NCBI RefSeq assembly: GCF_900156505.1
Contig: NZ_FTPR01000002.1
Location: 186,001-250,000 of the forward strand
From: Yoonia rosea
Lineage (GTDB): Bacteria > Pseudomonadota > Alphaproteobacteria > Rhodobacterales > Rhodobacteraceae
Direction of reading: 5' to 3'
Length of the DNA: 64,000 nt
The notes under the pieces are model-generated. The model was given only the letters and a program-made list of their open reading frames with translations, ran no database searches and was not told the DNA's origin. The position numbers were made by a program, and so were the translations under genes. This document shows positions 1 to 64,000 of the stretch, in pieces (the first letter of the stretch is position 1; the number at the start of each line of letters is the position of its first letter).

Positions 1-545
1 TCCTCAAGATCCGCGTTCAACTCATCGATATCAGCCTGCACAGTGCCGGTGTTGTCGTCAGACGACACCTCTAACGAAGACACGATCACACCGATGTCAC
101 CCGACACAGACCAGCCCGAGGCGACTTCGGTGCTGAAACCGGTGCTCAACAGCGGCGCCACTTCGTTCTTGAAGTTGATCTCGCCGTCATAGGTTGTGAG
201 GCCATCCGTGACGGTGCCCGTCACCTCACTGGTGGAAAAGAACAACCCACCTGACAGCCGCCACGCGTTAGCCAGCGGGTAAAAGTCGGCAAGGAGAGCA
301 ACGCCGCCCAGATCGGCCTCACCATCAACGGTCGCATCGTCGATATCAAATTCATCATCGAAACTAAGACCGCCCATTACCATTCCACGGACGCCAACCT
401 GCGGACTAACAGCATATTCACCTTCCAGAGACAGACCAAAATTGGTCACACCCACACCAAATGACACGCCATCGAAATTCTGCGCCACAGCACCCGTGGC
501 CATCGTGCCGAGTGTCGTCGCAGCAAGTATTGCCTTTAAAGTCAT
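1..545 (-). CDS. Outer-membrane beta-barrel-like protein, 3' end outside the window
   Basis: The reading frame starts with ATG at 543-545 and runs off the left edge, giving about 181 residues. It begins with a signal peptide of about 21 residues ending in an Ala-Val-Ala-Gln type cleavage site. The mature part alternates short hydrophobic and Gly/Asp-rich stretches, such as VGVRGMVMGGLSF and WRLSGGLFFSTSEVTG, which suggests an antiparallel beta-barrel of the OmpW/OmpA-barrel kind. A purine-rich AGAAAGGA lies just upstream of the start. The C-terminus is missing, so the family cannot be fixed. An exported outer-membrane protein is the best reading. Confidence 0.7.
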   Translation of the reverse strand, partial: MTLKAILAATTLGTMATGAVAQNFDGVSFGVGVTNFGLSLEGEYAVSPQVGVRGMVMGGLSFDDEFDIDDATVDGEADLGGVALLADFYPLANAWRLSGGLFFSTSEVTGTVTDGLTTYDGEINFKNEVAPLLSTGFSTEVASGWSVSGDIGVIVSSLEVSSDDNTGTVQADIDELNADLE

Positions 546-675
546 CAGCTATCCTTTCTTGTTTATAATCCAAGGGCCCTGCTGCCCTACTGCGCGACGT
601 AGTCCTTGATTGCCACCAGGGAAGGGCGCGGCGCACCTGTCGCGCATTTTGCGCGGTCGTGCGGAATTGTAGATA

Positions 676-708
676 TGAAAAAACGCCCGACCTTTTGGCC
701 GGGCGTTT
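676..708 (-). terminator. Rho-independent terminator of pnp
   Basis: On the minus strand a 12-bp stem (AAACGCCCGGCC against GGTCGGGCGTTT, one G-U pair) with an AAAA loop is followed by a run of six T. It lies about 30 bp after the pnp stop. Confidence 0.85.
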
Positions 709-738
709 CGTTCTTGATCTATCTCGAGAGGCGAGAGC

Positions 739-2871
739 CTACTCTTCGCCTTCTTCTTTTGTGATCTCTTTACCGGTTTCCTGATCAACCATCTTCATGG
801 CCAAACGAACCTTGCCGCGGTCATCAAAGCCCAGCAGTTTAACCCAGACTTCCTGACCTTCCTTAAGAACATCCGAAGGATGGTTCAGGCGGCGGTTCTC
901 GATCTGGGACACATGCACCAGACCATCGCGCTTGCCAAAGAAGTTCACAAAGGCGCCGAAATCGACCAGTTTCACAACTGTGCCTTTGTAGATCACGCCT
1001 TCTTCCGGTTCGGCCACGATCGAATAGATCATGTCGTAGGCTTTCTTGATCGCCTCGGCATCGTTCGACGCCAGCTTGATCACACCGTCGTCGTTGATGT
1101 CGACTTTGGCACCGGATGTTTCCACGATCTCGCGGATGACCTTACCGCCGGACCCGATCACTTCACGGATCTTGTCAGTCGGGATTTGCATGGTCTCGAT
1201 CTTGGGTGCGTGCACAGAGAATTCCTGCGCGCCCGTGATGGCTTTGCTCATCTCACCCAGAATATGCAAACGGCCTGCTTTCGCCTGCTCAAGCGCCTTT
1301 TTCATGATCTCTGGCGTGATGCCTGCGATCTTGATGTCCATCTGCAAGGATGTGATGCCGTTTTCGGTACCCGCAACCTTGAAGTCCATATCGCCAAGGT
1401 GGTCTTCGTCACCCAAGATATCGGACAGAATGGCGTAAGAGCCGTCTTCTTCCATCACCAGACCCATGGCCACACCGGCAACCGGTGCCTTCAGTGGCAC
1501 ACCAGCGTCCATCATGGACAAAGACCCACCGCAGACAGATGCCATCGAGGATGACCCGTTGGATTCAGTAATCTCGGACACCACGCGAATGGTGTAGGGG
1601 AAATCCGTTGGTGCAGGCAGAACCGCCTGCAGCGCACGCCATGCCAACTTGCCATGACCGATCTCGCGACGACCAGGGCCAGCAACGCGGCCCACTTCAC
1701 CCACCGAATAGGGCGGGAAGTTGTAGTGCAGCATGAAGTTGGATTTATACATGCCTGTCAGCGCGTCGATCATCTGTTCGTCGTCGCCGGTGCCCAGCGT
1801 GGTCACAACCAGACCCTGGGTTTCGCCACGTGTGAACAAGGCAGAACCGTGGGTGCGTGGCAAGATGCCGGTTTCGGACACGATCGGGCGGATGGTGTCG
1901 AGGGCACGGCCATCAATCCGCTTGCCGTTCTTGACAACATCACCGCGCAGAACGCTGGATTCCAGCTTTTTCAGCGCCGCACCAAGGTTGCTATCTTCCT
2001 GCTGCTCTTCGGTCAGCGCGTCGATGATCTCTTGCTTGGCATTGGCAACAGCGGCAGTGCGCTCCTGCTTGTCGGTGATCGCATAAGCGGCACGCATTTT
2101 GTCTTCACCAGCGGCTTTTACAGCGGCTGACAGCTCGGAATAATCCTCAGGCTGGAAGTCAAAGGGTTCTTTCGCGCAATCTTCGGCCAGATCAATGATC
2201 AGGTCGATGACTGGCTGGATCTGCTCGTGTGCGAAAGTGACCGCGCCCAGCATTTCGTCCTCGGACAGCTCATAGGCTTCGGATTCAACCATCATCACGG
2301 CGTCTTTGGTGCCGGCCACAACAAGGTCCAAACGCTGCTCTGGGTTCATGCGCAGGTTGTGCATGTCGTCGATTTCAGGGTTCAGGATGTATTCGCCATC
2401 TTCATAGCCCACGCGACACGCTGCAATCGGGCCACGGAAAGGCGCGCCGGAAATTGTCAACGCAGCAGAGGCCGCGATCATCGCAACCATGTCAGGGTCG
2501 TTGACCATGTCGTGGCTCAGCACAGTGCACATGACCAGAACTTCGTTTTTGAAGCCAGGCACGAACAAGGGGCGAATTGGACGGTCGATCAAACGGGATG
2601 TCAGCGTCTCTTTTTCGGTTGGACGCGCTTCGCGCTTGAAAAAGCCGCCAGGCACTTTGCCGGCAGCATAGTATTTCTCTTGGTAGTGAACGGTCAGCGG
2701 GAAAAAGTCTTGCCCCGGTTTTTGCTTACGTGCAAATGTCACGTTCGCCATAACGCTGGTTTCACCCAGTGTCGCGATGACAGAGCCATCGGCTTGGCGG
2801 GCAACCTTGCCCGTTTCCAGTGTCAGCGTTTCTTCGCCCCACTGAATTGATTTCTTCACTTCATTAAACAT
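739..2871 (-). CDS. pnp: Polyribonucleotide nucleotidyltransferase (PNPase)
   Basis: This is the 3'-to-5' phosphorolytic exoribonuclease of mRNA turnover. The 710-residue length is normal for the family. Two RNase PH-like domains fill roughly residues 10-540, with the conserved [17 protein letters not shown] and [14 protein letters not shown] segments. A KH domain follows at about 550-615 with its GSGG loop, then an S1 RNA-binding domain at about 620-690. The C-terminus is acidic. ATG at 2869-2871 is preceded by an AGGAAG ribosome site. The gene is normally the direct downstream neighbour of rpsO; here rpsO lies about 15 kb away with a glycerol module in between, so pnp presumably has its own promoter in the 421-bp gap upstream. 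Confidence 0.98.
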
Positions 2872-3292
2872 GATGTCTTCCTAGTTGGCCTGTTTGGCCT
2901 TTTGCGTAGGGGGCGTATTCCCCCTCATCCCAATATCTTCTTTGGTCAGGCGCTGGAATGCGGGCGCCAGTCTCTCAAGATTGTTGGGCCTTATCGCAGA
3001 TTGCAGCGTTTGGGAAGGGGGCGTGAGAAGTCGCAGAGGATCACGCAAGGAATGCTCGCCCACGTGAGAACCACAGCAAATGACAGCTATGAGCCCTTAT
3101 TCCCCACCATGCAGGCGCTGCATGTTGGGCTGGGCAGAAGCGCGCTTGACCGACGGCCAAGCCGTGATGCGCGCTTAGCTGACCGCTGAGCGGGCCGAAT
3201 TTAGCAATGGTTTGAATCGCGGCCTTTATCACTTGCCGGCCATTGTTGCGCGTTTTCGCGGGCTGGCCAGCAGATGCTGAAGTCACTTGGTT
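2872..3292. other. 421-bp gap upstream of pnp, no gene seen
   Basis: No convincing coding region is visible. The gap must hold the pnp promoter and 5' leader. It contains a perfect palindrome at 3108-3124 (CATGCAG-GCG-CTGCATG). The pnp leader in other bacteria is a structured RNase III target, so a folded leader is plausible here but unproven. Confidence 0.5.
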
Positions 3293-4096
3293 CTAAATCT
3301 TCCCGACTTTGAAACCACGCGACAAATGATGACGCATCGAAAACACCAAAACTGCGCCGGGGATCATGGATGCAACTGTGACTGCCATGACCAAGCCGAT
3401 GTCTGTTTGGAATCCAAAGAGGGCATTGATCGCCATGCTGATCGGCTTGCCGTTGGTGGTTGTCAGGATCCGCGCAAAGACAACCTCGACCCAAGAGAAC
3501 ATGAAGCAGAAGAAGGCGGTCACTGCGATACCGGGTGCGATTTGTGGCAAAAGTAATGTCCAGATAAAGCGCGGTCGTGAGTACCCATCCAGAAATGCGG
3601 TTTCGTCCTGTTCTTTGGGGATGGCTGATATGAAACCCTGCAAAATCCAGATCGAGATTGGCAGATTGAAGAGACAGTGCGCCAGAGCGATCCCAAACAC
3701 CGAATTGACGATCCCGAGCGCCGAGAAAAGCTGAAATATTGGCAAAGTCAGGACCACAGGGGGCGTGATGCGGAAAGCGATGAAGGCGAAAAACAGGTGT
3801 TTGTCGCCCACGAAGGACATCCGCGAGAAAGCATAGGCGGCAGGAATTGCGATCGGTACGGTAATGCAGATGTTGATCAGCACATAGGCGATCGAATTCC
3901 CGAAGGCCGCGCGCAAGTTCGGGTCGCTCAAGATATTGGCGTAGTTCCCCAAAGTCAGGCTACCGACGTCTGTTCCGGGCCGGGGAAGGGTGGCGATGAA
4001 ACTGATCATCGTCATTTGCACCAGCGGCAGGCACGCAAAAACAATGAACAAGATGAGACCAGTTGTCTTGATGTAGGAAAGTGCGCGCAGAAACAT
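3293..4096 (-). CDS. Carbohydrate ABC transporter permease, MalG/UgpE type (second pair)
   Basis: This 267-residue inner-membrane protein has about six membrane segments and the cytoplasmic EAA loop (DETAFLDGYSRPRFIWTLLL) that docks on the ATPase. It resembles GlpQ at 10790-11629 along its whole length, including the RITPPVVLTLPIFQLFSALG and HCLFNLPISIWILQGF segments. It follows the partner permease with 2 bp between them and glpR before that, so all three are probably one transcript. No ATPase or binding protein accompanies the pair. It may use GlpS/GlpT or serve another substrate; the sequence does not decide. Confidence 0.88.
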   Translation of the reverse strand: MFLRALSYIKTTGLILFIVFACLPLVQMTMISFIATLPRPGTDVGSLTLGNYANILSDPNLRAAFGNSIAYVLINICITVPIAIPAAYAFSRMSFVGDKHLFFAFIAFRITPPVVLTLPIFQLFSALGIVNSVFGIALAHCLFNLPISIWILQGFISAIPKEQDETAFLDGYSRPRFIWTLLLPQIAPGIAVTAFFCFMFSWVEVVFARILTTTNGKPISMAINALFGFQTDIGLVMAVTVASMIPGAVLVFSMRHHLSRGFKVGKI

Positions 4097-4098
4097 CG

Positions 4099-4974
4099 TC
4101 AGGTGGCCTTTGTTGTTTCGGGCGCATCAATCTTGTTCTGGGCCTTTGTAAAGAGCCAGGCCACCGTCAAGACAATCAGGAAATAGAGCACCGAGCGTGC
4201 GGCGGACGGGCCGTAGTTAAAGGCTTTGATTTCTTCCCCAAGATCAACGGCGAGGAACATCGTGGCACCATCTGGCCCGCCTGCGTTGATCGGGAAAGCC
4301 TCCGTGTAGATCATGAAAGAATCCATAAACCGCAGCAAGACAGCCATCAGCAAAACATACTGGAGTTTCGGAAGTTGAATATGACGAAAGACCTGCCAAG
4401 GACCTGCCCCGTCAATTTCGGCGGCTTGGTAGTAGGACGCGGGGATCGTTGTCAGCGCGGAATAACAAAGGATCACGACAAGGCTGGTCCAATGCCATGT
4501 GTCCATAATGATAATGACGGCCCATGTTTGCACTGCCGACATTTTCCACTCAGCCGACCACCCCAACGCCGCCATCATCCGCCCTAGGATTCCGGTGTCG
4601 GGGTTGAGCAGGCTGAGCCAGAGTGACGGGATCATATTCCATGGAACCAAGAGGGGCAGTGCGACACCGGCCAGCGCCAATCCGACCCAAAACTGCCGTT
4701 TGGGAATACAAAGCGCGATCGCGATGCCGAGCGGAATCTGAATCGCCAGCACCAATGCCGAAAACAACGTGCTGCGTCCAAAGCTGGACCAGAAACGCCC
4801 CGAGCTGATGATCTCATTGTACCATTCTGTTCCGACCCAAAACCGCCGGTCCAGAACGAAGATTTCAAAGAACGAGTAATTGATGACTGTGATGAGCGGG
4901 ATCAGCCCGACGAGGCCCAAAAGCAAAACCGCAGGCAGCACAAAGAGCCAGCCGGTATTGTTGCGCTCCTTCAT
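4099..4974 (-). CDS. Carbohydrate ABC transporter permease, MalF/UgpA type (second pair)
   Basis: This 291-residue inner-membrane protein starts with a short cytoplasmic tail and a first membrane helix at about residues 9-29. The EAA loop (ASYYQAAEIDGAGPWQVFRH) is intact. It aligns by eye with GlpP (9918-10790): both share the IQIPLGI, PLLVPWN/PLLIPWN, DTWHWTS/DVWHWTS and LLRFMDSFMIYTE stretches. The start lies 35 bp after the glpR stop, which places it in the glpR transcript. It looks like a duplicated and diverged GlpP. Being co-transcribed with glpR suggests control by the same signal. Confidence 0.88.
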   Translation of the reverse strand: MKERNNTGWLFVLPAVLLLGLVGLIPLITVINYSFFEIFVLDRRFWVGTEWYNEIISSGRFWSSFGRSTLFSALVLAIQIPLGIAIALCIPKRQFWVGLALAGVALPLLVPWNMIPSLWLSLLNPDTGILGRMMAALGWSAEWKMSAVQTWAVIIIMDTWHWTSLVVILCYSALTTIPASYYQAAEIDGAGPWQVFRHIQLPKLQYVLLMAVLLRFMDSFMIYTEAFPINAGGPDGATMFLAVDLGEEIKAFNYGPSAARSVLYFLIVLTVAWLFTKAQNKIDAPETTKAT

Positions 4975-5008
4975 GCTACACGTCTTTGGTCGTGTTCATT
5001 GCAAGCGC

Positions 5009-5767
5009 TTAGACATTGACAATGTCCGTGCTCCATTTTTGGCAGTCGGTGACCAATTTCTCAGGCAGTTCGCCATCTGTGAAAAGGACTGTCACGTCGG
5101 CAAGCGAGCAGATTGTGAGCGGCGCTTTTCGCTGGAATTTGTGATGGTCAGCGACGACCATGACATTGCGGGACCGTTGGATCGCGCTCCGGCTGACCAA
5201 AACTTCCTGGCCGTCAAAGTCCAGCAGGTCGCCATCTTCGTCAATTGCAGAACAGCCCAAGACGGAAAAATCAAACTTGAACTGCTTGACCATCTCAGCG
5301 GTTAACCCGCCCACAAGCCCCCCGTCAGCACGGCGCAGGACACCGCCGGTCAGTATGATTTCGCAGCTATGATTGGCCGCCAGTGTATTTGCGATGTTCA
5401 GATTGTTCGTCACGACGAGCAGATTTTCGTGGTCCAGCAGTTCGCGCGCGACTGCTTCTGTGGTTGTGCCGATGTTCATAAAGACCGATGCGCCATCCGG
5501 GATTGATGCAGCACATGCAGCGGCAATGGCGCGTTTGCCATCCTCGTTCAGGCGCCGGCGTTCGTTGTAGACAATATTCACAACACCAGAGGGAATGACC
5601 GCGCCGCCATGGACACGCTCAAGCCGTCCAGTCTCGGCGAGTTCAGAGAGATCACGTCGGATTGTCTGGACTGTGACATCGTATATTTCAGCAAGCCCGT
5701 CGACGGTGACTTTGCCTTCTTTACGCGCCAGTTCAAGTATCTCTTGTTGTCGAAAGTTCGAGACCAA
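5009..5767 (-). CDS. glpR: DeoR-family repressor, GlpR type
   Basis: This 252-residue transcription factor has an N-terminal DeoR helix-turn-helix (about residues 3-57, RQQEILELARKEGKVTV then VTVQTIRRDLSELAETGRL). A sugar-phosphate sensing domain follows, with the family marks MNIGTTTEAVAREL and TGGVLRRADGGLVGG. The TTG at 5765-5767 is chosen as start because GGGGGAGAAGGCA sits just in front of it and the protein then has the normal family length. The longer frame upstream reads through the promoter region. The gene is divergent from glpD and leads a second permease pair. It probably represses both directions until glycerol-3-phosphate binds. Confidence 0.88.
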   Translation of the reverse strand: MVSNFRQQEILELARKEGKVTVDGLAEIYDVTVQTIRRDLSELAETGRLERVHGGAVIPSGVVNIVYNERRRLNEDGKRAIAAACAASIPDGASVFMNIGTTTEAVARELLDHENLLVVTNNLNIANTLAANHSCEIILTGGVLRRADGGLVGGLTAEMVKQFKFDFSVLGCSAIDEDGDLLDFDGQEVLVSRSAIQRSRNVMVVADHHKFQRKAPLTICSLADVTVLFTDGELPEKLVTDCQKWSTDIVNV

Positions 5768-6060
5768 TGCCTTCTCCCCCAAAAAGCTGTGCTTATCAGA
5801 AGGCGTATTCTCATAGGCCTCGGTAAGCCCACAAACAATCAACAACAGAATCTTCCCGTCAAGGGCTGATACGCTCGTTTTGCAAAAACGAGGTGGAAAA
5901 CTCATCAAAGACGAACTCATTTCCCCAGCAAAATAGGAAAACAGTAAGAAACGAACAAATACGAACATTCGTTATTGACCTATCATTCCTCATGGTGCCT
6001 ATTGTCAAAACGTCGCAGCCGGGGAGGGTTAGGCGCAGCTTAGATGCGGGGGGGGCGTCG
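5768..6060. promoter_or_regulatory. glpR/glpD divergent control region with candidate GlpR operators
   Basis: Two inverted repeats with a TTCGTT/AACGAA core stand out: CTCGTTTT-GCA-AAAACGAG at 5874-5892 and ACGAA-CA-TTCGT at 5961-5972. The second is preceded by a further AACGAAC at 5950-5956. DeoR/GlpR proteins bind short palindromes of this kind. The assignment to GlpR is inferred from position. Confidence 0.5.
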
Positions 6061-7662
6061 GTGATTCAGACTCAACACAAAGACGTCGTCGACCTTTTCG
6101 TGATCGGCGGAGGCATCAACGGGTGCGGTATCGCGCGCGACGCGGTCGGCCGTGGTCTGAGCGTCGAACTGGCTGAAATGAATGATCTGGCGTCCGGCAC
6201 ATCCTCGGCATCGACCAAGCTGTTTCATGGCGGTCTGCGGTATCTAGAATATTTTGAAGTGCGTCTTGTTCGCGAAGCGTTGATCGAGCGCGAAACCTTA
6301 CTGCGCGCAATGCCCCATATCAGTTGGCCGATGCGCTTTGTGCTTCCCTATCATCAGGACATGCGTTTCGAGGGAAATACGCCGACGTCAAAAGTGCTCA
6401 ACATCGTGATGCCGTGGATGAAGGGACGTCGTCCCGCATGGCTCATTCGGTTCGGGCTGTTTTTATATGATAACCTCGGCGGACGTCAGATCCTTAAGGG
6501 GACGACGTCTTTGCGTTTGGCTGGCACGCCCGAGGGCGCGCCTTTGCAGGACCGTTTTGAGAAGGCCTATGAGTATTCAGACTGCTGGATTGAAGACAGC
6601 CGGCTGGTGGTTCTCAATGCGCGCGATGCCGGGTCCCGCGGCGCGCGGATCAATGTCCGGACCAAAGTCGTGTCCGCCGAGCAGGTGGACGGCCACTGGC
6701 ACGTCACTGTCGAGGCGCAAGACAGCGGCGAACGCCGTCTGATTGTTGCGCGGATGATCGTCAACGCGGGTGGCCCATGGGTCGAGAACGTTATTCGCAA
6801 CACGGTACGCATCAATTCGACTGAAGGCGTGCGGCTTGTCCGTGGCAGTCACATCGTGACCCACAAGCTCTATGACCACGACAAATGCTATTTCTTCCAA
6901 GGCGAAGATGGCCGGATCATTTTTACGATCCCCTATGAGACTGATTTTACCCTGATCGGGACGACCGATGCGGATCATACCGATGTTGACGCAAAGCCGG
7001 TCTGCACCCCGGAAGAGCAAGCCTATCTCTTGGATTTTGTGTCAAAATATCTCACGAAACCAGTCACCAAAGATGATGTCGTCTGGACATATTCGGGTGT
7101 GCGCCCGCTGTATAATGACGGCGCTAGTTCGGCGACTGCGGCAACGCGTGACTATGTCCTGAAAGTAGATCAATCTGCAGGAGCGCCGATTCTGAATGTC
7201 TTCGGCGGCAAGATTACGACCTACAGAAAATTGGCTGAATCCGCGCTGGAAAAAATCGCCCCGTTCTTTCCGAGTTTGGGCGACCCTTGGACTGCGGGGG
7301 TGGCACTTCCGGGCGGAGACTTTGCGGTTGATGGTGTCGGCGCGCTGAACGACCAGCTGATTGCCCAATATCCGTTTTTGTCTGAACGCTGGGCGTCCCG
7401 GCTGGTTAAGGCTTACGGTGTGGAGGCCGCCGAGATCCTTGGGGATGCGAAAACCAAAGCGGATTTGGGGCGCGCTTTTGGTGCTGATTTGACCGAACGC
7501 GAAGTGAGGTGGCTGATCGATAATGAGTATGCGCGCAACGCTGAAGACATCGTGTGGCGCAGATCAAAGCTTGGCCTGAAGATGACGCAGCAGGAAATTG
7601 ATTTGTTGGACGAATGGATGGCCGCCGTGCCGATCGTGCCGTTTTTGCAAAACGCAGTGTGA
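6061..7662 (+). CDS. glpD: Glycerol-3-phosphate dehydrogenase, FAD-dependent aerobic type
   Basis: GlpD oxidises sn-glycerol-3-phosphate to dihydroxyacetone phosphate at the inner membrane and passes electrons to quinone. The FAD-binding GGGINGCG motif lies at about residues 12-19 of the 533-residue product. The family segments TSSASTKLFHGGLRYLEY and FGGKITTYRKLAESAL and the C-terminal helical domain are present. GTG at 6061-6063 fits the normal N-terminus (VIQTQHKDVVDLFVIGGG), although an in-frame ATG at 5992 exists. It opens the glp operon, 21 bp before glpS, and is divergent from glpR. Confidence 0.95.
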   Translation: MIQTQHKDVVDLFVIGGGINGCGIARDAVGRGLSVELAEMNDLASGTSSASTKLFHGGLRYLEYFEVRLVREALIERETLLRAMPHISWPMRFVLPYHQDMRFEGNTPTSKVLNIVMPWMKGRRPAWLIRFGLFLYDNLGGRQILKGTTSLRLAGTPEGAPLQDRFEKAYEYSDCWIEDSRLVVLNARDAGSRGARINVRTKVVSAEQVDGHWHVTVEAQDSGERRLIVARMIVNAGGPWVENVIRNTVRINSTEGVRLVRGSHIVTHKLYDHDKCYFFQGEDGRIIFTIPYETDFTLIGTTDADHTDVDAKPVCTPEEQAYLLDFVSKYLTKPVTKDDVVWTYSGVRPLYNDGASSATAATRDYVLKVDQSAGAPILNVFGGKITTYRKLAESALEKIAPFFPSLGDPWTAGVALPGGDFAVDGVGALNDQLIAQYPFLSERWASRLVKAYGVEAAEILGDAKTKADLGRAFGADLTEREVRWLIDNEYARNAEDIVWRRSKLGLKMTQQEIDLLDEWMAAVPIVPFLQNAV

Positions 7663-7683
7663 ACTGCGCAAGGGGAGAGAGAA

Positions 7684-8772
7684 ATGTCACTTGTTCTAGA
7701 GGGCGTGTCCAAGGTCGTGAGTGGCCAGACACACATCTACCAGACCAATCTGGAACTGTTGCCCGGAACCATGAACGTTCTGCTTGGACCAACGTCTTCG
7801 GGCAAAACGTCACTGATGCGTTTGATGGCGGGCCTTGATGTGCCTCAAACCGGGAAAATCATCTGGGACGGCAAAGACGTGACCGGTATGCGTGTGCAGG
7901 ATCGCGGTGTGGCGATGGTCTATCAGCAATTCATCAACTACCCGTCCATGACCGTCTACGACAATATCGCAAGCCCCATGCGTTTGCTTGGCAAGACGGC
8001 AGACCAGATCGATGCGGCCGTCAAGAAAGCCGCCGACCTAATGAAACTGTCGGGCATGCTGGATCGCAAGCCGCTTGAGCTTTCAGGCGGCCAACAGCAG
8101 CGCTGCGCCCTTGCGCGCGCGCTGGTAAAGGATGCCGGGCTTGTCTTGTTGGACGAACCTTTGGCCAACCTTGACTATAAATTGCGCGAAGAACTGCGCG
8201 CTGAGATTCCCAAAATTTTCGAGGAAGCCGGTTCTATCTTTGTTTATGCGACGACCGAACCAGAAGAAGCGCTTTTGCTTGGCGGCAACACTGCGACGAT
8301 GTGGGAGGGCAGGATCACCCAGTTCGACCGCACGCCGATCGTCTACAGACAGCCCGTCAATGCGACCACGGCCCGCGTCTTTTCAGACCCGCCAATGAAC
8401 TTTCTTAAGGTGCGCAAGTCTGGCGACCGGATTCTCTTCGGAGACGGGCAGGCAGCAGCGGCCGCTGGCGCCTTTTCACAGCTTACCGATGGCAACTACC
8501 TTGCCGGTTTCCGCCCCAACCATCTCGAACTGCAAAGCCATGCAGCCGATGCGATGGCCTTTACCGGCAAGCTGAATGTCACAGAGATCACCGGATCTGA
8601 AACTTTCGTGCATCTCGACCATCATGGCGAAAATTGGGTTGGTCTTGTTCACGGGGTCAAGAACCTCGAAATCGGCGCATCTTTGACGGTCTATCTCGAT
8701 CCCAGACACATCTACATCTTTGCAGAAGACGGCACGTCCGTTGCCGCTGCATCCTACGCAGCAGCCGCTTGA
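7684..8772 (+). CDS. glpS: Glycerol ABC transporter ATPase 1 (GlpS type)
   Basis: This 362-residue cytoplasmic ATPase carries Walker A GPTSSGKT, the Q-loop in YQQFINYPSMTV, a canonical LSGGQQQR signature and Walker B LVLLDEPLANLD. A C-terminal regulatory TOBE-like domain follows from about residue 240. The switch region reads YATTEPEEAL where most family members have a His before the acidic residue, so the H-loop is degenerate. It pairs with GlpT, whose defects are complementary. The gene is second in the operon and 12 bp before glpT. Confidence 0.93.
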   Translation: MSLVLEGVSKVVSGQTHIYQTNLELLPGTMNVLLGPTSSGKTSLMRLMAGLDVPQTGKIIWDGKDVTGMRVQDRGVAMVYQQFINYPSMTVYDNIASPMRLLGKTADQIDAAVKKAADLMKLSGMLDRKPLELSGGQQQRCALARALVKDAGLVLLDEPLANLDYKLREELRAEIPKIFEEAGSIFVYATTEPEEALLLGGNTATMWEGRITQFDRTPIVYRQPVNATTARVFSDPPMNFLKVRKSGDRILFGDGQAAAAAGAFSQLTDGNYLAGFRPNHLELQSHAADAMAFTGKLNVTEITGSETFVHLDHHGENWVGLVHGVKNLEIGASLTVYLDPRHIYIFAEDGTSVAAASYAAAA

Positions 8773-8784
8773 GGGAGAACGACA

Positions 8785-9864
8785 ATGGCAAAGATCACCC
8801 TTGATAATCTGGCGCATTCCTATCTGCCAAACCCTACGAGCGATGATGACTACGCGCTCAAAGAGCTGAACCACGATTGGGTGGACGGTGAAGCCTACGC
8901 GCTGCTTGGGTCCTCTGGCTGTGGTAAGTCGACACTGCTCAATATCATTTCGGGCCTTTTGCATCCCAGTCAGGGCCGCATCCTGTTCAACGACCGTGAC
9001 GTGACCATGGCGCCCACAACACAGCGCAATATCGCGCAGGTGTTTCAGTTCCCGGTTGTCTACGACACGATGACGGTCCGCGATAACCTTGCCTTTCCGC
9101 TGCGCAACAGAGGCGCAGATCCCGCCTATATCAAAGAGCGCGTGCAGCAAATTGCCCACATGATTGGCATGGAAGCCACGTTGGATCGCAAAGCCCGTGG
9201 TCTGACTGCTGATGCGAAGCAGAAGATATCCTTAGGGCGCGGCATGGTGCGCGAGGATGTGAACGCGCTGCTTTTCGACGAACCACTGACGGTGATTGAC
9301 CCGCATATGAAGTGGGAGTTGCGCACACAGCTGAAATCGCTGCATCACGAGTTCGGTCACACGATGATCTACGTCACACATGACCAGACCGAAGCGCTGA
9401 CGTTCGCCGACAAGGTGGTGGTGATGTATGACGGCCGTGTTGTGCAAATGGGCACGCCACAAGAGCTGTTTGAGCGCCCTGAACATACCTTTGTCGGGTA
9501 TTTTATCGGATCACCTGGCATGAACGTTCTGGATGCGACAGTGAATGGCGATACAGCGGTTGTCGCTGGCACACAGATTTCGCTTGGCAAAAGCTTTGGG
9601 ACACCGGGCGGTAAAGTCGAGATTGGTGTGCGGCCTGAATTTACGTCTCTGAGTGACGGTAACGATGGTCTGCCGGTCACGATCAAGCGGGTCGAGGATG
9701 TCGGGCGCCACAAGATTGTGCGCGCGGATTTTCACGGAACCGAAATCAACGTCATCGCCGCAGAAGGCGAAAACATTTCACCCGACATGAACCGCATTGT
9801 TTTCGATATGGCTGGCGTGAACATCTACGCCGACAGCTGGCGTGTTGCGCCGCTGGTGGCCTGA
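8785..9864 (+). CDS. glpT: Glycerol ABC transporter ATPase 2 (GlpT type)
   Basis: This 359-residue ATPase has Walker A GSSGCGKST, Q-loop VFQFPVVYDTMTV, Walker B LLFDEPLTVIDPH and a normal H-loop (YVTHDQTEAL). The ABC signature is degenerate: it reads LTADAKQKISLGRG where LSGGQ is expected. In a heterodimer with GlpS, one ATP site would be fully canonical (GlpT Walker and His with GlpS signature) and the other doubly degenerate. A TOBE-like C-terminal domain begins near residue 240. It should not be confused with the MFS antiporter also called GlpT. Confidence 0.93.
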   Translation: MAKITLDNLAHSYLPNPTSDDDYALKELNHDWVDGEAYALLGSSGCGKSTLLNIISGLLHPSQGRILFNDRDVTMAPTTQRNIAQVFQFPVVYDTMTVRDNLAFPLRNRGADPAYIKERVQQIAHMIGMEATLDRKARGLTADAKQKISLGRGMVREDVNALLFDEPLTVIDPHMKWELRTQLKSLHHEFGHTMIYVTHDQTEALTFADKVVVMYDGRVVQMGTPQELFERPEHTFVGYFIGSPGMNVLDATVNGDTAVVAGTQISLGKSFGTPGGKVEIGVRPEFTSLSDGNDGLPVTIKRVEDVGRHKIVRADFHGTEINVIAAEGENISPDMNRIVFDMAGVNIYADSWRVAPLVA

Positions 9865-9917
9865 GATGAGCGCTCTTTTGACCACCACTCTTCCGTCTGC
9901 ATCAAGAGGAACCCGTC

Positions 9918-10790
9918 ATGAATAAGACCGTCAATCAAAAGGCATGGTTTCTGATTTTGCCCGTGCTTGTGCTTGTCGCATTCTCTGCCGTCATTCCGCT
10001 TATGACTGTGGTGAATTACTCGGTGCAGGACACATTCGGGAACAACCAGTTCTTTTGGGCCGGTCTTGACTGGTTCAGGGACCTGATGTCGTCCGAGCGC
10101 ATGTGGGATGCCCTGGGACGGCAGATCGCGTTTTCTGCGATCATTCTTGTCATCCAGATCCCGCTTGGCGTGTTTGTAGCGTTGAATATGCCCAAAAAGG
10201 GGTTCTGGGCCTCATTCTGTCTGATCCTGATGTCGTTGCCGCTGCTTATTCCGTGGAATGTGGTGGGGACCATTTGGCAGATTTTTGGCCGCGTCGATAT
10301 TGGTTTGCTGGGATATACGCTCGATTCTTTCGGGATCGACTACAACTACACCCAGAACTTCTATGCGGCATGGATCACCGTCATTGTGATGGATGTCTGG
10401 CACTGGACATCTTTGGTTGCCCTGCTTGCCTACGCTGGTCTGCAATCGATCCCGGATGCGTATTATCAGGCCGCGAAAATCGATCAGGCGAGCCGCTGGA
10501 AAGTGTTCCGCTTTATTGAGCTGCCCAAAATCATGGGCGTCCTGATGATTGCGATCCTTCTGCGGTTTATGGATAGTTTCATGATCTACACCGAGCCATT
10601 CGTGGTGACCGGCGGTGGGCCAGGCAATTCGACAACGTTCTTGTCAATCGACCTCGTGAAAATGGCACTCGGACAGTTCGACCTTGGCCCTGCTGCCGCG
10701 TTCTCGATCATGTACTACCTCGTGATCCTCTTGATTTCATACGTCTTCTACACCGTCATGACGAACCTCGACAAAAGGGATGGCCACTGA
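9918..10790 (+). CDS. glpP: Glycerol ABC transporter permease (GlpP type)
   Basis: This 290-residue MalF-type inner-membrane permease has about six helices. The first covers roughly residues 12-33, and the EAA loop reads DAYYQAAKIDQASRWKVFRF. The start ATG follows AGAGGAACCCGTC. Its stop overlaps the next gene's start as ATGA, so translation is coupled with GlpQ. A 53-bp gap separates it from glpT. It forms the translocation pore with GlpQ. A diverged copy lies at 4099-4974. Confidence 0.93.
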   Translation: MNKTVNQKAWFLILPVLVLVAFSAVIPLMTVVNYSVQDTFGNNQFFWAGLDWFRDLMSSERMWDALGRQIAFSAIILVIQIPLGVFVALNMPKKGFWASFCLILMSLPLLIPWNVVGTIWQIFGRVDIGLLGYTLDSFGIDYNYTQNFYAAWITVIVMDVWHWTSLVALLAYAGLQSIPDAYYQAAKIDQASRWKVFRFIELPKIMGVLMIAILLRFMDSFMIYTEPFVVTGGGPGNSTTFLSIDLVKMALGQFDLGPAAAFSIMYYLVILLISYVFYTVMTNLDKRDGH

Positions 10791-11629
10791 TGTCTGATAT
10801 TACAAACAAGCGCGGCATGGGCTTTCCGAGAGTGAACGGCAGTGCCGTTGTGATGGGTCTGTATCTGCTGTTCTTGCTGCTGCCGATTTATTGGCTGCTC
10901 AACATGAGCCTGAAGACCAATACCGAAATCCTGAGCGGTTTCAGCCTTTGGCCACAGGATCTGACTTTTCAGAACTACGTGACAATCCTAACCGATGCAT
11001 CGTGGTATACGGGTTATCTGAATTCTATGACCTATGTGGTTATGAACGTAGTCATTTCGCTGGCCGTCGCATTGCCTGCCGCCTATGCCTTCAGCCGGTA
11101 TACGTTCCTTGGTGACAAGCATCTGTTCTTCTGGTTGCTCACGAACCGGATGGCCCCGCCTGCGGTCTTTGCCTTGCCGTTCTTTCAACTCTACAGCTCG
11201 GTCGGACTGTTCGACACGCATATTGCGGTTGCTTTGGCGCACTGCCTGTTTAACGTACCACTGGCGGTCTGGATTCTCGAAGGGTTCATGCGCGGCGTTC
11301 CCAAAGAGATCGACGAAACCGCTTATATCGACGGCTATTCTTTTCCACGGTTCTTTATCCGCATCTTCACACCACTTGTGGCGTCCGGGATCGGGGTAAC
11401 GGCGTTCTTTCTGTTTATGTTCAGCTGGGTAGAACTGCTGCTGAGCCGCACGCTGACCAGTGTGGACGCAAAACCGATTGCGGCAACCATGACCCGGACC
11501 GTCGGTGCGGCCGGCATTGACTGGGGTGTTCTGGCGGCTGCCGGCGTCCTGACGATCGTACCCGGTGCCTTGGTTATCTATTTTGTCCGCAACTACATCG
11601 CCAAGGGTTTTGCCCTGGGCCGCGTGTAA
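10790..11629 (+). CDS. glpQ: Glycerol ABC transporter permease (GlpQ type)
   Basis: This 279-residue MalG-type permease has an N-terminal membrane helix at about residues 20-40. The EAA loop reads DETAYIDGYSFPRFFIRIFT and is followed by two further helices. It overlaps glpP by one base. The symbol follows the rhizobial glpSTPQUV nomenclature; it is not the glycerophosphodiesterase also named GlpQ. A diverged paralogue lies at 3293-4096. Confidence 0.93.
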   Translation: MSDITNKRGMGFPRVNGSAVVMGLYLLFLLLPIYWLLNMSLKTNTEILSGFSLWPQDLTFQNYVTILTDASWYTGYLNSMTYVVMNVVISLAVALPAAYAFSRYTFLGDKHLFFWLLTNRMAPPAVFALPFFQLYSSVGLFDTHIAVALAHCLFNVPLAVWILEGFMRGVPKEIDETAYIDGYSFPRFFIRIFTPLVASGIGVTAFFLFMFSWVELLLSRTLTSVDAKPIAATMTRTVGAAGIDWGVLAAAGVLTIVPGALVIYFVRNYIAKGFALGRV

Positions 11630-11651
11630 GAAACGAAACGGGAGAGAAAAA

Positions 11652-11924
11652 ATGGAATGGATGGCATGGACTTGGCCGACCGCCGTTTTCTTTGGAATCA
11701 TCGCGATCACATTGATCACCTTTACGGTGCTTGCGATCAAATTCCCCGAGGTGCCACGCAACGGCATCCTCGGGATCGAAACGACGCGTGGTGACAGACT
11801 ATTCATCACGCTCCTGGGCTCGGCCTTTATCAATCTGGCTTGGATCGGGATGCTCAGTGCGCCTCAGTGGGGGGCACTGGTCGTGTGCTTTTTCTATGCT
11901 TTAGCGGTCTTCCGCTGGGTCTAG
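11652..11924 (+). CDS. glpU: DUF2160 small membrane protein of the glycerol transporter
   Basis: This 90-residue protein has two or three hydrophobic helices (about residues 8-30 and 52-86) and a conserved cytoplasmic-looking stretch, FPEVPRNGILGIETTRGDR. ATG at 11652 follows GGAGAGAAAAA. Proteins of this size and sequence sit between the permeases and the binding protein in glpSTPQUV operons. Their exact role in transport is not established. Confidence 0.88.
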   Translation: MEWMAWTWPTAVFFGIIAITLITFTVLAIKFPEVPRNGILGIETTRGDRLFITLLGSAFINLAWIGMLSAPQWGALVVCFFYALAVFRWV

Positions 11925-11995
11925 AAACAAGCAATCGGGGACCCGGCGCGCAAGAACCGGGCGACCATAAACGTTCTTATAAGGGAGGAACACTC

Positions 11996-13717
11996 ATGAA
12001 CTTGCGATTAAGAGGAACAACCGCGCTTACTTTCGCGGCATGCCTGCTCGCCGCTCCGGCGTTCGCAGATATGGATGCTGCGAGGGCATTCCTTGACAGT
12101 GAAATCGGGGATTTGTCGTCGCTTAGCCGTGCCGAGCAAGAAGCAGAGATGCAGTGGTTTATTGACGCGGCAGAGCCTTATGTCGGTATGTCCATCAATG
12201 TTGTGTCGGAAACAATCGGGACCCATGAATACGAGTCTTCGGTTCTGGCACCGGCATTTGAAGCCATCACCGGTATCAAAGTCACGCACGATCTGATCGG
12301 TGAAGGGGACGTTGTTGAAAAACTACAAACCCAGATGCAGTCGGGCGAAAACATCTATGACGCCTACATCAACGACTCTGATCTGATCGGAACGCACTGG
12401 CGCTATCAGCAAGCGCGCAACCTGACAGACTGGATGGCTGGTGACGGCGCTGCGGTGACCAACCCCAACCTGAATCTGGAAGACTTTATCGGTTTGTCCT
12501 TCACGACCGGTCCAGACGGCAAGCTTTATCAGTTGCCCGACCAGCAGTTCGCGAACCTTTACTGGTTCCGGTACGATTGGTTCAACGACGAACAGAACAA
12601 AGCCGACTTCCTGGCCGAATATGGCTATGAACTGGGTGTTCCGGTGAACTGGACTGCCTATGAGGATATCGCCGAGTTCTTTACCGGTCGTGACTTGTCG
12701 CGTCTGGGCGTTGAAGGCGAAGTCTTTGGCAACATGGACTACGGCAAGAAAGACCCGTCTTTGGGTTGGCGCTATACGGATGCGTGGCTGTCCATGGCTG
12801 GCGTCGGTGACATCGGTGAGCCAAACGGCCTGCCGGTTGACGAATGGGGTATTCGTGTAAACGAGAATTCCCAGCCTGTCGGGTCCTGTGTTGCACGTGG
12901 TGGTGCCACGAATGGTCCGGCTGCTGTCTATGCCGTCACCAAAGCGATCGAATGGCTGCAAAAGTACTCTCCACCGGCTGCTGCTGGTATGACGTTCTCT
13001 GAAGCGGGACCAATTCCTGCCCAAGGCAACATCGCGCAGCAGATGTTCTGGTACACCGCATTTACCGCAGCTTCGGTAGAGCCCGGTTTGCCAGTGATGA
13101 ACGAAGATGGCACGCCAAAGTGGCGTATGGCACCTTCGCCGCACGGTGCGTATTGGGTTGAGGGAACCAAAATCGGCTATCAAGACGCCGGTTCCTGGAC
13201 ACTGATGGAGTCTACTCCTGTGGATCGCGCACAGGCTGCTTGGCTCTATGCGCAGTTCGTCACGTCCCTGACCGTGGACGTGAAGAAAAGCCACGTGGGT
13301 CTGACGTTCATTCGTGAATCGACAATCCAGCATGAAAGCTTCACCGAGCGTGCACCGCGTTTGGGTGGTCTGGTCGAGTTCTACCGCTCGCCAGCACGGG
13401 TTCAGTGGTCGCCAACCGGCACCAATGTTCCTGACTATCCAAAGCTCGCTCAACTGTGGTGGCAGAACATCGGCGACGCAATGTCCGGTGCAAAGACGCC
13501 TCAGGAAGCACTGGATTCTCTTTGCGCCGATCAAGAAGCGGTCCTGATCCGTCTTGAGCGTGCTGGTGTGCAGGGTGATCTTGGTCCAGTCATGAACGAA
13601 GAGCGCGATCCATCTTATTGGCTTGAACAGCCAGGTGCGCCAAAGCCAATGCTTGCGAACGAAGAAGAAACGCCGGTGACAGTTCCTTACGACGAACTGA
13701 TCCTTTCCTGGCAGTAA
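11996..13717 (+). CDS. glpV: Periplasmic glycerol-binding protein (GlpV type)
   Basis: This 573-residue extracellular solute-binding protein has a Sec signal peptide (residues 1 to about 24, ending APAFA-D). It is long for a sugar-binding protein but normal for this glycerol family. ATG at 11996 follows AAGGGAGGAACACTC. The N-terminal segment MDAARAFLDSEIGDLSSLSR and the WRYTDAWLSMAG region look characteristic. It captures substrate for GlpPQ. A strong hairpin directly downstream (13726-13751) probably stabilises the message or weakens read-through into glpK' and fbp. Confidence 0.93.
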   Translation: MNLRLRGTTALTFAACLLAAPAFADMDAARAFLDSEIGDLSSLSRAEQEAEMQWFIDAAEPYVGMSINVVSETIGTHEYESSVLAPAFEAITGIKVTHDLIGEGDVVEKLQTQMQSGENIYDAYINDSDLIGTHWRYQQARNLTDWMAGDGAAVTNPNLNLEDFIGLSFTTGPDGKLYQLPDQQFANLYWFRYDWFNDEQNKADFLAEYGYELGVPVNWTAYEDIAEFFTGRDLSRLGVEGEVFGNMDYGKKDPSLGWRYTDAWLSMAGVGDIGEPNGLPVDEWGIRVNENSQPVGSCVARGGATNGPAAVYAVTKAIEWLQKYSPPAAAGMTFSEAGPIPAQGNIAQQMFWYTAFTAASVEPGLPVMNEDGTPKWRMAPSPHGAYWVEGTKIGYQDAGSWTLMESTPVDRAQAAWLYAQFVTSLTVDVKKSHVGLTFIRESTIQHESFTERAPRLGGLVEFYRSPARVQWSPTGTNVPDYPKLAQLWWQNIGDAMSGAKTPQEALDSLCADQEAVLIRLERAGVQGDLGPVMNEERDPSYWLEQPGAPKPMLANEEETPVTVPYDELILSWQ

Positions 13718-13725
13718 GCTTCCAA

Positions 13726-13751
13726 TCTGGGGCCAGTTTTCTGGCCCCAGA
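13726..13751 (+). terminator. Intercistronic hairpin after glpV
   Basis: A perfect 11-bp stem, TCTGGGGCCAG-TTTT-CTGGCCCCAGA, starts 8 bp after the glpV stop. There is no T-run on the plus strand, so an mRNA-stabilising or attenuating hairpin is as likely as a terminator. Confidence 0.65.
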
Positions 13752-13862
13752 TCCCACCGAGAAAAATCTTCTGAAAATTGGGCTAGGCGTCGGGCGTCTG
13801 GTTTTGTCCGGCAGCCACCTGTCGTGGCGGTAACCTATTTTGCAGCCTAACGAACCTTGGGG

Positions 13863-14228
13863 ATGCGCTTGACCTATATTCTTGCAATCGATCAGGGCAC
13901 AACGTCGACCCGCGCAACTGTGTTTGATGCCACAATGGGCGTCCTTGCCAGCACGCAAGAAGAATTCACCCAGCATTTCCCGCAGTCAGGTTGGGTTGAG
14001 CATGATCCAGAAGACCTCTGGAAGACGACGGTTGGAACATGCGGGATGGCCATCGCGCGATCGGGGATCAGCCCTTCCCAGATTGCAGGGATCGGCATCA
14101 CCAATCAGCAAGAATTCGCGGCATCCTGGGTGCGGGAAACGCAGTTCCAACTGCAAATGGATGACGCGCAGCGCAACGCCAAATACGCGGTCTGGAAAAA
14201 AGTCGCCCATGCCACGATGAGCTTTTGA
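13863..14228 (+). pseudogene. glpK: Glycerol kinase remnant with large in-frame internal deletion
   Basis: The 121-residue product begins as a normal glycerol kinase: [35 protein letters not shown] and IAGIGITNQ reach to about residue 82. It then jumps, near residue 95 (about base 14145), to what looks like the extreme C-terminus of the family ([15 protein letters not shown] and ATMSF). Normal GlpK has about 495 residues, so about 375 are missing, including most of the active site and the ATP domain. The frame is kept. The product cannot be an active kinase; whether the small protein is still made is unknown. It lies 9 bp before fbp. Confidence 0.85.
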
Positions 14229-14237
14229 AAGAGACCC

Positions 14238-15218
14238 ATGACTGAAAAAACACTTCGCCGCCATCTGACCGAAAGCGCGCTGGATCCAAACCTGATCTTC
14301 TTGCTTGAGGACATTGCAAGTGCCTGTCGCGTGGTCGCCAACCGGATCCGCAACGGTGCATTCGAAGGGAACCTTGGGTCTGCCGATGCGACAAATGTGC
14401 AAGGTGAGACACAGAAAACCCTCGATATTCTGGCCAATGATGAATTCGAGAGGATTTGCGCAAACAGTCCGCGCCTTGCCGCGCTTGTGTCTGAAGAGGT
14501 CGAAGAAGTGACCTGGCTCAAAGAGCCGGAGGCCGGTGATTATCTGCTTTACTTTGATCCGTTGGACGGATCGTCAAATCTGGACGTGAACCTTTCGGTT
14601 GGGTCGATTTTTGCGATCATGCAGGTGCAATCCGACGCGGATCGCAGTGTCCTGCGTGCAGGGCGCAAACAGGTGTGCGCAGGCTATGCGCTCTACGGTC
14701 CGTCAACCACGCTGGTCCTGACAACCGGATCAGAGGTTGCAGGGTTTACGAACGAGAGCGGAACGGGCGACTTTCGGTTGACGCACCCTGCGATGACTGT
14801 CCCGCAGGAGACATCGGAGTTCGCGATCAATACGTCGCGCTACCGCTATTGGGACCAGCCAGTGCGCCGCTATGTCGATGAATGCGTTGCAGGCGAAGAG
14901 GGCATTCGGGAACGCGCGTTCAATATGCGCTGGACCGCTTCGATGGTGGCGGACATTCACCGTATTCTGACGCGCGGCGGCGTTTTCCTATACCCTGCCG
15001 ACAGTGAAAACCGCGCCGCAGGTGGCAAGCTTCGCCTGATGTATGAAGCGAACCCGATGGCAATGATTATTGAAAATGCCGGCGGCGCCGCGACAACCGG
15101 CCACCACCCGATTTTGGATATTCAACCCACCGGACCGCATCAGCGAGTGCCTGTCATCATGGGGTCAAAGTCCGAAGTTGATCGGTTGCTTCGCTACCAC
15201 AAGGCAGATTCTCAATAA
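14238..15218 (+). CDS. fbp: Fructose-1,6-bisphosphatase, class 1
   Basis: FBPase hydrolyses fructose-1,6-bisphosphate to fructose-6-phosphate, the committed gluconeogenic step. The 326-residue protein has the metal-site motif [20 protein letters not shown] at about residues 108-127. It also has [18 protein letters not shown] and the [11 protein letters not shown] substrate segment typical of class 1. The ATG at 14238 is 9 bp after the glpK remnant and 16 bp upstream of fba. Behind a glycerol operon it would send GlpD-derived dihydroxyacetone phosphate towards hexose. Confidence 0.95.
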
Positions 15219-15234
15219 CCGAAAGGACGCCTCT

Positions 15235-16296
15235 ATGGCTCTTGTATCGCTTCGCCAACTTCTTGATCACGCTGCCGAGCACTCCTATGCGCTGCCCGCC
15301 TTTAACGTGAACAACATGGAACAGATGTTGGCAATCATGTCAGCAGCTGATGCCACAGACAGCCCCGTCATCATGCAGGCCAGCCGTGGCGCACGTGCGT
15401 TTGCGAACGATATTGTCCTGTCGCACCTGATCCGCGCCGCGATCGCGCTCTATCCGCATATCCCTGTGTGCATGCATCAAGATCACGGGAATTCACCCGC
15501 GACATGTATGTCGGCGATTACGAACGGCTTTTCGTCGGTCATGATGGATGGCTCTTTGCAAAGCGACGGCAAAACACCGGCGAACTTTGCCTACAACGTG
15601 GCTGTCACTGCGAAAGTAACAGAGATGGCGCATCTTGTTGGTGTCTCGGTTGAAGGGGAACTAGGACATCTGGGGTCGCTTGAAACCGGCAAGGGCGAGG
15701 TCGAGGATGGCCACGGTTTCGAAGGGAAACTGGATCGTGCATCCCTTGTGACAGATCCCGAAGAAGCCGAGGCCTTTGTGCGTCTGACACAGGTTGATGC
15801 GTTGGCAGTTGCGATTGGCACGTCACACGGGGCCTATAAGTTTTCGCGCAAACCCGACGGAGAGATATTGGCGATGGACGCACTGAAAGATATTCATGCC
15901 CGTATCCCTGACACGCATCTGGTGATGCACGGATCATCCTCCGTCCCGCAGGAACTGCAGGATATCATCAACACATACGGTGGCGACATCGCGCCAACCT
16001 GGGGCGTTCCCGTCGAGGAAATTGTACGTGGGATCAAGTATGGTGTGCGCAAGGTGAATATCGACACAGACCTGCGCATGGCACTGACCGGTGCGATCCG
16101 AAAGGTTTTCGCCGAAACACCCGGCGAATTTGATCCGCGAAAATACCTCGCACCGGGGGTAGACGCCATGTCGGCGGTGTGCCGTGATCGTTTTGAGAGT
16201 TTCGGGGCTGCCGGCATGGCTGGCAAGATCGACCCGATCGCCTTGCCGGTGATGGCCAAGTGGTACGAAGCGGCCAATCTTCAACGCGCGTCATAA
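15235..16296 (+). CDS. fba: Fructose-bisphosphate aldolase, class II (Calvin-cycle subtype)
   Basis: This zinc aldolase joins dihydroxyacetone phosphate and glyceraldehyde-3-phosphate into fructose-1,6-bisphosphate, or runs in reverse. The 353-residue product carries zinc-site and active-site segments [11 protein letters not shown] (about residue 80), VEGELGHLG and HGSSSVPQE, and the [12 protein letters not shown] phosphate loop. ATG at 15235 follows GAAAGGACGCCTCT; a longer upstream frame overlaps fbp and is not needed. Together with fbp it makes a two-step path from triose phosphate to fructose-6-phosphate. Confidence 0.95.
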
Positions 16297-16308
16297 GGGA
16301 CAGCTACG

Positions 16309-17451
16309 ATGTTTTCATTCCTCAGTCCGCACGCACTCCATTTCGGGCGTGGTCAAAGCGCCCAGACCGCCGCGCTGGCCAAGACCTACGGGACTGCTGT
16401 CTTATTGGTTCATGGATCGCGCCCCTCGCGGGCGCAATGGCTGGTGACGTCTTGTGAACAGTCCGGGTTGAGTACAACCACACTCAGTTGCCACCGCGAA
16501 CCCAGCTTGCCCGATATCACAGAAGCCTTGGACCATCTGGGTGATTTTCGTCCCGATGTGATTATCGCGCTGGGGGGCGGATCTGTCATTGATTTCGCCA
16601 AGGCGTTGGCTGCACTGATCCCCTGTGAAGGAGAGGCTTCCGAATACCTTGAGGTGGTCGGCAACGGTCGTCCGCTTGAAAATGCGCCAATTCCGATGAT
16701 TGCCTTGCCCACAACTGCGGGGACAGGGGCTGAGGTGACCAAAAACGCGGTCATCTCGGTGCCGGAGCGCGGCATCAAGGTAAGCCTGCGCGACGGGCGT
16801 ATGATACCACAAATCGCCATCGTTGATGCCGCGTTGATGGAAGGTGCGCCCAAGACCGTCACGCTCGCGGCAGCGTTGGATGCGGTCACACAGGTGATCG
16901 AGCCTTACTTATCCGTCAAAGCCAATCCGATGACCGATGCGCTCTGCGTTGCCGCAATTCCAAAAGGTCTGAAGTCGCTTCGTGATGTGGTCGAAAAAGG
17001 CACGCCGGACGCATGGGATAACATGGCGTGGGTCAGCACATGCGGCGGTTTGGCGTTGGCAAATTCCGGGCTTGGCGCTGTTCACGGGTTTGCGGGTGTG
17101 ATCGGTGGCAGAACCAACGCCCCGCACGGTGAAATATGTGGTGCTCTGCTTCCCGCTGTTCTGAAGTCCCATTTGGGCAAAGCAGAGAAAGGGACAGAAA
17201 TCTATAAACGGCTGAAATGGGTGGAAACACTGTGCGATGCGCAATTTGCGCCGGATGGGCCGGGACAAGGCATTTCTGCGTTGGCGCGCTGGTCCAAGGG
17301 ACAGGGACTGCGCGGATTGTGGGAAATGGGGCTGAGCCTTGAGGACCATGCAGATGTTGCGGATGCCGCGTCCAATGCGTCATCAATGAAGGGCAATCCG
17401 TTCGCCTTGACGAAAGAAGAGCGCGTGGCGATTTTGCGCGCAGCGCACTGA
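16309..17451 (+). CDS. Iron-containing-type alcohol dehydrogenase with altered metal site
   Basis: This 380-residue group III alcohol dehydrogenase has the nucleotide-binding GGGSVIDFAKAL motif at about residues 87-98 and the TTAGTGAEVTKNAV segment. The metal region reads DAVTQVIEPY, where the usual DAxTH His is Gln. The second half, HGFAGVIGGRTNAPHGE, keeps two His residues 14 apart but replaces the catalytic-side His between them with Gly. The ATG is 12 bp after fba, so it ends the operon. The substrate is unknown; a C3 alcohol or aldehyde linked to glycerol is an inference from context only. Confidence 0.85.
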   Translation: MFSFLSPHALHFGRGQSAQTAALAKTYGTAVLLVHGSRPSRAQWLVTSCEQSGLSTTTLSCHREPSLPDITEALDHLGDFRPDVIIALGGGSVIDFAKALAALIPCEGEASEYLEVVGNGRPLENAPIPMIALPTTAGTGAEVTKNAVISVPERGIKVSLRDGRMIPQIAIVDAALMEGAPKTVTLAAALDAVTQVIEPYLSVKANPMTDALCVAAIPKGLKSLRDVVEKGTPDAWDNMAWVSTCGGLALANSGLGAVHGFAGVIGGRTNAPHGEICGALLPAVLKSHLGKAEKGTEIYKRLKWVETLCDAQFAPDGPGQGISALARWSKGQGLRGLWEMGLSLEDHADVADAASNASSMKGNPFALTKEERVAILRAAH

Positions 17452-17583
17452 CCCGACGGGTACGCGGCAAATCTTTCAAGTGTGAATGCACTCGTCCAGT
17501 TCTTGAAAGCGGACTGCTGCGTCGGGTAACGCGAAACCTGTTCAGAAACTGTCGCTTTCCCCACGTAGCTGACCTTTACACAA

Positions 17584-17612
17584 CAAAAAACGCCCACCAA
17601 ATGGCGGGCGCT
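17584..17612 (-). terminator. Terminator of rpsO
   Basis: On the minus strand CGCCCGCC-ATTT-GGTGGGCG (one G-U pair) is followed by a run of six T, about 30 bp after the rpsO stop. It may also stop transcription arriving from the glp operon on the plus strand. Confidence 0.85.
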
Positions 17613-17641
17613 TTCTGTCGTCTCTTATCGACCGTAACGTC

Positions 17642-17911
17642 TTAGCGACGCAGGCCCAGACGCTCGATCAGGCTCTGGTAGCGTGCTTCGTCTTTGGACT
17701 TGGTGTAGTCCAGAAGCTTGCGGCGCAGCGCGACCATTTTCAGCAGACCACGGCGACCGTGGTTGTCTTTTTTGTGGGTCTTGAAGTGCTCTGTCAGCGT
17801 CGCAATGCGGCTGGACAGGATGGCAACCTGTACTTCGGGCGAACCGGTGTCGCCTTCTTTGGTTGCAAATTCCTTCATGATCCGTGCTTTTTCTTCAGCA
17901 GTAATCGACAT
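17642..17911 (-). CDS. rpsO: 30S ribosomal protein S15
   Basis: This 89-residue primary 16S rRNA-binding protein of the small subunit has a normal family length. Signature segments are [35 protein letters not shown] and [12 protein letters not shown]. The start follows GGAGACCCCG. Upstream on the same strand are an RTX gene, a DUF1643 gene and truB; downstream, its usual partner pnp has been separated by the 14-kb glp module. Confidence 0.98.
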
Positions 17912-18048
17912 CGGGGTCTCCTTATTGGTTAAAGGTGAATGGCGCGATCCGGGATGTCGTCCAGAAAGGCCCGTGGAGGGTCCGTGCGGGCAAACCCCGC
18001 GCAGATGCGTCGCAATAAGAGGATTCTGCGAAAAAGGAAAGCGATTTG

Positions 18049-18885
18049 TTACGCCGCAACCAGTGCGATCCGTGTCACATCCAGATCTGCCAGATCAGGG
18101 AAAGTCGCAACAATCACATCATCGGCGAAGAGGACCAGCCCATCTTCTGTATCTGCGGTCCGAAGCTGTGGCAGCGCACCCTCATAGGTGATCTCGATCA
18201 CGTCCTCTGCCGCATCAAAATCTTCGACGATGACATCGTTTCCATGCAAGAGCGCAAAGGTATCAGCCCCTGTTCCACCATGCAGATTGTCACCCGCACC
18301 GCCCATCAGGATATCATCGCCTGCGCCACCATTCAGGTAATCGACATCCTCATCGCCCCGATCATAGAGAATATCGTTGCCTGACCCGCCATGAAGCGTG
18401 TCCGCACCAGCGCCCCCAACCAGACGATCATCGCCCAAAGAGCCAAGCAGCGCATCATCGCCCGCGCCCCCCATCAGCACATCATCGCCGCCGCCGCCAT
18501 TCAGCGCATCATCACCCGCATCACCGGCCAGCACATCATCGCCAACATGCCCGTTCAGCAGATCATTACCCTCGCCACCGACAAGCACATCATCACCGCG
18601 ACCGCCCTGCAATGTGTCATCCCCCGCACCGCTGACCAGATAATCGTCGCCGTCTTCGCCATCCAGATAATCATTGCCGGCACCTGTCTGCACAGTGTCA
18701 TCCAGCGCGCCGGAAAAGATCACTGTGTCTTCGTCATCGGTCGCAAGCAGGTTGTCGACTGGCTCGATATCAACACTGGGATCATCCTCATCGGATACCC
18801 CGTCCTGCGTTTCATCCGTTTCATCATTGTCGAGCATCATGACGGCCGTCATGGTGACCCCCATCAGTCCAATCAGAGCAAGCAT
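18049..18885 (-). CDS. RTX-type calcium-binding repeat protein
   Basis: This 278-residue protein has a hydrophobic N-terminus (residues 1-18, uncleaved anchor or signal), an acidic linker ([18 protein letters not shown]) and then about 15 glycine/aspartate nonapeptides of the GGxGxDxLx type from roughly residue 60 to 220. These repeats fold into a calcium-filled beta-roll outside the cell. It ends with a short non-repeat beta region. No enzymatic domain is attached. It lies between DUF1643 and rpsO. Type I secretion is usual for RTX proteins, but no such genes are nearby. Confidence 0.85.
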
Positions 18886-18996
18886 TTCAAAAACCTGTCA
18901 TCAACGAGTCGCCCCCGACCCCGTGGCAAGCTCTATACCATCCGGCGCACGCCGAGACGTATAGATTCTGAATGGATGGTTAACGCACTCGGAACG

Positions 18997-19509
18997 TCAC
19001 CCAGCGTTCCAGATGACAGGCTGTTGTGCGTAGCTGATGTAAAGCGGGTGCTTGGGGTGGCCGTGCTTACTTAGGCCCAGCGTATAGATCGGCTTGCCCA
19101 GCCTACGCAAAAGCGCCTCGGTCTGCGGGCCACGGTCAAGATGCGCGCCATGCGTCCCCCATGCAGCGATGATCTGATCCGCCCACTGTGCACCATCCCG
19201 AATGGCAGCATCGTTCTCAGGCCCGACCGGATCGACCGCCTTGCGCATCGCAAAGGGATCGGTGTCGCGCCACGCAAAGATATTGGTCACCTGAAACGCG
19301 CCAAAGCCCAACGCACGGGCGCGTCTTTCGCAGCGCTCCACGGTCGGGTCGTTCTGTACCTCGGTCGCCTTGGAAGGGTTGAGCATGACAAACAAGACCC
19401 GTTTGCCCTGTGCATCCCATGTACGCGTCAACGCATAGCGGTAACGCTCGCAATCCGAATAGGTCGCGACCGAGGGCGCGTCATCTTTGATATGCGTGCG
19501 GGTGATCAC
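18997..19509 (-). CDS. DUF1643 family protein
   Basis: This protein has about 170 residues and the family block LFVMLNPSKATEVQNDPTVE followed by CERRARALGFGAFQVTNIFA. GTG at 19507-19509 is chosen because it sits 4 bp after the truB stop; the longer frame overlaps truB and carries no domain. The gene is likely translationally coupled to truB. The biochemical function of the family is unknown to me. Confidence 0.8.
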   Translation of the reverse strand: MITRTHIKDDAPSVATYSDCERYRYALTRTWDAQGKRVLFVMLNPSKATEVQNDPTVERCERRARALGFGAFQVTNIFAWRDTDPFAMRKAVDPVGPENDAAIRDGAQWADQIIAAWGTHGAHLDRGPQTEALLRRLGKPIYTLGLSKHGHPKHPLYISYAQQPVIWNAG

Positions 19510-19513
19510 CGGA

Positions 19514-20419
19514 TCAGACGACAAACACGCGCGATGGCTGTATTTCACCGCCGCGATAGGTGCCCACGGCAATCGCTTTACCCTCGTATGAGGCCCAGAC
19601 TTCATCACCAAATTCGACACCTGTGGCGATAACCGAGGCAGGATTGCCATTGCGCAGTTTGGCCACGCTTTCGGCCAGACAGCGCACTTCTTGCAGGTCG
19701 CTTAACCCGACCTCCAAGGGTTGTATAAAAGCATCGAGTTCGGGCGTTTTGGCCAATGCATCAACCTGTTCCAAGGTCACCCCATCCGTGGCCTGAAACG
19801 GGCCGGACCACACGCGACGCAGCGATTTCACATGCGCCTTGCAGCCCAGCGCCTCGCCCAGATCGCGGGCGATGGAACGCACGTAACCGCCTTTGCCACA
19901 GGTCATTTCCAACACCACATGGTCGGCGTCGGGGCGGTCGATCAGCAAGAGTTCTTCCACCCATAAAGGACGCGCAGCCAGTTCCATTTCCTCGCCGTCA
20001 CGGGCCTTTTTATAAGCGCGTTCGCCATCCACTTTCACGGCAGAGAACTGCGGCGGGACCTGCATGATATCACCAACAAAGCTGCTCAAGGCTTCCTTGA
20101 TCGCCGCATCATCAGGACGCAGATCAGAGGTCGCAATCACTTCGCCCTCGGCGTCATCGGTATTTGTGGCCTGTCCAAGCCGCACGGTAAACGTATAGGC
20201 CTTCAGCGCATCGGTGATGTATGGCACGGTTTTCGTGGCCTCGCCCAATGCAACGGCCAGAACACCGGTTGCTTCGGGATCAAGCGTGCCTGCGTGACCC
20301 GCCTTTTTGGCATCCAGCGCCCAGCGCACCTTATTGACGACCGCGGTGGAGGTAATGCCAGCGGGTTTGTCCACCACCAGCCAACCCGAAATATCGCGAC
20401 CTTTGCGTCTGCGTGCCAT
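19514..20419 (-). CDS. truB: tRNA pseudouridine(55) synthase
   Basis: TruB makes pseudouridine 55 in the T-loop of most tRNAs. The 301-residue protein carries the catalytic-Asp motif [13 protein letters not shown] at about residues 42-54. It also has the [20 protein letters not shown] stretch and the C-terminal RNA-binding part. The N-terminus [21 protein letters not shown] is family-typical. Order truB then rpsO on the same strand is the expected alphaproteobacterial arrangement, with two extra genes between them here. Confidence 0.97.
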
Positions 20420-20476
20420 GTCTTTGCCCTTTGTCAGAATGTGCGCTTGCTAGAGCGAAGCCAGCGGCGGGTCAAT

Positions 20477-21466
20477 CTAGAGTGTCAGGATGACAGAGCC
20501 CGACCGATCACCACGCGCGATCATATCATGCGCTTTGGCGCATTGGTCCAGAGCAAGCGTATCCGAGATACGGATGTTCAACGCATTACGTGCGAGCAAA
20601 TCGTTCAGTTGATCCGTGGTCTTTTCCCGCTCTTCGGGCGTCAGCAGGTAAACCAGCACTAGTTTGATGTTCACCGCTTTGAACATCAGCGGATAAAAGG
20701 GGACCACAGGCGTCATATCCTTGGCCGATCCATAAGTGGACACCGTCCCGTTTTCCGCAATGACCTCGGCGATGGTCGCGGCGTTTTTCCCGAACTCGAC
20801 TTCGGCGATATGGTCAATCGGACGACCGCCTGTGGCCTCCAATATCTGCGCGCCTAAATCAGGGTCCGTATAGTCAAATACATGGGCCGCACCCGCATCG
20901 CGTACCGATTGCAGCGCCTCTTGGCCCCGCGCGGTTGCGATCACTTCGGCACCAGAAGCCGCCGCCACCTGAACAGCAAGATGGCCAACGGTACCGGCAC
21001 CGCCGCTGACCAGCACCCTTTTACCCGCAACAGGGCCTTGGCCCAGCACCGCGTGAACCGCCGTGAGGCCCGGAATACCAAGTGTCGCCCCTTCTGCGAA
21101 AGACACATTCTGGGGCAATGGCACCGCCTGCCCTGCGGGCAACGCGATATACTCGGCAGCGGTTCCAAACGCACGCTGCCACTGTCCGTTCCAGATCCAG
21201 ACCCGCTGACCAATCCGGTCAGGCGAGACGCCTTCGCCCACCGCCTCGATAACACCAGCGCCATCGCTATGGGGGATGATCTTGGGAAAGGGTGGCTTGG
21301 GAACACCGGGACGGCCCCCTGCACGCGCACGGATGTCAGAAGGGTTGACGCCAGAGGTCTGCAACCGGACCAGAACCTCGCCCGCTGCGGGGTCTGGCGT
21401 GGACAGGTCCTCTAGGGTCAGGACATCGGCGGCCGGCCCAAAGGCGGTGTAGGTGATCGCGCGCAT
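20477..21466 (-). CDS. Zinc-independent quinone oxidoreductase (MDR superfamily)
   Basis: This 329-residue NADPH-dependent medium-chain reductase has a GroES-like N-terminal domain (about 1-125) with SGVNPSDIRARAGG and a Rossmann domain with VSGGAGTVGHLAVQVAAASG at about residues 149-168. The Cys residues of the structural zinc loop are absent, which places it with QOR/zeta-crystallin proteins. The substrate is probably a quinone or an enone. It stands alone between truB and recQ on the minus strand. Confidence 0.85.
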   Translation of the reverse strand: MRAITYTAFGPAADVLTLEDLSTPDPAAGEVLVRLQTSGVNPSDIRARAGGRPGVPKPPFPKIIPHSDGAGVIEAVGEGVSPDRIGQRVWIWNGQWQRAFGTAAEYIALPAGQAVPLPQNVSFAEGATLGIPGLTAVHAVLGQGPVAGKRVLVSGGAGTVGHLAVQVAAASGAEVIATARGQEALQSVRDAGAAHVFDYTDPDLGAQILEATGGRPIDHIAEVEFGKNAATIAEVIAENGTVSTYGSAKDMTPVVPFYPLMFKAVNIKLVLVYLLTPEEREKTTDQLNDLLARNALNIRISDTLALDQCAKAHDMIARGDRSGSVILTL

Positions 21467-21487
21467 GGTGATTATTCCTCTTTGCGT

Positions 21488-23524
21488 TTAGCCGGCTTCT
21501 AGCACCTCTAGAAACGCCTCGCCAAACCTTTCGGCGTATTTGTCACCTATGACACGGGTCAGGTTCTCCATATCGGCACTGCGTAGCTGGGCCACTTTGG
21601 CCAACATCGAAGCAGAGCAGCTCATCGGTTTATCCACGCCGTGCGGGCCACGGGTAAGCTGGGCCTGCGCCTGCATCAGACGGTCATAAACCGCGCCCTC
21701 GTCACGGCCCGCAAGTTTGCGGCGCATCGGATGCACCTCCTCAACCGCCCCTGCGATGACTGACAGGAAATCCTGACCATAGGTCGCAAGTTTCTTGGCC
21801 CCCACCCCACCGATATGGGCCATCTCATCAAGGGTCATGGGGCGCTTTTCCGCCATCTCGATCAAGGTGCGGTCGTTGAAAATAATATAGGCGGGCACAT
21901 TCGCCTGCTCGGCCAGATAGCGCCGCTTTGCCTTAAGCGCAGAGAGCAATGGCGCATCGTCCTCGCTGACCAGCATGCGCACCTTGGGACCTGTACCACG
22001 GGCGGCCTTGATCGTATCGCGGCGCAATTCGATCGTGGCCTCGCCCCGCAGGATGGGCCGTGCATGTTCGGTCATCCGGAGCGCGCCGTGCCTTTCGCGA
22101 TCAGGGCGCAATAGATCATGCCCCATCATCTGCCGGAAAATCGCTTGCCATTGGCGTTTGTCATAGTCCTTGCCCACACCAAACGTCGGCAAGCTATCAT
22201 GGTCGCGCTGCATGATCTTGTCAGTTGGTGTGCCCAGCAAGATATCAATCAGATGACCCGCGCCGAACCATTCCTCGGTGCGCAGTGCCGCCGACAGCGC
22301 CATGCGCACGGCCGTGGTACCGTCAAACACCTCGGCGGGTTTATCGCAAAGGTCGCAGTTGCCACAGGGTTCCGGATTTTCGCCAAAATATTCAAGCAAG
22401 TTCTGGCGACGACAGCGCAAGGCCTCGGCCAGGCCCAAAAGAGCGTTCAGTCGCCCGTGATCAGCGGCACGGCGTTCGGGCGGCGCAAGCCCTTCGTCGA
22501 TCTGCTGGCGGCGATAGCGAATGTCGTCAGGACCAAACAGTGTGAGCGTTTCGGCAGGGTCGCCATCGCGCCCTGCGCGACCAATCTCCTGATAATAGGC
22601 CTCGATGGATTTGGGCAGGTCGGCGTGGGCGACCCAACGGATATCGGGTTTGTCGATCCCCATGCCAAAGGCCACAGTGGCACAAACGATCAAGCCATCC
22701 TCTTGCTGAAAGCGGCGTTCGACAATCCGGCGGTCCTCGGCCTCCATGCCGCCGTGATAATGGCAGGTGCTATGGCCTGCATCGGCCAGCGCCTTGGATA
22801 GTGTTTCGGTTTTCGCACGCGTGCCGCAATAGACGATCCCCGACTGGCCTTTGCGCGCGCCCGCAAAATTCAGGATCTGGTTGCGTGGCCCGTCTTTGAC
22901 GGCAAAGGCAAGATGGATATTGGGCCGGTCAAAGCCCCTCAAGAATGTGGCTGGTTGCTGACCATCGAACAGTTTCTGGACAATCTCCTCGCGGGTTTCG
23001 GCATCAGCCGTCGCAGTGAACGCGGCCAGCGGCACATCCAGCAGACGCTTTAATTCACCAATCCGCAGATAATCGGGGCGGAAATCATGGCCCCATTGGC
23101 TCACGCAGTGCGCCTCGTCCACAGCAATCAGGCTCACCCCGACACGGCGCAGCATGTTCATGGTACCGCCCGCGGCCAACCGCTCGGGCGCCATATAAAG
23201 CAGCTTGAGCGTGCCCGCTTCCAAGGCTTCCCACACGGCATCGGTTTCTTCGGGCGTATTGCCAGAGGTCAGCGCGCCTGCTTCAACCCCTGCTTCGCGC
23301 AGGCCGCGAACCTGATCGCGCATCAGGGCAATCAACGGCGATATGACGACAGTGACACCGCCGCGCACCAAAGCAGGCAATTGAAAGCAAAGGGATTTAC
23401 CGCCACCTGTCGGCATGATTGCGAGGGTGTTTTCACCGGCAACAACTGCCTCAACAATCTCTTGTTGGCCCGGGCGGAAGGCATCAAAGCCGAAAATGTC
23501 ACTCAAAAGCGCTGTGGTGGACAC
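21488..23524 (-). CDS. recQ: ATP-dependent DNA helicase RecQ
   Basis: This 678-residue superfamily 2 3'-to-5' helicase acts in recombinational repair. Motif I is MPTGGGKSLCFQLPAL at about residues 37-52, the DEAH box is VDEAHCVSQWGHDFRPDY, and motif VI reads YYQEIGRAGRDGDPAETL. A zinc-binding RQC region (CRRQNLLEYFGE then CGNCDLCDKP) lies at about 365-400, and an HRDC domain at about 520-600. The start is GTG at 23522-23524. The gene is divergent from the phosphatase at 23870. Confidence 0.96.
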   Translation of the reverse strand: MSTTALLSDIFGFDAFRPGQQEIVEAVVAGENTLAIMPTGGGKSLCFQLPALVRGGVTVVISPLIALMRDQVRGLREAGVEAGALTSGNTPEETDAVWEALEAGTLKLLYMAPERLAAGGTMNMLRRVGVSLIAVDEAHCVSQWGHDFRPDYLRIGELKRLLDVPLAAFTATADAETREEIVQKLFDGQQPATFLRGFDRPNIHLAFAVKDGPRNQILNFAGARKGQSGIVYCGTRAKTETLSKALADAGHSTCHYHGGMEAEDRRIVERRFQQEDGLIVCATVAFGMGIDKPDIRWVAHADLPKSIEAYYQEIGRAGRDGDPAETLTLFGPDDIRYRRQQIDEGLAPPERRAADHGRLNALLGLAEALRCRRQNLLEYFGENPEPCGNCDLCDKPAEVFDGTTAVRMALSAALRTEEWFGAGHLIDILLGTPTDKIMQRDHDSLPTFGVGKDYDKRQWQAIFRQMMGHDLLRPDRERHGALRMTEHARPILRGEATIELRRDTIKAARGTGPKVRMLVSEDDAPLLSALKAKRRYLAEQANVPAYIIFNDRTLIEMAEKRPMTLDEMAHIGGVGAKKLATYGQDFLSVIAGAVEEVHPMRRKLAGRDEGAVYDRLMQAQAQLTRGPHGVDKPMSCSASMLAKVAQLRSADMENLTRVIGDKYAERFGEAFLEVLEAG

Positions 23525-23869
23525 GGGATACCCTGCTTGTGCAATTTCTGCTGCTCTTGCGGGTCACAATCCCACGCTGAGAATCGGTTCACAAGAGAGA
23601 AGCCCGCGCCAAAACGCAAAAGGGCGGCACCTTTACGGTATCGGCCTGTGACTATGAGAGGTGATCGTCGATTGGACGACGATATTGCACGCACATTCTG
23701 GAACTGTCTGACCGTCGCGCATCGGCAGGGCGACGACACCCCCTACATTACGGATTGGCGCGTTCGGACCGACATCAGCAGTTGCGCCGTATCTTTGCCG
23801 ACTCTACGGGTTTGAATCGTTGCCAACTGCTTTGACACCCCGTAACCCTGTCAATTCAGGAGAGACTTG
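23525..23869. other. 345-bp divergent intergenic region, no gene seen
   Basis: This gap lies between recQ (minus) and the histidine phosphatase (plus) and must hold both promoters. A perfect inverted repeat, ATCGTCG-ATTGGA-CGACGAT, lies at 23664-23683 and could be an operator. No credible reading frame is visible. Confidence 0.45.
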
Positions 23870-24514
23870 ATGGGCGAAATCATATTAGTCCGGCATGGGC
23901 AGGCGAATTCCGCGGCAACCGATGAAGAAAGCTATGACCGGCTGTCTTCTTTGGGACACCAACAGGCGCAATGGCTGGGTGAATACCTGTCAGAGCGCGA
24001 AGGTGCCTTTGATAAGGTAATTTCCGGTAGCCTGCGGCGCCATCGCGAAACCGCAGCGGGCATTGGCTATGACAGCCCGCTGATTGATCCGCGTCTGAAC
24101 GAGATGGATTACTTCAATCTGGGGCAGGCGCTTGAGGATGTGCACGGTGTGCCGTTTCCCGGACCGGATGAATTTGCAGCGCACGTCCCGCAGGTCATGG
24201 AAGCATGGCATAATGCCGAGATCATGGGGAACGAAACCTTTGCGTCATTCGAGAGCCGCGTGACCTCTGTGCTGCAAGAGGCCGCCAAACCCGGCGTACG
24301 CGTGCTTTGCGTCACATCGGGCGGGGTTATCGGTATGATCATGCGGCATTTGCTTGATCTCAACCCGACGCGGATGGCGCATGTCCTGCTGCCGATTATG
24401 AATAGCTCGCTCCATCGCATACACGTCATACCGCAGGGGCCGATTTTGGCCAGTTTCAACGCCATCCCGCATCTGGACCGGGATGACCGCCTGCATGCCC
24501 GCACACATTACTAA
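23870..24514 (+). CDS. Histidine phosphatase family protein
   Basis: This 214-residue phosphoglycerate-mutase-like phosphatase has the catalytic N-terminal LVRHGQAN motif at about residues 6-13; the His is phosphorylated during catalysis. The ISGSLRRHRETA segment supplies the second conserved Arg pair, and VTSGGVIGMIMRHLL lies near the usual second-His region. ATG at 23870 follows GGAGAGACTTG. It is followed 11 bp later by a GST gene and then saccharopine dehydrogenase, probably one operon. The substrate is unknown. Confidence 0.88.
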   Translation: MGEIILVRHGQANSAATDEESYDRLSSLGHQQAQWLGEYLSEREGAFDKVISGSLRRHRETAAGIGYDSPLIDPRLNEMDYFNLGQALEDVHGVPFPGPDEFAAHVPQVMEAWHNAEIMGNETFASFESRVTSVLQEAAKPGVRVLCVTSGGVIGMIMRHLLDLNPTRMAHVLLPIMNSSLHRIHVIPQGPILASFNAIPHLDRDDRLHARTHY

Positions 24515-24525
24515 AGGATCGCCCC

Positions 24526-25128
24526 ATGTTGAGACTTCACTACGCCCCCAGAACCATTTCGGTGGCTGTTGCGATCATTCTGGAGGAGTGCAGCACCCCT
24601 CACGAAAAGATCCGTGTCGACTTTGCCAGCGGTGAACAAACAAAGCATGATTATCTGAAAATGAATCCAAAGGGGCGCGTCCCTACGTTGGAAACACCTG
24701 ACGGCATCCTGACCGAGACCCCTGCCATTCTGGAATACATCGCCCCGCAACTGGTGCCGGAGGACGCATTCGCCGCCGCCAAGATGCGCGAACTGATGTC
24801 TTATCTGAATGGCACCATGCATCCGCATCACGCCCATGGCCTGCGCGGTGAACGGTGGGCGGATGAACCCAGCTCTTTTGCGGATATGAAGCGCAAAGTA
24901 CCCCAACGCATGGCAGAGTGCGCCGCCCATCTGGAAGAATACCTGCCAAGCCTGCCCTTTGAGACCGGCAAACTCAGCGTTCTATCTGACGCTTACCTCT
25001 ATGTTGTGCTCAGCTGGCTACCGGGTGACGGCGTGGATATTGCGCATTATCCACGGCTGGTGGCGTTTCAGCATGAAATGAATACACATGCCTCTGTGCA
25101 GGCCGTGTTTGAAAAGGGACTGCTGTGA
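24526..25128 (+). CDS. Glutathione S-transferase family protein
   Basis: This 200-residue cytosolic protein has a thioredoxin-like N-terminal domain (about 1-78; MNPKGRVPTLETPDG then LTETPAILEYIA, the glutathione-binding segment) and a helical C-terminal domain. It starts 11 bp after the phosphatase and overlaps the next gene by one base. The individual substrate cannot be told from sequence. Confidence 0.88.
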   Translation: MLRLHYAPRTISVAVAIILEECSTPHEKIRVDFASGEQTKHDYLKMNPKGRVPTLETPDGILTETPAILEYIAPQLVPEDAFAAAKMRELMSYLNGTMHPHHAHGLRGERWADEPSSFADMKRKVPQRMAECAAHLEEYLPSLPFETGKLSVLSDAYLYVVLSWLPGDGVDIAHYPRLVAFQHEMNTHASVQAVFEKGLL

Positions 25129-26177
25129 TGACCCATCTCTGGGTACGCGCGGAAAGCCGCGACAACGAGGAACGCGTCGGAATCACGCCGCAAGGGGCCG
25201 CCAAGCTGATTGCGGCAGGGTTTCGGGTGACCGTGGAAGAAAGCACGCAACGTATTCTGCCACTGGCTGATTATGTTGCAGCAGGGTGCGCGGTCGCACC
25301 CGAGTTCTCTTGGCCCGATGCGCCTGACGACGCGATCATCTTTGGATTAAAAGAATTGCCCAGCGATGGATCGCCTCTGCGCCATCGCCACATCATGTTC
25401 GGCCATGCCTATAAAGGGCAGCCCGCAGGACAGGTCCTGCTCGATCGCTTCAAGGCGGGCGGTGGTACGCTTTATGATCTGGAGTATCTCACGCATGAGG
25501 ACGGGCGGCGCGTTGCCGCGTTCGGTTATTGGGCTGGCTATGCGGGGGCGGCAGTGTCGCTGATGTGCTGGATTGCGCAACAGCATGGCCGGATCGCAGG
25601 GCCGGTCAAGGCCTATCCCAGCGCAAACCATCTGCTGGCCAATCTGCAAGAGGCTCTGATGGCTTTGGGCACCGAGCGCCCGACTGCGTTGATCATCGGC
25701 GCCTTGGGACGTGTTGGTACCGGAGCCGCCGATTTGTGTACCGCAATGGGTGTGGCAACCACGCAATGGGATATGGCGGAAACCGCCTCGGGCGGACCGT
25801 TTCCCGAAGTGCTACGCCATGACATCTTTCTCAACTGTATCCTCGCCCGCCCCGGCACGCCGGTCTTTGTCCCGGCAAGTGCCAAGACTGCCCAGCGGAG
25901 GCTCTGTGTCATCGGCGATGTGGCCTGCGACCCGGACAGCGATTTTTCTCCCATCAAGGTCTATGACCGCACGACAACATGGGATGCGCCAGCGCTGCGC
26001 GTGCATGACAACCCGGTGCTGGATGTCACAGCAATTGACAACCTGCCTTCGATGTTACCTGCAGAAAGCAGCGCGGATTTCGCCGACCAGCTCTTGCCGC
26101 ATCTGATGACGTTACACCAGATAGATGGCGGCGTCTGGGGCAGAGCGCAGGCGTGGTTTGAAAGGGCTGTGCGCTGA
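25128..26177 (+). CDS. Saccharopine dehydrogenase (NAD+, L-lysine-forming type)
   Basis: This 349-residue protein is related to alanine dehydrogenase/transhydrogenase folds. The N-terminus, HLWVRAESRDNEERVGITPQ, matches Lys1-type saccharopine dehydrogenases. A nucleotide-binding IIGALGRVGTGAADLC loop lies at about residues 190-205. It splits saccharopine to lysine and 2-oxoglutarate, or the reverse. ATG at 25128 shares its A with the GST stop codon. A perfect inverted repeat just after the stop (26182-26207) separates it from the convergent DUF3775 gene. Confidence 0.87.
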   Translation: MTHLWVRAESRDNEERVGITPQGAAKLIAAGFRVTVEESTQRILPLADYVAAGCAVAPEFSWPDAPDDAIIFGLKELPSDGSPLRHRHIMFGHAYKGQPAGQVLLDRFKAGGGTLYDLEYLTHEDGRRVAAFGYWAGYAGAAVSLMCWIAQQHGRIAGPVKAYPSANHLLANLQEALMALGTERPTALIIGALGRVGTGAADLCTAMGVATTQWDMAETASGGPFPEVLRHDIFLNCILARPGTPVFVPASAKTAQRRLCVIGDVACDPDSDFSPIKVYDRTTTWDAPALRVHDNPVLDVTAIDNLPSMLPAESSADFADQLLPHLMTLHQIDGGVWGRAQAWFERAVR

Positions 26178-26181
26178 TCAG

Positions 26182-26207
26182 GTAAGGTGGATCAAGATCC
26201 ACCTTAC
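26182..26207. terminator. Perfect inverted repeat between convergent genes
   Basis: GTAAGGTGGATC-AA-GATCCACCTTAC is a perfect 12-bp stem with a 2-base spacer. It starts 4 bp after the dehydrogenase stop and includes the TAA stop of the opposing DUF3775 gene. There is no T-run on either side. It probably ends or protects both transcripts. Confidence 0.6.
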
Positions 26208-26530
26208 GCGGGCCGGTAAAGATCATCCTCGGCTTCTGACGGATCCATACCAAGAGCCGCCATCCCCGCCTCCAGATGATCGGCCAGATGCGGCGACCCT
26301 TTCAAATAGCTGGCTGTCGGTGTCGTCGCCTCTCGCGCGGCCGTGGCAAGTGCCTCGGCCAGTTCTTCAGCCTCGAAGCTGCCGCGCCCGATCCAGAAGA
26401 CTGCAACCAGTCCTGTCTTTTCATCGTCATTGAGCTGATCGACAAATCCGTCAAATTCATTCTCAGCGCGATCCAACTCGCGCGCCAGAATGATGACTTC
26501 TGCAATTTTATCTGCCGTAATTGGTAACAT
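26204..26530 (-). CDS. DUF3775 family protein
   Basis: This 108-residue acidic helical protein begins MLPITADKIAEVIILARELD. The middle FVDQLNDDEKTGLVAVFWIG and the end GMAALGMDPSEAEDD are conserved-looking. ATG at 26528-26530 gives the family-sized product; the longer frame adds a non-conserved extension. The function is unknown. It is convergent with the saccharopine dehydrogenase gene. Confidence 0.8.
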   Translation of the reverse strand: MLPITADKIAEVIILARELDRAENEFDGFVDQLNDDEKTGLVAVFWIGRGSFEAEELAEALATAAREATTPTASYLKGSPHLADHLEAGMAALGMDPSEAEDDLYRPA

Positions 26531-26615
26531 TGGCGCGTCTCCTTTGGCCCCACCATGAAAGAGGAACACGAAGGTGGCCTTGATCTGGCGCAAGGCGTGT
26601 TGCTGGCCTGCCGGA

Positions 26616-26792
26616 TTATTTCTTGTCGCGGGCGGCTTTCTCTTCCTTGGTCAGCTTGTTGTTCCAAACATTGTTGCTCAGACCAAGCTCGGCCGCCAAA
26701 GGTTTGGTTTTGCCGCGACTGACCTTACCGCCTTTGTTCAGGAACTCCTGAATAAGGGCATCGTCAGTGGTTTCTTTGGGGACATGCTTCAT
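26616..26792 (-). CDS. Small conserved-looking basic protein, 58 residues
   Basis: The frame opens with ATG at 26790-26792 and ends with TAA at 26616-26618. The product starts MKHVPKETTDDALIQEFL, then KGGKVSRGKTKPLAAELG, and ends NKLTKEEKAARDKK. It is rich in Lys and helix formers, with a possible helix-turn-helix-like AELGLSNNVWNNKL. The codon choice and lack of stops look like a real gene. The function is unknown. It lies between ccrM's terminator and DUF3775. Confidence 0.7.
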   Translation of the reverse strand: MKHVPKETTDDALIQEFLNKGGKVSRGKTKPLAAELGLSNNVWNNKLTKEEKAARDKK

Positions 26793-26855
26793 GCGCTCAG
26801 GCTAGCCCAGCAGACACAACGGAGCAACGATTGCTTTTGACGCAGCCCCGCAAAG

Positions 26856-26888
26856 AAAAAAGCCCCGCCATCACAGTGGATGGCGGGG
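26856..26888 (-). terminator. Terminator downstream of ccrM
   Basis: On the minus strand a perfect 10-bp stem, CCCCGCCATC-CACTGT-GATGGCGGGG, is followed by CTTTTTTC. It lies about 80 bp after the ccrM stop. Confidence 0.85.
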
Positions 26889-26966
26889 GAAAAGTTAGTG
26901 CTCGCGTGCCCATCCAGTATTGGACAGGCTTGCCGCAGGCACCGGCGGTATCAACTTTGGTAAAAC

Positions 26967-28085
<1,119 letters not shown>

Positions 28086-28129
28086 CTAAGCCCCGGCGGG
28101 TGTTCCCGCTCTTTGGTTGACCCCAATGT

Positions 28130-28168
28130 GAGTCAGAGGCGATTCCGTGTCAAAATCTTTATTGATTC
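28130..28168 (-). promoter_or_regulatory. ccrM promoter region with three GANTC sites
   Basis: GANTC sites lie at 28130-28134, 28141-28145 and 28164-28168. On the minus strand TTGACA (28148-28153) could be a -35 box. The first two sites fall in the 17-bp stretch after it, before a weak -10-like CACATT. Confidence 0.6.
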
Positions 28169-28799
28169 AGTCACTTACGTTTTTATCTTGATACAAGATA
28201 TTGTGTATTGGCCTGAATGAACGCCTATGGTGTTCAGACACGCCAAACTGCTCAAGCCCCAATTTATGTTGGGCTGTGGGGTATCCGGCGTTGTTTTCCC
28301 ACCCGTAGTGGGGGTGCTGTTGCGCCAATGCCACCATGTGTCTGTCGCGCCACACTTTGGCGACGATAGAAGCGGCGGCGATGCTCAAACTGCGTGCGTC
28401 GCCCTTGATGATTGTCTCGCAGGGGATCACCAAATCACGCGGCACCATATTGCCGTCGATCAGCGCATAGTCGGCGGTTTGCCGCAGGCCCGCAACAGCG
28501 CGGACCATCGCGATATGGGATGCGCGCAGAATGTTGTGCGTATCAATCTCGGCCACTGTCGCTTCGGCGATAGAGACATCTGCCACTGCCAGCAACTCAT
28601 CATAGAGCGCGTCACGCTTTTTCGCAGTCAGTTTCTTACTGTCATTCAGCCCTGCCGGTATGTTCGCAGGATCGAGTATCACAGCCGCCGCAACGACTGG
28701 TCCCGCCAGCGGGCCGCGCCCGACCTCATCGACGCCGGCGATGTGCAAAAAGCCGCGCGTTTGAGCAGCGTGTTCAAAACTAAAATCAGGTTTGGTCAT
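28167..28799 (-). CDS. rnhB: Ribonuclease HII
   Basis: This 210-residue enzyme cleaves RNA in RNA-DNA hybrids and single ribonucleotides in DNA. The active-site block GVDEVGRGPLAGPVVAAAV at about residues 22-40 holds the first Asp-Glu pair, and DYALIDGN supplies the next Asp. IKGDARSLSIAAASIVAKV and GYPTAQHKLGLEQFGVSEHH complete the family pattern. It is immediately upstream of ccrM, a pairing familiar from Rhodobacterales. Confidence 0.97.
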   Translation of the reverse strand: MTKPDFSFEHAAQTRGFLHIAGVDEVGRGPLAGPVVAAAVILDPANIPAGLNDSKKLTAKKRDALYDELLAVADVSIAEATVAEIDTHNILRASHIAMVRAVAGLRQTADYALIDGNMVPRDLVIPCETIIKGDARSLSIAAASIVAKVWRDRHMVALAQQHPHYGWENNAGYPTAQHKLGLEQFGVSEHHRRSFRPIHNILYQDKNVSD

Positions 28800-28835
28800 A
28801 AGGTCAGTGACCAGAACATGTCGGTCACTTCAAGG

Positions 28836-28873
28836 AAAAAGGGGCAGAGAGCCATGTCCAACCTCTCTGCCCC
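28836..28873 (-). terminator. Terminator of the secreted 161-residue protein gene
   Basis: A perfect 11-bp stem, GGGGCAGAGAG against CTCTCTGCCCC, with an 11-base loop is followed by TTTTTCC on the minus strand. It ends transcription before rnhB. Confidence 0.85.
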
Positions 28874-28978
28874 ACACTGGGCGTCGCCAGATCACGCACT
28901 AAGCGGCGTACTTGTTTTACTGGCAAAGCACCCAAGGTGGTGCGGCAACTGGGGCAAGCAGCCGCACACCTGCCCGAC

Positions 28979-29464
28979 TTAGTTACGTCGGTCAGTCCGG
29001 TAGCCTTGCTCGCGCAGGCAAAGGGGATCAAAGCCGTTACGTGGCCCGTCGCTCGTCCAGATGCGGACAGCGCAACGGTCGGGCAGACGGCTTGCAAAGC
29101 GGTAGTTGTTATCAAGGCAGCGCTTGCCGAACATGCGCTGGGTGCCAAAGCGCGTCTCGACACGGCGCAGACAGGTATAGGGCAAGGTGCGACGGTTCTG
29201 GCGGCTGCGTTCTTCGTGCCGGTTCAGGTCAGACCAACCGTTGTTGCGGTTGATCCCGTTCCACTGGTGGTTATTGCGCGCTGGGGTGGCAGGCTCGGCG
29301 CGATTGCGGTTCTGTTCAATCGCAGAGCCGATCACCGCTGCGGCAGCCAAGCCAATGATCAATTTGCCGACATCTTCGCGGTCCAGACCTTGGGCGTAGG
29401 CGGGTGTCATGGTGGCAAAGGTCAGCGACAGCGCTGTTATTGCAGCAGTCATTGATTTCAACAT
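28979..29464 (-). CDS. Secreted basic protein of unknown function
   Basis: This 161-residue protein has a signal peptide (about residues 1-24, ending PAYAQ). A hydrophobic stretch, KLIIGLAAAAVIGSAIEQ, follows. The Asn/Arg-rich middle holds RNNHQWNGINRNNGWSDLNR, and the C-terminal region has four Cys (TCLRRVETRF, GKRCLDNNYRF, DRCAVRIW and PLCLREQG), likely two disulfides in the periplasm. The fold is not recognised. It is divergent from the small exported protein at 29621. Confidence 0.75.
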   Translation of the reverse strand: MLKSMTAAITALSLTFATMTPAYAQGLDREDVGKLIIGLAAAAVIGSAIEQNRNRAEPATPARNNHQWNGINRNNGWSDLNRHEERSRQNRRTLPYTCLRRVETRFGTQRMFGKRCLDNNYRFASRLPDRCAVRIWTSDGPRNGFDPLCLREQGYRTDRRN

Positions 29465-29620
29465 CGTGTTTCCTTTCGGTTCGTTTGCCTGTGTGGGCTA
29501 TGAACCGAAAGTGCGGTAAACGTGACTTGCCAAACAATAACGGGGGATGGTTATAGGATTGCCATCGCGATAACATTCGGCGTTATTGAATATCACAACT
29601 GCTTTCGATCAGGTGGGGAC

Positions 29621-29902
29621 ATGAAACAACTTTCTTTCTCATTCATGGCGCTCATGCTGAGCACGACCATCGCGCAGGCCGCCTGCTATGCCGATTACAA
29701 GGCAAAACAGGACGATCCTTTGCGGCTACACTATGGTGTTGCCGAAGTGCGGGGCGACTGCTCGGTCGGATCGGCCGAAAGCCAGCTGCGTGATCGGTTG
29801 GCCGGTAACGGTTGGCAGCTATTGAATGTGCTGGGCGTCTTTGATGACGCAGGCCTTGATGAAAGAAAGGACAGCGCAGGTGAATTCTTCCTCCGCTACT
29901 GA
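29621..29902 (+). CDS. Small exported protein of unknown function
   Basis: This 93-residue product has a signal peptide of about 20 residues (ending IAQA-A). The mature part has two Cys (CYADYKAKQDDP and GDCSVGSAE) that could pair, then RLAGNGWQLLNVLGVFDD. ATG at 29621 follows AGGTGGGGAC. It overlaps the next gene by 23 bp, so the two are probably translated together. The overlap suggests it might be a periplasmic partner of the membrane regulator that follows; this is inference. Confidence 0.75.
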   Translation: MKQLSFSFMALMLSTTIAQAACYADYKAKQDDPLRLHYGVAEVRGDCSVGSAESQLRDRLAGNGWQLLNVLGVFDDAGLDERKDSAGEFFLRY

Positions 29903-30578
29903 AGCGCGCGAAATCGGCAACAGGATTGTTGTCGCAGGGATCGCGGCCATTGTTCTGATTTTGGCGATTGCTGCCGTGCTGTTGTTTATCAACCTGCCGG
30001 ATGCCAACGCATTCAATATGCGCGTTGAACGGCTTTTCATTGAAAATGATAACCTGACCAGCAACGCCGAGATCAAGCTGCTCGAAATCCTCGCAGGGTC
30101 CGGCACGGCGTTTTCTGACACGCTGGCGTCTTACCGCTTTGTCATCTTCGTTTTGCTGATCTTTGCGACCGCCCTTTTGATTGCTGCGGTCGCCTTCCTT
30201 GTGATGCTGATCGCCCTGAACCGCCGGATGGGCCGCATTGAACGGCAAGGGATCGAGGTCAATTCTTTGACGATCAGCCGTGACGAGAAGGCGGTTTATC
30301 TGAATGATTTCGAATTCAAACTCACCGATGCCGCGATTGAAACACTGTCCGTTCTGGCCGAAGCACGCATGGACGACGAGGTGCTGACCGGCGCCGAGAT
30401 TGAAGGCGTGATCTCGGGGCGTGATGCCGCCGACTGCGATGAGGCCGCAGGGGCAACCCGCATCAAGCGCCTGCGTGATACGCTGGGTAATCAGATGATG
30501 AGCGAACTTTTGGTCAAGAACATCGCGCGCAAAGGCTATGTTCTGGCAATCGACAAAGACGTCATTCGCATGATCTAG
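29880..30578 (+). CDS. Membrane protein with C-terminal cytoplasmic OmpR-like winged helix
   Basis: The product has about 232 residues. Helix 1 (about 15-37) and helix 2 (about 86-112) enclose a periplasmic loop of about 48 residues. The rest is cytoplasmic and looks like an OmpR/ToxR-type winged helix: LNDFEFKLTDAAIETLSVLA, then GAEIEGVISG, TRIKRLRDTLGNQM and KNIARKGYVLAID, the last like the usual GxGYxL wing. GTG at 29880 follows AGAAAGGA; ATG at 29859 is the alternative. ToxR and CadC carry this domain at the N-terminus, so the order here is reversed. DNA binding is inferred. Confidence 0.68.
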   Translation: MNSSSATEAREIGNRIVVAGIAAIVLILAIAAVLLFINLPDANAFNMRVERLFIENDNLTSNAEIKLLEILAGSGTAFSDTLASYRFVIFVLLIFATALLIAAVAFLVMLIALNRRMGRIERQGIEVNSLTISRDEKAVYLNDFEFKLTDAAIETLSVLAEARMDDEVLTGAEIEGVISGRDAADCDEAAGATRIKRLRDTLGNQMMSELLVKNIARKGYVLAIDKDVIRMI

Positions 30579-31597
30579 CGGCGCAGGGTATCACCCGCCG
30601 CAAGGATGGGTTCCAGCGCAATAACGGGGCCGTCCGGCACGTCCTCACCGGCATTGAGCGCCGCGATAATCCGCGCAGCTTTCTGGCCAATTTCACGGCG
30701 GCAGGCATCCATCGTGGCCAACCGGCGCGGCAAGCCATCCAAAAGCTCGACCCCGTTGAAACCGGCCAATCCCACCTTGCCGGGCACATCAATGCCCTGT
30801 TCCAAAAGATAAAGCAGACCACCCGCACCGATCATGTCATTCGAGTAATACAGGAAATCCAGATCCGGCGTGCGTTCGATCATCTTGGCCGTCATCTCGC
30901 GGCCTTTCGCAAGGGCCGAGCCGCCGGAATAGAACTCCTGATCCGCGATCTCGATACCTGCCTTTGCAAGCGTCCGCGTGAACCCCTCGAACCGCTTGCG
31001 CGCGCGGTGATCGAGCGGCATCTTTGTGCCCATAAAGCCGATCCGCTTGTAACCGGCAGCGATAATCTCTTCCGCCATCTTGCGTCCCGCACGGCGGTGG
31101 GAAATGCCGACGCAATGGTCAATCGGTTCGCCATCGGTATCCATGATTTCGACCACAGGAATACCCGCCTGCCGCAGCATAGCTTGCGACGCCTCGGAAT
31201 GTTCCAGCCCTGCGATGATCACGCCCGAGGGCCGCCATGAGAGCATTTCAAACAGAACTTTCTCTTCTTTCTCGGGCAGATAGTCGGTCACGCCGACCAC
31301 TGGCTGCAAGTCGGTATCTTCCAGCGTCTCGGAAATCCCCGAGAGCACCTCTGGGAAAACCATGTTGCCCAATGATGGAATGATCACTGCGACCAAATTG
31401 ACCCGCTGCGAGGCAAGCGCACCGGCGATCTTGTTGGGAACATAGCCCAGCAATTTCGCGGCATCCTGTACTTTCTGCCGTGTCGCGGCGCTGACGTCCC
31501 CTTTGTTCCGCAGCACGCGACTTACGGTCATTTCACTGACCCCGGATGCTTCTGACACATCGCGCAAGGTCAGTGGGCGTCTTGGTTTGTTCGTCAA
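30575..31597 (-). CDS. LacI-family transcriptional repressor, GntR (gluconate) type
   Basis: This 340-residue regulator has the LacI helix-turn-helix LTLRDVSEASGVSEMTVSRV and the hinge helix NKIAGALASQRVN. A periplasmic-binding-like sensor domain runs from about residue 66 to 335. Sequence flavour (FPEVLSGISETLEDTDLQ) is that of GntR-type gluconate regulators, but no sugar genes are adjacent, so the effector is uncertain. Its 3' end overlaps the convergent membrane protein gene by 4 bp. Confidence 0.85.
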   Translation of the reverse strand: MTNKPRRPLTLRDVSEASGVSEMTVSRVLRNKGDVSAATRQKVQDAAKLLGYVPNKIAGALASQRVNLVAVIIPSLGNMVFPEVLSGISETLEDTDLQPVVGVTDYLPEKEEKVLFEMLSWRPSGVIIAGLEHSEASQAMLRQAGIPVVEIMDTDGEPIDHCVGISHRRAGRKMAEEIIAAGYKRIGFMGTKMPLDHRARKRFEGFTRTLAKAGIEIADQEFYSGGSALAKGREMTAKMIERTPDLDFLYYSNDMIGAGGLLYLLEQGIDVPGKVGLAGFNGVELLDGLPRRLATMDACRREIGQKAARIIAALNAGEDVPDGPVIALEPILAAGDTLRR

Positions 31598-31709
31598 ATG
31601 AAAGGTCCTGTGTGTGGTTCCCCCTATTGTTAGCGGGGCTTTGTGACAAAAGCCAGAACCGCATGAGAGTTGACCAATTCAGCAAAGCCATGCATTCAAC
31701 ACATCGGGT

Positions 31710-31786
31710 GGTCCCGTGGCTCAACTGGATAGAGCAGCCCCCTCCTAAGGGGCAGGTTGCAGGTTCGAATCCTGCCGGGGTCACCA
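31710..31786 (+). tRNA. tRNA-Arg (CCT)
   Basis: The 77-nt cloverleaf is complete with encoded CCA. The acceptor GGTCCCG pairs with CGGGGTC (one G-U), the D stem is GCTC/GAGC, the anticodon stem is GCCCC/GGGGC with loop CTCCTAA, and the T arm is GCAGG-TTCGAAT-CCTGC. It reads AGG codons. Confidence 0.97.
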
Positions 31787-31798
31787 TTAGTCACGCGA

Positions 31799-32440
31799 TT
31801 ACCTGTGTTTGCGGAACAGCTTTTTGTTCAGTGCCACGAACCGGTCAATTGGCCATGTCCAGAACGACGGGTCTTTGGCCCGCAGGTAGACATAGCCAAG
31901 CCAGCTGGCCAGTGCCGCGCCGATGACGTCGACAATCAGGTCGCCCATCGTGTCCTGCAGTCCTGATTTCTGCATGTTCAGCCCGAACCACTGGTCCATT
32001 GCAAATTCAAAGATTTCCCAACACGCACCCACGGTTACCGCCAGACCGAACGCCATCAGACACATCGCCCATGGTGGCGCGGCAAAGCGATCGCCCTCGA
32101 ACATCATCAACACAAAGACGAACCCGAGCAAACCAAAGCCGATGGCGGATGAGCCGTGCAGTGCGATGTCCCACCACCAGAACCGCTCATAAAAATCAAA
32201 GGCTTCACCCATAAAGATTGAGGCGATCACAAAGATAGTGACGGCAGTGACGAAAGGCAGCGGCAAGGTGATGTCGAGCCTGCGGGCCAGGAAAAGCGGC
32301 GCCAATGCCAAAGCGAGTGTTGCAAGAGCGACAAATGTGAGTGACCAGCGCCCTTCATACGCGGCCGCCGCCGCTGCCAAAATCAAGAGGGCCCATAAGC
32401 CTCGGACCAGATATCCTTGTTGGCGAAGTTCCACGCTCAC
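31799..32440 (-). CDS. YjdF/DUF2238-like integral membrane protein
   Basis: This 213-residue protein has about six hydrophobic helices. Conserved-looking segments are FDFYERFWWWDIALHGSSAI, GACWEIFEFAMDQWFGLNMQ and SGLQDTMGDLIVDVIGAALA; the acidic and His residues in the membrane are typical of this family. The function is unknown. The gene ends 12 bp from the tRNA and is divergent from the EEP-family gene. Confidence 0.78.
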   Translation of the reverse strand: MSVELRQQGYLVRGLWALLILAAAAAAYEGRWSLTFVALATLALALAPLFLARRLDITLPLPFVTAVTIFVIASIFMGEAFDFYERFWWWDIALHGSSAIGFGLLGFVFVLMMFEGDRFAAPPWAMCLMAFGLAVTVGACWEIFEFAMDQWFGLNMQKSGLQDTMGDLIVDVIGAALASWLGYVYLRAKDPSFWTWPIDRFVALNKKLFRKHR

Positions 32441-32477
32441 ACAGGCGACCTCTGTTTATATTGCATTTCCTACATAT

Positions 32478-33179
32478 ATGACGATCATGACACACTCCCG
32501 CAAGAACCGCACCCTCCGGCTGGTCAGTTACAACATCCGCAAGGCGCGCGGTCTTGATGGCCGCCGTGATCCCGGGCGCGTGCTTGACGTGATCAATGCG
32601 CTGGACGCGGATGTGATCACGCTGCAGGAGGCCGACCGCAGGCTTGGTGACAGGCCGACAGCGGTACCGAGAAACCTGATTGCGCAGGCGACCGATTTTG
32701 ATGTCGTCCCACTGGCCGCCAATAACGTCAGCCTCGGCTGGCACGGCAATGCGGTTCTGGTCCGGCGTGGTATTGCAGTGAAAACCGCCAGCCGGATTGA
32801 TTTGCCGGGTGCCGAGCCGCGGGGCGCAGTGTCGGTGACGCTTGAGAACGGTTTCACGATCATCGGGGTGCATCTGGGATTGCTGCGCCAGTCCCGCCGC
32901 AGCCAATTGCGCGCTATCGTGGGAGGGTTAGACCCGAGCCAGAAGGTGGCCATCATCGGTGATATGAATGAATGGGCGGTGACACGCGGCTTTGAGGCAC
33001 TGGAAGAAAGCTTTGTCCTTCATAGCCCCGGTCGGAGTTTTCACGCCGCCCGTCCGATTGCAGCGCTGGACAGGCTCGCGCTCTCGCATGGTTTGACGCT
33101 GGGCGATGCGGGGGTCGATCAGAGCCCGCTTGCGCGGATGGCCTCGGACCATCTGCCAATCTGGGCCGATATTTCCTGA
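32478..33179 (+). CDS. Endonuclease/exonuclease/phosphatase family protein
   Basis: This 233-residue protein has the EEP fold. SYNIRKARGLDG is the first metal-site strand, VITLQEADRRLGD holds the catalytic Glu, IIGDMNEWAV replaces the usual GDFN, and MASDHLPIWADI is the terminal SDHxP motif. ATG at 32478 is used; ATG at 32487 is possible. There is no signal peptide, so it acts in the cytoplasm, on nucleic acid or a phosphodiester. The specific substrate is unknown. Confidence 0.87.
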   Translation: MTIMTHSRKNRTLRLVSYNIRKARGLDGRRDPGRVLDVINALDADVITLQEADRRLGDRPTAVPRNLIAQATDFDVVPLAANNVSLGWHGNAVLVRRGIAVKTASRIDLPGAEPRGAVSVTLENGFTIIGVHLGLLRQSRRSQLRAIVGGLDPSQKVAIIGDMNEWAVTRGFEALEESFVLHSPGRSFHAARPIAALDRLALSHGLTLGDAGVDQSPLARMASDHLPIWADIS

Positions 33180-33194
33180 AGCTTCAACACCGTC

Positions 33195-34034
33195 CTATTT
33201 TGAGAACATCACCGGCAGCTTGGCATCACGGAGCAGGTGGCGCGTCGCGGCGCCGATCACGAAATCATAAGCCCGCGAATGACCGAATGCGCCTGTGGCG
33301 ATCATATCCGCGCCCATCTCAAAGGCGTCATGCCCAAGGATATCGGGGACCGTTTCACCATCTTTTTCGCGATGCACAATTTCGACACTGGGACCATGCC
33401 GGCTGAGTGCGGTCGCAAGATCAATGGCGGCATGATCTGCCAGAGTGTTGCTAGGAGGTTTGCCAACGCGCAGAACACGCACAGTTGCACCCGCACTCAC
33501 CACGTTCATCATGTCATGTACCGCCCGTGTCGCCTCGCGGGTATCACTCCACCCCAACAAGACAGTCTCACCCAGCTTTTCGGCTGTGTAGCCACGCGGA
33601 ATAACAAGCACGGGACGCCCGCCCTCTTTGATTACCCGTTCTTGCAGGCTGTTGATCAGCGGCCGCTCTTCACCGTCCTCTTCTTGCGCCATCACCACCA
33701 GATCGACAAAACGGGCATTGGTGATGATACTATCGGCAAGAAATCCGTTCTCGCTGCTGACTTGCCGCCACTCTGTAGGGAAGTCTTCGGATTTCGCGAA
33801 GCTGTCAAAGATGTCTTTCACCTCTTTGGCATGCGCCTTTTGGCTGGCAATAAAACTCTGATAGCTCACCTCGGGGATATGAACTGCAATGCCGGGGTAA
33901 ACCACCAGCGATTCCGTGACATAAAGCCCGATAACATGGGCATTGTCCCGCCGTGCAAGAACCGCGGCGGACCGCAAGAGTTCTGCCGCCGAGGCTGTGC
34001 TGGTCAGGCAGACAAGGATGGTGCGCAGGGTCAT
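33195..34034 (-). CDS. Tandem universal stress protein (two Usp domains)
   Basis: This 279-residue protein holds two Usp-like domains: residues 1 to about 145 (start TLRTILVCLTSTASAAELLR) and about 150-279 (start ETVLLGWSDTREATRAVHDM). The C-terminus has GADMIATGAFGHSRAYDFVI, close to the ATP-binding G-x9-G(S/T) end of the family. The start follows GGAGGATATCTT. A FNR-type half-perfect site lies about 120 bp upstream (34151-34164). Two-domain Usps of this sort are often induced under anoxia. A second one lies at 51236-52087. Confidence 0.9.
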   Translation of the reverse strand: MTLRTILVCLTSTASAAELLRSAAVLARRDNAHVIGLYVTESLVVYPGIAVHIPEVSYQSFIASQKAHAKEVKDIFDSFAKSEDFPTEWRQVSSENGFLADSIITNARFVDLVVMAQEEDGEERPLINSLQERVIKEGGRPVLVIPRGYTAEKLGETVLLGWSDTREATRAVHDMMNVVSAGATVRVLRVGKPPSNTLADHAAIDLATALSRHGPSVEIVHREKDGETVPDILGHDAFEMGADMIATGAFGHSRAYDFVIGAATRHLLRDAKLPVMFSK

Positions 34035-34150
34035 AAGATATCCTCCGGTTCAGCTGCCGCATCGGGAACATCCGGCGCGACAGGCTACGATCGTTTTTGG
34101 AACGCGTTGATGCGTCACGACCGTTCTAGCGGGGGCAATGCGTGATGGTT

Positions 34151-34164
34151 TTGACATTGCTCAA
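34151..34164. promoter_or_regulatory. FNR/FixK-like box (one mismatch) upstream of Usp
   Basis: TTGACATTGCTCAA, one mismatch to TTGAY-N4-RTCAA. It is the exact reverse complement of the site at 45642-45655. Confidence 0.55.
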
Positions 34165-34202
34165 TCGCAGCAGGTCATGCGGCATCTGTTTCGATTGTGC
34201 AG

Positions 34203-34239
34203 AAAAAACCGAGGTCCGCGTCTTTATTCGCGGCCTCGG
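34203..34239 (-). terminator. Terminator of the Crp/Fnr regulator gene
   Basis: On the minus strand CCGAGGCCGCG pairs with CGCGGACCTCGG (one bulged base) across an 8-base loop and is followed by six T. Confidence 0.85.
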
Positions 34240-34260
34240 CAGTCATGGGGGAACTCAGGA

Positions 34261-34938
34261 CTAGTCGCTGTCGCCCTGCGCAATAGCACGCAAACCAACG
34301 GGTTTCAGAATAACAACAGTGTTCACATGGTCGATCGCGATGATCTGCGACTTGCGTAATTGCGTGAACGTGCGGCTGATGGTTTCCGTGGTCAGGCCCA
34401 GAAAATCCGCGATATCGGCACGCGTCATGGGCAAGGCGATTTGTGTATACTCTCCGAGCGGTTCGCCCACACGTGCCGAAAGCACCAGCAGGAAAGACGC
34501 CAGCTTTTCAATCGAGGATTTGCGGCCCAGCATCATGAAATGGTCCTGCATCCCGCTGATTTCACGCAAAGCGGCCCGCAACAGGCGCAGGTGCAGTTCT
34601 GGATCACCCTTGGCGCTCTCAAGATCCGAGCGGCGGTGCACGATCAGTGTTGTCGGCACAAGCGCGTCGCAGTCTGTGTGATAGCGCCCGTTGCTCGGGA
34701 AACCGACAGTGTCGCCGGGATACCCAAAGGCGATAACCTGCCGACGTCCGTCTTCCATGATCCGGGTCAGACGTAAAACCCCGCTGGCAACTTCATAGAT
34801 CAGGCCAGCAGGGTCATCTTCAAGGAACAGATGCTTGCCCGGCTTGATCGTTATCGTCGCTTGTCGCGCGATGGATGGCTTGCGGGCCGGAATGACGGCT
34901 GTGTCATCATTAAAGTCTGGCGAGGAGGTGACGTACAT
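34261..34938 (-). CDS. Crp/Fnr-family regulator, FixK-like
   Basis: This 225-residue protein has a cyclic-nucleotide-fold domain (about 20-140) and a DNA-binding domain with MTRADIADFLGLTTETISRT. The ETISR recognition helix is that of FNR and FixK proteins, which read TTGAT half-sites. The N-terminal Cys cluster needed for an FNR iron-sulfur cluster is absent; only one Cys (DCDALV) is present. That fits FixK/Dnr proteins, whose activity depends on synthesis or on haem. ATG at 34936-34938 follows AGAAGGAAGCTGCC. The gene is divergent from an OmpR-type regulator, with tandem repeats between them. Confidence 0.88.
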   Translation of the reverse strand: MYVTSSPDFNDDTAVIPARKPSIARQATITIKPGKHLFLEDDPAGLIYEVASGVLRLTRIMEDGRRQVIAFGYPGDTVGFPSNGRYHTDCDALVPTTLIVHRRSDLESAKGDPELHLRLLRAALREISGMQDHFMMLGRKSSIEKLASFLLVLSARVGEPLGEYTQIALPMTRADIADFLGLTTETISRTFTQLRKSQIIAIDHVNTVVILKPVGLRAIAQGDSD

Positions 34939-35002
34939 GGCAGCTTCCTTCTGTGCGATGCACGACACTTGCGCGGTCTTCGTATCGGACATACCGGAGG
35001 TT

Positions 35003-35034
35003 GCGTATCAAATTGTATCAATTTGTATCAAAGC
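35003..35034. promoter_or_regulatory. Three GTATCAA direct repeats spaced 10 bp
   Basis: GTATCAA occurs at 35005-35011, 35015-35021 and 35025-35031, exactly one helical turn apart, between the divergent Crp/Fnr and OmpR-type genes. OmpR-family regulators bind such direct repeats, so this is a candidate site for the neighbouring response regulator. Confidence 0.65.
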
Positions 35035-35102
35035 CAGAAATAGACTATGTTCACCTATGCCGAGCCCTTACTTTCCAATGTAGAAAGGACCGGAGGCCGT
35101 TC

Positions 35103-35873
35103 ATGAAAAACGCTGTCATTTTGGTCGTCGATGATGACCCAAAGATCAGAACCTTGCTACGCCGGTGCTTTGAGGGCGAAGGCAGCGAGGTCCACGAAGC
35201 GGGCGACAAGGCAGCGACGCTTCAGGCGCTTGCTGAGGGTCAGTTCGATCTGGTGACGCTGGATCTTGATCTGGGTCCAGATGACGGCTTGGACGTGGCC
35301 AAGGCCATCCGCCAGACGTCCTCTGTTCCGATCATCATGGTGACGGCAAAAAGTGACGTGATTGACCGCGTCGTCGGGCTCGAGATTGGCGCAGACGACT
35401 ATATTTCAAAGCCGTTTCACCTGCGCGAAGTGGTTGCACGCATCAAAACAATCTTGCGCCGGTCCCGGCGCACAGCCCAGCCGACAGTATTGCCGCCCGA
35501 TAGCCCGTGCTGGGTGTTCGACGATATGGTCGCCATACCTGCAGAAATGAAACTGCTGGACCGCAACCATGACTTGGTCGACCTCACAAGCGGCGAGTTT
35601 ACGTTGCTAGAGGTCTTTTTGCGCCGCCCGAAACGCGTGCTTTCGCGCGAACAACTGATGGATCTGACAGGCGGGCAAAGCTATGCGCCGCTTGACCGCA
35701 CCATCGACAACCAGATTGCCCGTCTGCGCAAGAAGATTGAACGCAACCCCGCATCACCACGGTTGATATCGACCATCCGCGGCATCGGATATTCGTTCAC
35801 ATGTGACGTCCGGGACTGTGACAATCATCCACCATCGAATAGCGCCGAAAGCGCATTGGCCAGATCCGACTGA
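35103..35873 (+). CDS. OmpR/PhoB-type response regulator (FxkR-like by context)
   Basis: This 256-residue protein has a receiver domain (about 1-120) with the acidic pocket VVDDD, phospho-acceptor near Asp54 in VTLDLDLG, Thr in MVTAKSD and Lys in SKPFHLRE. A winged-helix DNA-binding domain (about 150-240) reads DLTSGEFTLLEVFLRRPKRV, then DNQIARLRKKIERNP and TIRGIGYSFTC. The start follows GGAGGCCGTTC. Its 3' end overlaps the convergent hybrid kinase gene by 49 bp. In rhizobia a regulator of this type (FxkR) links hybrid FixL to fixK; the same roles are inferred here from gene order. Confidence 0.92.
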   Translation: MKNAVILVVDDDPKIRTLLRRCFEGEGSEVHEAGDKAATLQALAEGQFDLVTLDLDLGPDDGLDVAKAIRQTSSVPIIMVTAKSDVIDRVVGLEIGADDYISKPFHLREVVARIKTILRRSRRTAQPTVLPPDSPCWVFDDMVAIPAEMKLLDRNHDLVDLTSGEFTLLEVFLRRPKRVLSREQLMDLTGGQSYAPLDRTIDNQIARLRKKIERNPASPRLISTIRGIGYSFTCDVRDCDNHPPSNSAESALARSD

Positions 35874-37354
35874 CGGTAAGGTTTGCGCAGAATTTGCAGA
35901 TTTGTATCGGTGTTTTTGGCGTTGAGGATGTCTTCGCCATAGCCTGACGTCAGCAGAATACGGATGTGCGGATAGGTCGCCACGATGTGCCGTGCGAGCG
36001 CGAGGCCATCCAGTTCCCCTGGCATCACCAGATCGGTAAACACCGCGTCTATCGTGTCTTTCTGACGCAGTATTTCGGCAGCATCATCGCCGGACCCGCA
36101 TTCTTCAACAACATAGCCCAACTCCTTGAGCCGCGCGACAGTCAGACGGCGCACCTGAGGGTTGTCTTCAACCACCAAGACAGATTCCCCGTTCGCCGCG
36201 TGGCGGTTGATGCTTTCTCCGGCGGTGCGGCGCATTACAGGGGCTTCACCTAGGATCGGAAAATACAGCGCGACTGTCGTTCCCAGCCCTATCTCGCTGT
36301 AGATTGCAACATGGCCACTGCATTGCCGCACAAAGCCATAAACCATCGCAAGCCCAAGTCCGGTGCCGCGCCCGATGGGTTTTGTCGTAAAGAACGGTTC
36401 AAACGCCTTTTGTTGCGTGTCCGGCCCCATGCCGATGCCGGTATCGGTCACAGAAATGCGGACATAGTGGCCCTGCGCCACGTCAAGTTCCTGCGCGACG
36501 TAAGTGTCATCTATCAGGATGGTCTCTGTGCGGATGATCAACTTGCCACCATCAGGCATCGCATCACGGGCGTTCAGCGCGATGTTGATCAGCGCGGATT
36601 GCAACTGCGTGGTATCGGCGAGGACAATCGGTAACGGATCGCTGCGCTCAAAGCTGATGTCGTACTGCGGATCAAAGGTGCGCCGGATGAGGACCGTGGC
36701 TGCATCACAGGCCTCATTCACGTCGGTAGGGTCGCAATGCGTCATTGTGGTGCGCGCAAATGCGCTGATCCCCGCAGTCAGTTCTGCACCCAAATGCGCC
36801 GCCTCGACCGCATCAGACAGAATTGCCTGATTGTCCTCGCCGTCGATCCTTGCCTCCAACAGCTCGAGATTGCCAATAATGACGGTCAAGATATTGCTGA
36901 AATCGTGACTGATCCCGCTGGTCATCTGGCCGATCGCATCGACACGCGCAGACCGCGCCAGGGCATCCTCGGCCGCCTTGCGTTTACTCTGATCGTGCAG
37001 GATTGCGATAAAGTAGGTCTGTCCTGCCTGCTCGGCCTTCCCGATGGACAAATGCAACGGAAAGGCGGTGCCATCGCGCCGCAGCCCTTCGACGGCACGC
37101 CCCAACCCGATAACCCGCTCAATGCCGGTAGTCAGATAGTTTTCCATAAAGCCATTGTGCCGATCCGCGAGCGCCTGCGGCATCAGGATATTGACGCTTT
37201 CGCCAATCAATTCCGCAGGATCATGGCCAAAGAGACGCCCAACAGCGGGATTGGCCTGCAGGATCACGCCTTCGGCATTACTCACCAGAACCGCATCAGG
37301 CATCGCATCGAGCAGGGCCATGAACAAAAGCGCATCGCGTTGGTCATCGCTCAT
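35825..37354 (-). CDS. FixL-like hybrid histidine kinase with haem-type PAS domain
   Basis: This 509-residue cytoplasmic protein has a PAS domain at about residues 14-125, a HisKA domain with phospho-His near 150 (TSGISHDFSNILTVIIGN), a HATPase domain (NIALNARDAMPDGG and TGLGLAMVYGFV) and a C-terminal receiver domain with VFTDLVMPG. The PAS resembles FixL: His66 matches the haem-ligating His and Arg86, 20 residues on as in FixL, matches the O2-contacting Arg. The two propionate-contact residues are replaced (Asn72, Arg80). ATG at 37352-37354 follows GGAAAGG. An oxygen-sensing role is strongly suggested but unproven. Confidence 0.9.
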   Translation of the reverse strand: MSDDQRDALLFMALLDAMPDAVLVSNAEGVILQANPAVGRLFGHDPAELIGESVNILMPQALADRHNGFMENYLTTGIERVIGLGRAVEGLRRDGTAFPLHLSIGKAEQAGQTYFIAILHDQSKRKAAEDALARSARVDAIGQMTSGISHDFSNILTVIIGNLELLEARIDGEDNQAILSDAVEAAHLGAELTAGISAFARTTMTHCDPTDVNEACDAATVLIRRTFDPQYDISFERSDPLPIVLADTTQLQSALINIALNARDAMPDGGKLIIRTETILIDDTYVAQELDVAQGHYVRISVTDTGIGMGPDTQQKAFEPFFTTKPIGRGTGLGLAMVYGFVRQCSGHVAIYSEIGLGTTVALYFPILGEAPVMRRTAGESINRHAANGESVLVVEDNPQVRRLTVARLKELGYVVEECGSGDDAAEILRQKDTIDAVFTDLVMPGELDGLALARHIVATYPHIRILLTSGYGEDILNAKNTDTNLQILRKPYRQSDLANALSALFDGG

Positions 37355-37403
37355 CAGGGTCTGCCTTTCCACACTGAGTGTTCACGCAGAGTGACTCCTA
37401 TTA

Positions 37404-37417
37404 TTGAGAAAAATCAA
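37404..37417. promoter_or_regulatory. FNR/FixK-like box (one mismatch)
   Basis: TTGAGAAAAATCAA lies between the divergent hybrid kinase and host-attachment-type genes. There is one mismatch in the left half. Confidence 0.55.
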
Positions 37418-37470
37418 CTGCACCCCGCGCCATGCCCATAGATTGCCCGAAACTCACGGGAGAAACGGCG

Positions 37471-37908
37471 ATGAAACCACATAAAACGTGGATTGTACTG
37501 GCGGATTCCAAACACGTGCGGATTGCCGTCAATGATGGCCCCGGAAAGGGCATCTACGGCCACAGCACCGAGGGACTGGAAGCGCCGCCTGTCACTGAAC
37601 TATCCGATGCCCCGGGAATGACCACTGCGCCCGTTGGGCCAAACCGTGGCAATATCTCTGACCCCGATTTCAAAGGGCTCGCAGCGGCAGCATTTGCCGA
37701 TGACATTGTTGCCTGTCTCGAGGCTGCGCTGGATCAAGGCGAATTTGAGCGTCTTGTTCTTGTGGCCTCTCCCGCCATGCTGGGTATCCTGCGCAAGGCG
37801 CTGACGCCGAAAGTCAAATCTGCTTTGCGCGCCGAGGTACCCAAAGATCTGACACATATCCCGCTGACTGAACTCCCTGATCATCTGACTGAAATCATGC
37901 TGGTCTAG
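37471..37908 (+). CDS. Host-attachment family protein (baeRF-like)
   Basis: This 145-residue protein matches the family annotated as protein required for attachment to host cells. It begins TWIVLADSKHVRIAVNDGPG, has the acidic DPDFKGLAAAAFADDIVACL helix, and ends ELPDHLTEIM. There is no signal peptide, so the surface role in the name is doubtful; the fold is related to release-factor-like domains. ATG follows GGGAGAAACGGCG. An FNR-like box lies 54 bp upstream. Confidence 0.8.
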   Translation: MKPHKTWIVLADSKHVRIAVNDGPGKGIYGHSTEGLEAPPVTELSDAPGMTTAPVGPNRGNISDPDFKGLAAAAFADDIVACLEAALDQGEFERLVLVASPAMLGILRKALTPKVKSALRAEVPKDLTHIPLTELPDHLTEIMLV

Positions 37909-37936
37909 GCAGTGATCCCCGCGCGCGCTGTCAAAC

Positions 37937-37950
37937 TTGATGCATGTCAA
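37937..37950. promoter_or_regulatory. FNR/FixK box upstream of the phasin gene
   Basis: TTGATGCATGTCAA is a perfect match to TTGAY-N4-RTCAA, 56 bp before the phasin ATG. Confidence 0.75.
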
Positions 37951-38005
37951 CGCCGATTTCGTCGCAACGCGCTAAAATCTCTGCAGTAAGAAACAAGGGG
38001 AACAG

Positions 38006-38371
38006 ATGATGTCGAAATCAGAAAATGAGACTGCCGCTAATGATACCCTGCTCACAATGGGTAAGGCATGGATGAAACAATTCGAGGATGCGGGACTCTA
38101 TCCATTGGGATTGATGCATACCGGATGGTTTGACAAAGTTGCCGAAATCAACGCCGAAGTTGCGAATTTTATCGCAGACCGGATCCGCGAAGATGCCAAG
38201 ACCCAAGGCGAACTGTTGAAATGCAAGTCCGCCGAGGAATTGCAGAAAGTGCAGATGACGTTCCTAGAAAAAACCTACGCCCAATACACCCTTGAGACAG
38301 GCAAGCTGATCAAGATGGGAATGGAAATGATGCCGGTCGTCGATGGCCAAACCAAACACACCCCCGTCTAG
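38006..38371 (+). CDS. Phasin-like protein
   Basis: This 121-residue helical, amphipathic protein has no signal peptide. KAWMKQFEDAGLYPLGLMHT and a long helix (AEINAEVANFIADRIREDAK followed by CKSAEELQKVQMTFLEKT) resemble small phasins that coat polyhydroxyalkanoate granules. Phasin-like proteins also act as stress chaperones. ATG follows AAGGGGAACAG. A perfect FNR box lies upstream and a terminator hairpin downstream, so it is a single-gene unit. Confidence 0.72.
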   Translation: MMSKSENETAANDTLLTMGKAWMKQFEDAGLYPLGLMHTGWFDKVAEINAEVANFIADRIREDAKTQGELLKCKSAEELQKVQMTFLEKTYAQYTLETGKLIKMGMEMMPVVDGQTKHTPV

Positions 38372-38402
38372 ACGAAATGCGTAGCCAGCAGAGCGACAAT
38401 AG

Positions 38403-38432
38403 CCCCGTTCAGTTACACTGGGCGGGGTTATT
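38403..38432 (+). terminator. Terminator of the phasin gene
   Basis: CCCCGTTCAG-TTACA-CTGGGCGGGG (10 bp with two G-U pairs) is followed by TTATTT. Confidence 0.75.
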
Positions 38433-38460
38433 TCCGCGAGGATCAAGCCCGCGCACCTGC

Positions 38461-39342
38461 CTAGAGCTTGTTCAACGGCACTTTGAGCATCTCGTTGCCG
38501 TCCTGATCTCTCGGCACTTCGCCCGCACGCATGTTCACCTGTAGCGACGGAATGATCAGGCGGGGCATATCCAGCGTCGCATCGCGCTCTGTGCGGAATT
38601 TGATGAACTCGTCGCGCGTCTTGCCGTGACCTACGTGGATATTATGGGCTTTTTCCTCGGCGACAGTGGTTTCCCATTTAATATCGCGTCCATTGGGACC
38701 GTAGTCATGGCACATGAAAAGACGCATGTCGTCGGGCAGGGCCAACACCTTCTGGATGCTGTCATAGAGCGTGCCCGCGTCACCACCGGGGAAATCGGCA
38801 CGTGCGGATCCGCCGTCAGGCATAAACAGCGTATCACCGACAAAACAGGCATCACCGATAACATGCACCATACAGGCAGGTGTATGCCCCGGCGTGGCAA
38901 TGACAAAAGCTTGCATATTCCCGATCTGATAAGTGTCGCCTTCTTTGAACAAAGCATCAAACTGCGATCCGTCGCGCTGGAATTCCGTGCCTGCGTTAAA
39001 GATCTTGCCAAAAGTGTCCTGCACAACTGTGATCTTCTCACCTACACCGATCTTGCCACCCAGCTTTTCCTGAATATAGGGGGCTGCGCTTAGGTGGTCG
39101 GCGTGCACATGGGTCTCGATGATCCAGTCGAGCTTCAGGCTGCGCCGCTCGACTTCAGCGATCAGCGCATCGGCGCTGTCATAGGTTAGGCGGCCTGCGG
39201 CATAGTCGATATCCAGCACACTATCAATGATCGCGCAATGATCACCGTCAGGTTCCGACACGACATAGCTGATCGTATTTGTTGCCTCGTCAAAGAAGGG
39301 CGAAACATGGGGTTTGATCGTCATATCAAAAGGATAAGGCAT
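38461..39342 (-). CDS. Metallo-beta-lactamase-fold hydrolase, persulfide-dioxygenase type
   Basis: This 293-residue protein has the metal-binding THVHADHLSAAPYIQ motif at about residues 77-91, ATPGHTPACMVH and FVGDTLFMPDGGSARADFPG, the last typical of ETHE1/Blh sulfur dioxygenases. It would oxidise glutathione persulfide in sulfide detoxification. ATG follows GAGGAGAAACTG. Upstream are a near-perfect palindrome like the SqrR/BigR operator (39364-39379) and an FNR box (39403-39416), suggesting control by both sulfide and oxygen. Confidence 0.85.
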   Translation of the reverse strand: MPYPFDMTIKPHVSPFFDEATNTISYVVSEPDGDHCAIIDSVLDIDYAAGRLTYDSADALIAEVERRSLKLDWIIETHVHADHLSAAPYIQEKLGGKIGVGEKITVVQDTFGKIFNAGTEFQRDGSQFDALFKEGDTYQIGNMQAFVIATPGHTPACMVHVIGDACFVGDTLFMPDGGSARADFPGGDAGTLYDSIQKVLALPDDMRLFMCHDYGPNGRDIKWETTVAEEKAHNIHVGHGKTRDEFIKFRTERDATLDMPRLIIPSLQVNMRAGEVPRDQDGNEMLKVPLNKL

Positions 39343-39363
39343 CAGTTTCTCCTCATAAAATAC

Positions 39364-39379
39364 ATTACGATATCGGAAT
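39364..39379. promoter_or_regulatory. Candidate SqrR/BigR operator
   Basis: ATTACGATATCGGAAT is palindromic at all but one position pair. It resembles the ATTC-N8-GAAT pattern reported for sulfide-responsive SqrR/BigR repressors. It starts 22 bp upstream of the start of the persulfide-dioxygenase-type gene. Confidence 0.55.
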
Positions 39380-39402
39380 ATATAGATGGCTCAGCGCCTT
39401 CA

Positions 39403-39416
39403 TTGATCGAAATCAA
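39403..39416. promoter_or_regulatory. FNR/FixK box upstream of the metallo-hydrolase gene
   Basis: TTGATCGAAATCAA is a perfect site, 61 bp before the ATG of the minus-strand hydrolase gene. Confidence 0.75.
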
Positions 39417-39418
39417 TC

Positions 39419-39733
39419 CTACCCCATACATTTGCGGCAGGTGACGGCGTAGGGCACGGCATCCAGACGTTCCGGAGAGATGTCACCTCCGCATTTGGCG
39501 CAAATGCCATAGGTGCCCTTCGCGATCCGTTTCAACGCATCATTCAAGAGCCCCACCTCTTTCTGATTGCTCAGTCCAAGGCTGCTCAGGACTTCGTCGT
39601 CTTCAAGATCAATAGCCTGATCTTCAAGATCGGCCGGAAGGGGTTGATCAAGATCGTCAGAAATCTTCTGCATATGCGCAGTCAGCTCTGCAATCCGGTT
39701 TTCGATCTGTGCTTTGCGTTCTTCAAAAGCCAC
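39419..39733 (-). CDS. TraR/DksA-type zinc-finger protein
   Basis: This 104-residue protein has an N-terminal coiled coil (about 1-60, AFEERKAQIENRIAELTAHM), an acidic LEDDEVLSSLGLSN turn and a C-terminal zinc finger with Cys pairs in GICAKCGGDISPERLDAVPY and TCRKC. Proteins like this bind the secondary channel of RNA polymerase. GTG at 39731-39733 is chosen since GGAAGGACAGGCAC precedes it; the longer frame lacks a ribosome site. It is divergent from DUF2267 across an FNR box. Confidence 0.87.
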   Translation of the reverse strand: MAFEERKAQIENRIAELTAHMQKISDDLDQPLPADLEDQAIDLEDDEVLSSLGLSNQKEVGLLNDALKRIAKGTYGICAKCGGDISPERLDAVPYAVTCRKCMG

Positions 39734-39825
39734 GTGCCTGTCCTTCCATAACTTTGGGATGGGGCGCACTCATTCCGCCCGTAATCCAGATGCCCCAGCT
39801 ATGTCAGCTTCGCCCCCAACGTGCT

Positions 39826-39839
39826 TTGATTTTGATCAA
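39826..39839. promoter_or_regulatory. FNR/FixK box between TraR/DksA and DUF2267 genes
   Basis: TTGATTTTGATCAA is a perfect site. The same 14 bases recur at 46823-46836. It is placed to serve either divergent gene. Confidence 0.75.
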
Positions 39840-39899
39840 TACCAGCCCCGTGCGTTCCGGTACCAGTGGTTCGTAAACCCAGTGAAAAGGAAATTTGTG

Positions 39900-40328
39900 A
39901 TGAGCCGGATGATCCATGTCTTTGAACGCACGACCCATGAGGCACATGAATGGGTGAACGATCTGGCCGGACGCACCGGTTGGACCAATGAACGCGAGGT
40001 CCTGCGCTTGCTGCGTACTGTACTGACCAAAATTCGTGATCATCTTCCGGTCGATGAAATGGCACAGTTTTCGGCGCAGCTTCCGATGCTTGTGCGCGGG
40101 ATGTTCTTCGAAGGCTGGCAGCCAAAACTGACGCCGGTTCAGGAACGCCACGCCGCGGATTTCATCGCGGCGGTCGATGCGCAGGTCGGCGATGTGATCG
40201 ACTATCAGGGATCAAAAGACATCAAGGCGGTCTTCAACGTCATCAATGCCCATATCTCACGCGGCGAAGTAGAAGATGTTCGCGCGTGCCTGCCACAAGA
40301 GTTGCGCGATTTATGGCCCGTGCCATAG
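39900..40328 (+). CDS. DUF2267 family protein
   Basis: This 142-residue helical protein begins HVFERTTHEAHEWVNDLAGR. VLRLLRTVLTKIRDHLPVDE and LPMLVRGMFFEGWQP are characteristic of DUF2267, and the C-terminus VFNVINAHISRGEVEDVRAC repeats the pattern. ATG at 39900 follows AAAAGGAAATTTGTG. The function is unknown; the family commonly travels with stress genes. It is probably under the FNR box 61 bp upstream. Confidence 0.83.
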   Translation: MSRMIHVFERTTHEAHEWVNDLAGRTGWTNEREVLRLLRTVLTKIRDHLPVDEMAQFSAQLPMLVRGMFFEGWQPKLTPVQERHAADFIAAVDAQVGDVIDYQGSKDIKAVFNVINAHISRGEVEDVRACLPQELRDLWPVP

Positions 40329-40348
40329 GGCGACCGCACCTATGCCAT

Positions 40349-40957
40349 TCACCCCACCCGTGCGGCGACCCATGGCAGCGCCTGCGGCAAGAGCGCCTCA
40401 AGTGCCGCTTGAAAGCTCCTTGCAATTGTATCGGCCCGATCATCGGCAACCGGCAACACCGTGGCAAACCGCTGTGTGCCCAACACCCTTTGATCGCGGT
40501 CACGCAACACAGTCAGCTCGAACGACACCCGCGCCACAAAACTGCCATCTGTTTGCCGATCAACCCCGAAGGCATCAATCCGCGTCAGCAGCACCGCATC
40601 AGGCACGGGGCCCGCCCCTTGTGCGCCCACAAAGCCGATCTGCCCACTGGACGCGATTGACTGGATCAGGACCGTCTGGAACATATTCGGCACGGTATCG
40701 GCCCAGCGCGCATCAGGCAGATAAGTGACAGAGAGCGGGTCCTGCTTGATCAAGATCCGGTCGGTGGCGATCGCGGCAGCGGCGCTTGGCTCAAGCACCA
40801 GCAATGTCCGCGATGATCGTCTTGTCTGACCGGCGCTGCTGACAGGCTGCAAGGCATAGGTATCGCGCGGAGCGGCCGCGTCATTGAGAACCCCGAGTGC
40901 CGTGCAGCCGGGCAGGGCGAGTGTCGCCAACATAAAGGTCCGTCTTGTCAGGGTCAT
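40349..40957 (-). CDS. ABC-type transport auxiliary lipoprotein (PqiC-like)
   Basis: This 202-residue lipoprotein has signal peptide and lipobox LALPGC (Cys18), so it is membrane-anchored on the periplasmic side. The segments RDTYALQPVSSAG and ARWADTVPNMFQTVLIQSIA are typical of the PqiC/YmbA family that partners MCE lipid transporters. It lies 5 bp after the MlaD-type gene and ends the four-gene operon. It would link the MCE protein to the outer membrane. Confidence 0.85.
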   Translation of the reverse strand: MTLTRRTFMLATLALPGCTALGVLNDAAAPRDTYALQPVSSAGQTRRSSRTLLVLEPSAAAAIATDRILIKQDPLSVTYLPDARWADTVPNMFQTVLIQSIASSGQIGFVGAQGAGPVPDAVLLTRIDAFGVDRQTDGSFVARVSFELTVLRDRDQRVLGTQRFATVLPVADDRADTIARSFQAALEALLPQALPWVAARVG

Positions 40958-40962
40958 CGGTC

Positions 40963-42162
40963 TTACCTCCGGTATTCGGGAACACGGTTATCCAGCACAA
41001 AACCTGCGGGGTCCTGGTTGATACGCCGTATAAGATCATTCAGGGCACGGACAGCGGCGCGCGCTTCGCCACCCAAGGCGCCAAAGTCACGCATGCCGGG
41101 GCTGATCGCAGCAATCGCGCCGCGCGCCTCGGCAACGCCAGCACGCAGATCAGCCATGATCGCCGGCACATCATCCGTCACTGTCGCGACAGTGCTGGCC
41201 AAATCAGTCAGCGCGGCACGGGTATCGGCCAAGGCAGGGCCCAAGTCATCCACCATCAGGCCATCAGCACGCACAAAGGCCTGGTCGGCGCTGGCAAGGG
41301 CAGTATCCGCATTACCCAATGTCGTGCGCAGATCATCAGCCAATGGGGCGAAATCCTCTGTGACCAGCGTATTGATCGCAGCAATCGCTGCATTCGCCTG
41401 ATCTATGGCAGGCCCAAGATTTTCGATGGCGGTGTTCGCATTACCAAAGGTTTCAGTGATCGCGGCAAAAGACCCGTCAGCGGCATCCAGCGTCGCCCTT
41501 GCACTGTTTCCCACACCGTCGAATTCAGCGACAAAACCGGTGACCTGTGCGGTCGCCGCGCGCAGTGTTTCGGAGATATCAGAGAAATCCGCCAGCGCCT
41601 GTTCCAGTCCGTCGGTCGCATTGTCGACGTTCTCCAAAATACTGCGCACACGTTCCTGATTATCGGGGCCCGTAAGCTGCTCAAGCTGGGAGACAATTCT
41701 AGAGGCATCCGCGATCAGATCGGGCGCGCTGCTGACAAGTGACTGAAAAGTCGATTGCCGCGACGGGATAATCGGGACCTCGTTGCCATTCAGCGGGATG
41801 ACCGGAGCACCGGGCGCACCGCCTGACAGCGCAATATAGGCCACGCCCGTCACACCCTGTGATTCCAGCCGCGCAATGGTATCGACGGCAACCGGCGTGG
41901 TGGAATCAATTTCCACCGCAACATAGGCTTTGCTGGGGTCGTCTTCCCAGATGCGAATGCCCGTCACTCTGCCAACAGAAACCCCGTTGAACAGCACTTC
42001 TGCGGATTGGTCCAGACCCGACACATTGTCAAAGAGCACGCCATATTGCGCGTATTGACGGTCGATCTGGACGCTGGCCAACCACAGGAAAAACCCCAGA
42101 CCGCCCAGAATTCCCAGCAAGGTAAACAGGCCGATAATGATAAAATTCGCACGGGTTTCCAT
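40963..42162 (-). CDS. mlaD: MCE-domain lipid-transport protein (MlaD family, long form)
   Basis: This 399-residue protein has one N-terminal membrane helix (about 8-28) and an MCE domain at about 38-115 (YGVLFDNVSGLDQSAEVLFN and GVSVGRVTGI). A long helical C-terminal region of about 250 residues, rich in Ala/Asp/Thr heptads, could form a periplasmic barrel or needle, as in PqiB/YebT-like proteins. E. coli MlaD is much shorter. ATG shares its A with the stop of the ATPase gene. Confidence 0.9.
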   Translation of the reverse strand: METRANFIIIGLFTLLGILGGLGFFLWLASVQIDRQYAQYGVLFDNVSGLDQSAEVLFNGVSVGRVTGIRIWEDDPSKAYVAVEIDSTTPVAVDTIARLESQGVTGVAYIALSGGAPGAPVIPLNGNEVPIIPSRQSTFQSLVSSAPDLIADASRIVSQLEQLTGPDNQERVRSILENVDNATDGLEQALADFSDISETLRAATAQVTGFVAEFDGVGNSARATLDAADGSFAAITETFGNANTAIENLGPAIDQANAAIAAINTLVTEDFAPLADDLRTTLGNADTALASADQAFVRADGLMVDDLGPALADTRAALTDLASTVATVTDDVPAIMADLRAGVAEARGAIAAISPGMRDFGALGGEARAAVRALNDLIRRINQDPAGFVLDNRVPEYRR

Positions 42163-42938
42163 CAGATGGTTTCCTTTTGTGCCAAAGCGGCGCGGGCGCG
42201 CGGGCCTTTGAAGTAGGCTTGCACCCACGGGTGATCTACGTCCTGCATTTCCGCCATCGTCCCCGTGGCCAGCACGCGGCCTTCAGCAAGAACAGCAATA
42301 CGGTCACAGATTGCATGCAGGCTATCAAGGTCATGCGTGACCAGAAATACCGTCAAACCCAATGCGCGGCGCAATTGCGCAATCAGCGTATCAAAGGCCG
42401 CCGCACCAATCGGGTCCAGTCCGGCCGTCGGTTCATCCAGAAAGACAATCTCGGGATCAAGCGCGATTGCGCGCGCAAAACCGGCCCGCTTGCGCATCCC
42501 ACCGGAAAGTTCGGAGGGCATCTTTTGCAATGCATCTTCGGGCAAGCCCACCATGCGCACCTTGATCGCCGCCAGTGCCGCGCGGGTTTCGGGCGACAGC
42601 GCAAGCTGTTCACGCATCGGCGCCTCGACGTTTTGCTGCACGTTCAGCGATGAAAACAGCGCGCCATCCTGAAACATCACACCCCAGCGGCGGCGCAAGC
42701 GGCGGTAGTCCTCGGCACTGGTATCACGGACGTTTTCGCCAAAGACGGTAATCTGGCCGTCAGCAGGCTTCAGCAGCCCCACAACGGCACGCAGCAACAC
42801 CGATTTGCCAGTCCCCGATCCGCCCACGATCCCGATGATCTCGCCCTGCCGCACATCAAGATCGAGGCCGTCATGGACCGTATGCTTGCCGAAACGGGTG
42901 ACAAGGCCGCGAACACTGATGATAGGGGCTTCGTCCAT
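42162..42938 (-). CDS. mlaF: Lipid-transport ABC ATPase (MlaF family)
   Basis: This 258-residue ATPase has Walker A GGSGTGKSVLLRAVVG at about residues 34-49, signature LSGGMRKRAGFARAIALDP, Walker B IVFLDEPTAGLDP and H-loop LVTHDLDSL. The GGMRKR form of the signature is the MlaF/Ttg2A mark. It overlaps the genes on both sides by one base, giving a translationally coupled E-F-D set. Confidence 0.93.
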   Translation of the reverse strand: MDEAPIISVRGLVTRFGKHTVHDGLDLDVRQGEIIGIVGGSGTGKSVLLRAVVGLLKPADGQITVFGENVRDTSAEDYRRLRRRWGVMFQDGALFSSLNVQQNVEAPMREQLALSPETRAALAAIKVRMVGLPEDALQKMPSELSGGMRKRAGFARAIALDPEIVFLDEPTAGLDPIGAAAFDTLIAQLRRALGLTVFLVTHDLDSLHAICDRIAVLAEGRVLATGTMAEMQDVDHPWVQAYFKGPRARAALAQKETI

Positions 42939-44065
42939 CAGACCCCCAACACGGCAAAAAAGATCGAAAACAGCGCATCCGCGGCGATCACAAGAAAGAT
43001 CGCCAACACCACAGAGGTCGAGGTCAGATGCCCCAGAGATTCCGCATTACCCTTGACCTGCATCCCTTCAAAGCAGCCCACAATTGCGATGATCAACGCA
43101 AAGAATGGCGCTTTGACCAGCCCCACGAAAAGGTGCTCAACACCTGTATTGCTGACAAATCTGGACTGGAACACACCCGGAGAAACGCCAAGTTCAATCC
43201 ATGACATAAGCGCCCCGCCGAACAGGCCCGCAAAGTTGGCGATGATCCCCAGAACCGGCAACATGATGGCTAAGGCGATCACGCGAGGCACGACCAACAC
43301 TTCCACCGGATCAAGCCCGAGGGTACGCATCGCATCGATCTCTTCGCGCATTTTCATAGACCCAATCGCGGCGGTAAAAGCCGAACCGGACCGTCCCGCC
43401 ACGATAATCGCTGTGAGCAGAATACCGAGCTCACGCAAAATCGAGATCGCGATCAGATCAACGACGAACACCTCTGCTCCAAACTGGCGCAGTTGTGCAG
43501 CCCCCTGAAAGGCCAGCACGACACCGATCAGGAAGGCCATCAACGACACAATCGGAACAGCGTTCAGCCCCACCTGCTGCATGTGGTGCACAATGGCGGT
43601 CCACCTGATCCGCCCCGGCCGCACGATCAACCCTGCAACCGTCGCAACAACGCGGCCAAGGAACCCGACAATCGCCATTGTCTTTTGAAACGCGCTGACC
43701 GTTGACCTCCCCACCTGTTCGAGCCTGTCGGCGACCGATTTTTTCGGTGCAACGGGTATGTCTGTTTCCGGCATATTCTGGCGTAAGGTCTCGATGAGAT
43801 CGCTTTGCAGGGATGTCGCGCCCGTGATCTTCGGCATCCCGCCAGCAGCCTTGATCCGGCGTTCCAGCGTTACAACGGCCCAAGCACCCGCCGTATCCAA
43901 CCGTGTGACACCGCTCAGGTCAATCGTTTCAGCCTGACCTTGCTGTGCAAGCAGGCCGTCCACTGATCCGATCAGGAAATCCCCCTCCAGCACAAGAACA
44001 CCGTCCACAAAATTCATTTGCGGGGTGGTGGTCTTATCGGCTGGGCGCGATCGGCGAGTGTCCAT
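42938..44065 (-). CDS. mlaE: Lipid-transport permease with N-terminal STAS domain (MlaE family)
   Basis: This 375-residue protein has an N-terminal STAS domain (about 15-110, IDLSGVTRLDTAGAWAVVTL), as a separate MlaB protein would supply, fused to an MlaE permease (about 140-375) with RELGILLTAIIVAGRSGSAF and EEIDAMRTLGLDPVEVLVVP. ATG at 44063-44065 follows AGAAGG. It is the first gene of the transporter operon. A perfect FNR box lies 35 bp upstream. Confidence 0.92.
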   Translation of the reverse strand: MDTRRSRPADKTTTPQMNFVDGVLVLEGDFLIGSVDGLLAQQGQAETIDLSGVTRLDTAGAWAVVTLERRIKAAGGMPKITGATSLQSDLIETLRQNMPETDIPVAPKKSVADRLEQVGRSTVSAFQKTMAIVGFLGRVVATVAGLIVRPGRIRWTAIVHHMQQVGLNAVPIVSLMAFLIGVVLAFQGAAQLRQFGAEVFVVDLIAISILRELGILLTAIIVAGRSGSAFTAAIGSMKMREEIDAMRTLGLDPVEVLVVPRVIALAIMLPVLGIIANFAGLFGGALMSWIELGVSPGVFQSRFVSNTGVEHLFVGLVKAPFFALIIAIVGCFEGMQVKGNAESLGHLTSTSVVLAIFLVIAADALFSIFFAVLGV

Positions 44066-44099
44066 ATCCACCTTCTATGTCGGCGCGATTCAAGGTGCG

Positions 44100-44113
44100 T
44101 TGATCAAGGTCAA
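44100..44113. promoter_or_regulatory. FNR/FixK box upstream of the Mla-type operon
   Basis: TTGATCAAGGTCAA is a perfect match to TTGAY-N4-RTCAA, 35 bp before the mlaE-type ATG. Confidence 0.72.
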
Positions 44114-44132
44114 GGACCGCAATGACCCCCTG

Positions 44133-44146
44133 TTGATAAACATCAA
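44133..44146. promoter_or_regulatory. FNR/FixK box upstream of the 48-residue protein gene
   Basis: TTGATAAACATCAA is a perfect site, 33 bp from the previous box (start to start) and 62 bp before the small gene. Confidence 0.75.
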
Positions 44147-44207
44147 TCACACAGCCGCATCGATGGCTAGTGTGCGCCTTGCAAACACACATGGAAAGAG
44201 GCCCATT

Positions 44208-44354
44208 ATGAAACTTTTGCCATTGCTGATGATCCTTCTTCTGGCCAATTGCACACAGGAAGGAACTTATCCCCTTTCAGGTGAGGAATGCGGACCAGAC
44301 GATCCTGTTCTGACCCTTGATGCCGCAGATTGCATGGCGCCAATCGCGGGTTAA
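44208..44354 (+). CDS. Small Cys-containing exported protein or lipoprotein, 48 residues
   Basis: The product is a hydrophobic leader (MKLLPLLMILLLANC) followed by CTQEGTYPLSGEECGPDDP and DAADCMAPIAG. The leader ends like a lipobox, but Asn sits just before the Cys where Gly, Ala or Ser is usual, so lipidation is uncertain. Three Cys remain in the mature peptide. ATG at 44208 follows GGAAAGAGGCCCATT. A perfect FNR box lies upstream. The function is unknown; it is easily missed because of its length. Confidence 0.72.
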   Translation: MKLLPLLMILLLANCTQEGTYPLSGEECGPDDPVLTLDAADCMAPIAG

Positions 44355-44450
44355 CGCCCGTCACTGCTGATCACATTCGGCGCGCTGTTTCTCAGAGGAC
44401 AGGGCGCTGATTGCGATCAAGCGGGCGCGGTAAGACAAGGCCATCTGACC

Positions 44451-45590
44451 CTAGAGTGCTGTCCGCTGGATCGCGTTCTCGGCACGATGCAAATGCCCGA
44501 TCAGATTGGCCAAGGTGACCACGCCCATCAGTTTGTGTTCATCAACCACCATGAACTTGCGTACACCAGTCTGGGAAATCAGCTCTAATAAGGCACGGAC
44601 CGCCATATCCGGCGGGATCGTGACCGCAACATCAAGGCCGGCAAACACATCGCCAACGCGCGTACTGGTCCAATGATCGCGGTCAATGGCGGACAAGACA
44701 TCTTTGTCGATCTGCCCGATCAGCACCCCATCAGCCACAACCGGAACAAAGCTGACCCGGTATTTCAACATCACCTGATTAACGAATTCCGACAATGTCA
44801 GATCGGGCGAGACAACGATGGGATCTCTGATCATAACGGCCGAGACTGTCTTGCCTTCAAACGTGCTTTGCATCAGCTGGTTCTGGTAGGCGGACCGTGC
44901 CGCAGCCAGCACAAAAAAACCGATCAGAACGTACCAAAGCCCCGAGGGTGCCGCGCCCAGAAAGACGGTGTAGGCCCCCAAGGCAATCAGACCATAGGCC
45001 AGAATCCTCCCCGATGTCGCAGCCGTCCGTGTCGCGCTAAGCAGATCGCCGTGCCGCGCCCAAAGATAGGCCCGCAAGACGCGGCCACCATCCATCGGAA
45101 ATGCCGGCAACATGTTGAACACAGCAATCACGATGTTCACCGTGCCAAGATATGTCAGAACGCTTGGCACGGCAGGAGAGATCATGACCGCCTGCGATAC
45201 CCCCGCCAACATCCAGAAAAGACCACCCAGTACAATGCTCATCGCGGGGCCCGCAATCGCGACGCGGAATTCGACCTTCGCAGAGGGTACCTCGGTTTCA
45301 AGCTCGGCCACACCGCCAAACAGGAACAGGGTGATCCCCTTGATCCGCACACCATAGCTACGGGCAACGACCGAATGTGCCAACTCGTGCAGTAAAAGCG
45401 AAGTAAAGAAGCCAAGCATCGCGAAGACGGCCAAGAACACATAGCTCGTGTCGGCCAAACCCGGCAACGTGAGGGGAAAATACTGGGTCGCGAGCGTCCA
45501 TGTGATCAGAGCTGCAATCAAGAACCAGCTTGGGTCCAGCTTGATCTCAAAGCCACCCACATTGAATAACCTGATCGCGGATGTGAACAT
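44451..45590 (-). CDS. Site-2-protease-type M50 metalloprotease with CBS domains
   Basis: This 379-residue membrane protease has the zinc motif HELAHSVVARSYG at about residues 66-78 and the second motif NMLPAFPMDGGRVLRAY near 160. About six membrane segments are present. Two CBS domains fill roughly 240-370 (MIRDPIVVSPDLTLSEFVNQ and MVVDEHKLMGVVTLANLI) and probably sense adenine nucleotides. The start follows GTGAGGTTCCAGA. It cuts a transmembrane substrate, possibly an anti-sigma factor; the target is unknown. Confidence 0.92.
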   Translation of the reverse strand: MFTSAIRLFNVGGFEIKLDPSWFLIAALITWTLATQYFPLTLPGLADTSYVFLAVFAMLGFFTSLLLHELAHSVVARSYGVRIKGITLFLFGGVAELETEVPSAKVEFRVAIAGPAMSIVLGGLFWMLAGVSQAVMISPAVPSVLTYLGTVNIVIAVFNMLPAFPMDGGRVLRAYLWARHGDLLSATRTAATSGRILAYGLIALGAYTVFLGAAPSGLWYVLIGFFVLAAARSAYQNQLMQSTFEGKTVSAVMIRDPIVVSPDLTLSEFVNQVMLKYRVSFVPVVADGVLIGQIDKDVLSAIDRDHWTSTRVGDVFAGLDVAVTIPPDMAVRALLELISQTGVRKFMVVDEHKLMGVVTLANLIGHLHRAENAIQRTAL

Positions 45591-45641
45591 TCTGGAACCT
45601 CACCTTCATGACAAGCGTATCGCGCCCTTGACGGGGCGCGA

Positions 45642-45655
45642 TTGAGCAATGTCAA
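45642..45655. promoter_or_regulatory. FNR/FixK-like box (one mismatch) upstream of the M50 protease
   Basis: TTGAGCAATGTCAA, 52 bp before the ATG. Its reverse complement occurs at 34151-34164, so the same variant site is used twice. Confidence 0.55.
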
Positions 45656-45704
45656 ATGATCTCATTTTGGGGGCAGTTCCGGCGTACCAACACGACGCGC
45701 TGAA

Positions 45705-46475
45705 CTATTGCGCCACATACCCGCCATCAATCGGGATCGCGGTCCCGGTGATAAACCCTGCACGCGGCGAAGACAGCCACACGATAAGCTCGGCTATCTC
45801 CTGAGGTGTGCCGATACGGCCCATCGGATGCAGGGGCGCCATCATATCTGTCGCGGATTGCGCGCCTGATGTGACCTGTTCTGCCAGCGAATCCAGCATT
45901 CTGGTATCGACGCCACCGGGGCAAACCGCGTTCACACGAATGCCGGAGGTCGCATACTCAAGTGCCACGTTCTTGGTCAGGCCAATCACACCGTGCTTGG
46001 AGGCGACGTAAGGCGACAGCCCCGAAAAACCGATAAGCCCTGCAATTGAGGACAGGTTCACAATCGTACCGCCCCCTGTCTCAAGCATCGCAGCGATCTC
46101 GGCCTGTAAACACAGGAAGGTGCCTTTCAGGTTCACGCCGATAATCGCATCAAAGTTTTCCTCGGTTTGTGCGGCAAACGGCGCAATCTTGCCCTCAATT
46201 CCCGCATTGTTCACCGCGCAATCAAGTCTGCCATAGGCCGCAACCGTCTTGGCAATCAGATCGGAAACATCCGCTTTTTTCGCAACGTCAGCCGCAACAA
46301 AAAGCGCTGTCCCGCCCGCTTTTTCAATCATTCTAACGGTCTCTGCCCCGCCGTCCTGATTGACGTCAGACACAACGACCTTTGCGCCCTCTGCGGCGAA
46401 TGTCTTGGCCGTGGCGCGTCCGATCCCGGCCGCGCCGCCCGTCACCAAAGCGACTTTATCTGTTACCAGTCCCAT
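45705..46475 (-). CDS. Short-chain dehydrogenase/reductase
   Basis: This classical SDR has 256 residues. The NAD(P)-binding motif TGGAAGIGRATAKTFA lies at about residues 12-27, NNAG at about 88, and catalytic Ser in IVNLSSIAGLIGFSG with the YVASKHG motif (Tyr and Lys) at about 154-160. DVNQDG after the second strand suggests NAD preference. The substrate is unknown. It follows the DUF2892 gene on the same strand, 54 bp away. Confidence 0.9.
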   Translation of the reverse strand: MGLVTDKVALVTGGAAGIGRATAKTFAAEGAKVVVSDVNQDGGAETVRMIEKAGGTALFVAADVAKKADVSDLIAKTVAAYGRLDCAVNNAGIEGKIAPFAAQTEENFDAIIGVNLKGTFLCLQAEIAAMLETGGGTIVNLSSIAGLIGFSGLSPYVASKHGVIGLTKNVALEYATSGIRVNAVCPGGVDTRMLDSLAEQVTSGAQSATDMMAPLHPMGRIGTPQEIAELIVWLSSPRAGFITGTAIPIDGGYVAQ

Positions 46476-46529
46476 ATTCGTTCTCCTTAAAATTGACGTC
46501 CTGCCTAAAGGCCCTGCCGCAAAGCCACC

Positions 46530-46739
46530 TCAGGCTCTCGTCGAAACGCCGATCAACTTGTAAAGCGGGCAGATGCCGAACACGGCCGTCGCGCACAAAA
46601 TGACACCGACTGCGATCATCAGATACGTGACGGTCGCACTTGCACCCAGACCCATGAAATTGATCAGTGGTGCCGCAATCAGGGCCGCGCCGATCACAAG
46701 ACGGAGCAGCCGGTCGATCGTACCTACATTCGAAAACAT
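46530..46739 (-). CDS. DUF2892 small membrane protein
   Basis: This 69-residue protein has two hydrophobic helices (about 11-32 and 36-58). The opening MFSNVGTIDRLLRLVIGAAL and the end CATAVFGICPLYKLIGVST are the DUF2892 pattern, with the paired Cys residues and CPLY motif. ATG follows AAAGGAACGTCAT. Family members often sit beside rhodanese and sulfur genes. It leads the SDR gene and has a perfect FNR box 84 bp upstream. Confidence 0.88.
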   Translation of the reverse strand: MFSNVGTIDRLLRLVIGAALIAAPLINFMGLGASATVTYLMIAVGVILCATAVFGICPLYKLIGVSTRA

Positions 46740-46822
46740 ATGACGTTCCTTTGCTTTCTACGGCGCGCCGGAACAGCCCGCCGTTTTCTGCGCCCATTCT
46801 AGGTTAGGCCCGGCTACACCAA

Positions 46823-46836
46823 TTGATTTTGATCAA
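46823..46836. promoter_or_regulatory. FNR/FixK box between DUF2892 and exporter genes
   Basis: TTGATTTTGATCAA is a perfect site, identical to 39826-39839. It is 51 bp before the exporter ATPase ATG on one side and 84 bp from the DUF2892 start on the other. Confidence 0.75.
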
Positions 46837-46886
46837 TGTTTGTTGGGGCAAGTCTTGGCAGTATCCCCCAAGTCAGGATCAAACCC

Positions 46887-47606
46887 ATGGGCCAAGCCGC
46901 GCCAGAAATTGTCTTTCGGACCCAAGGTGTCACGAAGGTCTATCAGACCGGCGACGTGAAGGTATTTGCCCTCGCGGGTGTTGATCTTGAACTCTACACC
47001 GGTGAAATGACTGTCCTTCTGGGGCCGTCGGGCAGCGGCAAATCAACCTTGCTTAACATCCTTGGCGGTCTGGATCATGCGACGGCGGGACGTGTCTGGT
47101 TTCGCGATACCGAGCTTACCGATATGCCCGACCGCGCACTGACCCGCTATCGCCGCGATCACGTGGGCTTTGTGTTCCAGTTCTACAATCTGGTGCCCAG
47201 CCTGACCGCGCGTGAAAATGTCCAGCTTGTCACCGATGTCTCGCCTGACCCGATGTCTGCGGAAGAGGCGCTGGCGCTTGTTGGTCTGGCCAAACGGATG
47301 GACCATTTCCCCTCCGAAATGTCAGGCGGCGAACAACAGCGTGTCGCCATCGCCCGCGCCATCGCCAAGCGCCCCGAAATCTTGCTCTGCGATGAACCCA
47401 CAGGGGCACTGGACAGTACTACAGGTGTGCAGGTTCTGGAGGTCTTGCAGGACATCAACTCCCGTTTTGGCACGACCACGGTCATCATCACCCATAATGC
47501 TGAAATTCAGCGCATGGCGCACCGTGTCATCCAGTTTGCGGATGGGAAAATCAGCAGCGTCCACACAAACGAAACACGCCTTGCCCCGTCAGAGATCGTC
47601 TGGTGA
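46887..47606 (+). CDS. ABC exporter ATPase (LolD/MacB/DevA type)
   Basis: This 239-residue ATPase has Walker [17 protein letters not shown] at about residues 44-59, Q-loop [14 protein letters not shown], signature [19 protein letters not shown], Walker [13 protein letters not shown] and H-loop IITHN. This subfamily works with FtsX-type permeases. The ATG shares a transcript with the permease, whose start overlaps its stop by one base. Context makes it the motor of a three-part exporter. Confidence 0.92.
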
Positions 47607-49969
47607 TGCAGGCGATTGACCGCAAACTACTCCGCGATTTTTCGCGTCTCTGGAAACAGGCCCTCGCCATCGCCCTGGTGCTGGCCTGCGGCGTCGCGAT
47701 CCTCCTGACCGCGTTGGGGATGTACAAATCCCTCAGCGATACCCGCAACACCTATTATGAGCGCAACCGTTTTGCCGATGTCTTTAGCGCCGTACAGCGC
47801 GCGCCCGAAAGACTCGTGACAGAACTCGCCGCGATTGAAGGGGTTTGGGCGGTTGAGACGCGCACCGTGGGCAGCGCTGTTCTGGATGTGCCCGGAAGTA
47901 TGGTCAGCGTGACAGGGAAAATCCTGTCACTGCCGCCAGATGGTGCGCCGCGACTGAACGTGCCACTTCTCAAGACAGGTCGGTTACCCGATCCCACATC
48001 AACCGATGAAGTGATGGTGAACCATAATTTTGCGCTCGCGAACGGATTCCAGCTTGGCGATTTCTTCTATGCCAATCTCAACGGCCAGAAGCGGCAACTG
48101 ACGATCACCGGCACCGCCCAGTCGCCCGAGTTTATCTACACCATCGGTCCGGGTGCCTTGATGCCCGACAATGCCACTTTCGGCATTTTGTGGATGTCGC
48201 AGGTGGCCGTGGCCGCTGCCTTTGATATGACGGGGGCGTTCAACGATGTCGCGCTGAAACTCAGCAAGGGCGCGCGCGCAGAGAACGTGATTGACGCCGT
48301 TGACCGGCTGCTTGAACCTTACGGATCATTGGGCGCTTACGGGCGGGATCTGCAGGCCTCGCACAGCTTTATCGACAGCGAAATCAAACAGCTGCAGAAT
48401 ATGGCAACGGTGCTGCCGCCGATCTTCTTCGGGATATCTGCATTTCTGGTCAGCATGGTCATGGGGCGGATCATTGCGCTTGAACGCAGCCAGATCGGCC
48501 TGCTCAAGGCGGTGGGCTATTCCAACCTTGAGGTTTGTTTGCACTACCTGATGCTCGCCGTGCTGATTGCGGTGGTCGGCATTGGAATTGGCTGGCTTGT
48601 CGGTGCGTGGCTGGCACGCCAGATGGCGTTGCTCTATGCCGAATATTTCGACTTTCCTTTTCTGATCTTCAGCACATCGCTTTGGGTCTATGCGGCCTCT
48701 GGCATGGCGGCGATGCTGACCACAACGCTAGGAGCCGCGCAGGCCGCCATCAAGGCCGCGCGTCTTGCCCCCGCCATTGCGATGCAGCCCCCCGCGCCAC
48801 CGCAATTCAAACGCTCTTGGATCGACCGCGCGATGGCGGCCATGCACCTGTCGCAACCTACGATCATGATCCTGCGGTCGTTGATACGGTGGCCTGTGCG
48901 GAGCGGGCTGACGTTGCTGGGGCTGGCGCTGGCGGTCTCGACCGTGGTGTCGCCCTCGTTCTTCACCTATTCACTGAACAGGATTGTCGATAGCGCATTC
49001 TACGAAAGCGCACGTCAGGATGGCATGTTGATCCTGTCCCATGACATGCCCGAAATTGTTCTTGCTACAGCCGCCGACCTGCCAGCGGTTTTGCAGGCAG
49101 AAGGGCAGCAATACCATCCTGTCATCCTGAATAACGGCAACCGCGAAAAGCGGACAGTCATTCAAGCTGGCCGCCCCGACAGCGACCTCAGCCGCGTGAT
49201 CGACAAGGAGGGCAAACAGATCGCCGTGCCGCCGGGCGGGGTGGTGTTGACCGAACGTCTTGCCACGCAACTCGATGTCAGGGTCGGGGATACGGTTGAC
49301 GCCAAGTTCCTTGGAGGCCGGCAGGAAACGCATCCTTTGCGCGTGACCGATATCATCGCGCAGTACTTTGGTCTGGGCGCCTATATGGATCTGGAATACG
49401 TCAATGCGCTATTGCGGCAATCACCGCGCATTTCCCTGATCAATGTGTCTCTGGACGATAGCGAGGTTGCGGACCTGCACAGCAGGCTCAAGGATATTCC
49501 CAGCCTCGCGGGCATCGTCATGATGACAGACACACGGCGTTCCTTTTCCGAAACGATCGCGCAGAATATCGGTGTCATGAACACGATCTACATCGTGATT
49601 GCCCTGCTCATCACCATCGGCGTGACCTACAACGGGGCGCGGATACAGCTGTCGGAACGGTCCCGCGAACTGGCCAGCCTGCGTATCCTCGGTTTTACGC
49701 GCGCCGAGGTGTCCTACATCCTGATCGGTGAAACCATGTTGCTGTCGGTTCTGGCGCAGCCCTTGGGCTGGTGGATCGGGACGCTGATTACAGCCAGCAT
49801 GTTCAACAGCTTTTCCAGCGACCTTTATAACATGCCGCTTGTCATACATCCGGCGATCTATGCCAAGGCGAGCATCGTCGTTCTGCTGGCCAGCTTTGGT
49901 TCTGTGATGCTGGTACGGCGCAGGCTGGACAAACAAAACCTCGTGTCTGCAATGAAAGTAAGGGAGTAA
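47606..49969 (+). CDS. FtsX-type ABC exporter permease, duplicated form
   Basis: This 787-residue membrane protein has a first helix at about residues 20-40 and a periplasmic MacB-like domain. A first FtsX block of three helices lies at about 265-380 (FFGISAFLVSMVMGRIIALE, QIGLLKAVGYSNLEV) and a second set at about 660-785 (ERSRELASLRILGFTRAEVS). Duplicated FtsX permeases move lipids, lipoproteins or peptides mechanically rather than through a pore. It is flanked by its ATPase and a HlyD-type adaptor. The substrate is unknown. Confidence 0.9.
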   Translation: MQAIDRKLLRDFSRLWKQALAIALVLACGVAILLTALGMYKSLSDTRNTYYERNRFADVFSAVQRAPERLVTELAAIEGVWAVETRTVGSAVLDVPGSMVSVTGKILSLPPDGAPRLNVPLLKTGRLPDPTSTDEVMVNHNFALANGFQLGDFFYANLNGQKRQLTITGTAQSPEFIYTIGPGALMPDNATFGILWMSQVAVAAAFDMTGAFNDVALKLSKGARAENVIDAVDRLLEPYGSLGAYGRDLQASHSFIDSEIKQLQNMATVLPPIFFGISAFLVSMVMGRIIALERSQIGLLKAVGYSNLEVCLHYLMLAVLIAVVGIGIGWLVGAWLARQMALLYAEYFDFPFLIFSTSLWVYAASGMAAMLTTTLGAAQAAIKAARLAPAIAMQPPAPPQFKRSWIDRAMAAMHLSQPTIMILRSLIRWPVRSGLTLLGLALAVSTVVSPSFFTYSLNRIVDSAFYESARQDGMLILSHDMPEIVLATAADLPAVLQAEGQQYHPVILNNGNREKRTVIQAGRPDSDLSRVIDKEGKQIAVPPGGVVLTERLATQLDVRVGDTVDAKFLGGRQETHPLRVTDIIAQYFGLGAYMDLEYVNALLRQSPRISLINVSLDDSEVADLHSRLKDIPSLAGIVMMTDTRRSFSETIAQNIGVMNTIYIVIALLITIGVTYNGARIQLSERSRELASLRILGFTRAEVSYILIGETMLLSVLAQPLGWWIGTLITASMFNSFSSDLYNMPLVIHPAIYAKASIVVLLASFGSVMLVRRRLDKQNLVSAMKVRE

Positions 49970-49972
49970 CCG

Positions 49973-51187
49973 ATGACCTGGAAACCGCGCACCATCGGAC
50001 TGGTCGGCCTTGGCGCCGCACTCATGCTTGGGATGGGTTATGTCGCCCTGCAGGAAGATCCTGTGCCAGTCGATCTGCACACCATCACCCGCGGACCTTT
50101 GGCGGTGACGATCAACGCCGATGGCGTCACACGGATCAAGGATATCTATGATGTGGCCAGCCCCATAACGGGAACAGCGTTGCGATCGCCGGTCGATGTG
50201 GGTGATCCGGTGATTGGCGGCCAGACCGTGATCGCGGTCGTGCGCCCTGCGGCACCGGGATTGCTGGACAGCCGGAGCCTACTTCAGGCGCAAGCGACCG
50301 TGCAAGAAGCCGAGGCAGCGCTGCACGTCGCAGAGGCGGATTTGGCGCGCGCGCAAGAGGATCGCACACTGGCTCAGGCACAGTACGATCGAACACAAAC
50401 ACTGGTCGAACGCGGTGTGGCCTCGCTGACGCGGTTGGAGGACGCAGTGCAAAAACTTGCTGTCGCCCAAGCCACGGTCGAGGCCGCCGAAGCGCGGATT
50501 GATATGGCCAATAGCACGCTTGCCCGCGCTGCCACGATGCTGCAAAGCCCGCAATCAGCGGCGGATGTGGATGCAAGTTGCTGTCTTGAGATTTACGCCC
50601 CCGCTGACGGCGTCGTCCTGAGTATCGAGAGCATCAGCGAACATCCCGTGGCCACTGGTGCCCCTCTTTTGCGCATCGGAGATCCCGCCCAGCTTGAGAT
50701 TGTCGCCGATCTGTTATCGTCCGACGCGGTCCGCCTGCAAACCGGCGCATTTGCGACTGTCGAACGCTGGGGGGGCAATAATGCTCTTGCGGCAACGCTG
50801 ACCCGTATTTCACCGGCGGCAGAGACCAAGATCTCTGCATTGGGCATAGACGAGCAACGCCTTGATGTCATTTTCGACATTACGACACCCGCTGCTGAAA
50901 GGGCGGGGCTGGGGGATGGTTTCGCTGTATTTCTGCGCATCACCGAATGGCAGACAGAAGGCGCTGTCCAGGTTCCTCTGAGCGCGCTTTTCAAACGGCG
51001 CGGCGACTGGGCCGTTTTTCGCGCCGAAGACGGGATTGTGATGGAGCAAATCATCTCCATCGGGCGGCAAAATGCGCAATTTGCCGAAGTTCTCGAAGGG
51101 CTGGAGCCTGAGATGCAGGTCGTGACACATCCGAATGATCAACTGATGACAGGGGCAGACATCGTCCAGCGCAGCAGCCTTGAATAA
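49973..51187 (+). CDS. HlyD-family periplasmic adaptor of the exporter
   Basis: This 404-residue membrane-fusion protein has an N-terminal membrane helix (about 9-27) and a barrel-sandwich lipoyl-like domain split around a helical hairpin (about 95-185, rich in Ala/Gln/Glu: VQEAEAALHVAEADLARAQE). A beta-barrel and membrane-proximal domain follow. It starts 3 bp after the permease. The set ATPase-permease-adaptor resembles DevBCA-type exporters and needs an outer-membrane channel not encoded nearby. Confidence 0.9.
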   Translation: MTWKPRTIGLVGLGAALMLGMGYVALQEDPVPVDLHTITRGPLAVTINADGVTRIKDIYDVASPITGTALRSPVDVGDPVIGGQTVIAVVRPAAPGLLDSRSLLQAQATVQEAEAALHVAEADLARAQEDRTLAQAQYDRTQTLVERGVASLTRLEDAVQKLAVAQATVEAAEARIDMANSTLARAATMLQSPQSAADVDASCCLEIYAPADGVVLSIESISEHPVATGAPLLRIGDPAQLEIVADLLSSDAVRLQTGAFATVERWGGNNALAATLTRISPAAETKISALGIDEQRLDVIFDITTPAAERAGLGDGFAVFLRITEWQTEGAVQVPLSALFKRRGDWAVFRAEDGIVMEQIISIGRQNAQFAEVLEGLEPEMQVVTHPNDQLMTGADIVQRSSLE

Positions 51188-51188
51188 A

Positions 51189-51216
51189 GGGCACGGTGCA
51201 ATACTGCGCCGTGCCC
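51189..51216. terminator. Terminator between convergent exporter and Usp genes
   Basis: GGGCACGGTGCA-ATAC-TGCGCCGTGCCC is a 12-bp stem with one G-U pair. On the minus strand TTTATT follows. It probably works in both directions. Confidence 0.72.
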
Positions 51217-51235
51217 TCGGATCAACGTGTAATCC

Positions 51236-52087
51236 CTAGTGCGACAACAGCACTGCCATGTCTTGCTGCGCAATCATGGTTTCCGTGGTCCCCCCAAAGA
51301 AACGCTCGTTCCAGCGGCTGCGCCCATATGCGCCCATCACGACCAGATCGGCGGTCGTTTCTTGCGCGCGGTTCAGGATCGCCTCTGCCACAGTTTTGCT
51401 ACCGGTCACGTATTCCTGCACGGTGACAGTACACCCATGGTGGCTGAGCCACGTGGCCAAATCGGCACCAGGGCTTTCCCCGTCGCCCCAGCGGGACGGG
51501 TCGGCATCAAAGGTTGCAATCGTCACCTCTTTGGCGGTCTTCAAGAGTGGCAGGGCCGCGCGCACTGCCCGTGCCGCCGGGATGCTATTATCCCATGCGA
51601 GCAGCACATTTTCAGGTGCGAGCGCCTTACTGCCTTTCTCAACATTCAACATCAGCGGACCGGGTGCCTTGAAAAGCAGACCATAGACAATGTCATTGAA
51701 GGCCGTTTCATCATCGCGCAAGGAATTCAGCACGATGCTGACATCGGCAAACAGCGACCTGACGGCGACAATATCATGCAATGCCGTGGGTTCGGCGCAA
51801 AGCGTTGCCACCTCGCCTGTCAGGCTTTCTCGCGTCAGACAGGTGCGCATTTCTTCTTGGCGCGCAGCCAGCCTTTTGTTCATTTCGTCACGCTCGCCAA
51901 GCCATCCTTCGGGAATAACGGGTATGCCGTAAGGGGTGGCAGCAATCGCATAGGTCAAAATCGGCACGGCACCGACATGCAGCACGCTCAGGCGTCCGCC
52001 ATTTGCTTCGGCGGCATCTACGATCGACGCAAGATCGGCGGGGGTGCCTTCCGGTCCTTGCAGGGCAAAAAATGTGGCGTTTTTCAT
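51236..52087 (-). CDS. Tandem universal stress protein
   Basis: This 283-residue protein has two Usp domains: the first half begins ATFFALQGPEGTPADLASIV, and the second begins NVLLAWDNSIPAARAVRAAL and ends ADLVVMGAYGRSRWNERFFG. It closes with TETMIAQQDMAVLLSH, the usual Usp end. The C-terminal G-x2-G-x9-G nucleotide site looks kept only in the second domain. The start follows AGAGGTCCGCT. It is divergent from the CbpA gene with an FNR-like box between them. Confidence 0.9.
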   Translation of the reverse strand: MKNATFFALQGPEGTPADLASIVDAAEANGGRLSVLHVGAVPILTYAIAATPYGIPVIPEGWLGERDEMNKRLAARQEEMRTCLTRESLTGEVATLCAEPTALHDIVAVRSLFADVSIVLNSLRDDETAFNDIVYGLLFKAPGPLMLNVEKGSKALAPENVLLAWDNSIPAARAVRAALPLLKTAKEVTIATFDADPSRWGDGESPGADLATWLSHHGCTVTVQEYVTGSKTVAEAILNRAQETTADLVVMGAYGRSRWNERFFGGTTETMIAQQDMAVLLSH

Positions 52088-52140
52088 AGCGGACCTCTTG
52101 TGAAAGTTGTCTCACCCTAGGCCAAACCAGCAATGCCGGA

Positions 52141-52154
52141 TTGAGATTAGTCAA
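52141..52154. promoter_or_regulatory. FNR/FixK-like box (one mismatch) between Usp and CbpA genes
   Basis: TTGAGATTAGTCAA is central between the divergent Usp (52087) and CbpA (52208) starts. One position differs from TTGAY-N4-RTCAA. Confidence 0.55.
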
Positions 52155-52207
52155 TCTCGAAGAGCCCGTCGCATGCATAACAAGACCAACGCAGATGAGA
52201 CGGTGAA

Positions 52208-53098
52208 ATGGCTGATACAGAACTCTATAAGGCGCTCGGTGTTGCCCCCGACGCCTCGGCGGATGAGATCAAACGCGCCTATCGCAAGATGGCGCGCAAA
52301 TTTCATCCTGACGTAAACGCAGACCCCGAAGCCGATACAAAATTCAAGGCGGCAGCCGCGGCCAATGATGTGCTCAGCGATCCGGAAAAGCGGGCGGCCT
52401 ACGACCGCTATGGCGCATCATGGGACCAGCCACGATCAGAGCAGACCACCCGGCAGGATGATCGCTGGCAAGGCGGCTTTGCTTTTGACGAACGCGATGT
52501 GAACCCTGACATGTTCCGTGATTTCTTTGGCGACCGGCCTGTCCGTGGTGGCATGCCGCGTGATCAGCACGCAGCGATCGAAATATCGCTTGAGGATGCG
52601 ATCACCGGAGCAAAGAAGGCCCTGACGCTGCAGTCGCCGCAGATCGACAAAACCGGCCATGTGACGATGCAAACGCGCCGGATTGATCTGACAATCCCCA
52701 AGGGCGTGTTGCCCGGCCAAAATCTTCGCCTGAAAGGCAAGGGGGCAGAGGGTGCCGACCTGCTGATCGAAGTCAGCTTTCGACCCCATCCCATCTATAC
52801 GATCGAAGGCCGCGATCTTTACGTGACCCTGCCGGTCACCCCTTGGGAGGCGGCACTGGGTGGGAAAGTGCCCATGCCAACCCCGACAGGCACAGTTGAC
52901 CTGACCATTCCGCCCGATGCCAGGCAAGGCCAGAAGTTACGGTTGAAAGGCCGCGGGATGCCCGCCGCGCAAAAAGGCGACCTCTACGCGATCCTGCAAA
53001 TCGTGAACCCGTCCAAACTGTCACCAAAAGCCCGTGACCTTTATCAGCAGTTGGCCGAGGCACAGCCCCACAATCCCCGGTCGAAACTAGGAGTATAG
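52208..53098 (+). CDS. cbpA: DnaJ-class co-chaperone, CbpA type
   Basis: This 296-residue protein has a J domain (about 4-68) with the HPD motif in KMARKFHPDVNADPEADTKF, a Gly/Asp-rich linker and two substrate-binding beta domains (about 115-285). The DnaJ zinc-finger Cys repeats are absent, as in CbpA. It stimulates DnaK ATPase and handles unfolded proteins. The CbpM-like gene follows after 4 bp. Confidence 0.92.
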   Translation: MADTELYKALGVAPDASADEIKRAYRKMARKFHPDVNADPEADTKFKAAAAANDVLSDPEKRAAYDRYGASWDQPRSEQTTRQDDRWQGGFAFDERDVNPDMFRDFFGDRPVRGGMPRDQHAAIEISLEDAITGAKKALTLQSPQIDKTGHVTMQTRRIDLTIPKGVLPGQNLRLKGKGAEGADLLIEVSFRPHPIYTIEGRDLYVTLPVTPWEAALGGKVPMPTPTGTVDLTIPPDARQGQKLRLKGRGMPAAQKGDLYAILQIVNPSKLSPKARDLYQQLAEAQPHNPRSKLGV

Positions 53099-53102
53099 TG
53101 CA

Positions 53103-53408
53103 ATGAAAAAAGCTAGTCCTCGCGGCACATATGTTGAAGTCGTCGAAACGCTGTCGCTGTCAGAACTGACGATGTTCTGCGACACAAACGCAGACTGGGT
53201 GGTCAAGCTTGTTGAACATGGCGTTGTCACACCTGTCGCAGAAACGACCCCCGAGTGGGAATTCGCACCCAAGCACATCGCCCGCGCCCGTAAAGCCGCA
53301 CGCCTGATGCGGGATCTCGGGCTGAACGTGGCCGGCGTAGCGCTTGTTCTGGACCTGATAGAAGAACGCGACAGGCTGGCCCGCAGGCTCGCCTTGATGG
53401 AAGGATAG
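53103..53408 (+). CDS. CbpM/MerR-like modulator of CbpA
   Basis: This 101-residue helical protein has LSLSELTMFCDTNADWVVKL, a MerR-type recognition segment VEHGVVTPVAETTPEWEF, and helices ending ALVLDLIEERDRLARRLALM. In other proteobacteria CbpM binds the J domain of CbpA and blocks it. Position directly after cbpA and size support this role. DNA binding is not excluded. Confidence 0.85.
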   Translation: MKKASPRGTYVEVVETLSLSELTMFCDTNADWVVKLVEHGVVTPVAETTPEWEFAPKHIARARKAARLMRDLGLNVAGVALVLDLIEERDRLARRLALMEG

Positions 53409-53438
53409 GGAAGTCCCCGCATCAAGACCCGTCACTTC

Positions 53439-54332
53439 CTAGGCAGCCAAGGACGGATTGGCGGCGGCCAGATATTCGTTCAGCACCGCGTCATATTCGG
53501 GGTCTTGCGACGCGATATGCAGGACTGCGCGCAGCATCCCTGCCTTGGCGCCGCAATCGAAACGCTCACCCGAGAAACGCAATCCCGCGAGACCAACCGT
53601 GCCTGCGCCCGTATTGATCGCGTCCGTCAGCTGGATTTCATTACCGGCACCGGGCGGTTGGGTTGCCAGAACCTCGAAGATCGAGGGATCAAGCACGTAG
53701 CGCCCGACAACGGCGTCAAGTGATGGCGCATCTTCGGGTGCGGGCTTTTCCACCATACCATCGGCTTTGAGCAGATTGCCGTTTTGTCCGGTGACCGACA
53801 GGATACCGTATTTATTGGTCTCTTCCGCCGCGACCGGCATGGTCGCAACCAGATGGCCGCCGGCACCCGCCGCGTAGGCCTCAATCATTTCGCCAATGCA
53901 GCCTTTGCCCAGGATCAGGTCATCAGGCAAGATCACGGCGACCGGACCGGGCAGGAGGTGCGTGCGGGCGCAAAGCACTGCGTGGCCAAGACCCAGCGGT
54001 TCATCCTGCATCGTAAAGACCACGTCGTCCTCAACCTGACAAAACGCCGCTTCACGCAGTTCTGTCGCAAGTGCCTCCTTGCCACGCGCTTTCAACTCTG
54101 TGCGCAAACGGACATCATCCATGACGTGCCGTTCAATTGCTGATTTGGAAGGGTGGCTTACAAAAATCATCCGCTCGATACCCGCATCACGTGCCTCGTC
54201 AATCGCATATTGGATCAATGGCGTGTCCAGAACCGGCAGCAGTTCTTTGGGTGTCGCCTTGGTGGCGGGCAAGAACCGAGTCCCTAATCCGGCAACAGGA
54301 AAGATGGCAGTACGAACAGGTGACTTGGTCAT
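53439..54332 (-). CDS. galU: UTP-glucose-1-phosphate uridylyltransferase
   Basis: This 297-residue nucleotidyltransferase makes UDP-glucose. The signature AGLGTRFLPATKATPKELL at about residues 14-32 is complete. VILPDDLILGKG is the metal and nucleotide segment, and EKPAPEDAPS with GRYVLDP complete the pattern. The start follows GAAAGGATACCAACGCC. It is divergent from the glucosylglycerol operon; the family's GgpS uses ADP-glucose in cyanobacteria, so a supply role here is uncertain. Confidence 0.95.
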   Translation of the reverse strand: MTKSPVRTAIFPVAGLGTRFLPATKATPKELLPVLDTPLIQYAIDEARDAGIERMIFVSHPSKSAIERHVMDDVRLRTELKARGKEALATELREAAFCQVEDDVVFTMQDEPLGLGHAVLCARTHLLPGPVAVILPDDLILGKGCIGEMIEAYAAGAGGHLVATMPVAAEETNKYGILSVTGQNGNLLKADGMVEKPAPEDAPSLDAVVGRYVLDPSIFEVLATQPPGAGNEIQLTDAINTGAGTVGLAGLRFSGERFDCGAKAGMLRAVLHIASQDPEYDAVLNEYLAAANPSLAA

Positions 54333-54678
54333 GGCGTTGGTATCCTTTCACAAATACGGTTTCACCTCATAAATGCTGCAACTGCACAAAATGTCAAAAA
54401 GCGACATAGAAATGTCGCTATCAAATCATCAAGTGCCTAAAATTTAGCGTGTCTGACCATTCCTTGGGTGTTTACTGGTCAAAAGACGCGCATTTCTCTG
54501 AGGAATTCTAAAGGTTCTCGTCATTTTGCACCTGCAGCATTGACTTTTGGACATCAGGGGCCACCATAACCGACATGACTGTAACGTAAGCGACATATAT
54601 ACCGGTCCATCCGGTCTTTGATGCACGTGGCCGGATATGGCTGCATCCGCAATCCGCTTTCAACTTCAGAGGTCACCA
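54333..54678. promoter_or_regulatory. 346-bp divergent control region, galU / gpsA-ggpS operon
   Basis: No gene is seen. AGCGACAT occurs three times: an inverted pair AGCGACAT-AGAA-ATGTCGCT at 54400-54419, and a third copy at 54589-54596 inside GTAAGCGACATATATA. The first pair is followed by TTTTT on the minus strand and could act as an attenuator for galU. The third copy lies closer to gpsA. A shared regulator of both operons is possible. Confidence 0.45.
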
Positions 54679-55821
54679 ATGAAAGATCACGCTATGACGG
54701 GACAACCATTTCAACCGGTTGCGCTACCTTATAGAAAGGTCACCGTGGTTGGGGCTGGGTCCTGGGGTACGGCCCTTGCCGTGGTTCTGGCGCGCGCCGG
54801 ATGCGAGACGACAATCTGTGGCCGCGATCCCGCTATCATTGATGAAATCAACATGAAAAGCACGACCGAACGCTTTTTGCCGGGTGTAACGCTGCCCGAA
54901 GGTTTGCGCGGCACAACAGATATGCCCAAGGCCTTGGAGGGCGCTGAAGCGGTCCTTATCGTTGTCCCGTCGCGCAGCGTGCGCAATGTTGCCCGTCAGG
55001 TGGCAGAGCACGCGCCGAAAGAAACGCCGGTCGCCGTCTGCGCCAAAGGGATCGAGGCAGAAACCGGTCTGTTGATGACACAAGTCGCCGAAGAGGAACT
55101 GGGCGGTCGCTGCGTCGGTTGCGTCTCGGGCCCGACCTTTGCGTTGGAAACAGCCCTTGGGCACCCCACAGCCGCCACTGTCGCCTTTCCGTTTACTTAT
55201 GGTGACAGGTTGCGCCCGCATGAGAGCCCGGCTGTGCGCCTTGCACTGTCGCTTTCGACCGAAAGTTTCCGGTCCTATGTCTCGGACGATCTGGTCGGCG
55301 TGGAAATCGGCGGTGCGGTGAAAAATATTATTGCCATCGCCTGCGGGCTGATGTCCGGCGCGGGCTTTGCCGAAAACACCCGTGCGGCACTGATTACCCG
55401 CGGGCTCGATGAAATGAAGGCACTGGCCGAAGCCCTGGGCGGCCGCCGTGAAACCGTGACCGGATTATCGGGGATCGGGGATTTGTCGCTGACATGTTCC
55501 AGCCCCACATCGCGCAACATGTCGCTTGGCCTGCAACTGGGCCAAGGTACGCCGCGCGCCGACTGTTTTGACGGCCGCCCCGTCGTTGTCGAAGGCGAGA
55601 TGAACGCAAAATCGGTCACCGACCTTGCGCGCAGCGTGAACGTGGCCATGCCAATTTGCGAAACCGTACGGTCTATCCTTCATGAGGGCGCAGACCTCGG
55701 CACCGCTTTCGCCAACCTGTGGGCCCGCCCGATTGAGGCAGAGCCACGCACGATGGATCTCTCTTTCACACACCCCGCAACTGACAAAGATATTGCAACA
55801 CTTGCAGAAAGGATCTCATGA
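54679..55821 (+). CDS. gpsA: NAD(P)H-dependent glycerol-3-phosphate dehydrogenase
   Basis: GpsA reduces dihydroxyacetone phosphate to sn-glycerol-3-phosphate. The 380-residue product has the dinucleotide motif VVGAGSWGTALAVVLA at about residues 23-38, GCVSGPTFALE, the catalytic Lys in GGAVKNIIAIACGLM, and GLSGIGDLSLTCSS. It is longer than common GpsA (about 330) through an N-terminal extension and an insert near FPFTYGDRLRPHES. It overlaps the phosphatase gene as ATGA. In this operon it most likely supplies the acceptor for GgpS rather than phospholipid synthesis. Confidence 0.92.
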   Translation: MKDHAMTGQPFQPVALPYRKVTVVGAGSWGTALAVVLARAGCETTICGRDPAIIDEINMKSTTERFLPGVTLPEGLRGTTDMPKALEGAEAVLIVVPSRSVRNVARQVAEHAPKETPVAVCAKGIEAETGLLMTQVAEEELGGRCVGCVSGPTFALETALGHPTAATVAFPFTYGDRLRPHESPAVRLALSLSTESFRSYVSDDLVGVEIGGAVKNIIAIACGLMSGAGFAENTRAALITRGLDEMKALAEALGGRRETVTGLSGIGDLSLTCSSPTSRNMSLGLQLGQGTPRADCFDGRPVVVEGEMNAKSVTDLARSVNVAMPICETVRSILHEGADLGTAFANLWARPIEAEPRTMDLSFTHPATDKDIATLAERIS

Positions 55822-56591
55822 CCCGTCACGAGAAATTCGATACAACCGACATCGCGGACAAGAAATTTGTCCTCGCCACCGATCTTGATGGAACATTCCT
55901 CGGCGGGTCTGATGACCAGCGCGCAGGTCTGTACAACTGGATCGCGGCCAACCGCGCGCAGGTGGGTTTGATCTTTGTGACAGGGCGCGATCCGGGATTC
56001 ATCCACGATATCACCCGCAAGGGGGACGTGCCGCGCCCCGATTACGTGATCGCTGATGTCGGCACCACGATTGCAACGATGGATCACAACAACCTTGTGT
56101 CTCCGATCCCCGAGCTTGAGGCGGAAATCGCCACCGCGTGGGGCGATGCCGGCACCAAAGCCCGTTTTGTCCTTAACGGCACACGCGGTCTGCGGCTTCA
56201 ATCCACGCTCTTCCGCTATCGTCTGAGCTATGACATGGATCCTGCCAACTTCGACGAAAGCGCCATTGAGACAATCGCCGACCTCGGACTTGATACCATT
56301 GTGTCGGACAACCGTTTCTTTGACGTGCTGCCAAAGGGTGTCAGCAAAGGCCCCTCGCTTTTGCGTCTGTTGACCCACCTGAACATCGACAACCGGCGTG
56401 TTCTGGTAGCGGGCGATACGATGAATGACCTGACGATGCTGAAAATGGGCCTGCCTGCCGTTGCAGTCGGCGGTTCCGAACCTTCCCTGATCGACGCGGT
56501 CAGAGATCTGGCACATTGCTACGCCGCAGAAGCGGAAGGCGCCGCAGGCATCGCCGAAGCAATTTTGCACCACAACATGTTTGCCGCGTAG
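55818..56591 (+). CDS. HAD-family phosphatase, likely glucosylglycerol-phosphate phosphatase
   Basis: This 257-residue protein is a Cof/sucrose-phosphatase-like HAD enzyme. Motif I is LATDLDGTFLGGSDDQRAG at about residues 19-37, motif II is IFVTGRDPG, the Lys is in PKGVSKGPSLLRLL, and motif IV is VAGDTMNDLTML. It overlaps gpsA by 4 bp and is followed by ggpS after 15 bp. Dephosphorylation of glucosylglycerol-phosphate is inferred from this position. It is not recognisably the cyanobacterial phosphatase family, so it may be a replacement. Confidence 0.85.
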   Translation: MTRHEKFDTTDIADKKFVLATDLDGTFLGGSDDQRAGLYNWIAANRAQVGLIFVTGRDPGFIHDITRKGDVPRPDYVIADVGTTIATMDHNNLVSPIPELEAEIATAWGDAGTKARFVLNGTRGLRLQSTLFRYRLSYDMDPANFDESAIETIADLGLDTIVSDNRFFDVLPKGVSKGPSLLRLLTHLNIDNRRVLVAGDTMNDLTMLKMGLPAVAVGGSEPSLIDAVRDLAHCYAAEAEGAAGIAEAILHHNMFAA

Positions 56592-56606
56592 CGAAAGGAG
56601 CATCAG

Positions 56607-58097
56607 ATGTCTTCCGAAATGGTCATCGTCTATCACCGTCAGCCTTACGAAGAGGTCGAAGAGAACGGCCAGATCGTGCTGCGCGAAAACAAAAGCCCCA
56701 ACGGGATCGTCCCGACGCTGAAAAGCTTTTTTGGTGAGGTCGATCACGGGGCGTGGATCGCGTGGAAACTGGCCGAAGACCCTGCCAATCCCGATTTTGA
56801 GCAACGCATCGAAATTGAGGACGACTATGGCCGCTATGCTGTGTCAAGGCTCGCATTGTCTGAAGAGCAGGTCCGTGAATTCTATCATGTCACCTCGAAA
56901 GAGGCATTCTGGCCGATCCTCCATGGCTTCAAGGAACGCTACAACTACGACCCTGTCGACTGGGCGAATTTTCAGGATGTGAACCGCCGTTTCGCCGAAG
57001 CTGCCGCCGAAGAAGCAGCAGAGGGCGCTTTGGTCTGGGTGCATGACTATAACCTTTGGCTCGTGCCCGGTTATCTGCGCACCATGCGCCCTGACGTACG
57101 GATCGCATTCTTCCATCATACGCCGTTCCCGTCGGCAGATATCTTTAATATGCTGCCGTGGCGCAAGGAGATCGTGAAAAGCCTGCTGGCCTGCGATGAC
57201 ATCGGTTTTCACATCCCGCGTTATGCCAGCAACTTTGTCTCGGTCGCCAGCAGCCTGTTCGACGTGGATGTGACCACGCGGACGCAAGTGCCCGACAAAT
57301 GGATTTTCGAAGGCACTGCGCTGGCCGAACGTGCATGGGCAAGCAAGCTGAACCTCGATGGCCATGAGGTAGCGGTCAGCGTGACACCCGTGGGCGTGGA
57401 TATCGGCTATATCGACGAGATTGCGCATGCTCCGGAAACGGTGGCGCAAACCGCAAAGATCAAAGAGGAAATCGGTGACGAGAAACTGATCCTTTCGGTC
57501 GGGCGCACCGACTACACCAAAGGCGGAATCGAGCAGCTGGCCAGCTTTGAGCGTGTTTTGGAATATAACCCTGACCTGCGGGGCAAAATCCGGCTGATGC
57601 ATGTTTCGGTCGCCGCCAACCGCAATATGCAGGCCTATGAGGAGATCCAAAGCGAGATCGAACAGATCGCAGGCCGGATCAATGGCCGTTTCGGGACACT
57701 GGAATGGCAACCGGTGACGCTGATTTCACGTGCCGTGCCGTTCACGCAGCTGATCTCATACTATCAGGCCGCCGATGTCGCATGGATCACACCGCTGGCG
57801 GATGGCATGAATCTGGTGGCGAAGGAATTCATCGCATCACGGATCGACAATAGCGGTGTGCTGGTGCTGTCCGAATTCGCAGGGGCCGCTGTGGAACTGG
57901 CCGATGCTGTGATTACAAACCCGTTCTCGAATCGCGCGATGGACTTAACAATCGTCAGCGCCCTGCAAATGCCTGAACCTGAGCGCCGCATGCGCATGCA
58001 AAACCTACGCGCAGCTGTCCAGAAGACAGACGTGCGCAAATGGACACCGGGCACGCTTGAACTGAAACCAAAGCAGGTCATTGTTCCGGCAGCCTAG
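56607..58097 (+). CDS. ggpS: Glucosylglycerol-phosphate synthase (GT20)
   Basis: GgpS transfers glucose from a nucleotide-glucose to glycerol-3-phosphate. The 496-residue product matches cyanobacterial GgpS from its first residues (VIVYHRQPYEEVEENGQ and SPNGIVPTLKSFF) instead of the OtsA start. Further family blocks are YHVTSKEAFWPILH, LVWVHDYNLWLVPGYLR, FFHHTPFPSADIFNMLPWR and DVAWITPLADGMNLVAKEF. ATG follows AAAGGAGCATCAG. Together with gpsA and the phosphatase it makes the compatible solute glucosylglycerol, used in salt tolerance. A strong inverted repeat ends the operon. Confidence 0.93.
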   Translation: MSSEMVIVYHRQPYEEVEENGQIVLRENKSPNGIVPTLKSFFGEVDHGAWIAWKLAEDPANPDFEQRIEIEDDYGRYAVSRLALSEEQVREFYHVTSKEAFWPILHGFKERYNYDPVDWANFQDVNRRFAEAAAEEAAEGALVWVHDYNLWLVPGYLRTMRPDVRIAFFHHTPFPSADIFNMLPWRKEIVKSLLACDDIGFHIPRYASNFVSVASSLFDVDVTTRTQVPDKWIFEGTALAERAWASKLNLDGHEVAVSVTPVGVDIGYIDEIAHAPETVAQTAKIKEEIGDEKLILSVGRTDYTKGGIEQLASFERVLEYNPDLRGKIRLMHVSVAANRNMQAYEEIQSEIEQIAGRINGRFGTLEWQPVTLISRAVPFTQLISYYQAADVAWITPLADGMNLVAKEFIASRIDNSGVLVLSEFAGAAVELADAVITNPFSNRAMDLTIVSALQMPEPERRMRMQNLRAAVQKTDVRKWTPGTLELKPKQVIVPAA

Positions 58098-58429
58098 ACT
58101 GAACGATATTGCTGTGTCGGCAAAGTATCTCCGGCGATTGGGACCACGAAGGGCCCAGTGGTCGATACTTTGCCGACAAATTGCCGTGAGCGGCAGCATG
58201 ATGCGTACACCGAATGCAACGAACGCGAATATAGCGAAATTTCCCCTACCCCCTCTTAAAAATAGCGGCACCTTGCAACCGTCATTGCGAAGCTCTCCAT
58301 AAAGCCAGATTGACAGCGCACCTTTTGATGCCAAGGATGGGCGCACAGCGCTCGCAGTTTGTCCGTTTGCAAGCGACCCATCTCCCGAACGAAGCAGATA
58401 TGTTTCGTTCCGAACGTCATCGGAGTGAG
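58098..58429. other. 332-bp gap between ggpS and the LysR gene
   Basis: Apart from the inverted repeat at 58115-58178, I see a T/C-rich stretch around 58240-58260 and no gene. The LysR promoter must lie here. Confidence 0.45.
58115..58178. repeat. Large inverted repeat after ggpS
   Basis: TGTCGGCAAAGTATC (58115-58129) is repeated in perfect inverse at 58164-58178. Inside it GACCAC (58142-58147) pairs with GTGGTC (58158-58163), directly adjoining the right arm. The result is a 21-bp stem with a 12-base bulge on one side. There is no T-run. It could be a terminator or 3'-protecting structure, or a small remnant mobile element. Confidence 0.75.
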
Positions 58430-59308
58430 ATGATGAATATCAGAAAGTTCAAGTCTTGGGGCCAGTTGCAGACCGTGCTTACGGTCGCCGAGGTCGGCTC
58501 TTATCGCGCGGCAGCACATGTTCTTGGCGTAACAAGCAGTACCGTTGCACGCCACGTCGATACGATCTCGGAAGAACTTGGGCATCCGATCTTCCTGCCT
58601 GCGGGCAATCGTTGGGAACTTACCGAGATTGGCGAAGAACTTGTTGCGATTGCAGAGGCCACGCAATCCAGTCTGGGCTTCATGCTCAAGGATATCGAGA
58701 ACAGCAATGATTTCTTTGGCGCGCTGCAGATCACCACAGTTTCATTCATCAACAGCGATTTTCTTGCCCCTGCGATGAACCTCTGGCGCGAAAAATTCCC
58801 GCAGGCAAAGATCATGATTGAGGCAAATGACGCGACAACTGCAATCGAACGCGGCGAGGCCGATGTCGCACTTCGGCTCTCGCGTCCCGACACACCGGGC
58901 GTCGCGCGGTTCAAGGTGGCCAATTGCAGGGTTGGGATTTTTGCGTCCGAAGACGGTGATCAGAACGGATGGGTTGGGCTGCCTCTAAGCCTTGAAGGCT
59001 TGCCAGAGATGCAACTCGCACGGCAATATTTCGGGACCTGCCCGATCATACGGATGGATTCCTACCGTGCGATTGCAAATACTGCCCAAGCGACCGGCCT
59101 TTCGTGTGTTCTGCCCACCTGTATGGCCCGCGCGTTCCCGAAACTACGTCAGGTTCATTCAGATGAAGCGCAAACCTTTGTGGACCGTGAAATGTGGTTT
59201 CTTTTCTATGAAACCCGCAAGAATGATCCGGCGATCAAAGCCGCGAAATGCTGGGTGAAGGATATATTTCCCTCACCGAACAAGTGTCTTTGCGGCAAGT
59301 GTGACTGA
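58430..59308 (+). CDS. LysR-family regulator with Cys-rich C-terminus
   Basis: This 292-residue protein has an N-terminal winged helix (about 5-65; WGQLQTVLTVAEVGSYRAAA and STVARHVDTISEELG) and a substrate-binding domain (about 90-285). ATG at 58430 follows CGGAGTGAG; the longer frame runs through the intergenic region. The last residues, KCLCGKCD, form a C-x-C-x-x-C motif that I do not know from other LysR proteins and that might bind metal or form a redox switch. It is convergent with the ammonia-lyase gene. Confidence 0.88.
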   Translation: MMNIRKFKSWGQLQTVLTVAEVGSYRAAAHVLGVTSSTVARHVDTISEELGHPIFLPAGNRWELTEIGEELVAIAEATQSSLGFMLKDIENSNDFFGALQITTVSFINSDFLAPAMNLWREKFPQAKIMIEANDATTAIERGEADVALRLSRPDTPGVARFKVANCRVGIFASEDGDQNGWVGLPLSLEGLPEMQLARQYFGTCPIIRMDSYRAIANTAQATGLSCVLPTCMARAFPKLRQVHSDEAQTFVDREMWFLFYETRKNDPAIKAAKCWVKDIFPSPNKCLCGKCD

Positions 59309-59330
59309 CAGAGCGCGCACGCGCGGTTGA

Positions 59331-60386
59331 TCACCCGTCCTCCGGTCCTTCGCTGATAATGCAGAGCACGTTTGATCTGCTATCAATATCCCCCACGCCA
59401 GCCAAAGCCGCCGCAACGCCCGCAGCGCCCGACGGTGTGGTCCTAATGCCCTGTTCCGCCAAAGCCGCCACAGCTGCCTCTGCTTCACCTTCCGTGATGG
59501 TCGCAAAATCATCCGCATCACGTGCCAGAATGCCCAGTGCCAACATTGAGGGCGTCTTGCAGTCCAAACGCCCCATGTTGGAAACAGGACCTTGGGTGGT
59601 GACCAAGGCCCCCGCCTTCATGCTTGCGATCAGCGCAGGCGCTGCCTCGGGCTCAACCACAATCATGCGTGGCCCGTCGCCCCAGTATGCACGCAGACTC
59701 TCAGCCAGCGCTGCTGCCAACCCGCCAACACCCGCCTGCAAGAATACATGGGTCGGCGTGCCCTCATAAGCCTGTGCTATTTCAAGGCCCATCTGGGTGT
59801 AACCTTCCATCACGTGAAACGGCAATCTGGTGTAACCCGGCCACGACCCGTCTGAAAGAAGTTGCAAGTCGCCTTCCTCCGCTGCAACAGACGCGGCCGC
59901 CATGCTTTCCTCGTAGTTGGCACCGGCGCGCACGACCTCTGCGCCTTTCGCGCGCAAACGTGCGGCAAAACCTTCGGGGACGGTATCGGCCAGGTAAATC
60001 ACCGCACGCGCACCAAAAACGGCAGCGCCTGCAGCAAGCGAAAGCCCGTGATTGCCTGCGCTGGCAGCAACATAGCTGCGCCCGTTCAGTGCGTTGGACC
60101 AATCAACATCCCTGTCGCGCACCACTTCCGCCGCATCACGGGCAATCACATGGGCTGCGCCCAGCGCCTTGAAGCTACCCAGCCCCATCCGCGTGCGCTC
60201 ATCCTTCAAAACAACACGGGCAGCACCGATGATGCGGGCAATGCCTTCGCAATCCACCAGAGGTGTCGCATGATGAGCGGGGCATTGACCGAGCAAACGG
60301 GTGACAGCCTCGGTGTCAAAAGCGCCACCTGGTGCCGGATCGGCCAAACCATGTCCACGCACCGCATTTTTATAGATTTCAGCCAT
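59331..60386 (-). CDS. Diaminopropionate ammonia-lyase-like PLP enzyme
   Basis: This 351-residue fold type II PLP enzyme has the cofactor Lys in MGLGSFKALGAAHVIA at about residues 67-82, SAGNHGLSLAAGAAVFGARA, the phosphate-binding QAGVGGLAAALAES, and a C-terminal TPSGAAGVAAALA. This pattern fits diaminopropionate ammonia-lyase; related proteins (EutB) belong to ectoine degradation operons. The start is divergent from the DUF1989 gene, 151 bp apart. A diamino-acid substrate is likely; which one is uncertain. Confidence 0.83.
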   Translation of the reverse strand: MAEIYKNAVRGHGLADPAPGGAFDTEAVTRLLGQCPAHHATPLVDCEGIARIIGAARVVLKDERTRMGLGSFKALGAAHVIARDAAEVVRDRDVDWSNALNGRSYVAASAGNHGLSLAAGAAVFGARAVIYLADTVPEGFAARLRAKGAEVVRAGANYEESMAAASVAAEEGDLQLLSDGSWPGYTRLPFHVMEGYTQMGLEIAQAYEGTPTHVFLQAGVGGLAAALAESLRAYWGDGPRMIVVEPEAAPALIASMKAGALVTTQGPVSNMGRLDCKTPSMLALGILARDADDFATITEGEAEAAVAALAEQGIRTTPSGAAGVAAALAGVGDIDSRSNVLCIISEGPEDG

Positions 60387-60537
60387 GAGACACCCTTTGC
60401 TCGGAATTCCGCGTCACGGTTACTCTGACCGCCACAAGTTTCTTTAGCAAATTCGAACCACGAATCCGAGGTCTGGTCTTTGACCGCCATTCAAAGCTAC
60501 GGTTCCGCCCGACATCCCCTGAGACGAGTATACACCC

Positions 60538-61389
60538 ATGAAACCTGATCAGCCTGCCTTTGCGCCCCCAAGCGATGCTGACGCGCGGCGCGCCAAACCT
60601 GCCGTGATCTGCTATCCGACCGACGCGCTGGCCCCGCCTGATCATCAGGCGATGCAGGGCCGCCGCGCCAGCGCCACCCATCGCGCCACCTGCGTGATCC
60701 TGCCCCGCGATGCGCGCTGCACGACCGTCCCTGCGGGCGGGTTCTTTCGGATTACATGCCCCGATGGCGCACAGGTCGGCGATCTGAACCTATGGTCCGC
60801 CACTGACCTGACCGAACATTTCTATTCCGGCAAAACGCGCGCCTTGCACGGCACGCATCTGTCCACCGGCGACAGGCTTTGGTCACGCTTTCCGAATATG
60901 CGCCCGATGGCAACGATTACAGAGGACACGCTGGATTGGTACGGTTGGGATGCAGACGGCGGATCTGTGCATGACGTGATCGGCACACGCTGTGATCCCT
61001 ACACCGGACGGTTGTTGTCGGGGTCCGACTATCACTACTGTTGCCATTCCAACCTGACCCGCGCACTGGCAGATCATACAGGCATGTCACTGGCCGAGGC
61101 AGAGTCCTATGTGCACGACGTCCTGAATGTCTTTATGTGCACCGGCTTTACCAACGACACCCATCAATACTTTATGAAGGCCAGTCCCGTGCGGAAGGGC
61201 GACTATCTGGAGTTCTTTGCAGAGATTGACCTGATCGTCGGCCTGTCTGCCTGCCCGGGCGGTGATTGCGGGGATGAGCATACGTCGGACAAGGCCGCAT
61301 GCTATCCGCTGGTGATCGATGTCTTTGAAAGCACTGAACCCTTCACATCACCGGCACCTAACGCCTACGACCGTAGTCACGGGCGCTAA
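60538..61389 (+). CDS. DUF1989 (urea-carboxylase-associated family) protein
   Basis: This 283-residue soluble protein has Cys- and His-bearing segments: FFRITCPDGAQVGDLNLWSA, FYSGKTRALHGTHLSTGDRL, GTRCDPYTGRLLSGSDYHYC and CPGGDCGDEHTSDKAACYPL. These could bind metal. The family is seen beside urea carboxylase or amino-acid catabolism genes; its reaction is unknown to me. The gene overlaps the convergent M20 gene by 4 bp. Confidence 0.83.
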   Translation: MKPDQPAFAPPSDADARRAKPAVICYPTDALAPPDHQAMQGRRASATHRATCVILPRDARCTTVPAGGFFRITCPDGAQVGDLNLWSATDLTEHFYSGKTRALHGTHLSTGDRLWSRFPNMRPMATITEDTLDWYGWDADGGSVHDVIGTRCDPYTGRLLSGSDYHYCCHSNLTRALADHTGMSLAEAESYVHDVLNVFMCTGFTNDTHQYFMKASPVRKGDYLEFFAEIDLIVGLSACPGGDCGDEHTSDKAACYPLVIDVFESTEPFTSPAPNAYDRSHGR

Positions 61390-62573
61390 GAGATATAGCG
61401 CACCAGTCGCGACAGCATGGTCGTACAGGCGTCCAACTGATCAATTTCAAGGTATTCATCCGGCTTATGCGCCTGCTGGATTGATCCGGGACCGCAGACC
61501 ACCACATGGCTGCCCAGCGCCTGAAAAAGCCCTGCCTCGGTGCCAAAGGCCACCAGATCGGCGCCGTTCGCGCCTGTCAGTTCGGCGACCAATTCGCGGG
61601 CGTCGTTCACGGCCATCGGCTCAAGCCCCGCGATTTCGCCTACGGTGGTCAGGGTAATGCTGGCGTCAGGGCTGACCGCCTGCATCGCGGGCAGCAAGGT
61701 ATCGGCGCAATAGCGGGCCATGCTGGATTTGACGAAATCGGCGTCGCTGTTTTGCACGGGCCGCATTTCCCATTCAACCTCGGCTTTGCCCGCAATCACG
61801 TTATGGGCCACGCCGCCAGAAATGCGGCCAATATTGATGGTCGTCCAAGGCGGCGCGAACTTGCTGTCCGCTGGTGCGCGCGCAATCAGGTCTTGGCGCA
61901 ACTCCATCAGCCGCGTGACATAGCGCACCGCATATTCGGCCGCGTTTACACCCAGATCAGGGGCAGAACCGTGGCCCTCAAGCCCTGTGAAATGTGCCGT
62001 GTATTCGCAGCAGCCCTTATGCCCCTCGATCACCCGCATTTCTGTGGGTTCGCCGATGATCGTGATGTCAGGCACCAAACCAAGATCACGCATGACACCG
62101 ACAAGCGATTGCGCGCCCAGGCAACCGGTTTCCTCGTCATAGGTAAAGGCGAAGTGGAGCGGGCGCATCAGCTTGTCCGCATCAACGGTTTCCGCAATGG
62201 CAAGCGTGGCCGCGATAAACCCCTTCATGTCGCAGGTACCGCGCCCGTAAAGGCGGCCATCACCTTCGTGCAAGACGAAAGGGTCTGTGGCCCAGTCCTG
62301 ATCTGCCACAGGGACCACATCGGTGTGACCCGACAAAAGGATACCGCCACGCGCGTCCGGTCCAAACGTCGCAAAAAGGTTCGCTTTACTGCCGGTGTCA
62401 TCGTGATCCAGAAAAACGCGTGCGCCCTGACGTTCCAGATGCTCCGCCATCCACGAGATCATCGCCAGATTGCTGTCAGCCGAGATTGTGGGAAAGCCGA
62501 TAAGGTGCTGCAGGATACTCTGGGCACGCTGCGTGATGTCCGTCACGCGTGGCGAGGAGAGGGGAACAACCAC
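61386..62573 (-). CDS. M20-family deacylase (ArgE/acetylornithine deacetylase-like)
   Basis: This 395-residue zinc amidohydrolase has first metal motif ILLSGHTDVVPVADQDW at about residues 76-92, GRGTCDMKGFIAATLAI, and the catalytic Glu in FTYDEETGCLGAQSL; the lid domain follows (about 180-290). The start is GTG at 62571-62573, 6 bp after the doeA-type stop, so the two are coupled. In ectoine catabolism DoeB removes the acetyl group of N-acetyl-diaminobutyrate but belongs to another family. This enzyme may fill that role. Confidence 0.87.
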   Translation of the reverse strand: MVVPLSSPRVTDITQRAQSILQHLIGFPTISADSNLAMISWMAEHLERQGARVFLDHDDTGSKANLFATFGPDARGGILLSGHTDVVPVADQDWATDPFVLHEGDGRLYGRGTCDMKGFIAATLAIAETVDADKLMRPLHFAFTYDEETGCLGAQSLVGVMRDLGLVPDITIIGEPTEMRVIEGHKGCCEYTAHFTGLEGHGSAPDLGVNAAEYAVRYVTRLMELRQDLIARAPADSKFAPPWTTINIGRISGGVAHNVIAGKAEVEWEMRPVQNSDADFVKSSMARYCADTLLPAMQAVSPDASITLTTVGEIAGLEPMAVNDARELVAELTGANGADLVAFGTEAGLFQALGSHVVVCGPGSIQQAHKPDEYLEIDQLDACTTMLSRLVRYIS

Positions 62574-62579
62574 GCGCGC

Positions 62580-63764
62580 CTAGTCCTTGAGGTACATCTT
62601 GCGTGGCCGGTCGCAGAAACAGGACGCTGGTCCGTCCTCTGTGATCAGGATGGATTCAGTGATCTCCAAACCCCAATCATCCATCCACAGACCCGGCATA
62701 AAGTGAAAGGTCATGCCCGGCTCCAAGATCGTTTCGTCTTCTTCACGCAGTGAAATCGTCCGCTCGCCCCAATCCGGGGGATAGCTCAGACCGATGGGAT
62801 AGCCACAGCGCGCACCGCGTTCGATGCCCGCGCGTTCCAGCGGCGCGGCGAGGGCGATCGCGATATCCTGTGCGCGGTTGCCTGCACGAGCCGCATCAAG
62901 GCCGGCCTCAAGCCCTTCGACAAGCGCGGCTTCGGCGCGTTTGAGGAAATCAGGCGGTGTCCCAAGAAAAACAGAGCGGCAAAACGGGATGTGATAACGG
63001 CGGTAACATCCTGCCAGTTCAAAAAATGTGCCCTCACCACGTTTGAAAGGCTGGCTGTCCCACGTCAGATGCGGGGCGGCGGCATTTGTGCCTGAGGGCA
63101 AAAGCGGCACAATCGCTGGGTAGTCCCCCCAATCGTCACCAATGCCACGGATCACGTCACCGTAAATTTCCGCCACTAGATCATTCTTGCGCATCCCGGG
63201 TTCGATCCGCGCGATCACCCCGTCCATAACGTTTTCGGCAATACGCGCCGCTTTGTGCATAAAGGCAATCTCTTCGTCGGATTTGACCGCCCGCTGCCAG
63301 TTCACGAGTGCTGTTGCGTCAAGAATTTTCGCATTGGGCAATTCTGTGCAAAGCGTGGTGAAGGCTTTGGCTGAGAAATAGTAGTTGTCCATCTCGACAC
63401 CGATACGCGCCTTCGCATGCCCCATCTCGGTCAGCAGGCGCGCAAGGTCCTGCATGGGGTGACGGACCGTGGATTGCACGAAATGGTCGGCATAGCCAAA
63501 GATCCGGTCGTCCTGCATCCAGACCGTGCGCAGCGCGCCATTGGCGTCCTGCCTGCGCCCCCACCAGATTGGATCAGCGTCATGAAAGACAACGACACCC
63601 TGATGTACATAGAACGACCAGCCTTCATAGCCGGTGATCCACGCCATGTTCGAAGGATCCTCGACGAACAGAATGTCCAGCCCGGCGGCCGCCATGGCTG
63701 CGCGCGTCTTGGTCAGGCGGCGGGCGTATTCGCTTGCGCTGAAAGCCGGATCCGGATGTGTCAT
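62580..63764 (-). CDS. doeA: Ectoine hydrolase (DoeA/EutD), M24 creatinase family
   Basis: This 394-residue protein has a creatinase N-terminal domain (about 10-150, NMAWITGYEGWSFYVHQGVV, WWGRRQDANGALRTVWM) and a pita-bread C-terminal domain (about 170-390). Segments such as DATALVNWQRAVKS, GDYPAIVPLLPSGTNAAAPH and GYPIGLSYPPDWGERT are those of ectoine hydrolases rather than of prolidases. It opens the ectoine ring to N-acetyl-diaminobutyrate. ATG at 63762-63764 follows AAAGGAACATCGCAC; the longer frame upstream has no domain. Confidence 0.88.
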   Translation of the reverse strand: MTHPDPAFSASEYARRLTKTRAAMAAAGLDILFVEDPSNMAWITGYEGWSFYVHQGVVVFHDADPIWWGRRQDANGALRTVWMQDDRIFGYADHFVQSTVRHPMQDLARLLTEMGHAKARIGVEMDNYYFSAKAFTTLCTELPNAKILDATALVNWQRAVKSDEEIAFMHKAARIAENVMDGVIARIEPGMRKNDLVAEIYGDVIRGIGDDWGDYPAIVPLLPSGTNAAAPHLTWDSQPFKRGEGTFFELAGCYRRYHIPFCRSVFLGTPPDFLKRAEAALVEGLEAGLDAARAGNRAQDIAIALAAPLERAGIERGARCGYPIGLSYPPDWGERTISLREEDETILEPGMTFHFMPGLWMDDWGLEITESILITEDGPASCFCDRPRKMYLKD

Positions 63765-64000
63765 GTGCGATGTTCCTTTGGCCCAGTGCGCGATGCAACT
63801 GCATAAGAGGCTACAGCGGCGACGGCGCCCCGCCTCGCCTTTCGCGACACCGCATGTTACAAGAGCGTCATCGGTTTCAGATGAGCCGTTATCCTTGCGA
63901 AACGAGATTTGCAAAACGCCATGATTCTTGGCATCGCATGGGGCGGATTGCCTCATTTACAGCGCTGAACGCTATATAACGAAGGGTTTTAGTGTCCAGT
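63765..64000. other. Upstream region of doeA to the window edge
   Basis: The 236 bases hold the doeA promoter and no gene that I can support. A TATATAAC stretch at 63973-63980 could be a -10 element for a plus-strand gene beyond the edge; this is weak. Confidence 0.35.

Follow-up and report, generated by a model that had tools for sequence, protein, structure and literature searches.

The analysis suggested that about 20 kb of the Yoonia rosea genome holds an hFixL-FxkR-FixK cascade with its own target genes alongside, a reading to which we give a probability of roughly three in four. The region lies in the window, the whole 64-kb stretch of DNA that was analysed, and its features are listed in Table 1. 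Domains, heme-ligand and phosphorylation residues, the K-box, the FixK-type boxes, and box spacing and conservation were read directly from the sequence. The putative target genes in the window serve stress, envelope or chaperone functions, and respiratory enzymes are absent from the set. These features make a low-oxygen stress regulon the most likely identity of the island, as a variant of a cascade already known.

Table 1. Genes and predicted operators of the island (window coordinates; Pfam values are E-values).
Feature	Position	Strand	Evidence or remark
UspA-type universal stress protein, two Usp stretches	33195..34034	-	Pfam Usp 7.8e-20; box centre 123.5 bp before start
Box TTGACATTGCTCAA upstream of UspA gene	34151..34164		Pattern scan
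FixK-like CRP/FNR regulator, 225 aa	34261..34938	-	Pfam HTH_Crp_2 and cNMP_binding on longer ORF
K-box GATACA-N4-GATACA-N4-GATACG (fixK strand)	35004..35029	-	Starts 91 bp upstream of fixK start
OmpR/PhoB-type response regulator (FxkR-like), 256 aa	35103..35873	+	Pfam Response_reg and Trans_reg_C; divergent from fixK
Hybrid FixL-like kinase	35825..37372	-	Pfam heme-PAS, HisKA, HATPase, C-terminal receiver; start GTG 37372 or ATG 37354
Box TTGAGAAAAATCAA between hFixL and baeRF12-type genes	37404..37417		Pattern scan
baeRF12/Host_attach family protein	37471..37908	+	Pfam 1.8e-26
Box TTGATGCATGTCAA upstream of phasin gene	37937..37950		TAAAAT in -10 place
Phasin-like protein	38006..38371	+	Pfam Phasin_2 6.1e-5, 23.6 bits, below cut-off 24.9
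Metallo-beta-lactamase (MBL)-fold hydrolase	38461..39342	-	Pfam Lactamase_B 2.7e-20
Box TTGATCGAAATCAA upstream of MBL hydrolase	39403..39416		Pattern scan
DksA/TraR-type zinc-finger protein	39419..39733	-	Pfam DksA-like_N 1.3e-15
Box TTGATTTTGATCAA between dksA-like and DUF2267 genes	39826..39839		Pattern scan
DUF2267 protein	39900..40328	+	Pfam 5.1e-28
Mla/MCE-type lipid transport operon (MlaE permease, ATPase, MlaD/MCE protein, auxiliary lipoprotein)	40349..44071	-	Pfam MlaE 4.9e-75, ABC_tran, MlaD 5.7e-16, ABC_trans_aux 7.2e-19
Box TTGATCAAGGTCAA	44100..44113		35.5 bp upstream of mlaE
Box TTGATAAACATCAA between divergent mlaE and small lipoprotein genes	44133..44146		68.5 bp from each
Small putative lipoprotein, 48 aa	44208..44354	+	By inspection
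M50 site-2 protease, two CBS stretches	44451..45590	-	Pfam; co-occurs with FixK
Box TTGAGCAATGTCAA upstream of M50 protease	45642..45655		Pattern scan
Short-chain dehydrogenase, second gene of likely operon	45705..46475	-	Pfam adh_short_C2 8e-67
YgaP-like small inner-membrane protein, 69 aa	46530..46739	-	Pfam YgaP-like_TM 3.5e-17
Box TTGATTTTGATCAA between YgaP-like membrane protein and ABC exporter	46823..46836		Pattern scan
ABC exporter (ATPase, FtsX/MacB permease, HlyD adaptor)	46887..51187	+	Pfam
Second universal stress protein (Usp2)	51236..52087	-	Pfam Usp 1.2e-12
Box TTGAGATTAGTCAA between usp and cbpA	52141..52154		Centre 60.5 bp from each gene
CbpA-like DnaJ co-chaperone and MerR_2 (CbpM-like) protein	52208..53408	+	Pfam DnaJ, DnaJ_C, MerR_2

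Regulatory core of the island

A preliminary description had recognized the FixK-like regulator, which was confirmed, but had missed the sensor kinase and the OmpR-type relay in the same island. The start of fixK was taken from a relative (L017), in which a stop codon precedes that start. The resulting protein contains one cysteine in total and lacks the N-terminal cysteine cluster of the FNR/FnrL/FnrN type.

Between the OmpR-type regulator gene and fixK, three GATACN repeats spaced by N4 form a K-box of rhizobial geometry. The half-site in the window differs by one base from the published GTTACA, and relatives mix GTTACA and GATACA. The pattern GWTACA-N4-GWTACA had a single match in the genome, the fixK promoter, and the reversed control also gave one match. 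The fixK promoter in the window carries this K-box and no TTGA-N6-TCAA box; the circuit was therefore read as hFixL-FxkR-FixK. Auto-regulation of fixK through an anaerobox was rejected on the same promoter and on the relatives, in which a box with at most one mismatch lies within 250 bp of the aligned start in just 5 of 44 loci.

The PAS domain of the kinase matched Bradyrhizobium japonicum FixL (1dp6) with an E-value of 1e-26, and Pfam Response_reg placed the C-terminal receiver at residues 398-508. Residues His72, Arg92, His156 and Asp447 are conserved in the alignment; the candidate heme histidine was present in 36, the arginine in 37, the kinase histidine in 39 and the receiver aspartate in 38 of the 39 aligned kinases. 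We take the proximal histidine and distal arginine of the PAS domain to be the heme- and O2-binding residues, and the roles of the other residues are assumed likewise. A FixJ-type (NarL-type) partner beside the kinase was ruled out by domain content, the adjacent regulator having an OmpR-type C-terminus. When Rhizobium leguminosarum proteins were compared with the genome, the best matches were the island response regulator for FxkR9 of pRL9 (49% identity, 214 vs. 155 bits), the island kinase for hFixL9 (41%, 394 vs. 245 bits) and the island FixK for FixK9a (30% identity, 83.9 vs. 70.4 bits).

Box cluster in the window and the genome

Ten intergenic boxes, six perfect and four with one mismatch, had been described previously, and a rescan of the window recovered all of them. 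Perfect TTGAY-N4-RTCAA sites start at 37937, 39403, 39826, 44100, 44133 and 46823, and one-mismatch sites at 34151, 37404, 45642 and 52141, where the deviating base is always the fifth base of one half-site. Whether all ten are intergenic depends on the start of the ABC exporter: they are with a start at 46887, but the mechanical ORF start, 46836, would overlap the final base of the 46823 box. With at most one mismatch allowed, 17 matches were found in the window, compared with 7.1 ± 2.5 in dinucleotide shuffles, and 0 of 100 shuffles reached 17. Seven of the 17 were absent from the preliminary description, which had noticed no boxes elsewhere in the window. The FixK core TTGA-N6-TCAA has 11 matches in the window, namely the ten island boxes and one within an ORF at 7835.

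In the whole genome (3,514,278 bases), the perfect pattern occurred 30 times and the reversed pattern 4 times. This corresponds to one site per 117 kb, more often than the one per 262 kb put forward earlier as the chance rate, whereas the accompanying claim of a density far above chance held. Six of the 30 sites lie in an 8.9-kb stretch inside the island (P ~ 7e-11 given the density of the other 24), and random placement of 30 sites gave six in 8.9 kb in 0 of 20,000 trials. Chance clustering was ruled out by the shuffles, the reversed pattern and the placement tests. The island is the densest box cluster, yet others exist, because 8 of the remaining 24 perfect sites lie on contig C4 (275 kb), in some cases close to fnrL and cco genes. 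Background sites also exist, since 14 of these 24 fall within mechanically called ORFs.

Conservation and promoter geometry

Of the 295 genomes examined from the window's family, 33 carry a FixK orthologue, and in most of these the whole cascade is present; this count leaves out G134 and G276, which are FnrL-type by tree. The M50-CBS gene was associated with FixK, as 22 of the 25 genomes carrying it are among the 33 FixK-positive ones (Fisher p 5e-22). Among 47 related loci from Rhodobacteraceae, 41 have the regulator gene next to fixK. A K-box matching at least 11 of 12 positions was detected in 36 of 43 loci with an adjacent regulator (34 of 41 in Rhodobacteraceae), compared with 13 of 9800 base-shuffled upstream regions. 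The other seven fall below 11/12, three of them at 8-9 (L122, L025 and L126), and the kinase is missing in three of the 43. A K-box is also present in L116 and L139, which belong to the six loci where no regulator was detected. In Rhodobacter CZR27 (L042) and Tropicibacter (L043), the kinase is present and the annotation names no regulator or fixK beside it.

In other genera, boxes again precede these genes; they lie upstream of baeRF12 in 18/18, phasin in 12/12, M50-CBS in 21/25 and Usp2 in 13/15 orthologues, where the reversed pattern gave 0, 1, 0 and 0 matches, respectively. These counts are not independent, because they take in the window and its close relatives L016 and L017. A box was also found upstream of 6 of 7 MBL hydrolase orthologues, but within 250 bp upstream of only 10/21 UspA, 9/22 DUF2267 and 19/39 hFixL genes. 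Before mlaE and the lipoprotein gene, one of two scrambled-palindrome controls also matched in 3/3 close relatives. Across 32 other loci, TTGA-N6-TCAA was found 97 times and the reversed pattern twice. Of 67 promoters, 43 have a TANNNT motif whose first base is 28-29 bp past the centre of the box, while every other offset (8 to 39) occurred at most twice; this peak indicated class II activation. The motif stands at the expected spacing for 6 of 10 window boxes and 2 of 5 boxes in G184, whose hfixL/baeRF12 site carries a mismatch in the core.

L108 and L112 were dropped from the counts as lying on the same contigs as L021 and L022. The box counts for ABCatp were discarded, having been inflated when a slicing error occurred at the edge of one locus (L023). 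L123, a near-copy of L122, was kept in the orthologue box counts and left out of the 97-versus-2, K-box and TANNNT counts. The locus of G166, whose FixK is a fragment at a contig end, and that of R. etli 8C-3 (L045), which is unannotated and gave no match, were left out.

Proposed working, alternatives and known systems

We infer the ligand, the direction of the response, the phosphotransfer route, DNA binding and the purpose as follows. As oxygen falls, O2 would leave the FixL-type heme-PAS domain of the hybrid kinase, which would signal to the divergent OmpR-type regulator; an additional phosphotransfer protein may be needed. The regulator would bind the three 10-bp-spaced K-box repeats and switch on fixK. 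FixK, without iron-sulfur cysteines, would then bind TTGA-N6-TCAA boxes centred about 41 bp upstream of transcription starts and act as a class II activator of about fourteen units: hfixL, the baeRF12-type protein, phasin, MBL hydrolase, DksA-like protein, DUF2267 protein, Mla-type operon, small lipoprotein, M50-CBS protease, membrane protein with dehydrogenase, ABC exporter, the two Usp proteins and CbpA/CbpM. The FixK box before hfixL would provide positive feedback. Most likely the program serves to preserve envelope, proteins and stores while respiration is oxygen-limited.

The genome also encodes, on contig C4 near boxed cco genes, an FnrL with a CxxCx7CxxC N-terminus, whose recognition helix resembles that of FixK by eye and which may use the same boxes. 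FnrL-type matches were found in 34 of 36 genomes checked; of the 33 that are FixK-positive, 31 have FnrL, the misses being G184 and the 71%-complete G166. According to the accessible parts of the reports, usp genes of Dinoroseobacter shibae are activated by FnrL (PMC5398030), and R. leguminosarum anaeroboxes are common to FixK and FnrN (PMC7888657). This iron-sulfur regulator might thus be the chief user of the boxes and activate the island under anoxia, with FixK minor or redundant. We consider this improbable, because the densest box cluster surrounds fixK rather than fnrL, the presence of the M50-CBS gene follows FixK, and in G184 (99% complete) the cassette is present with its boxes and no FnrL was detected at E 1e-25. 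Furthermore, three M50-CBS genomes gave no FixK at E 1e-30. Two of them, G168 and G099, possess FnrL and, in the fetched stretch, no TTGA[CTG]-N4-[ACG]TCAA upstream of the M50-CBS gene; the third (n = 3 only), G125, has such a site and also encodes, about 18 kb off, a CRP protein of more distant kinship.

About equally unlikely is a real cascade whose heme-PAS domain or FixK senses NO, CO or redox state instead of oxygen. Heme-PAS proteins bind several gases, and the window targets belong to general stress responses, with no respiratory enzyme among them. However, the kinase PAS domain retains the FixL histidine and arginine positions, and a Sulfitobacter plasmid copy of the cascade adjoins ccoNOQP/ccoGHIS, the high-affinity oxidase genes. 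That the boxes cluster here through an accident of composition, or are a leftover with no particular role, is very improbable. The perfect sites inside ORFs would lend this some weight, but the shuffles, the reversed-pattern controls, the fixed distance at which boxes recur and the peak in -10 spacing speak against it.

The favoured hFixL-FxkR-FixK circuit was closest to that of R. etli and R. leguminosarum (Zamorano-Sanchez 2012, as cited in the accessible text of PMC4999443 and PMC7888657). Both have a hybrid FixL with a C-terminal receiver, an OmpR-type regulator divergent from fixK, an N4-spaced GWTACA K-box before fixK and anaerobox targets. In contrast, the island belongs to Rhodobacterales, its K-box has three repeats, its 515-aa kinase matches the 641-aa hFixL9 from residue 137 onward and lacks the N-terminal extension of that protein, and its targets are stress and envelope genes instead of fixNOQP. 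The island on the accessory plasmid pSmeSM11a of Sinorhizobium meliloti (L040; six perfect boxes in 29 kb, K-box 12/12) also has the regulator, FixK and hFixL near a site-2 protease, Usp proteins, an MBL hydrolase and an ABC exporter operon of the same make-up. Unlike in the window, its fixK and hfixL are consecutive on one strand, and its annotation adds acetate-CoA ligase, P-type ATPases, hemerythrin and serine proteases. In the FixLJ-FixK systems of Caulobacter and Bradyrhizobium, a heme-PAS kinase likewise controls FixK, which uses TTGA-N6-TCAA-type boxes; FixJ is NarL-type, whereas the window partner is OmpR-type and the window kinase is hybrid.

The preliminary description had called the regulon undescribed, which was overstated. 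As far as the accessible parts of these papers go, Rhizobiaceae are already known to have the cascade (PMC4999443, PMC7888657), a FixK regulon predicted in 2010 includes Hsp20, HlyD, ABC transporter and CBS proteins (PMC2908626), and Usp genes are FnrL targets in one roseobacter (PMC5398030). The D. shibae FnrL/DnrD/E/F network shares with the island its roseobacter host, CRP/FNR boxes and Usp targets, but FnrL senses O2 directly and the output is denitrification, heme and photosynthesis; the accessible text does not contain the word FixK (PMC5398030). Within the same limits, two comparative studies assign FixK chiefly to Rhizobiales: a 50-genome comparison gave only FnrN-type regulators in Rhodobacterales and an hFixL-FxkR origin in Rhizobiaceae (PMC4999443), and L. 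vestfoldensis was said to have no FixK-type regulator, FixK being generally limited to Rhizobiales (PMC2908626).

In the FixK tree (28 rows, including a hand-chosen 20 of 44 Rhodobacteraceae FixK, with L028 and L134 left out), the island FixK orthologues formed a separate Rhodobacteraceae clade (100/98), and joining them with the rhizobial hFixL-linked FixK (FixKf) was not rejected (AU p 0.19). A 56-row tree with very long paralogue branches and a 31-row tree with the Smel_pSymA_CRP2 row in the wrong frame were set aside. Quick trees of the regulator and kinase (26/42 and 25/38 locus rows) were compatible with FxkR/hFixL kinship but not decisive, with very long paralogue branches in the regulator tree. 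It is possible, though we hold this only tentatively, that the island represents a mobile oxygen-controlled survival module of Alphaproteobacteria, in which sensor, relay, transcription factor and regulon move jointly from replicon to replicon, chromosome or plasmid, in Rhodobacterales and Rhizobiaceae. Such a module would provide its host with a class II program for stress and envelope that is switched through the K-box and stands apart from the respiratory one of FnrL, with the same sensor-relay-operator unit joined to FixK proteins of differing descent.

Collectively, a probable oxygen circuit of the rhizobial kind, with an apparent heme-type sensor, a relay and FixK, was found in an order reported to lack FixK, and its operator and promoter geometry can be read across FixK-positive Rhodobacteraceae. 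Marine roseobacters encounter steep oxygen gradients, and an oxygen program for stress and envelope upkeep rather than respiration would be directly testable in carrier strains. The island also suggests a likely condition for genes of unknown role, such as those for DUF2267, baeRF12 and M50-CBS proteins.

Clustering and promoter position of the boxes

The preliminary description had placed ten FNR/FixK-type boxes (perfect pattern TTGAY-N4-RTCAA) at 34.1-52.2 kb of the window, surrounding a FixK-like regulator, and all ten were recovered at the positions given. The four boxes with one mismatch deviated solely at the fifth position of one half-site. Of 11 matches to the core TTGA-N6-TCAA in the window, 10 were the boxes. 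When at most one mismatch was allowed, the window contained 17 matches compared with 7.1 ± 2.5 in shuffles, and none of 100 shuffles reached that number. A scan of the genome (3,514,278 bases in five contigs, the window being contig C2 186001-250000) revealed 30 perfect sites and four matches to the reversed pattern. Six of the 30 lay in a single 8.9-kb stretch of the island. The Poisson probability of such a cluster, calculated from the density of the remaining sites, was ~7e-11, and random placement equalled it in 0 of 20,000 trials.

The other 24 perfect sites fell inside mechanically called ORFs, some of them doubtful (14), or outside (10). The neighbours of the latter were a cytochrome c, an FMN-dependent dehydrogenase, a cation ATPase, a COX1-family (ccoN-like) oxidase, a FixG-family (ccoG-like) protein, an MFS transporter or autotransporter, PPK2, a sulfur-transport protein and two places on L077. 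Contig C4 (275 kb) carried eight of the 24 and also encodes FnrL with a cysteine cluster. The second box cluster found there is perhaps a respiratory counterpart of the island.

Class II promoters have their site centre near -41. A box lay 50-75 bp upstream of the start codon in 67 distinct promoters. In 43 of them, TANNNT started at an offset of 28 or 29 bp from the box centre, downstream of it, and every other offset from 8 to 39 occurred at most twice. A gene-blind scan of all 317 box orientations peaked in the same place, with counts of 52 and 16 ahead of a next-highest 7. Judged by this spacing, the boxes occupy a predicted class II position, centred near -41. In the window, six of the ten boxes had TANNNT at the expected spacing in at least one direction, and eight lay 56-69 bp upstream of one or more start codons; the exceptions were the boxes before UspA (123.5 bp) and at 44100 (35.5 bp). 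The latter belongs to a divergent promoter with two perfect boxes 33 bp apart, as in two close Loktanella relatives, 5RATIMAR09 (L016) and PT4BL (L017), in which the cassette and the greater part of the island keep their gene order. The start of the lipid operon is 35.5 bp from one of these boxes and 68.5 bp from the other, and the pair could possibly combine activation with repression.

Features of the window and of compared loci
Feature	Position	Strand	Remark
RTX-type protein	18049-18885		calcium-binding repeats, Pfam HemolysinCabind 3.4e-33
UspA	33195-34034		
fixK	34261-34938	-	
K-box	35029 down to 35004	fixK strand	GATACA-N4-GATACA-N4-GATACG, between regulator and fixK
FxkR-like regulator	35103-35873	+	
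hFixL	35825-37372	-	
baeRF12	37471-37908		
Paired boxes	44100-44146		
M50-CBS	44451-45590		
Usp2	51236-52087		
CbpA	from 52208		
C4 box cluster	G000:C4:60000-94000		sites up to 260 kb; FnrL, Usp-like, ccoN-like, ccoG-like genes
L020 (Yoonia MAG)	8317-8449		hFixL gene absent between baeRF12 and regulator; box, regulator, K-box and fixK kept
L119	G250:C3:597529-598191		FixK orthologue, one in-frame TAG within the matched stretch
L040 (pSmeSM11a)	100588-130045		accessory plasmid; regulator-FixK-hFixL amid ABC exporter, proteases, Usp, hemerythrin, P-type ATPases
L043 (Tropicibacter oceani plasmid)	12727-14274		hFixL-like kinase adjoining genes for a P-type ATPase and acetate/pyruvate dehydrogenase; annotation of the stretch names neither a regulator nor fixK

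The kinase-regulator-FixK cassette and its K-box

The hybrid FixL-like kinase (hFixL) contains PAS, HisKA, HATPase and C-terminal receiver domains. Its PAS domain aligned with B. japonicum FixL (1dp6) over 116 residues (E 1e-26) and retained the RH and GxGR motifs, which we take to have heme-pocket roles. The kinase is likely a cytosolic sensor, because its most hydrophobic 19-residue stretch averaged 1.49 on the Kyte-Doolittle scale. The divergent gene encodes an OmpR-type regulator. FxkR9, hFixL9 and FixK9a of R. leguminosarum 3841 pRL9, identified from the available part of PMC7888657 and the annotated gene order, each had their best genome match in the window locus, the match of FixK9a to the window FixK being weak (30%).

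The available parts of PMC7888657 and PMC4999443 give the K-box as GTTACA-N4-GTTACA. GWTACA-N4-GWTACA matched the genome once, in the window fixK promoter; the reversed control also matched once, so the single match was at chance level genome-wide and above chance for a short fixK promoter. Across 43 loci with an adjacent regulator (the window, named loci, plasmids and genomes), 25 matched at 12 of 12 positions and 36 at 11 or more, with the K-box starting 80-95 bp upstream of the fixK start in 29 of the 36. Base-shuffled 150-bp upstream regions scored at least 11 in 13 of 9800 cases. Six loci had no detected regulator; four of these had no K-box and two (L116 and L139) had one.

The family, taken as Rhodobacteraceae in a broad sense, was sampled with 295 genomes at about one per genus; 35 of these had FixK matches (E 1e-30), or 33 after removal of two that the tree placed as FnrL-type. 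Regulator and fixK were divergent neighbours in 41 of the 47 loci from Rhodobacteraceae, the kinase was missing from three of 43 regulator-fixK loci (two rhizobial ones included), and the order kinase-regulator-FixK held in 12 of the 13 named loci that were compared first.

Conservation of the boxes and the choice between FixK and FnrL

With at most one mismatch allowed, and with the window and near relatives included, a box lay within 250 bp upstream of baeRF12 (18/18), phasin (12/12), M50-CBS (21/25), Usp2 (13/15), CbpA (6/7), MBL (6/7), hFixL (19/39), UspA (10/21) and DUF2267 (9/22). Genes without an expected box gave 0/14 together for GalU, LacI, MlaF and MCE, 1/10 for EEP, 1/8 for HlyD, 1/5 for the ABC permease and 1/44 for the regulator. 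The reversed pattern gave 0 to 1 match per gene and two scrambled palindromes 0 to 3, one of which matched the mlaE and lipoprotein upstream regions in three of three near-identical loci. In 32 other loci (three FnrL-type), TTGA-N6-TCAA matched 97 times against two for the reversed pattern.

The site itself does not discriminate between FixK and FnrL as box users. FnrL may bind the island boxes, since FnrL-type matches were found in 34 of 36 genomes checked and D. shibae FnrL activates Usp genes, according to the available part of PMC5398030. However, presence of the M50-CBS gene followed that of FixK, with 22 of its 25 genomes FixK-positive (Fisher p 5e-22, at about one genome per genus with kinship not fully removed). 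Moreover, G184, a 99% complete genome, had the cassette and boxes but no FnrL match at E 1e-25; its promoters were less canonical. A close FixK was missing from three genomes with the M50-CBS gene: two of them had FnrL but no site before this gene, and the third combined a site with a more distant CRP.

In the cleaned tree, Rhodobacteraceae FixK formed one clade (100/98) separate from FnrL (100/99). The rhizobial proteins Rlv FixK9a, FixK9b and pSmeSM11a FixK were closer to FnrL, and S. meliloti pSymA FixK was closer to the Rhodobacteraceae FixK clade (91/78). Joining the hFixL-linked FixK proteins as one clade was not rejected (p 0.19). Two FixK lineages may be driven by one kind of sensor unit.

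Predicted target genes and cascade

The box-preceded units of the window encode two Usp proteins, baeRF12, a phasin-like protein, an MBL hydrolase, a DksA-like protein, DUF2267, a Mla-type operon, a small lipoprotein, M50-CBS, a YgaP-like membrane protein with a dehydrogenase, an ABC exporter, CbpA/CbpM and hFixL; no terminal oxidase or denitrification genes were among them. On a Sulfitobacter plasmid, the cassette adjoins ccoNOQP and ccoGHIS. As in the window, the S. meliloti pSmeSM11a cassette lies amid genes for an ABC exporter, a site-2 protease, Usp and MBL proteins; this combination is therefore not confined to Rhodobacterales. The pSmeSM11a locus would be a parallel stress island, carried by a root symbiont.

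In its available part, PMC4999443 reported FnrN alone in Rhodobacterales and placed the origin of hFixL-FxkR-FixKf in Rhizobiaceae. The available part of PMC2908626 includes ABC transporter, HlyD and CBS proteins in the predicted FixK regulon and gives L. vestfoldensis no FixK-type regulator. Our literature search, a weak negative that covered mostly papers outside subscription, yielded PMC4999443 alone for FxkR in Rhodobacterales, and nothing tying hFixL to a universal stress protein or on FixK in Rhodobacteraceae under microaerobic conditions.

Of the co-localised oxygen regulon proposed in the preliminary description, a real, recurrent and physically clustered FixK-type box regulon was confirmed; its control by oxygen and its binding by FixK are inferred. 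On the sequence evidence, this regulon stands under a hybrid-FixL/FxkR cascade, in which FixK would bind the boxes. The regulon is of a kind already known, in an order of bacteria new to it and with a different output.
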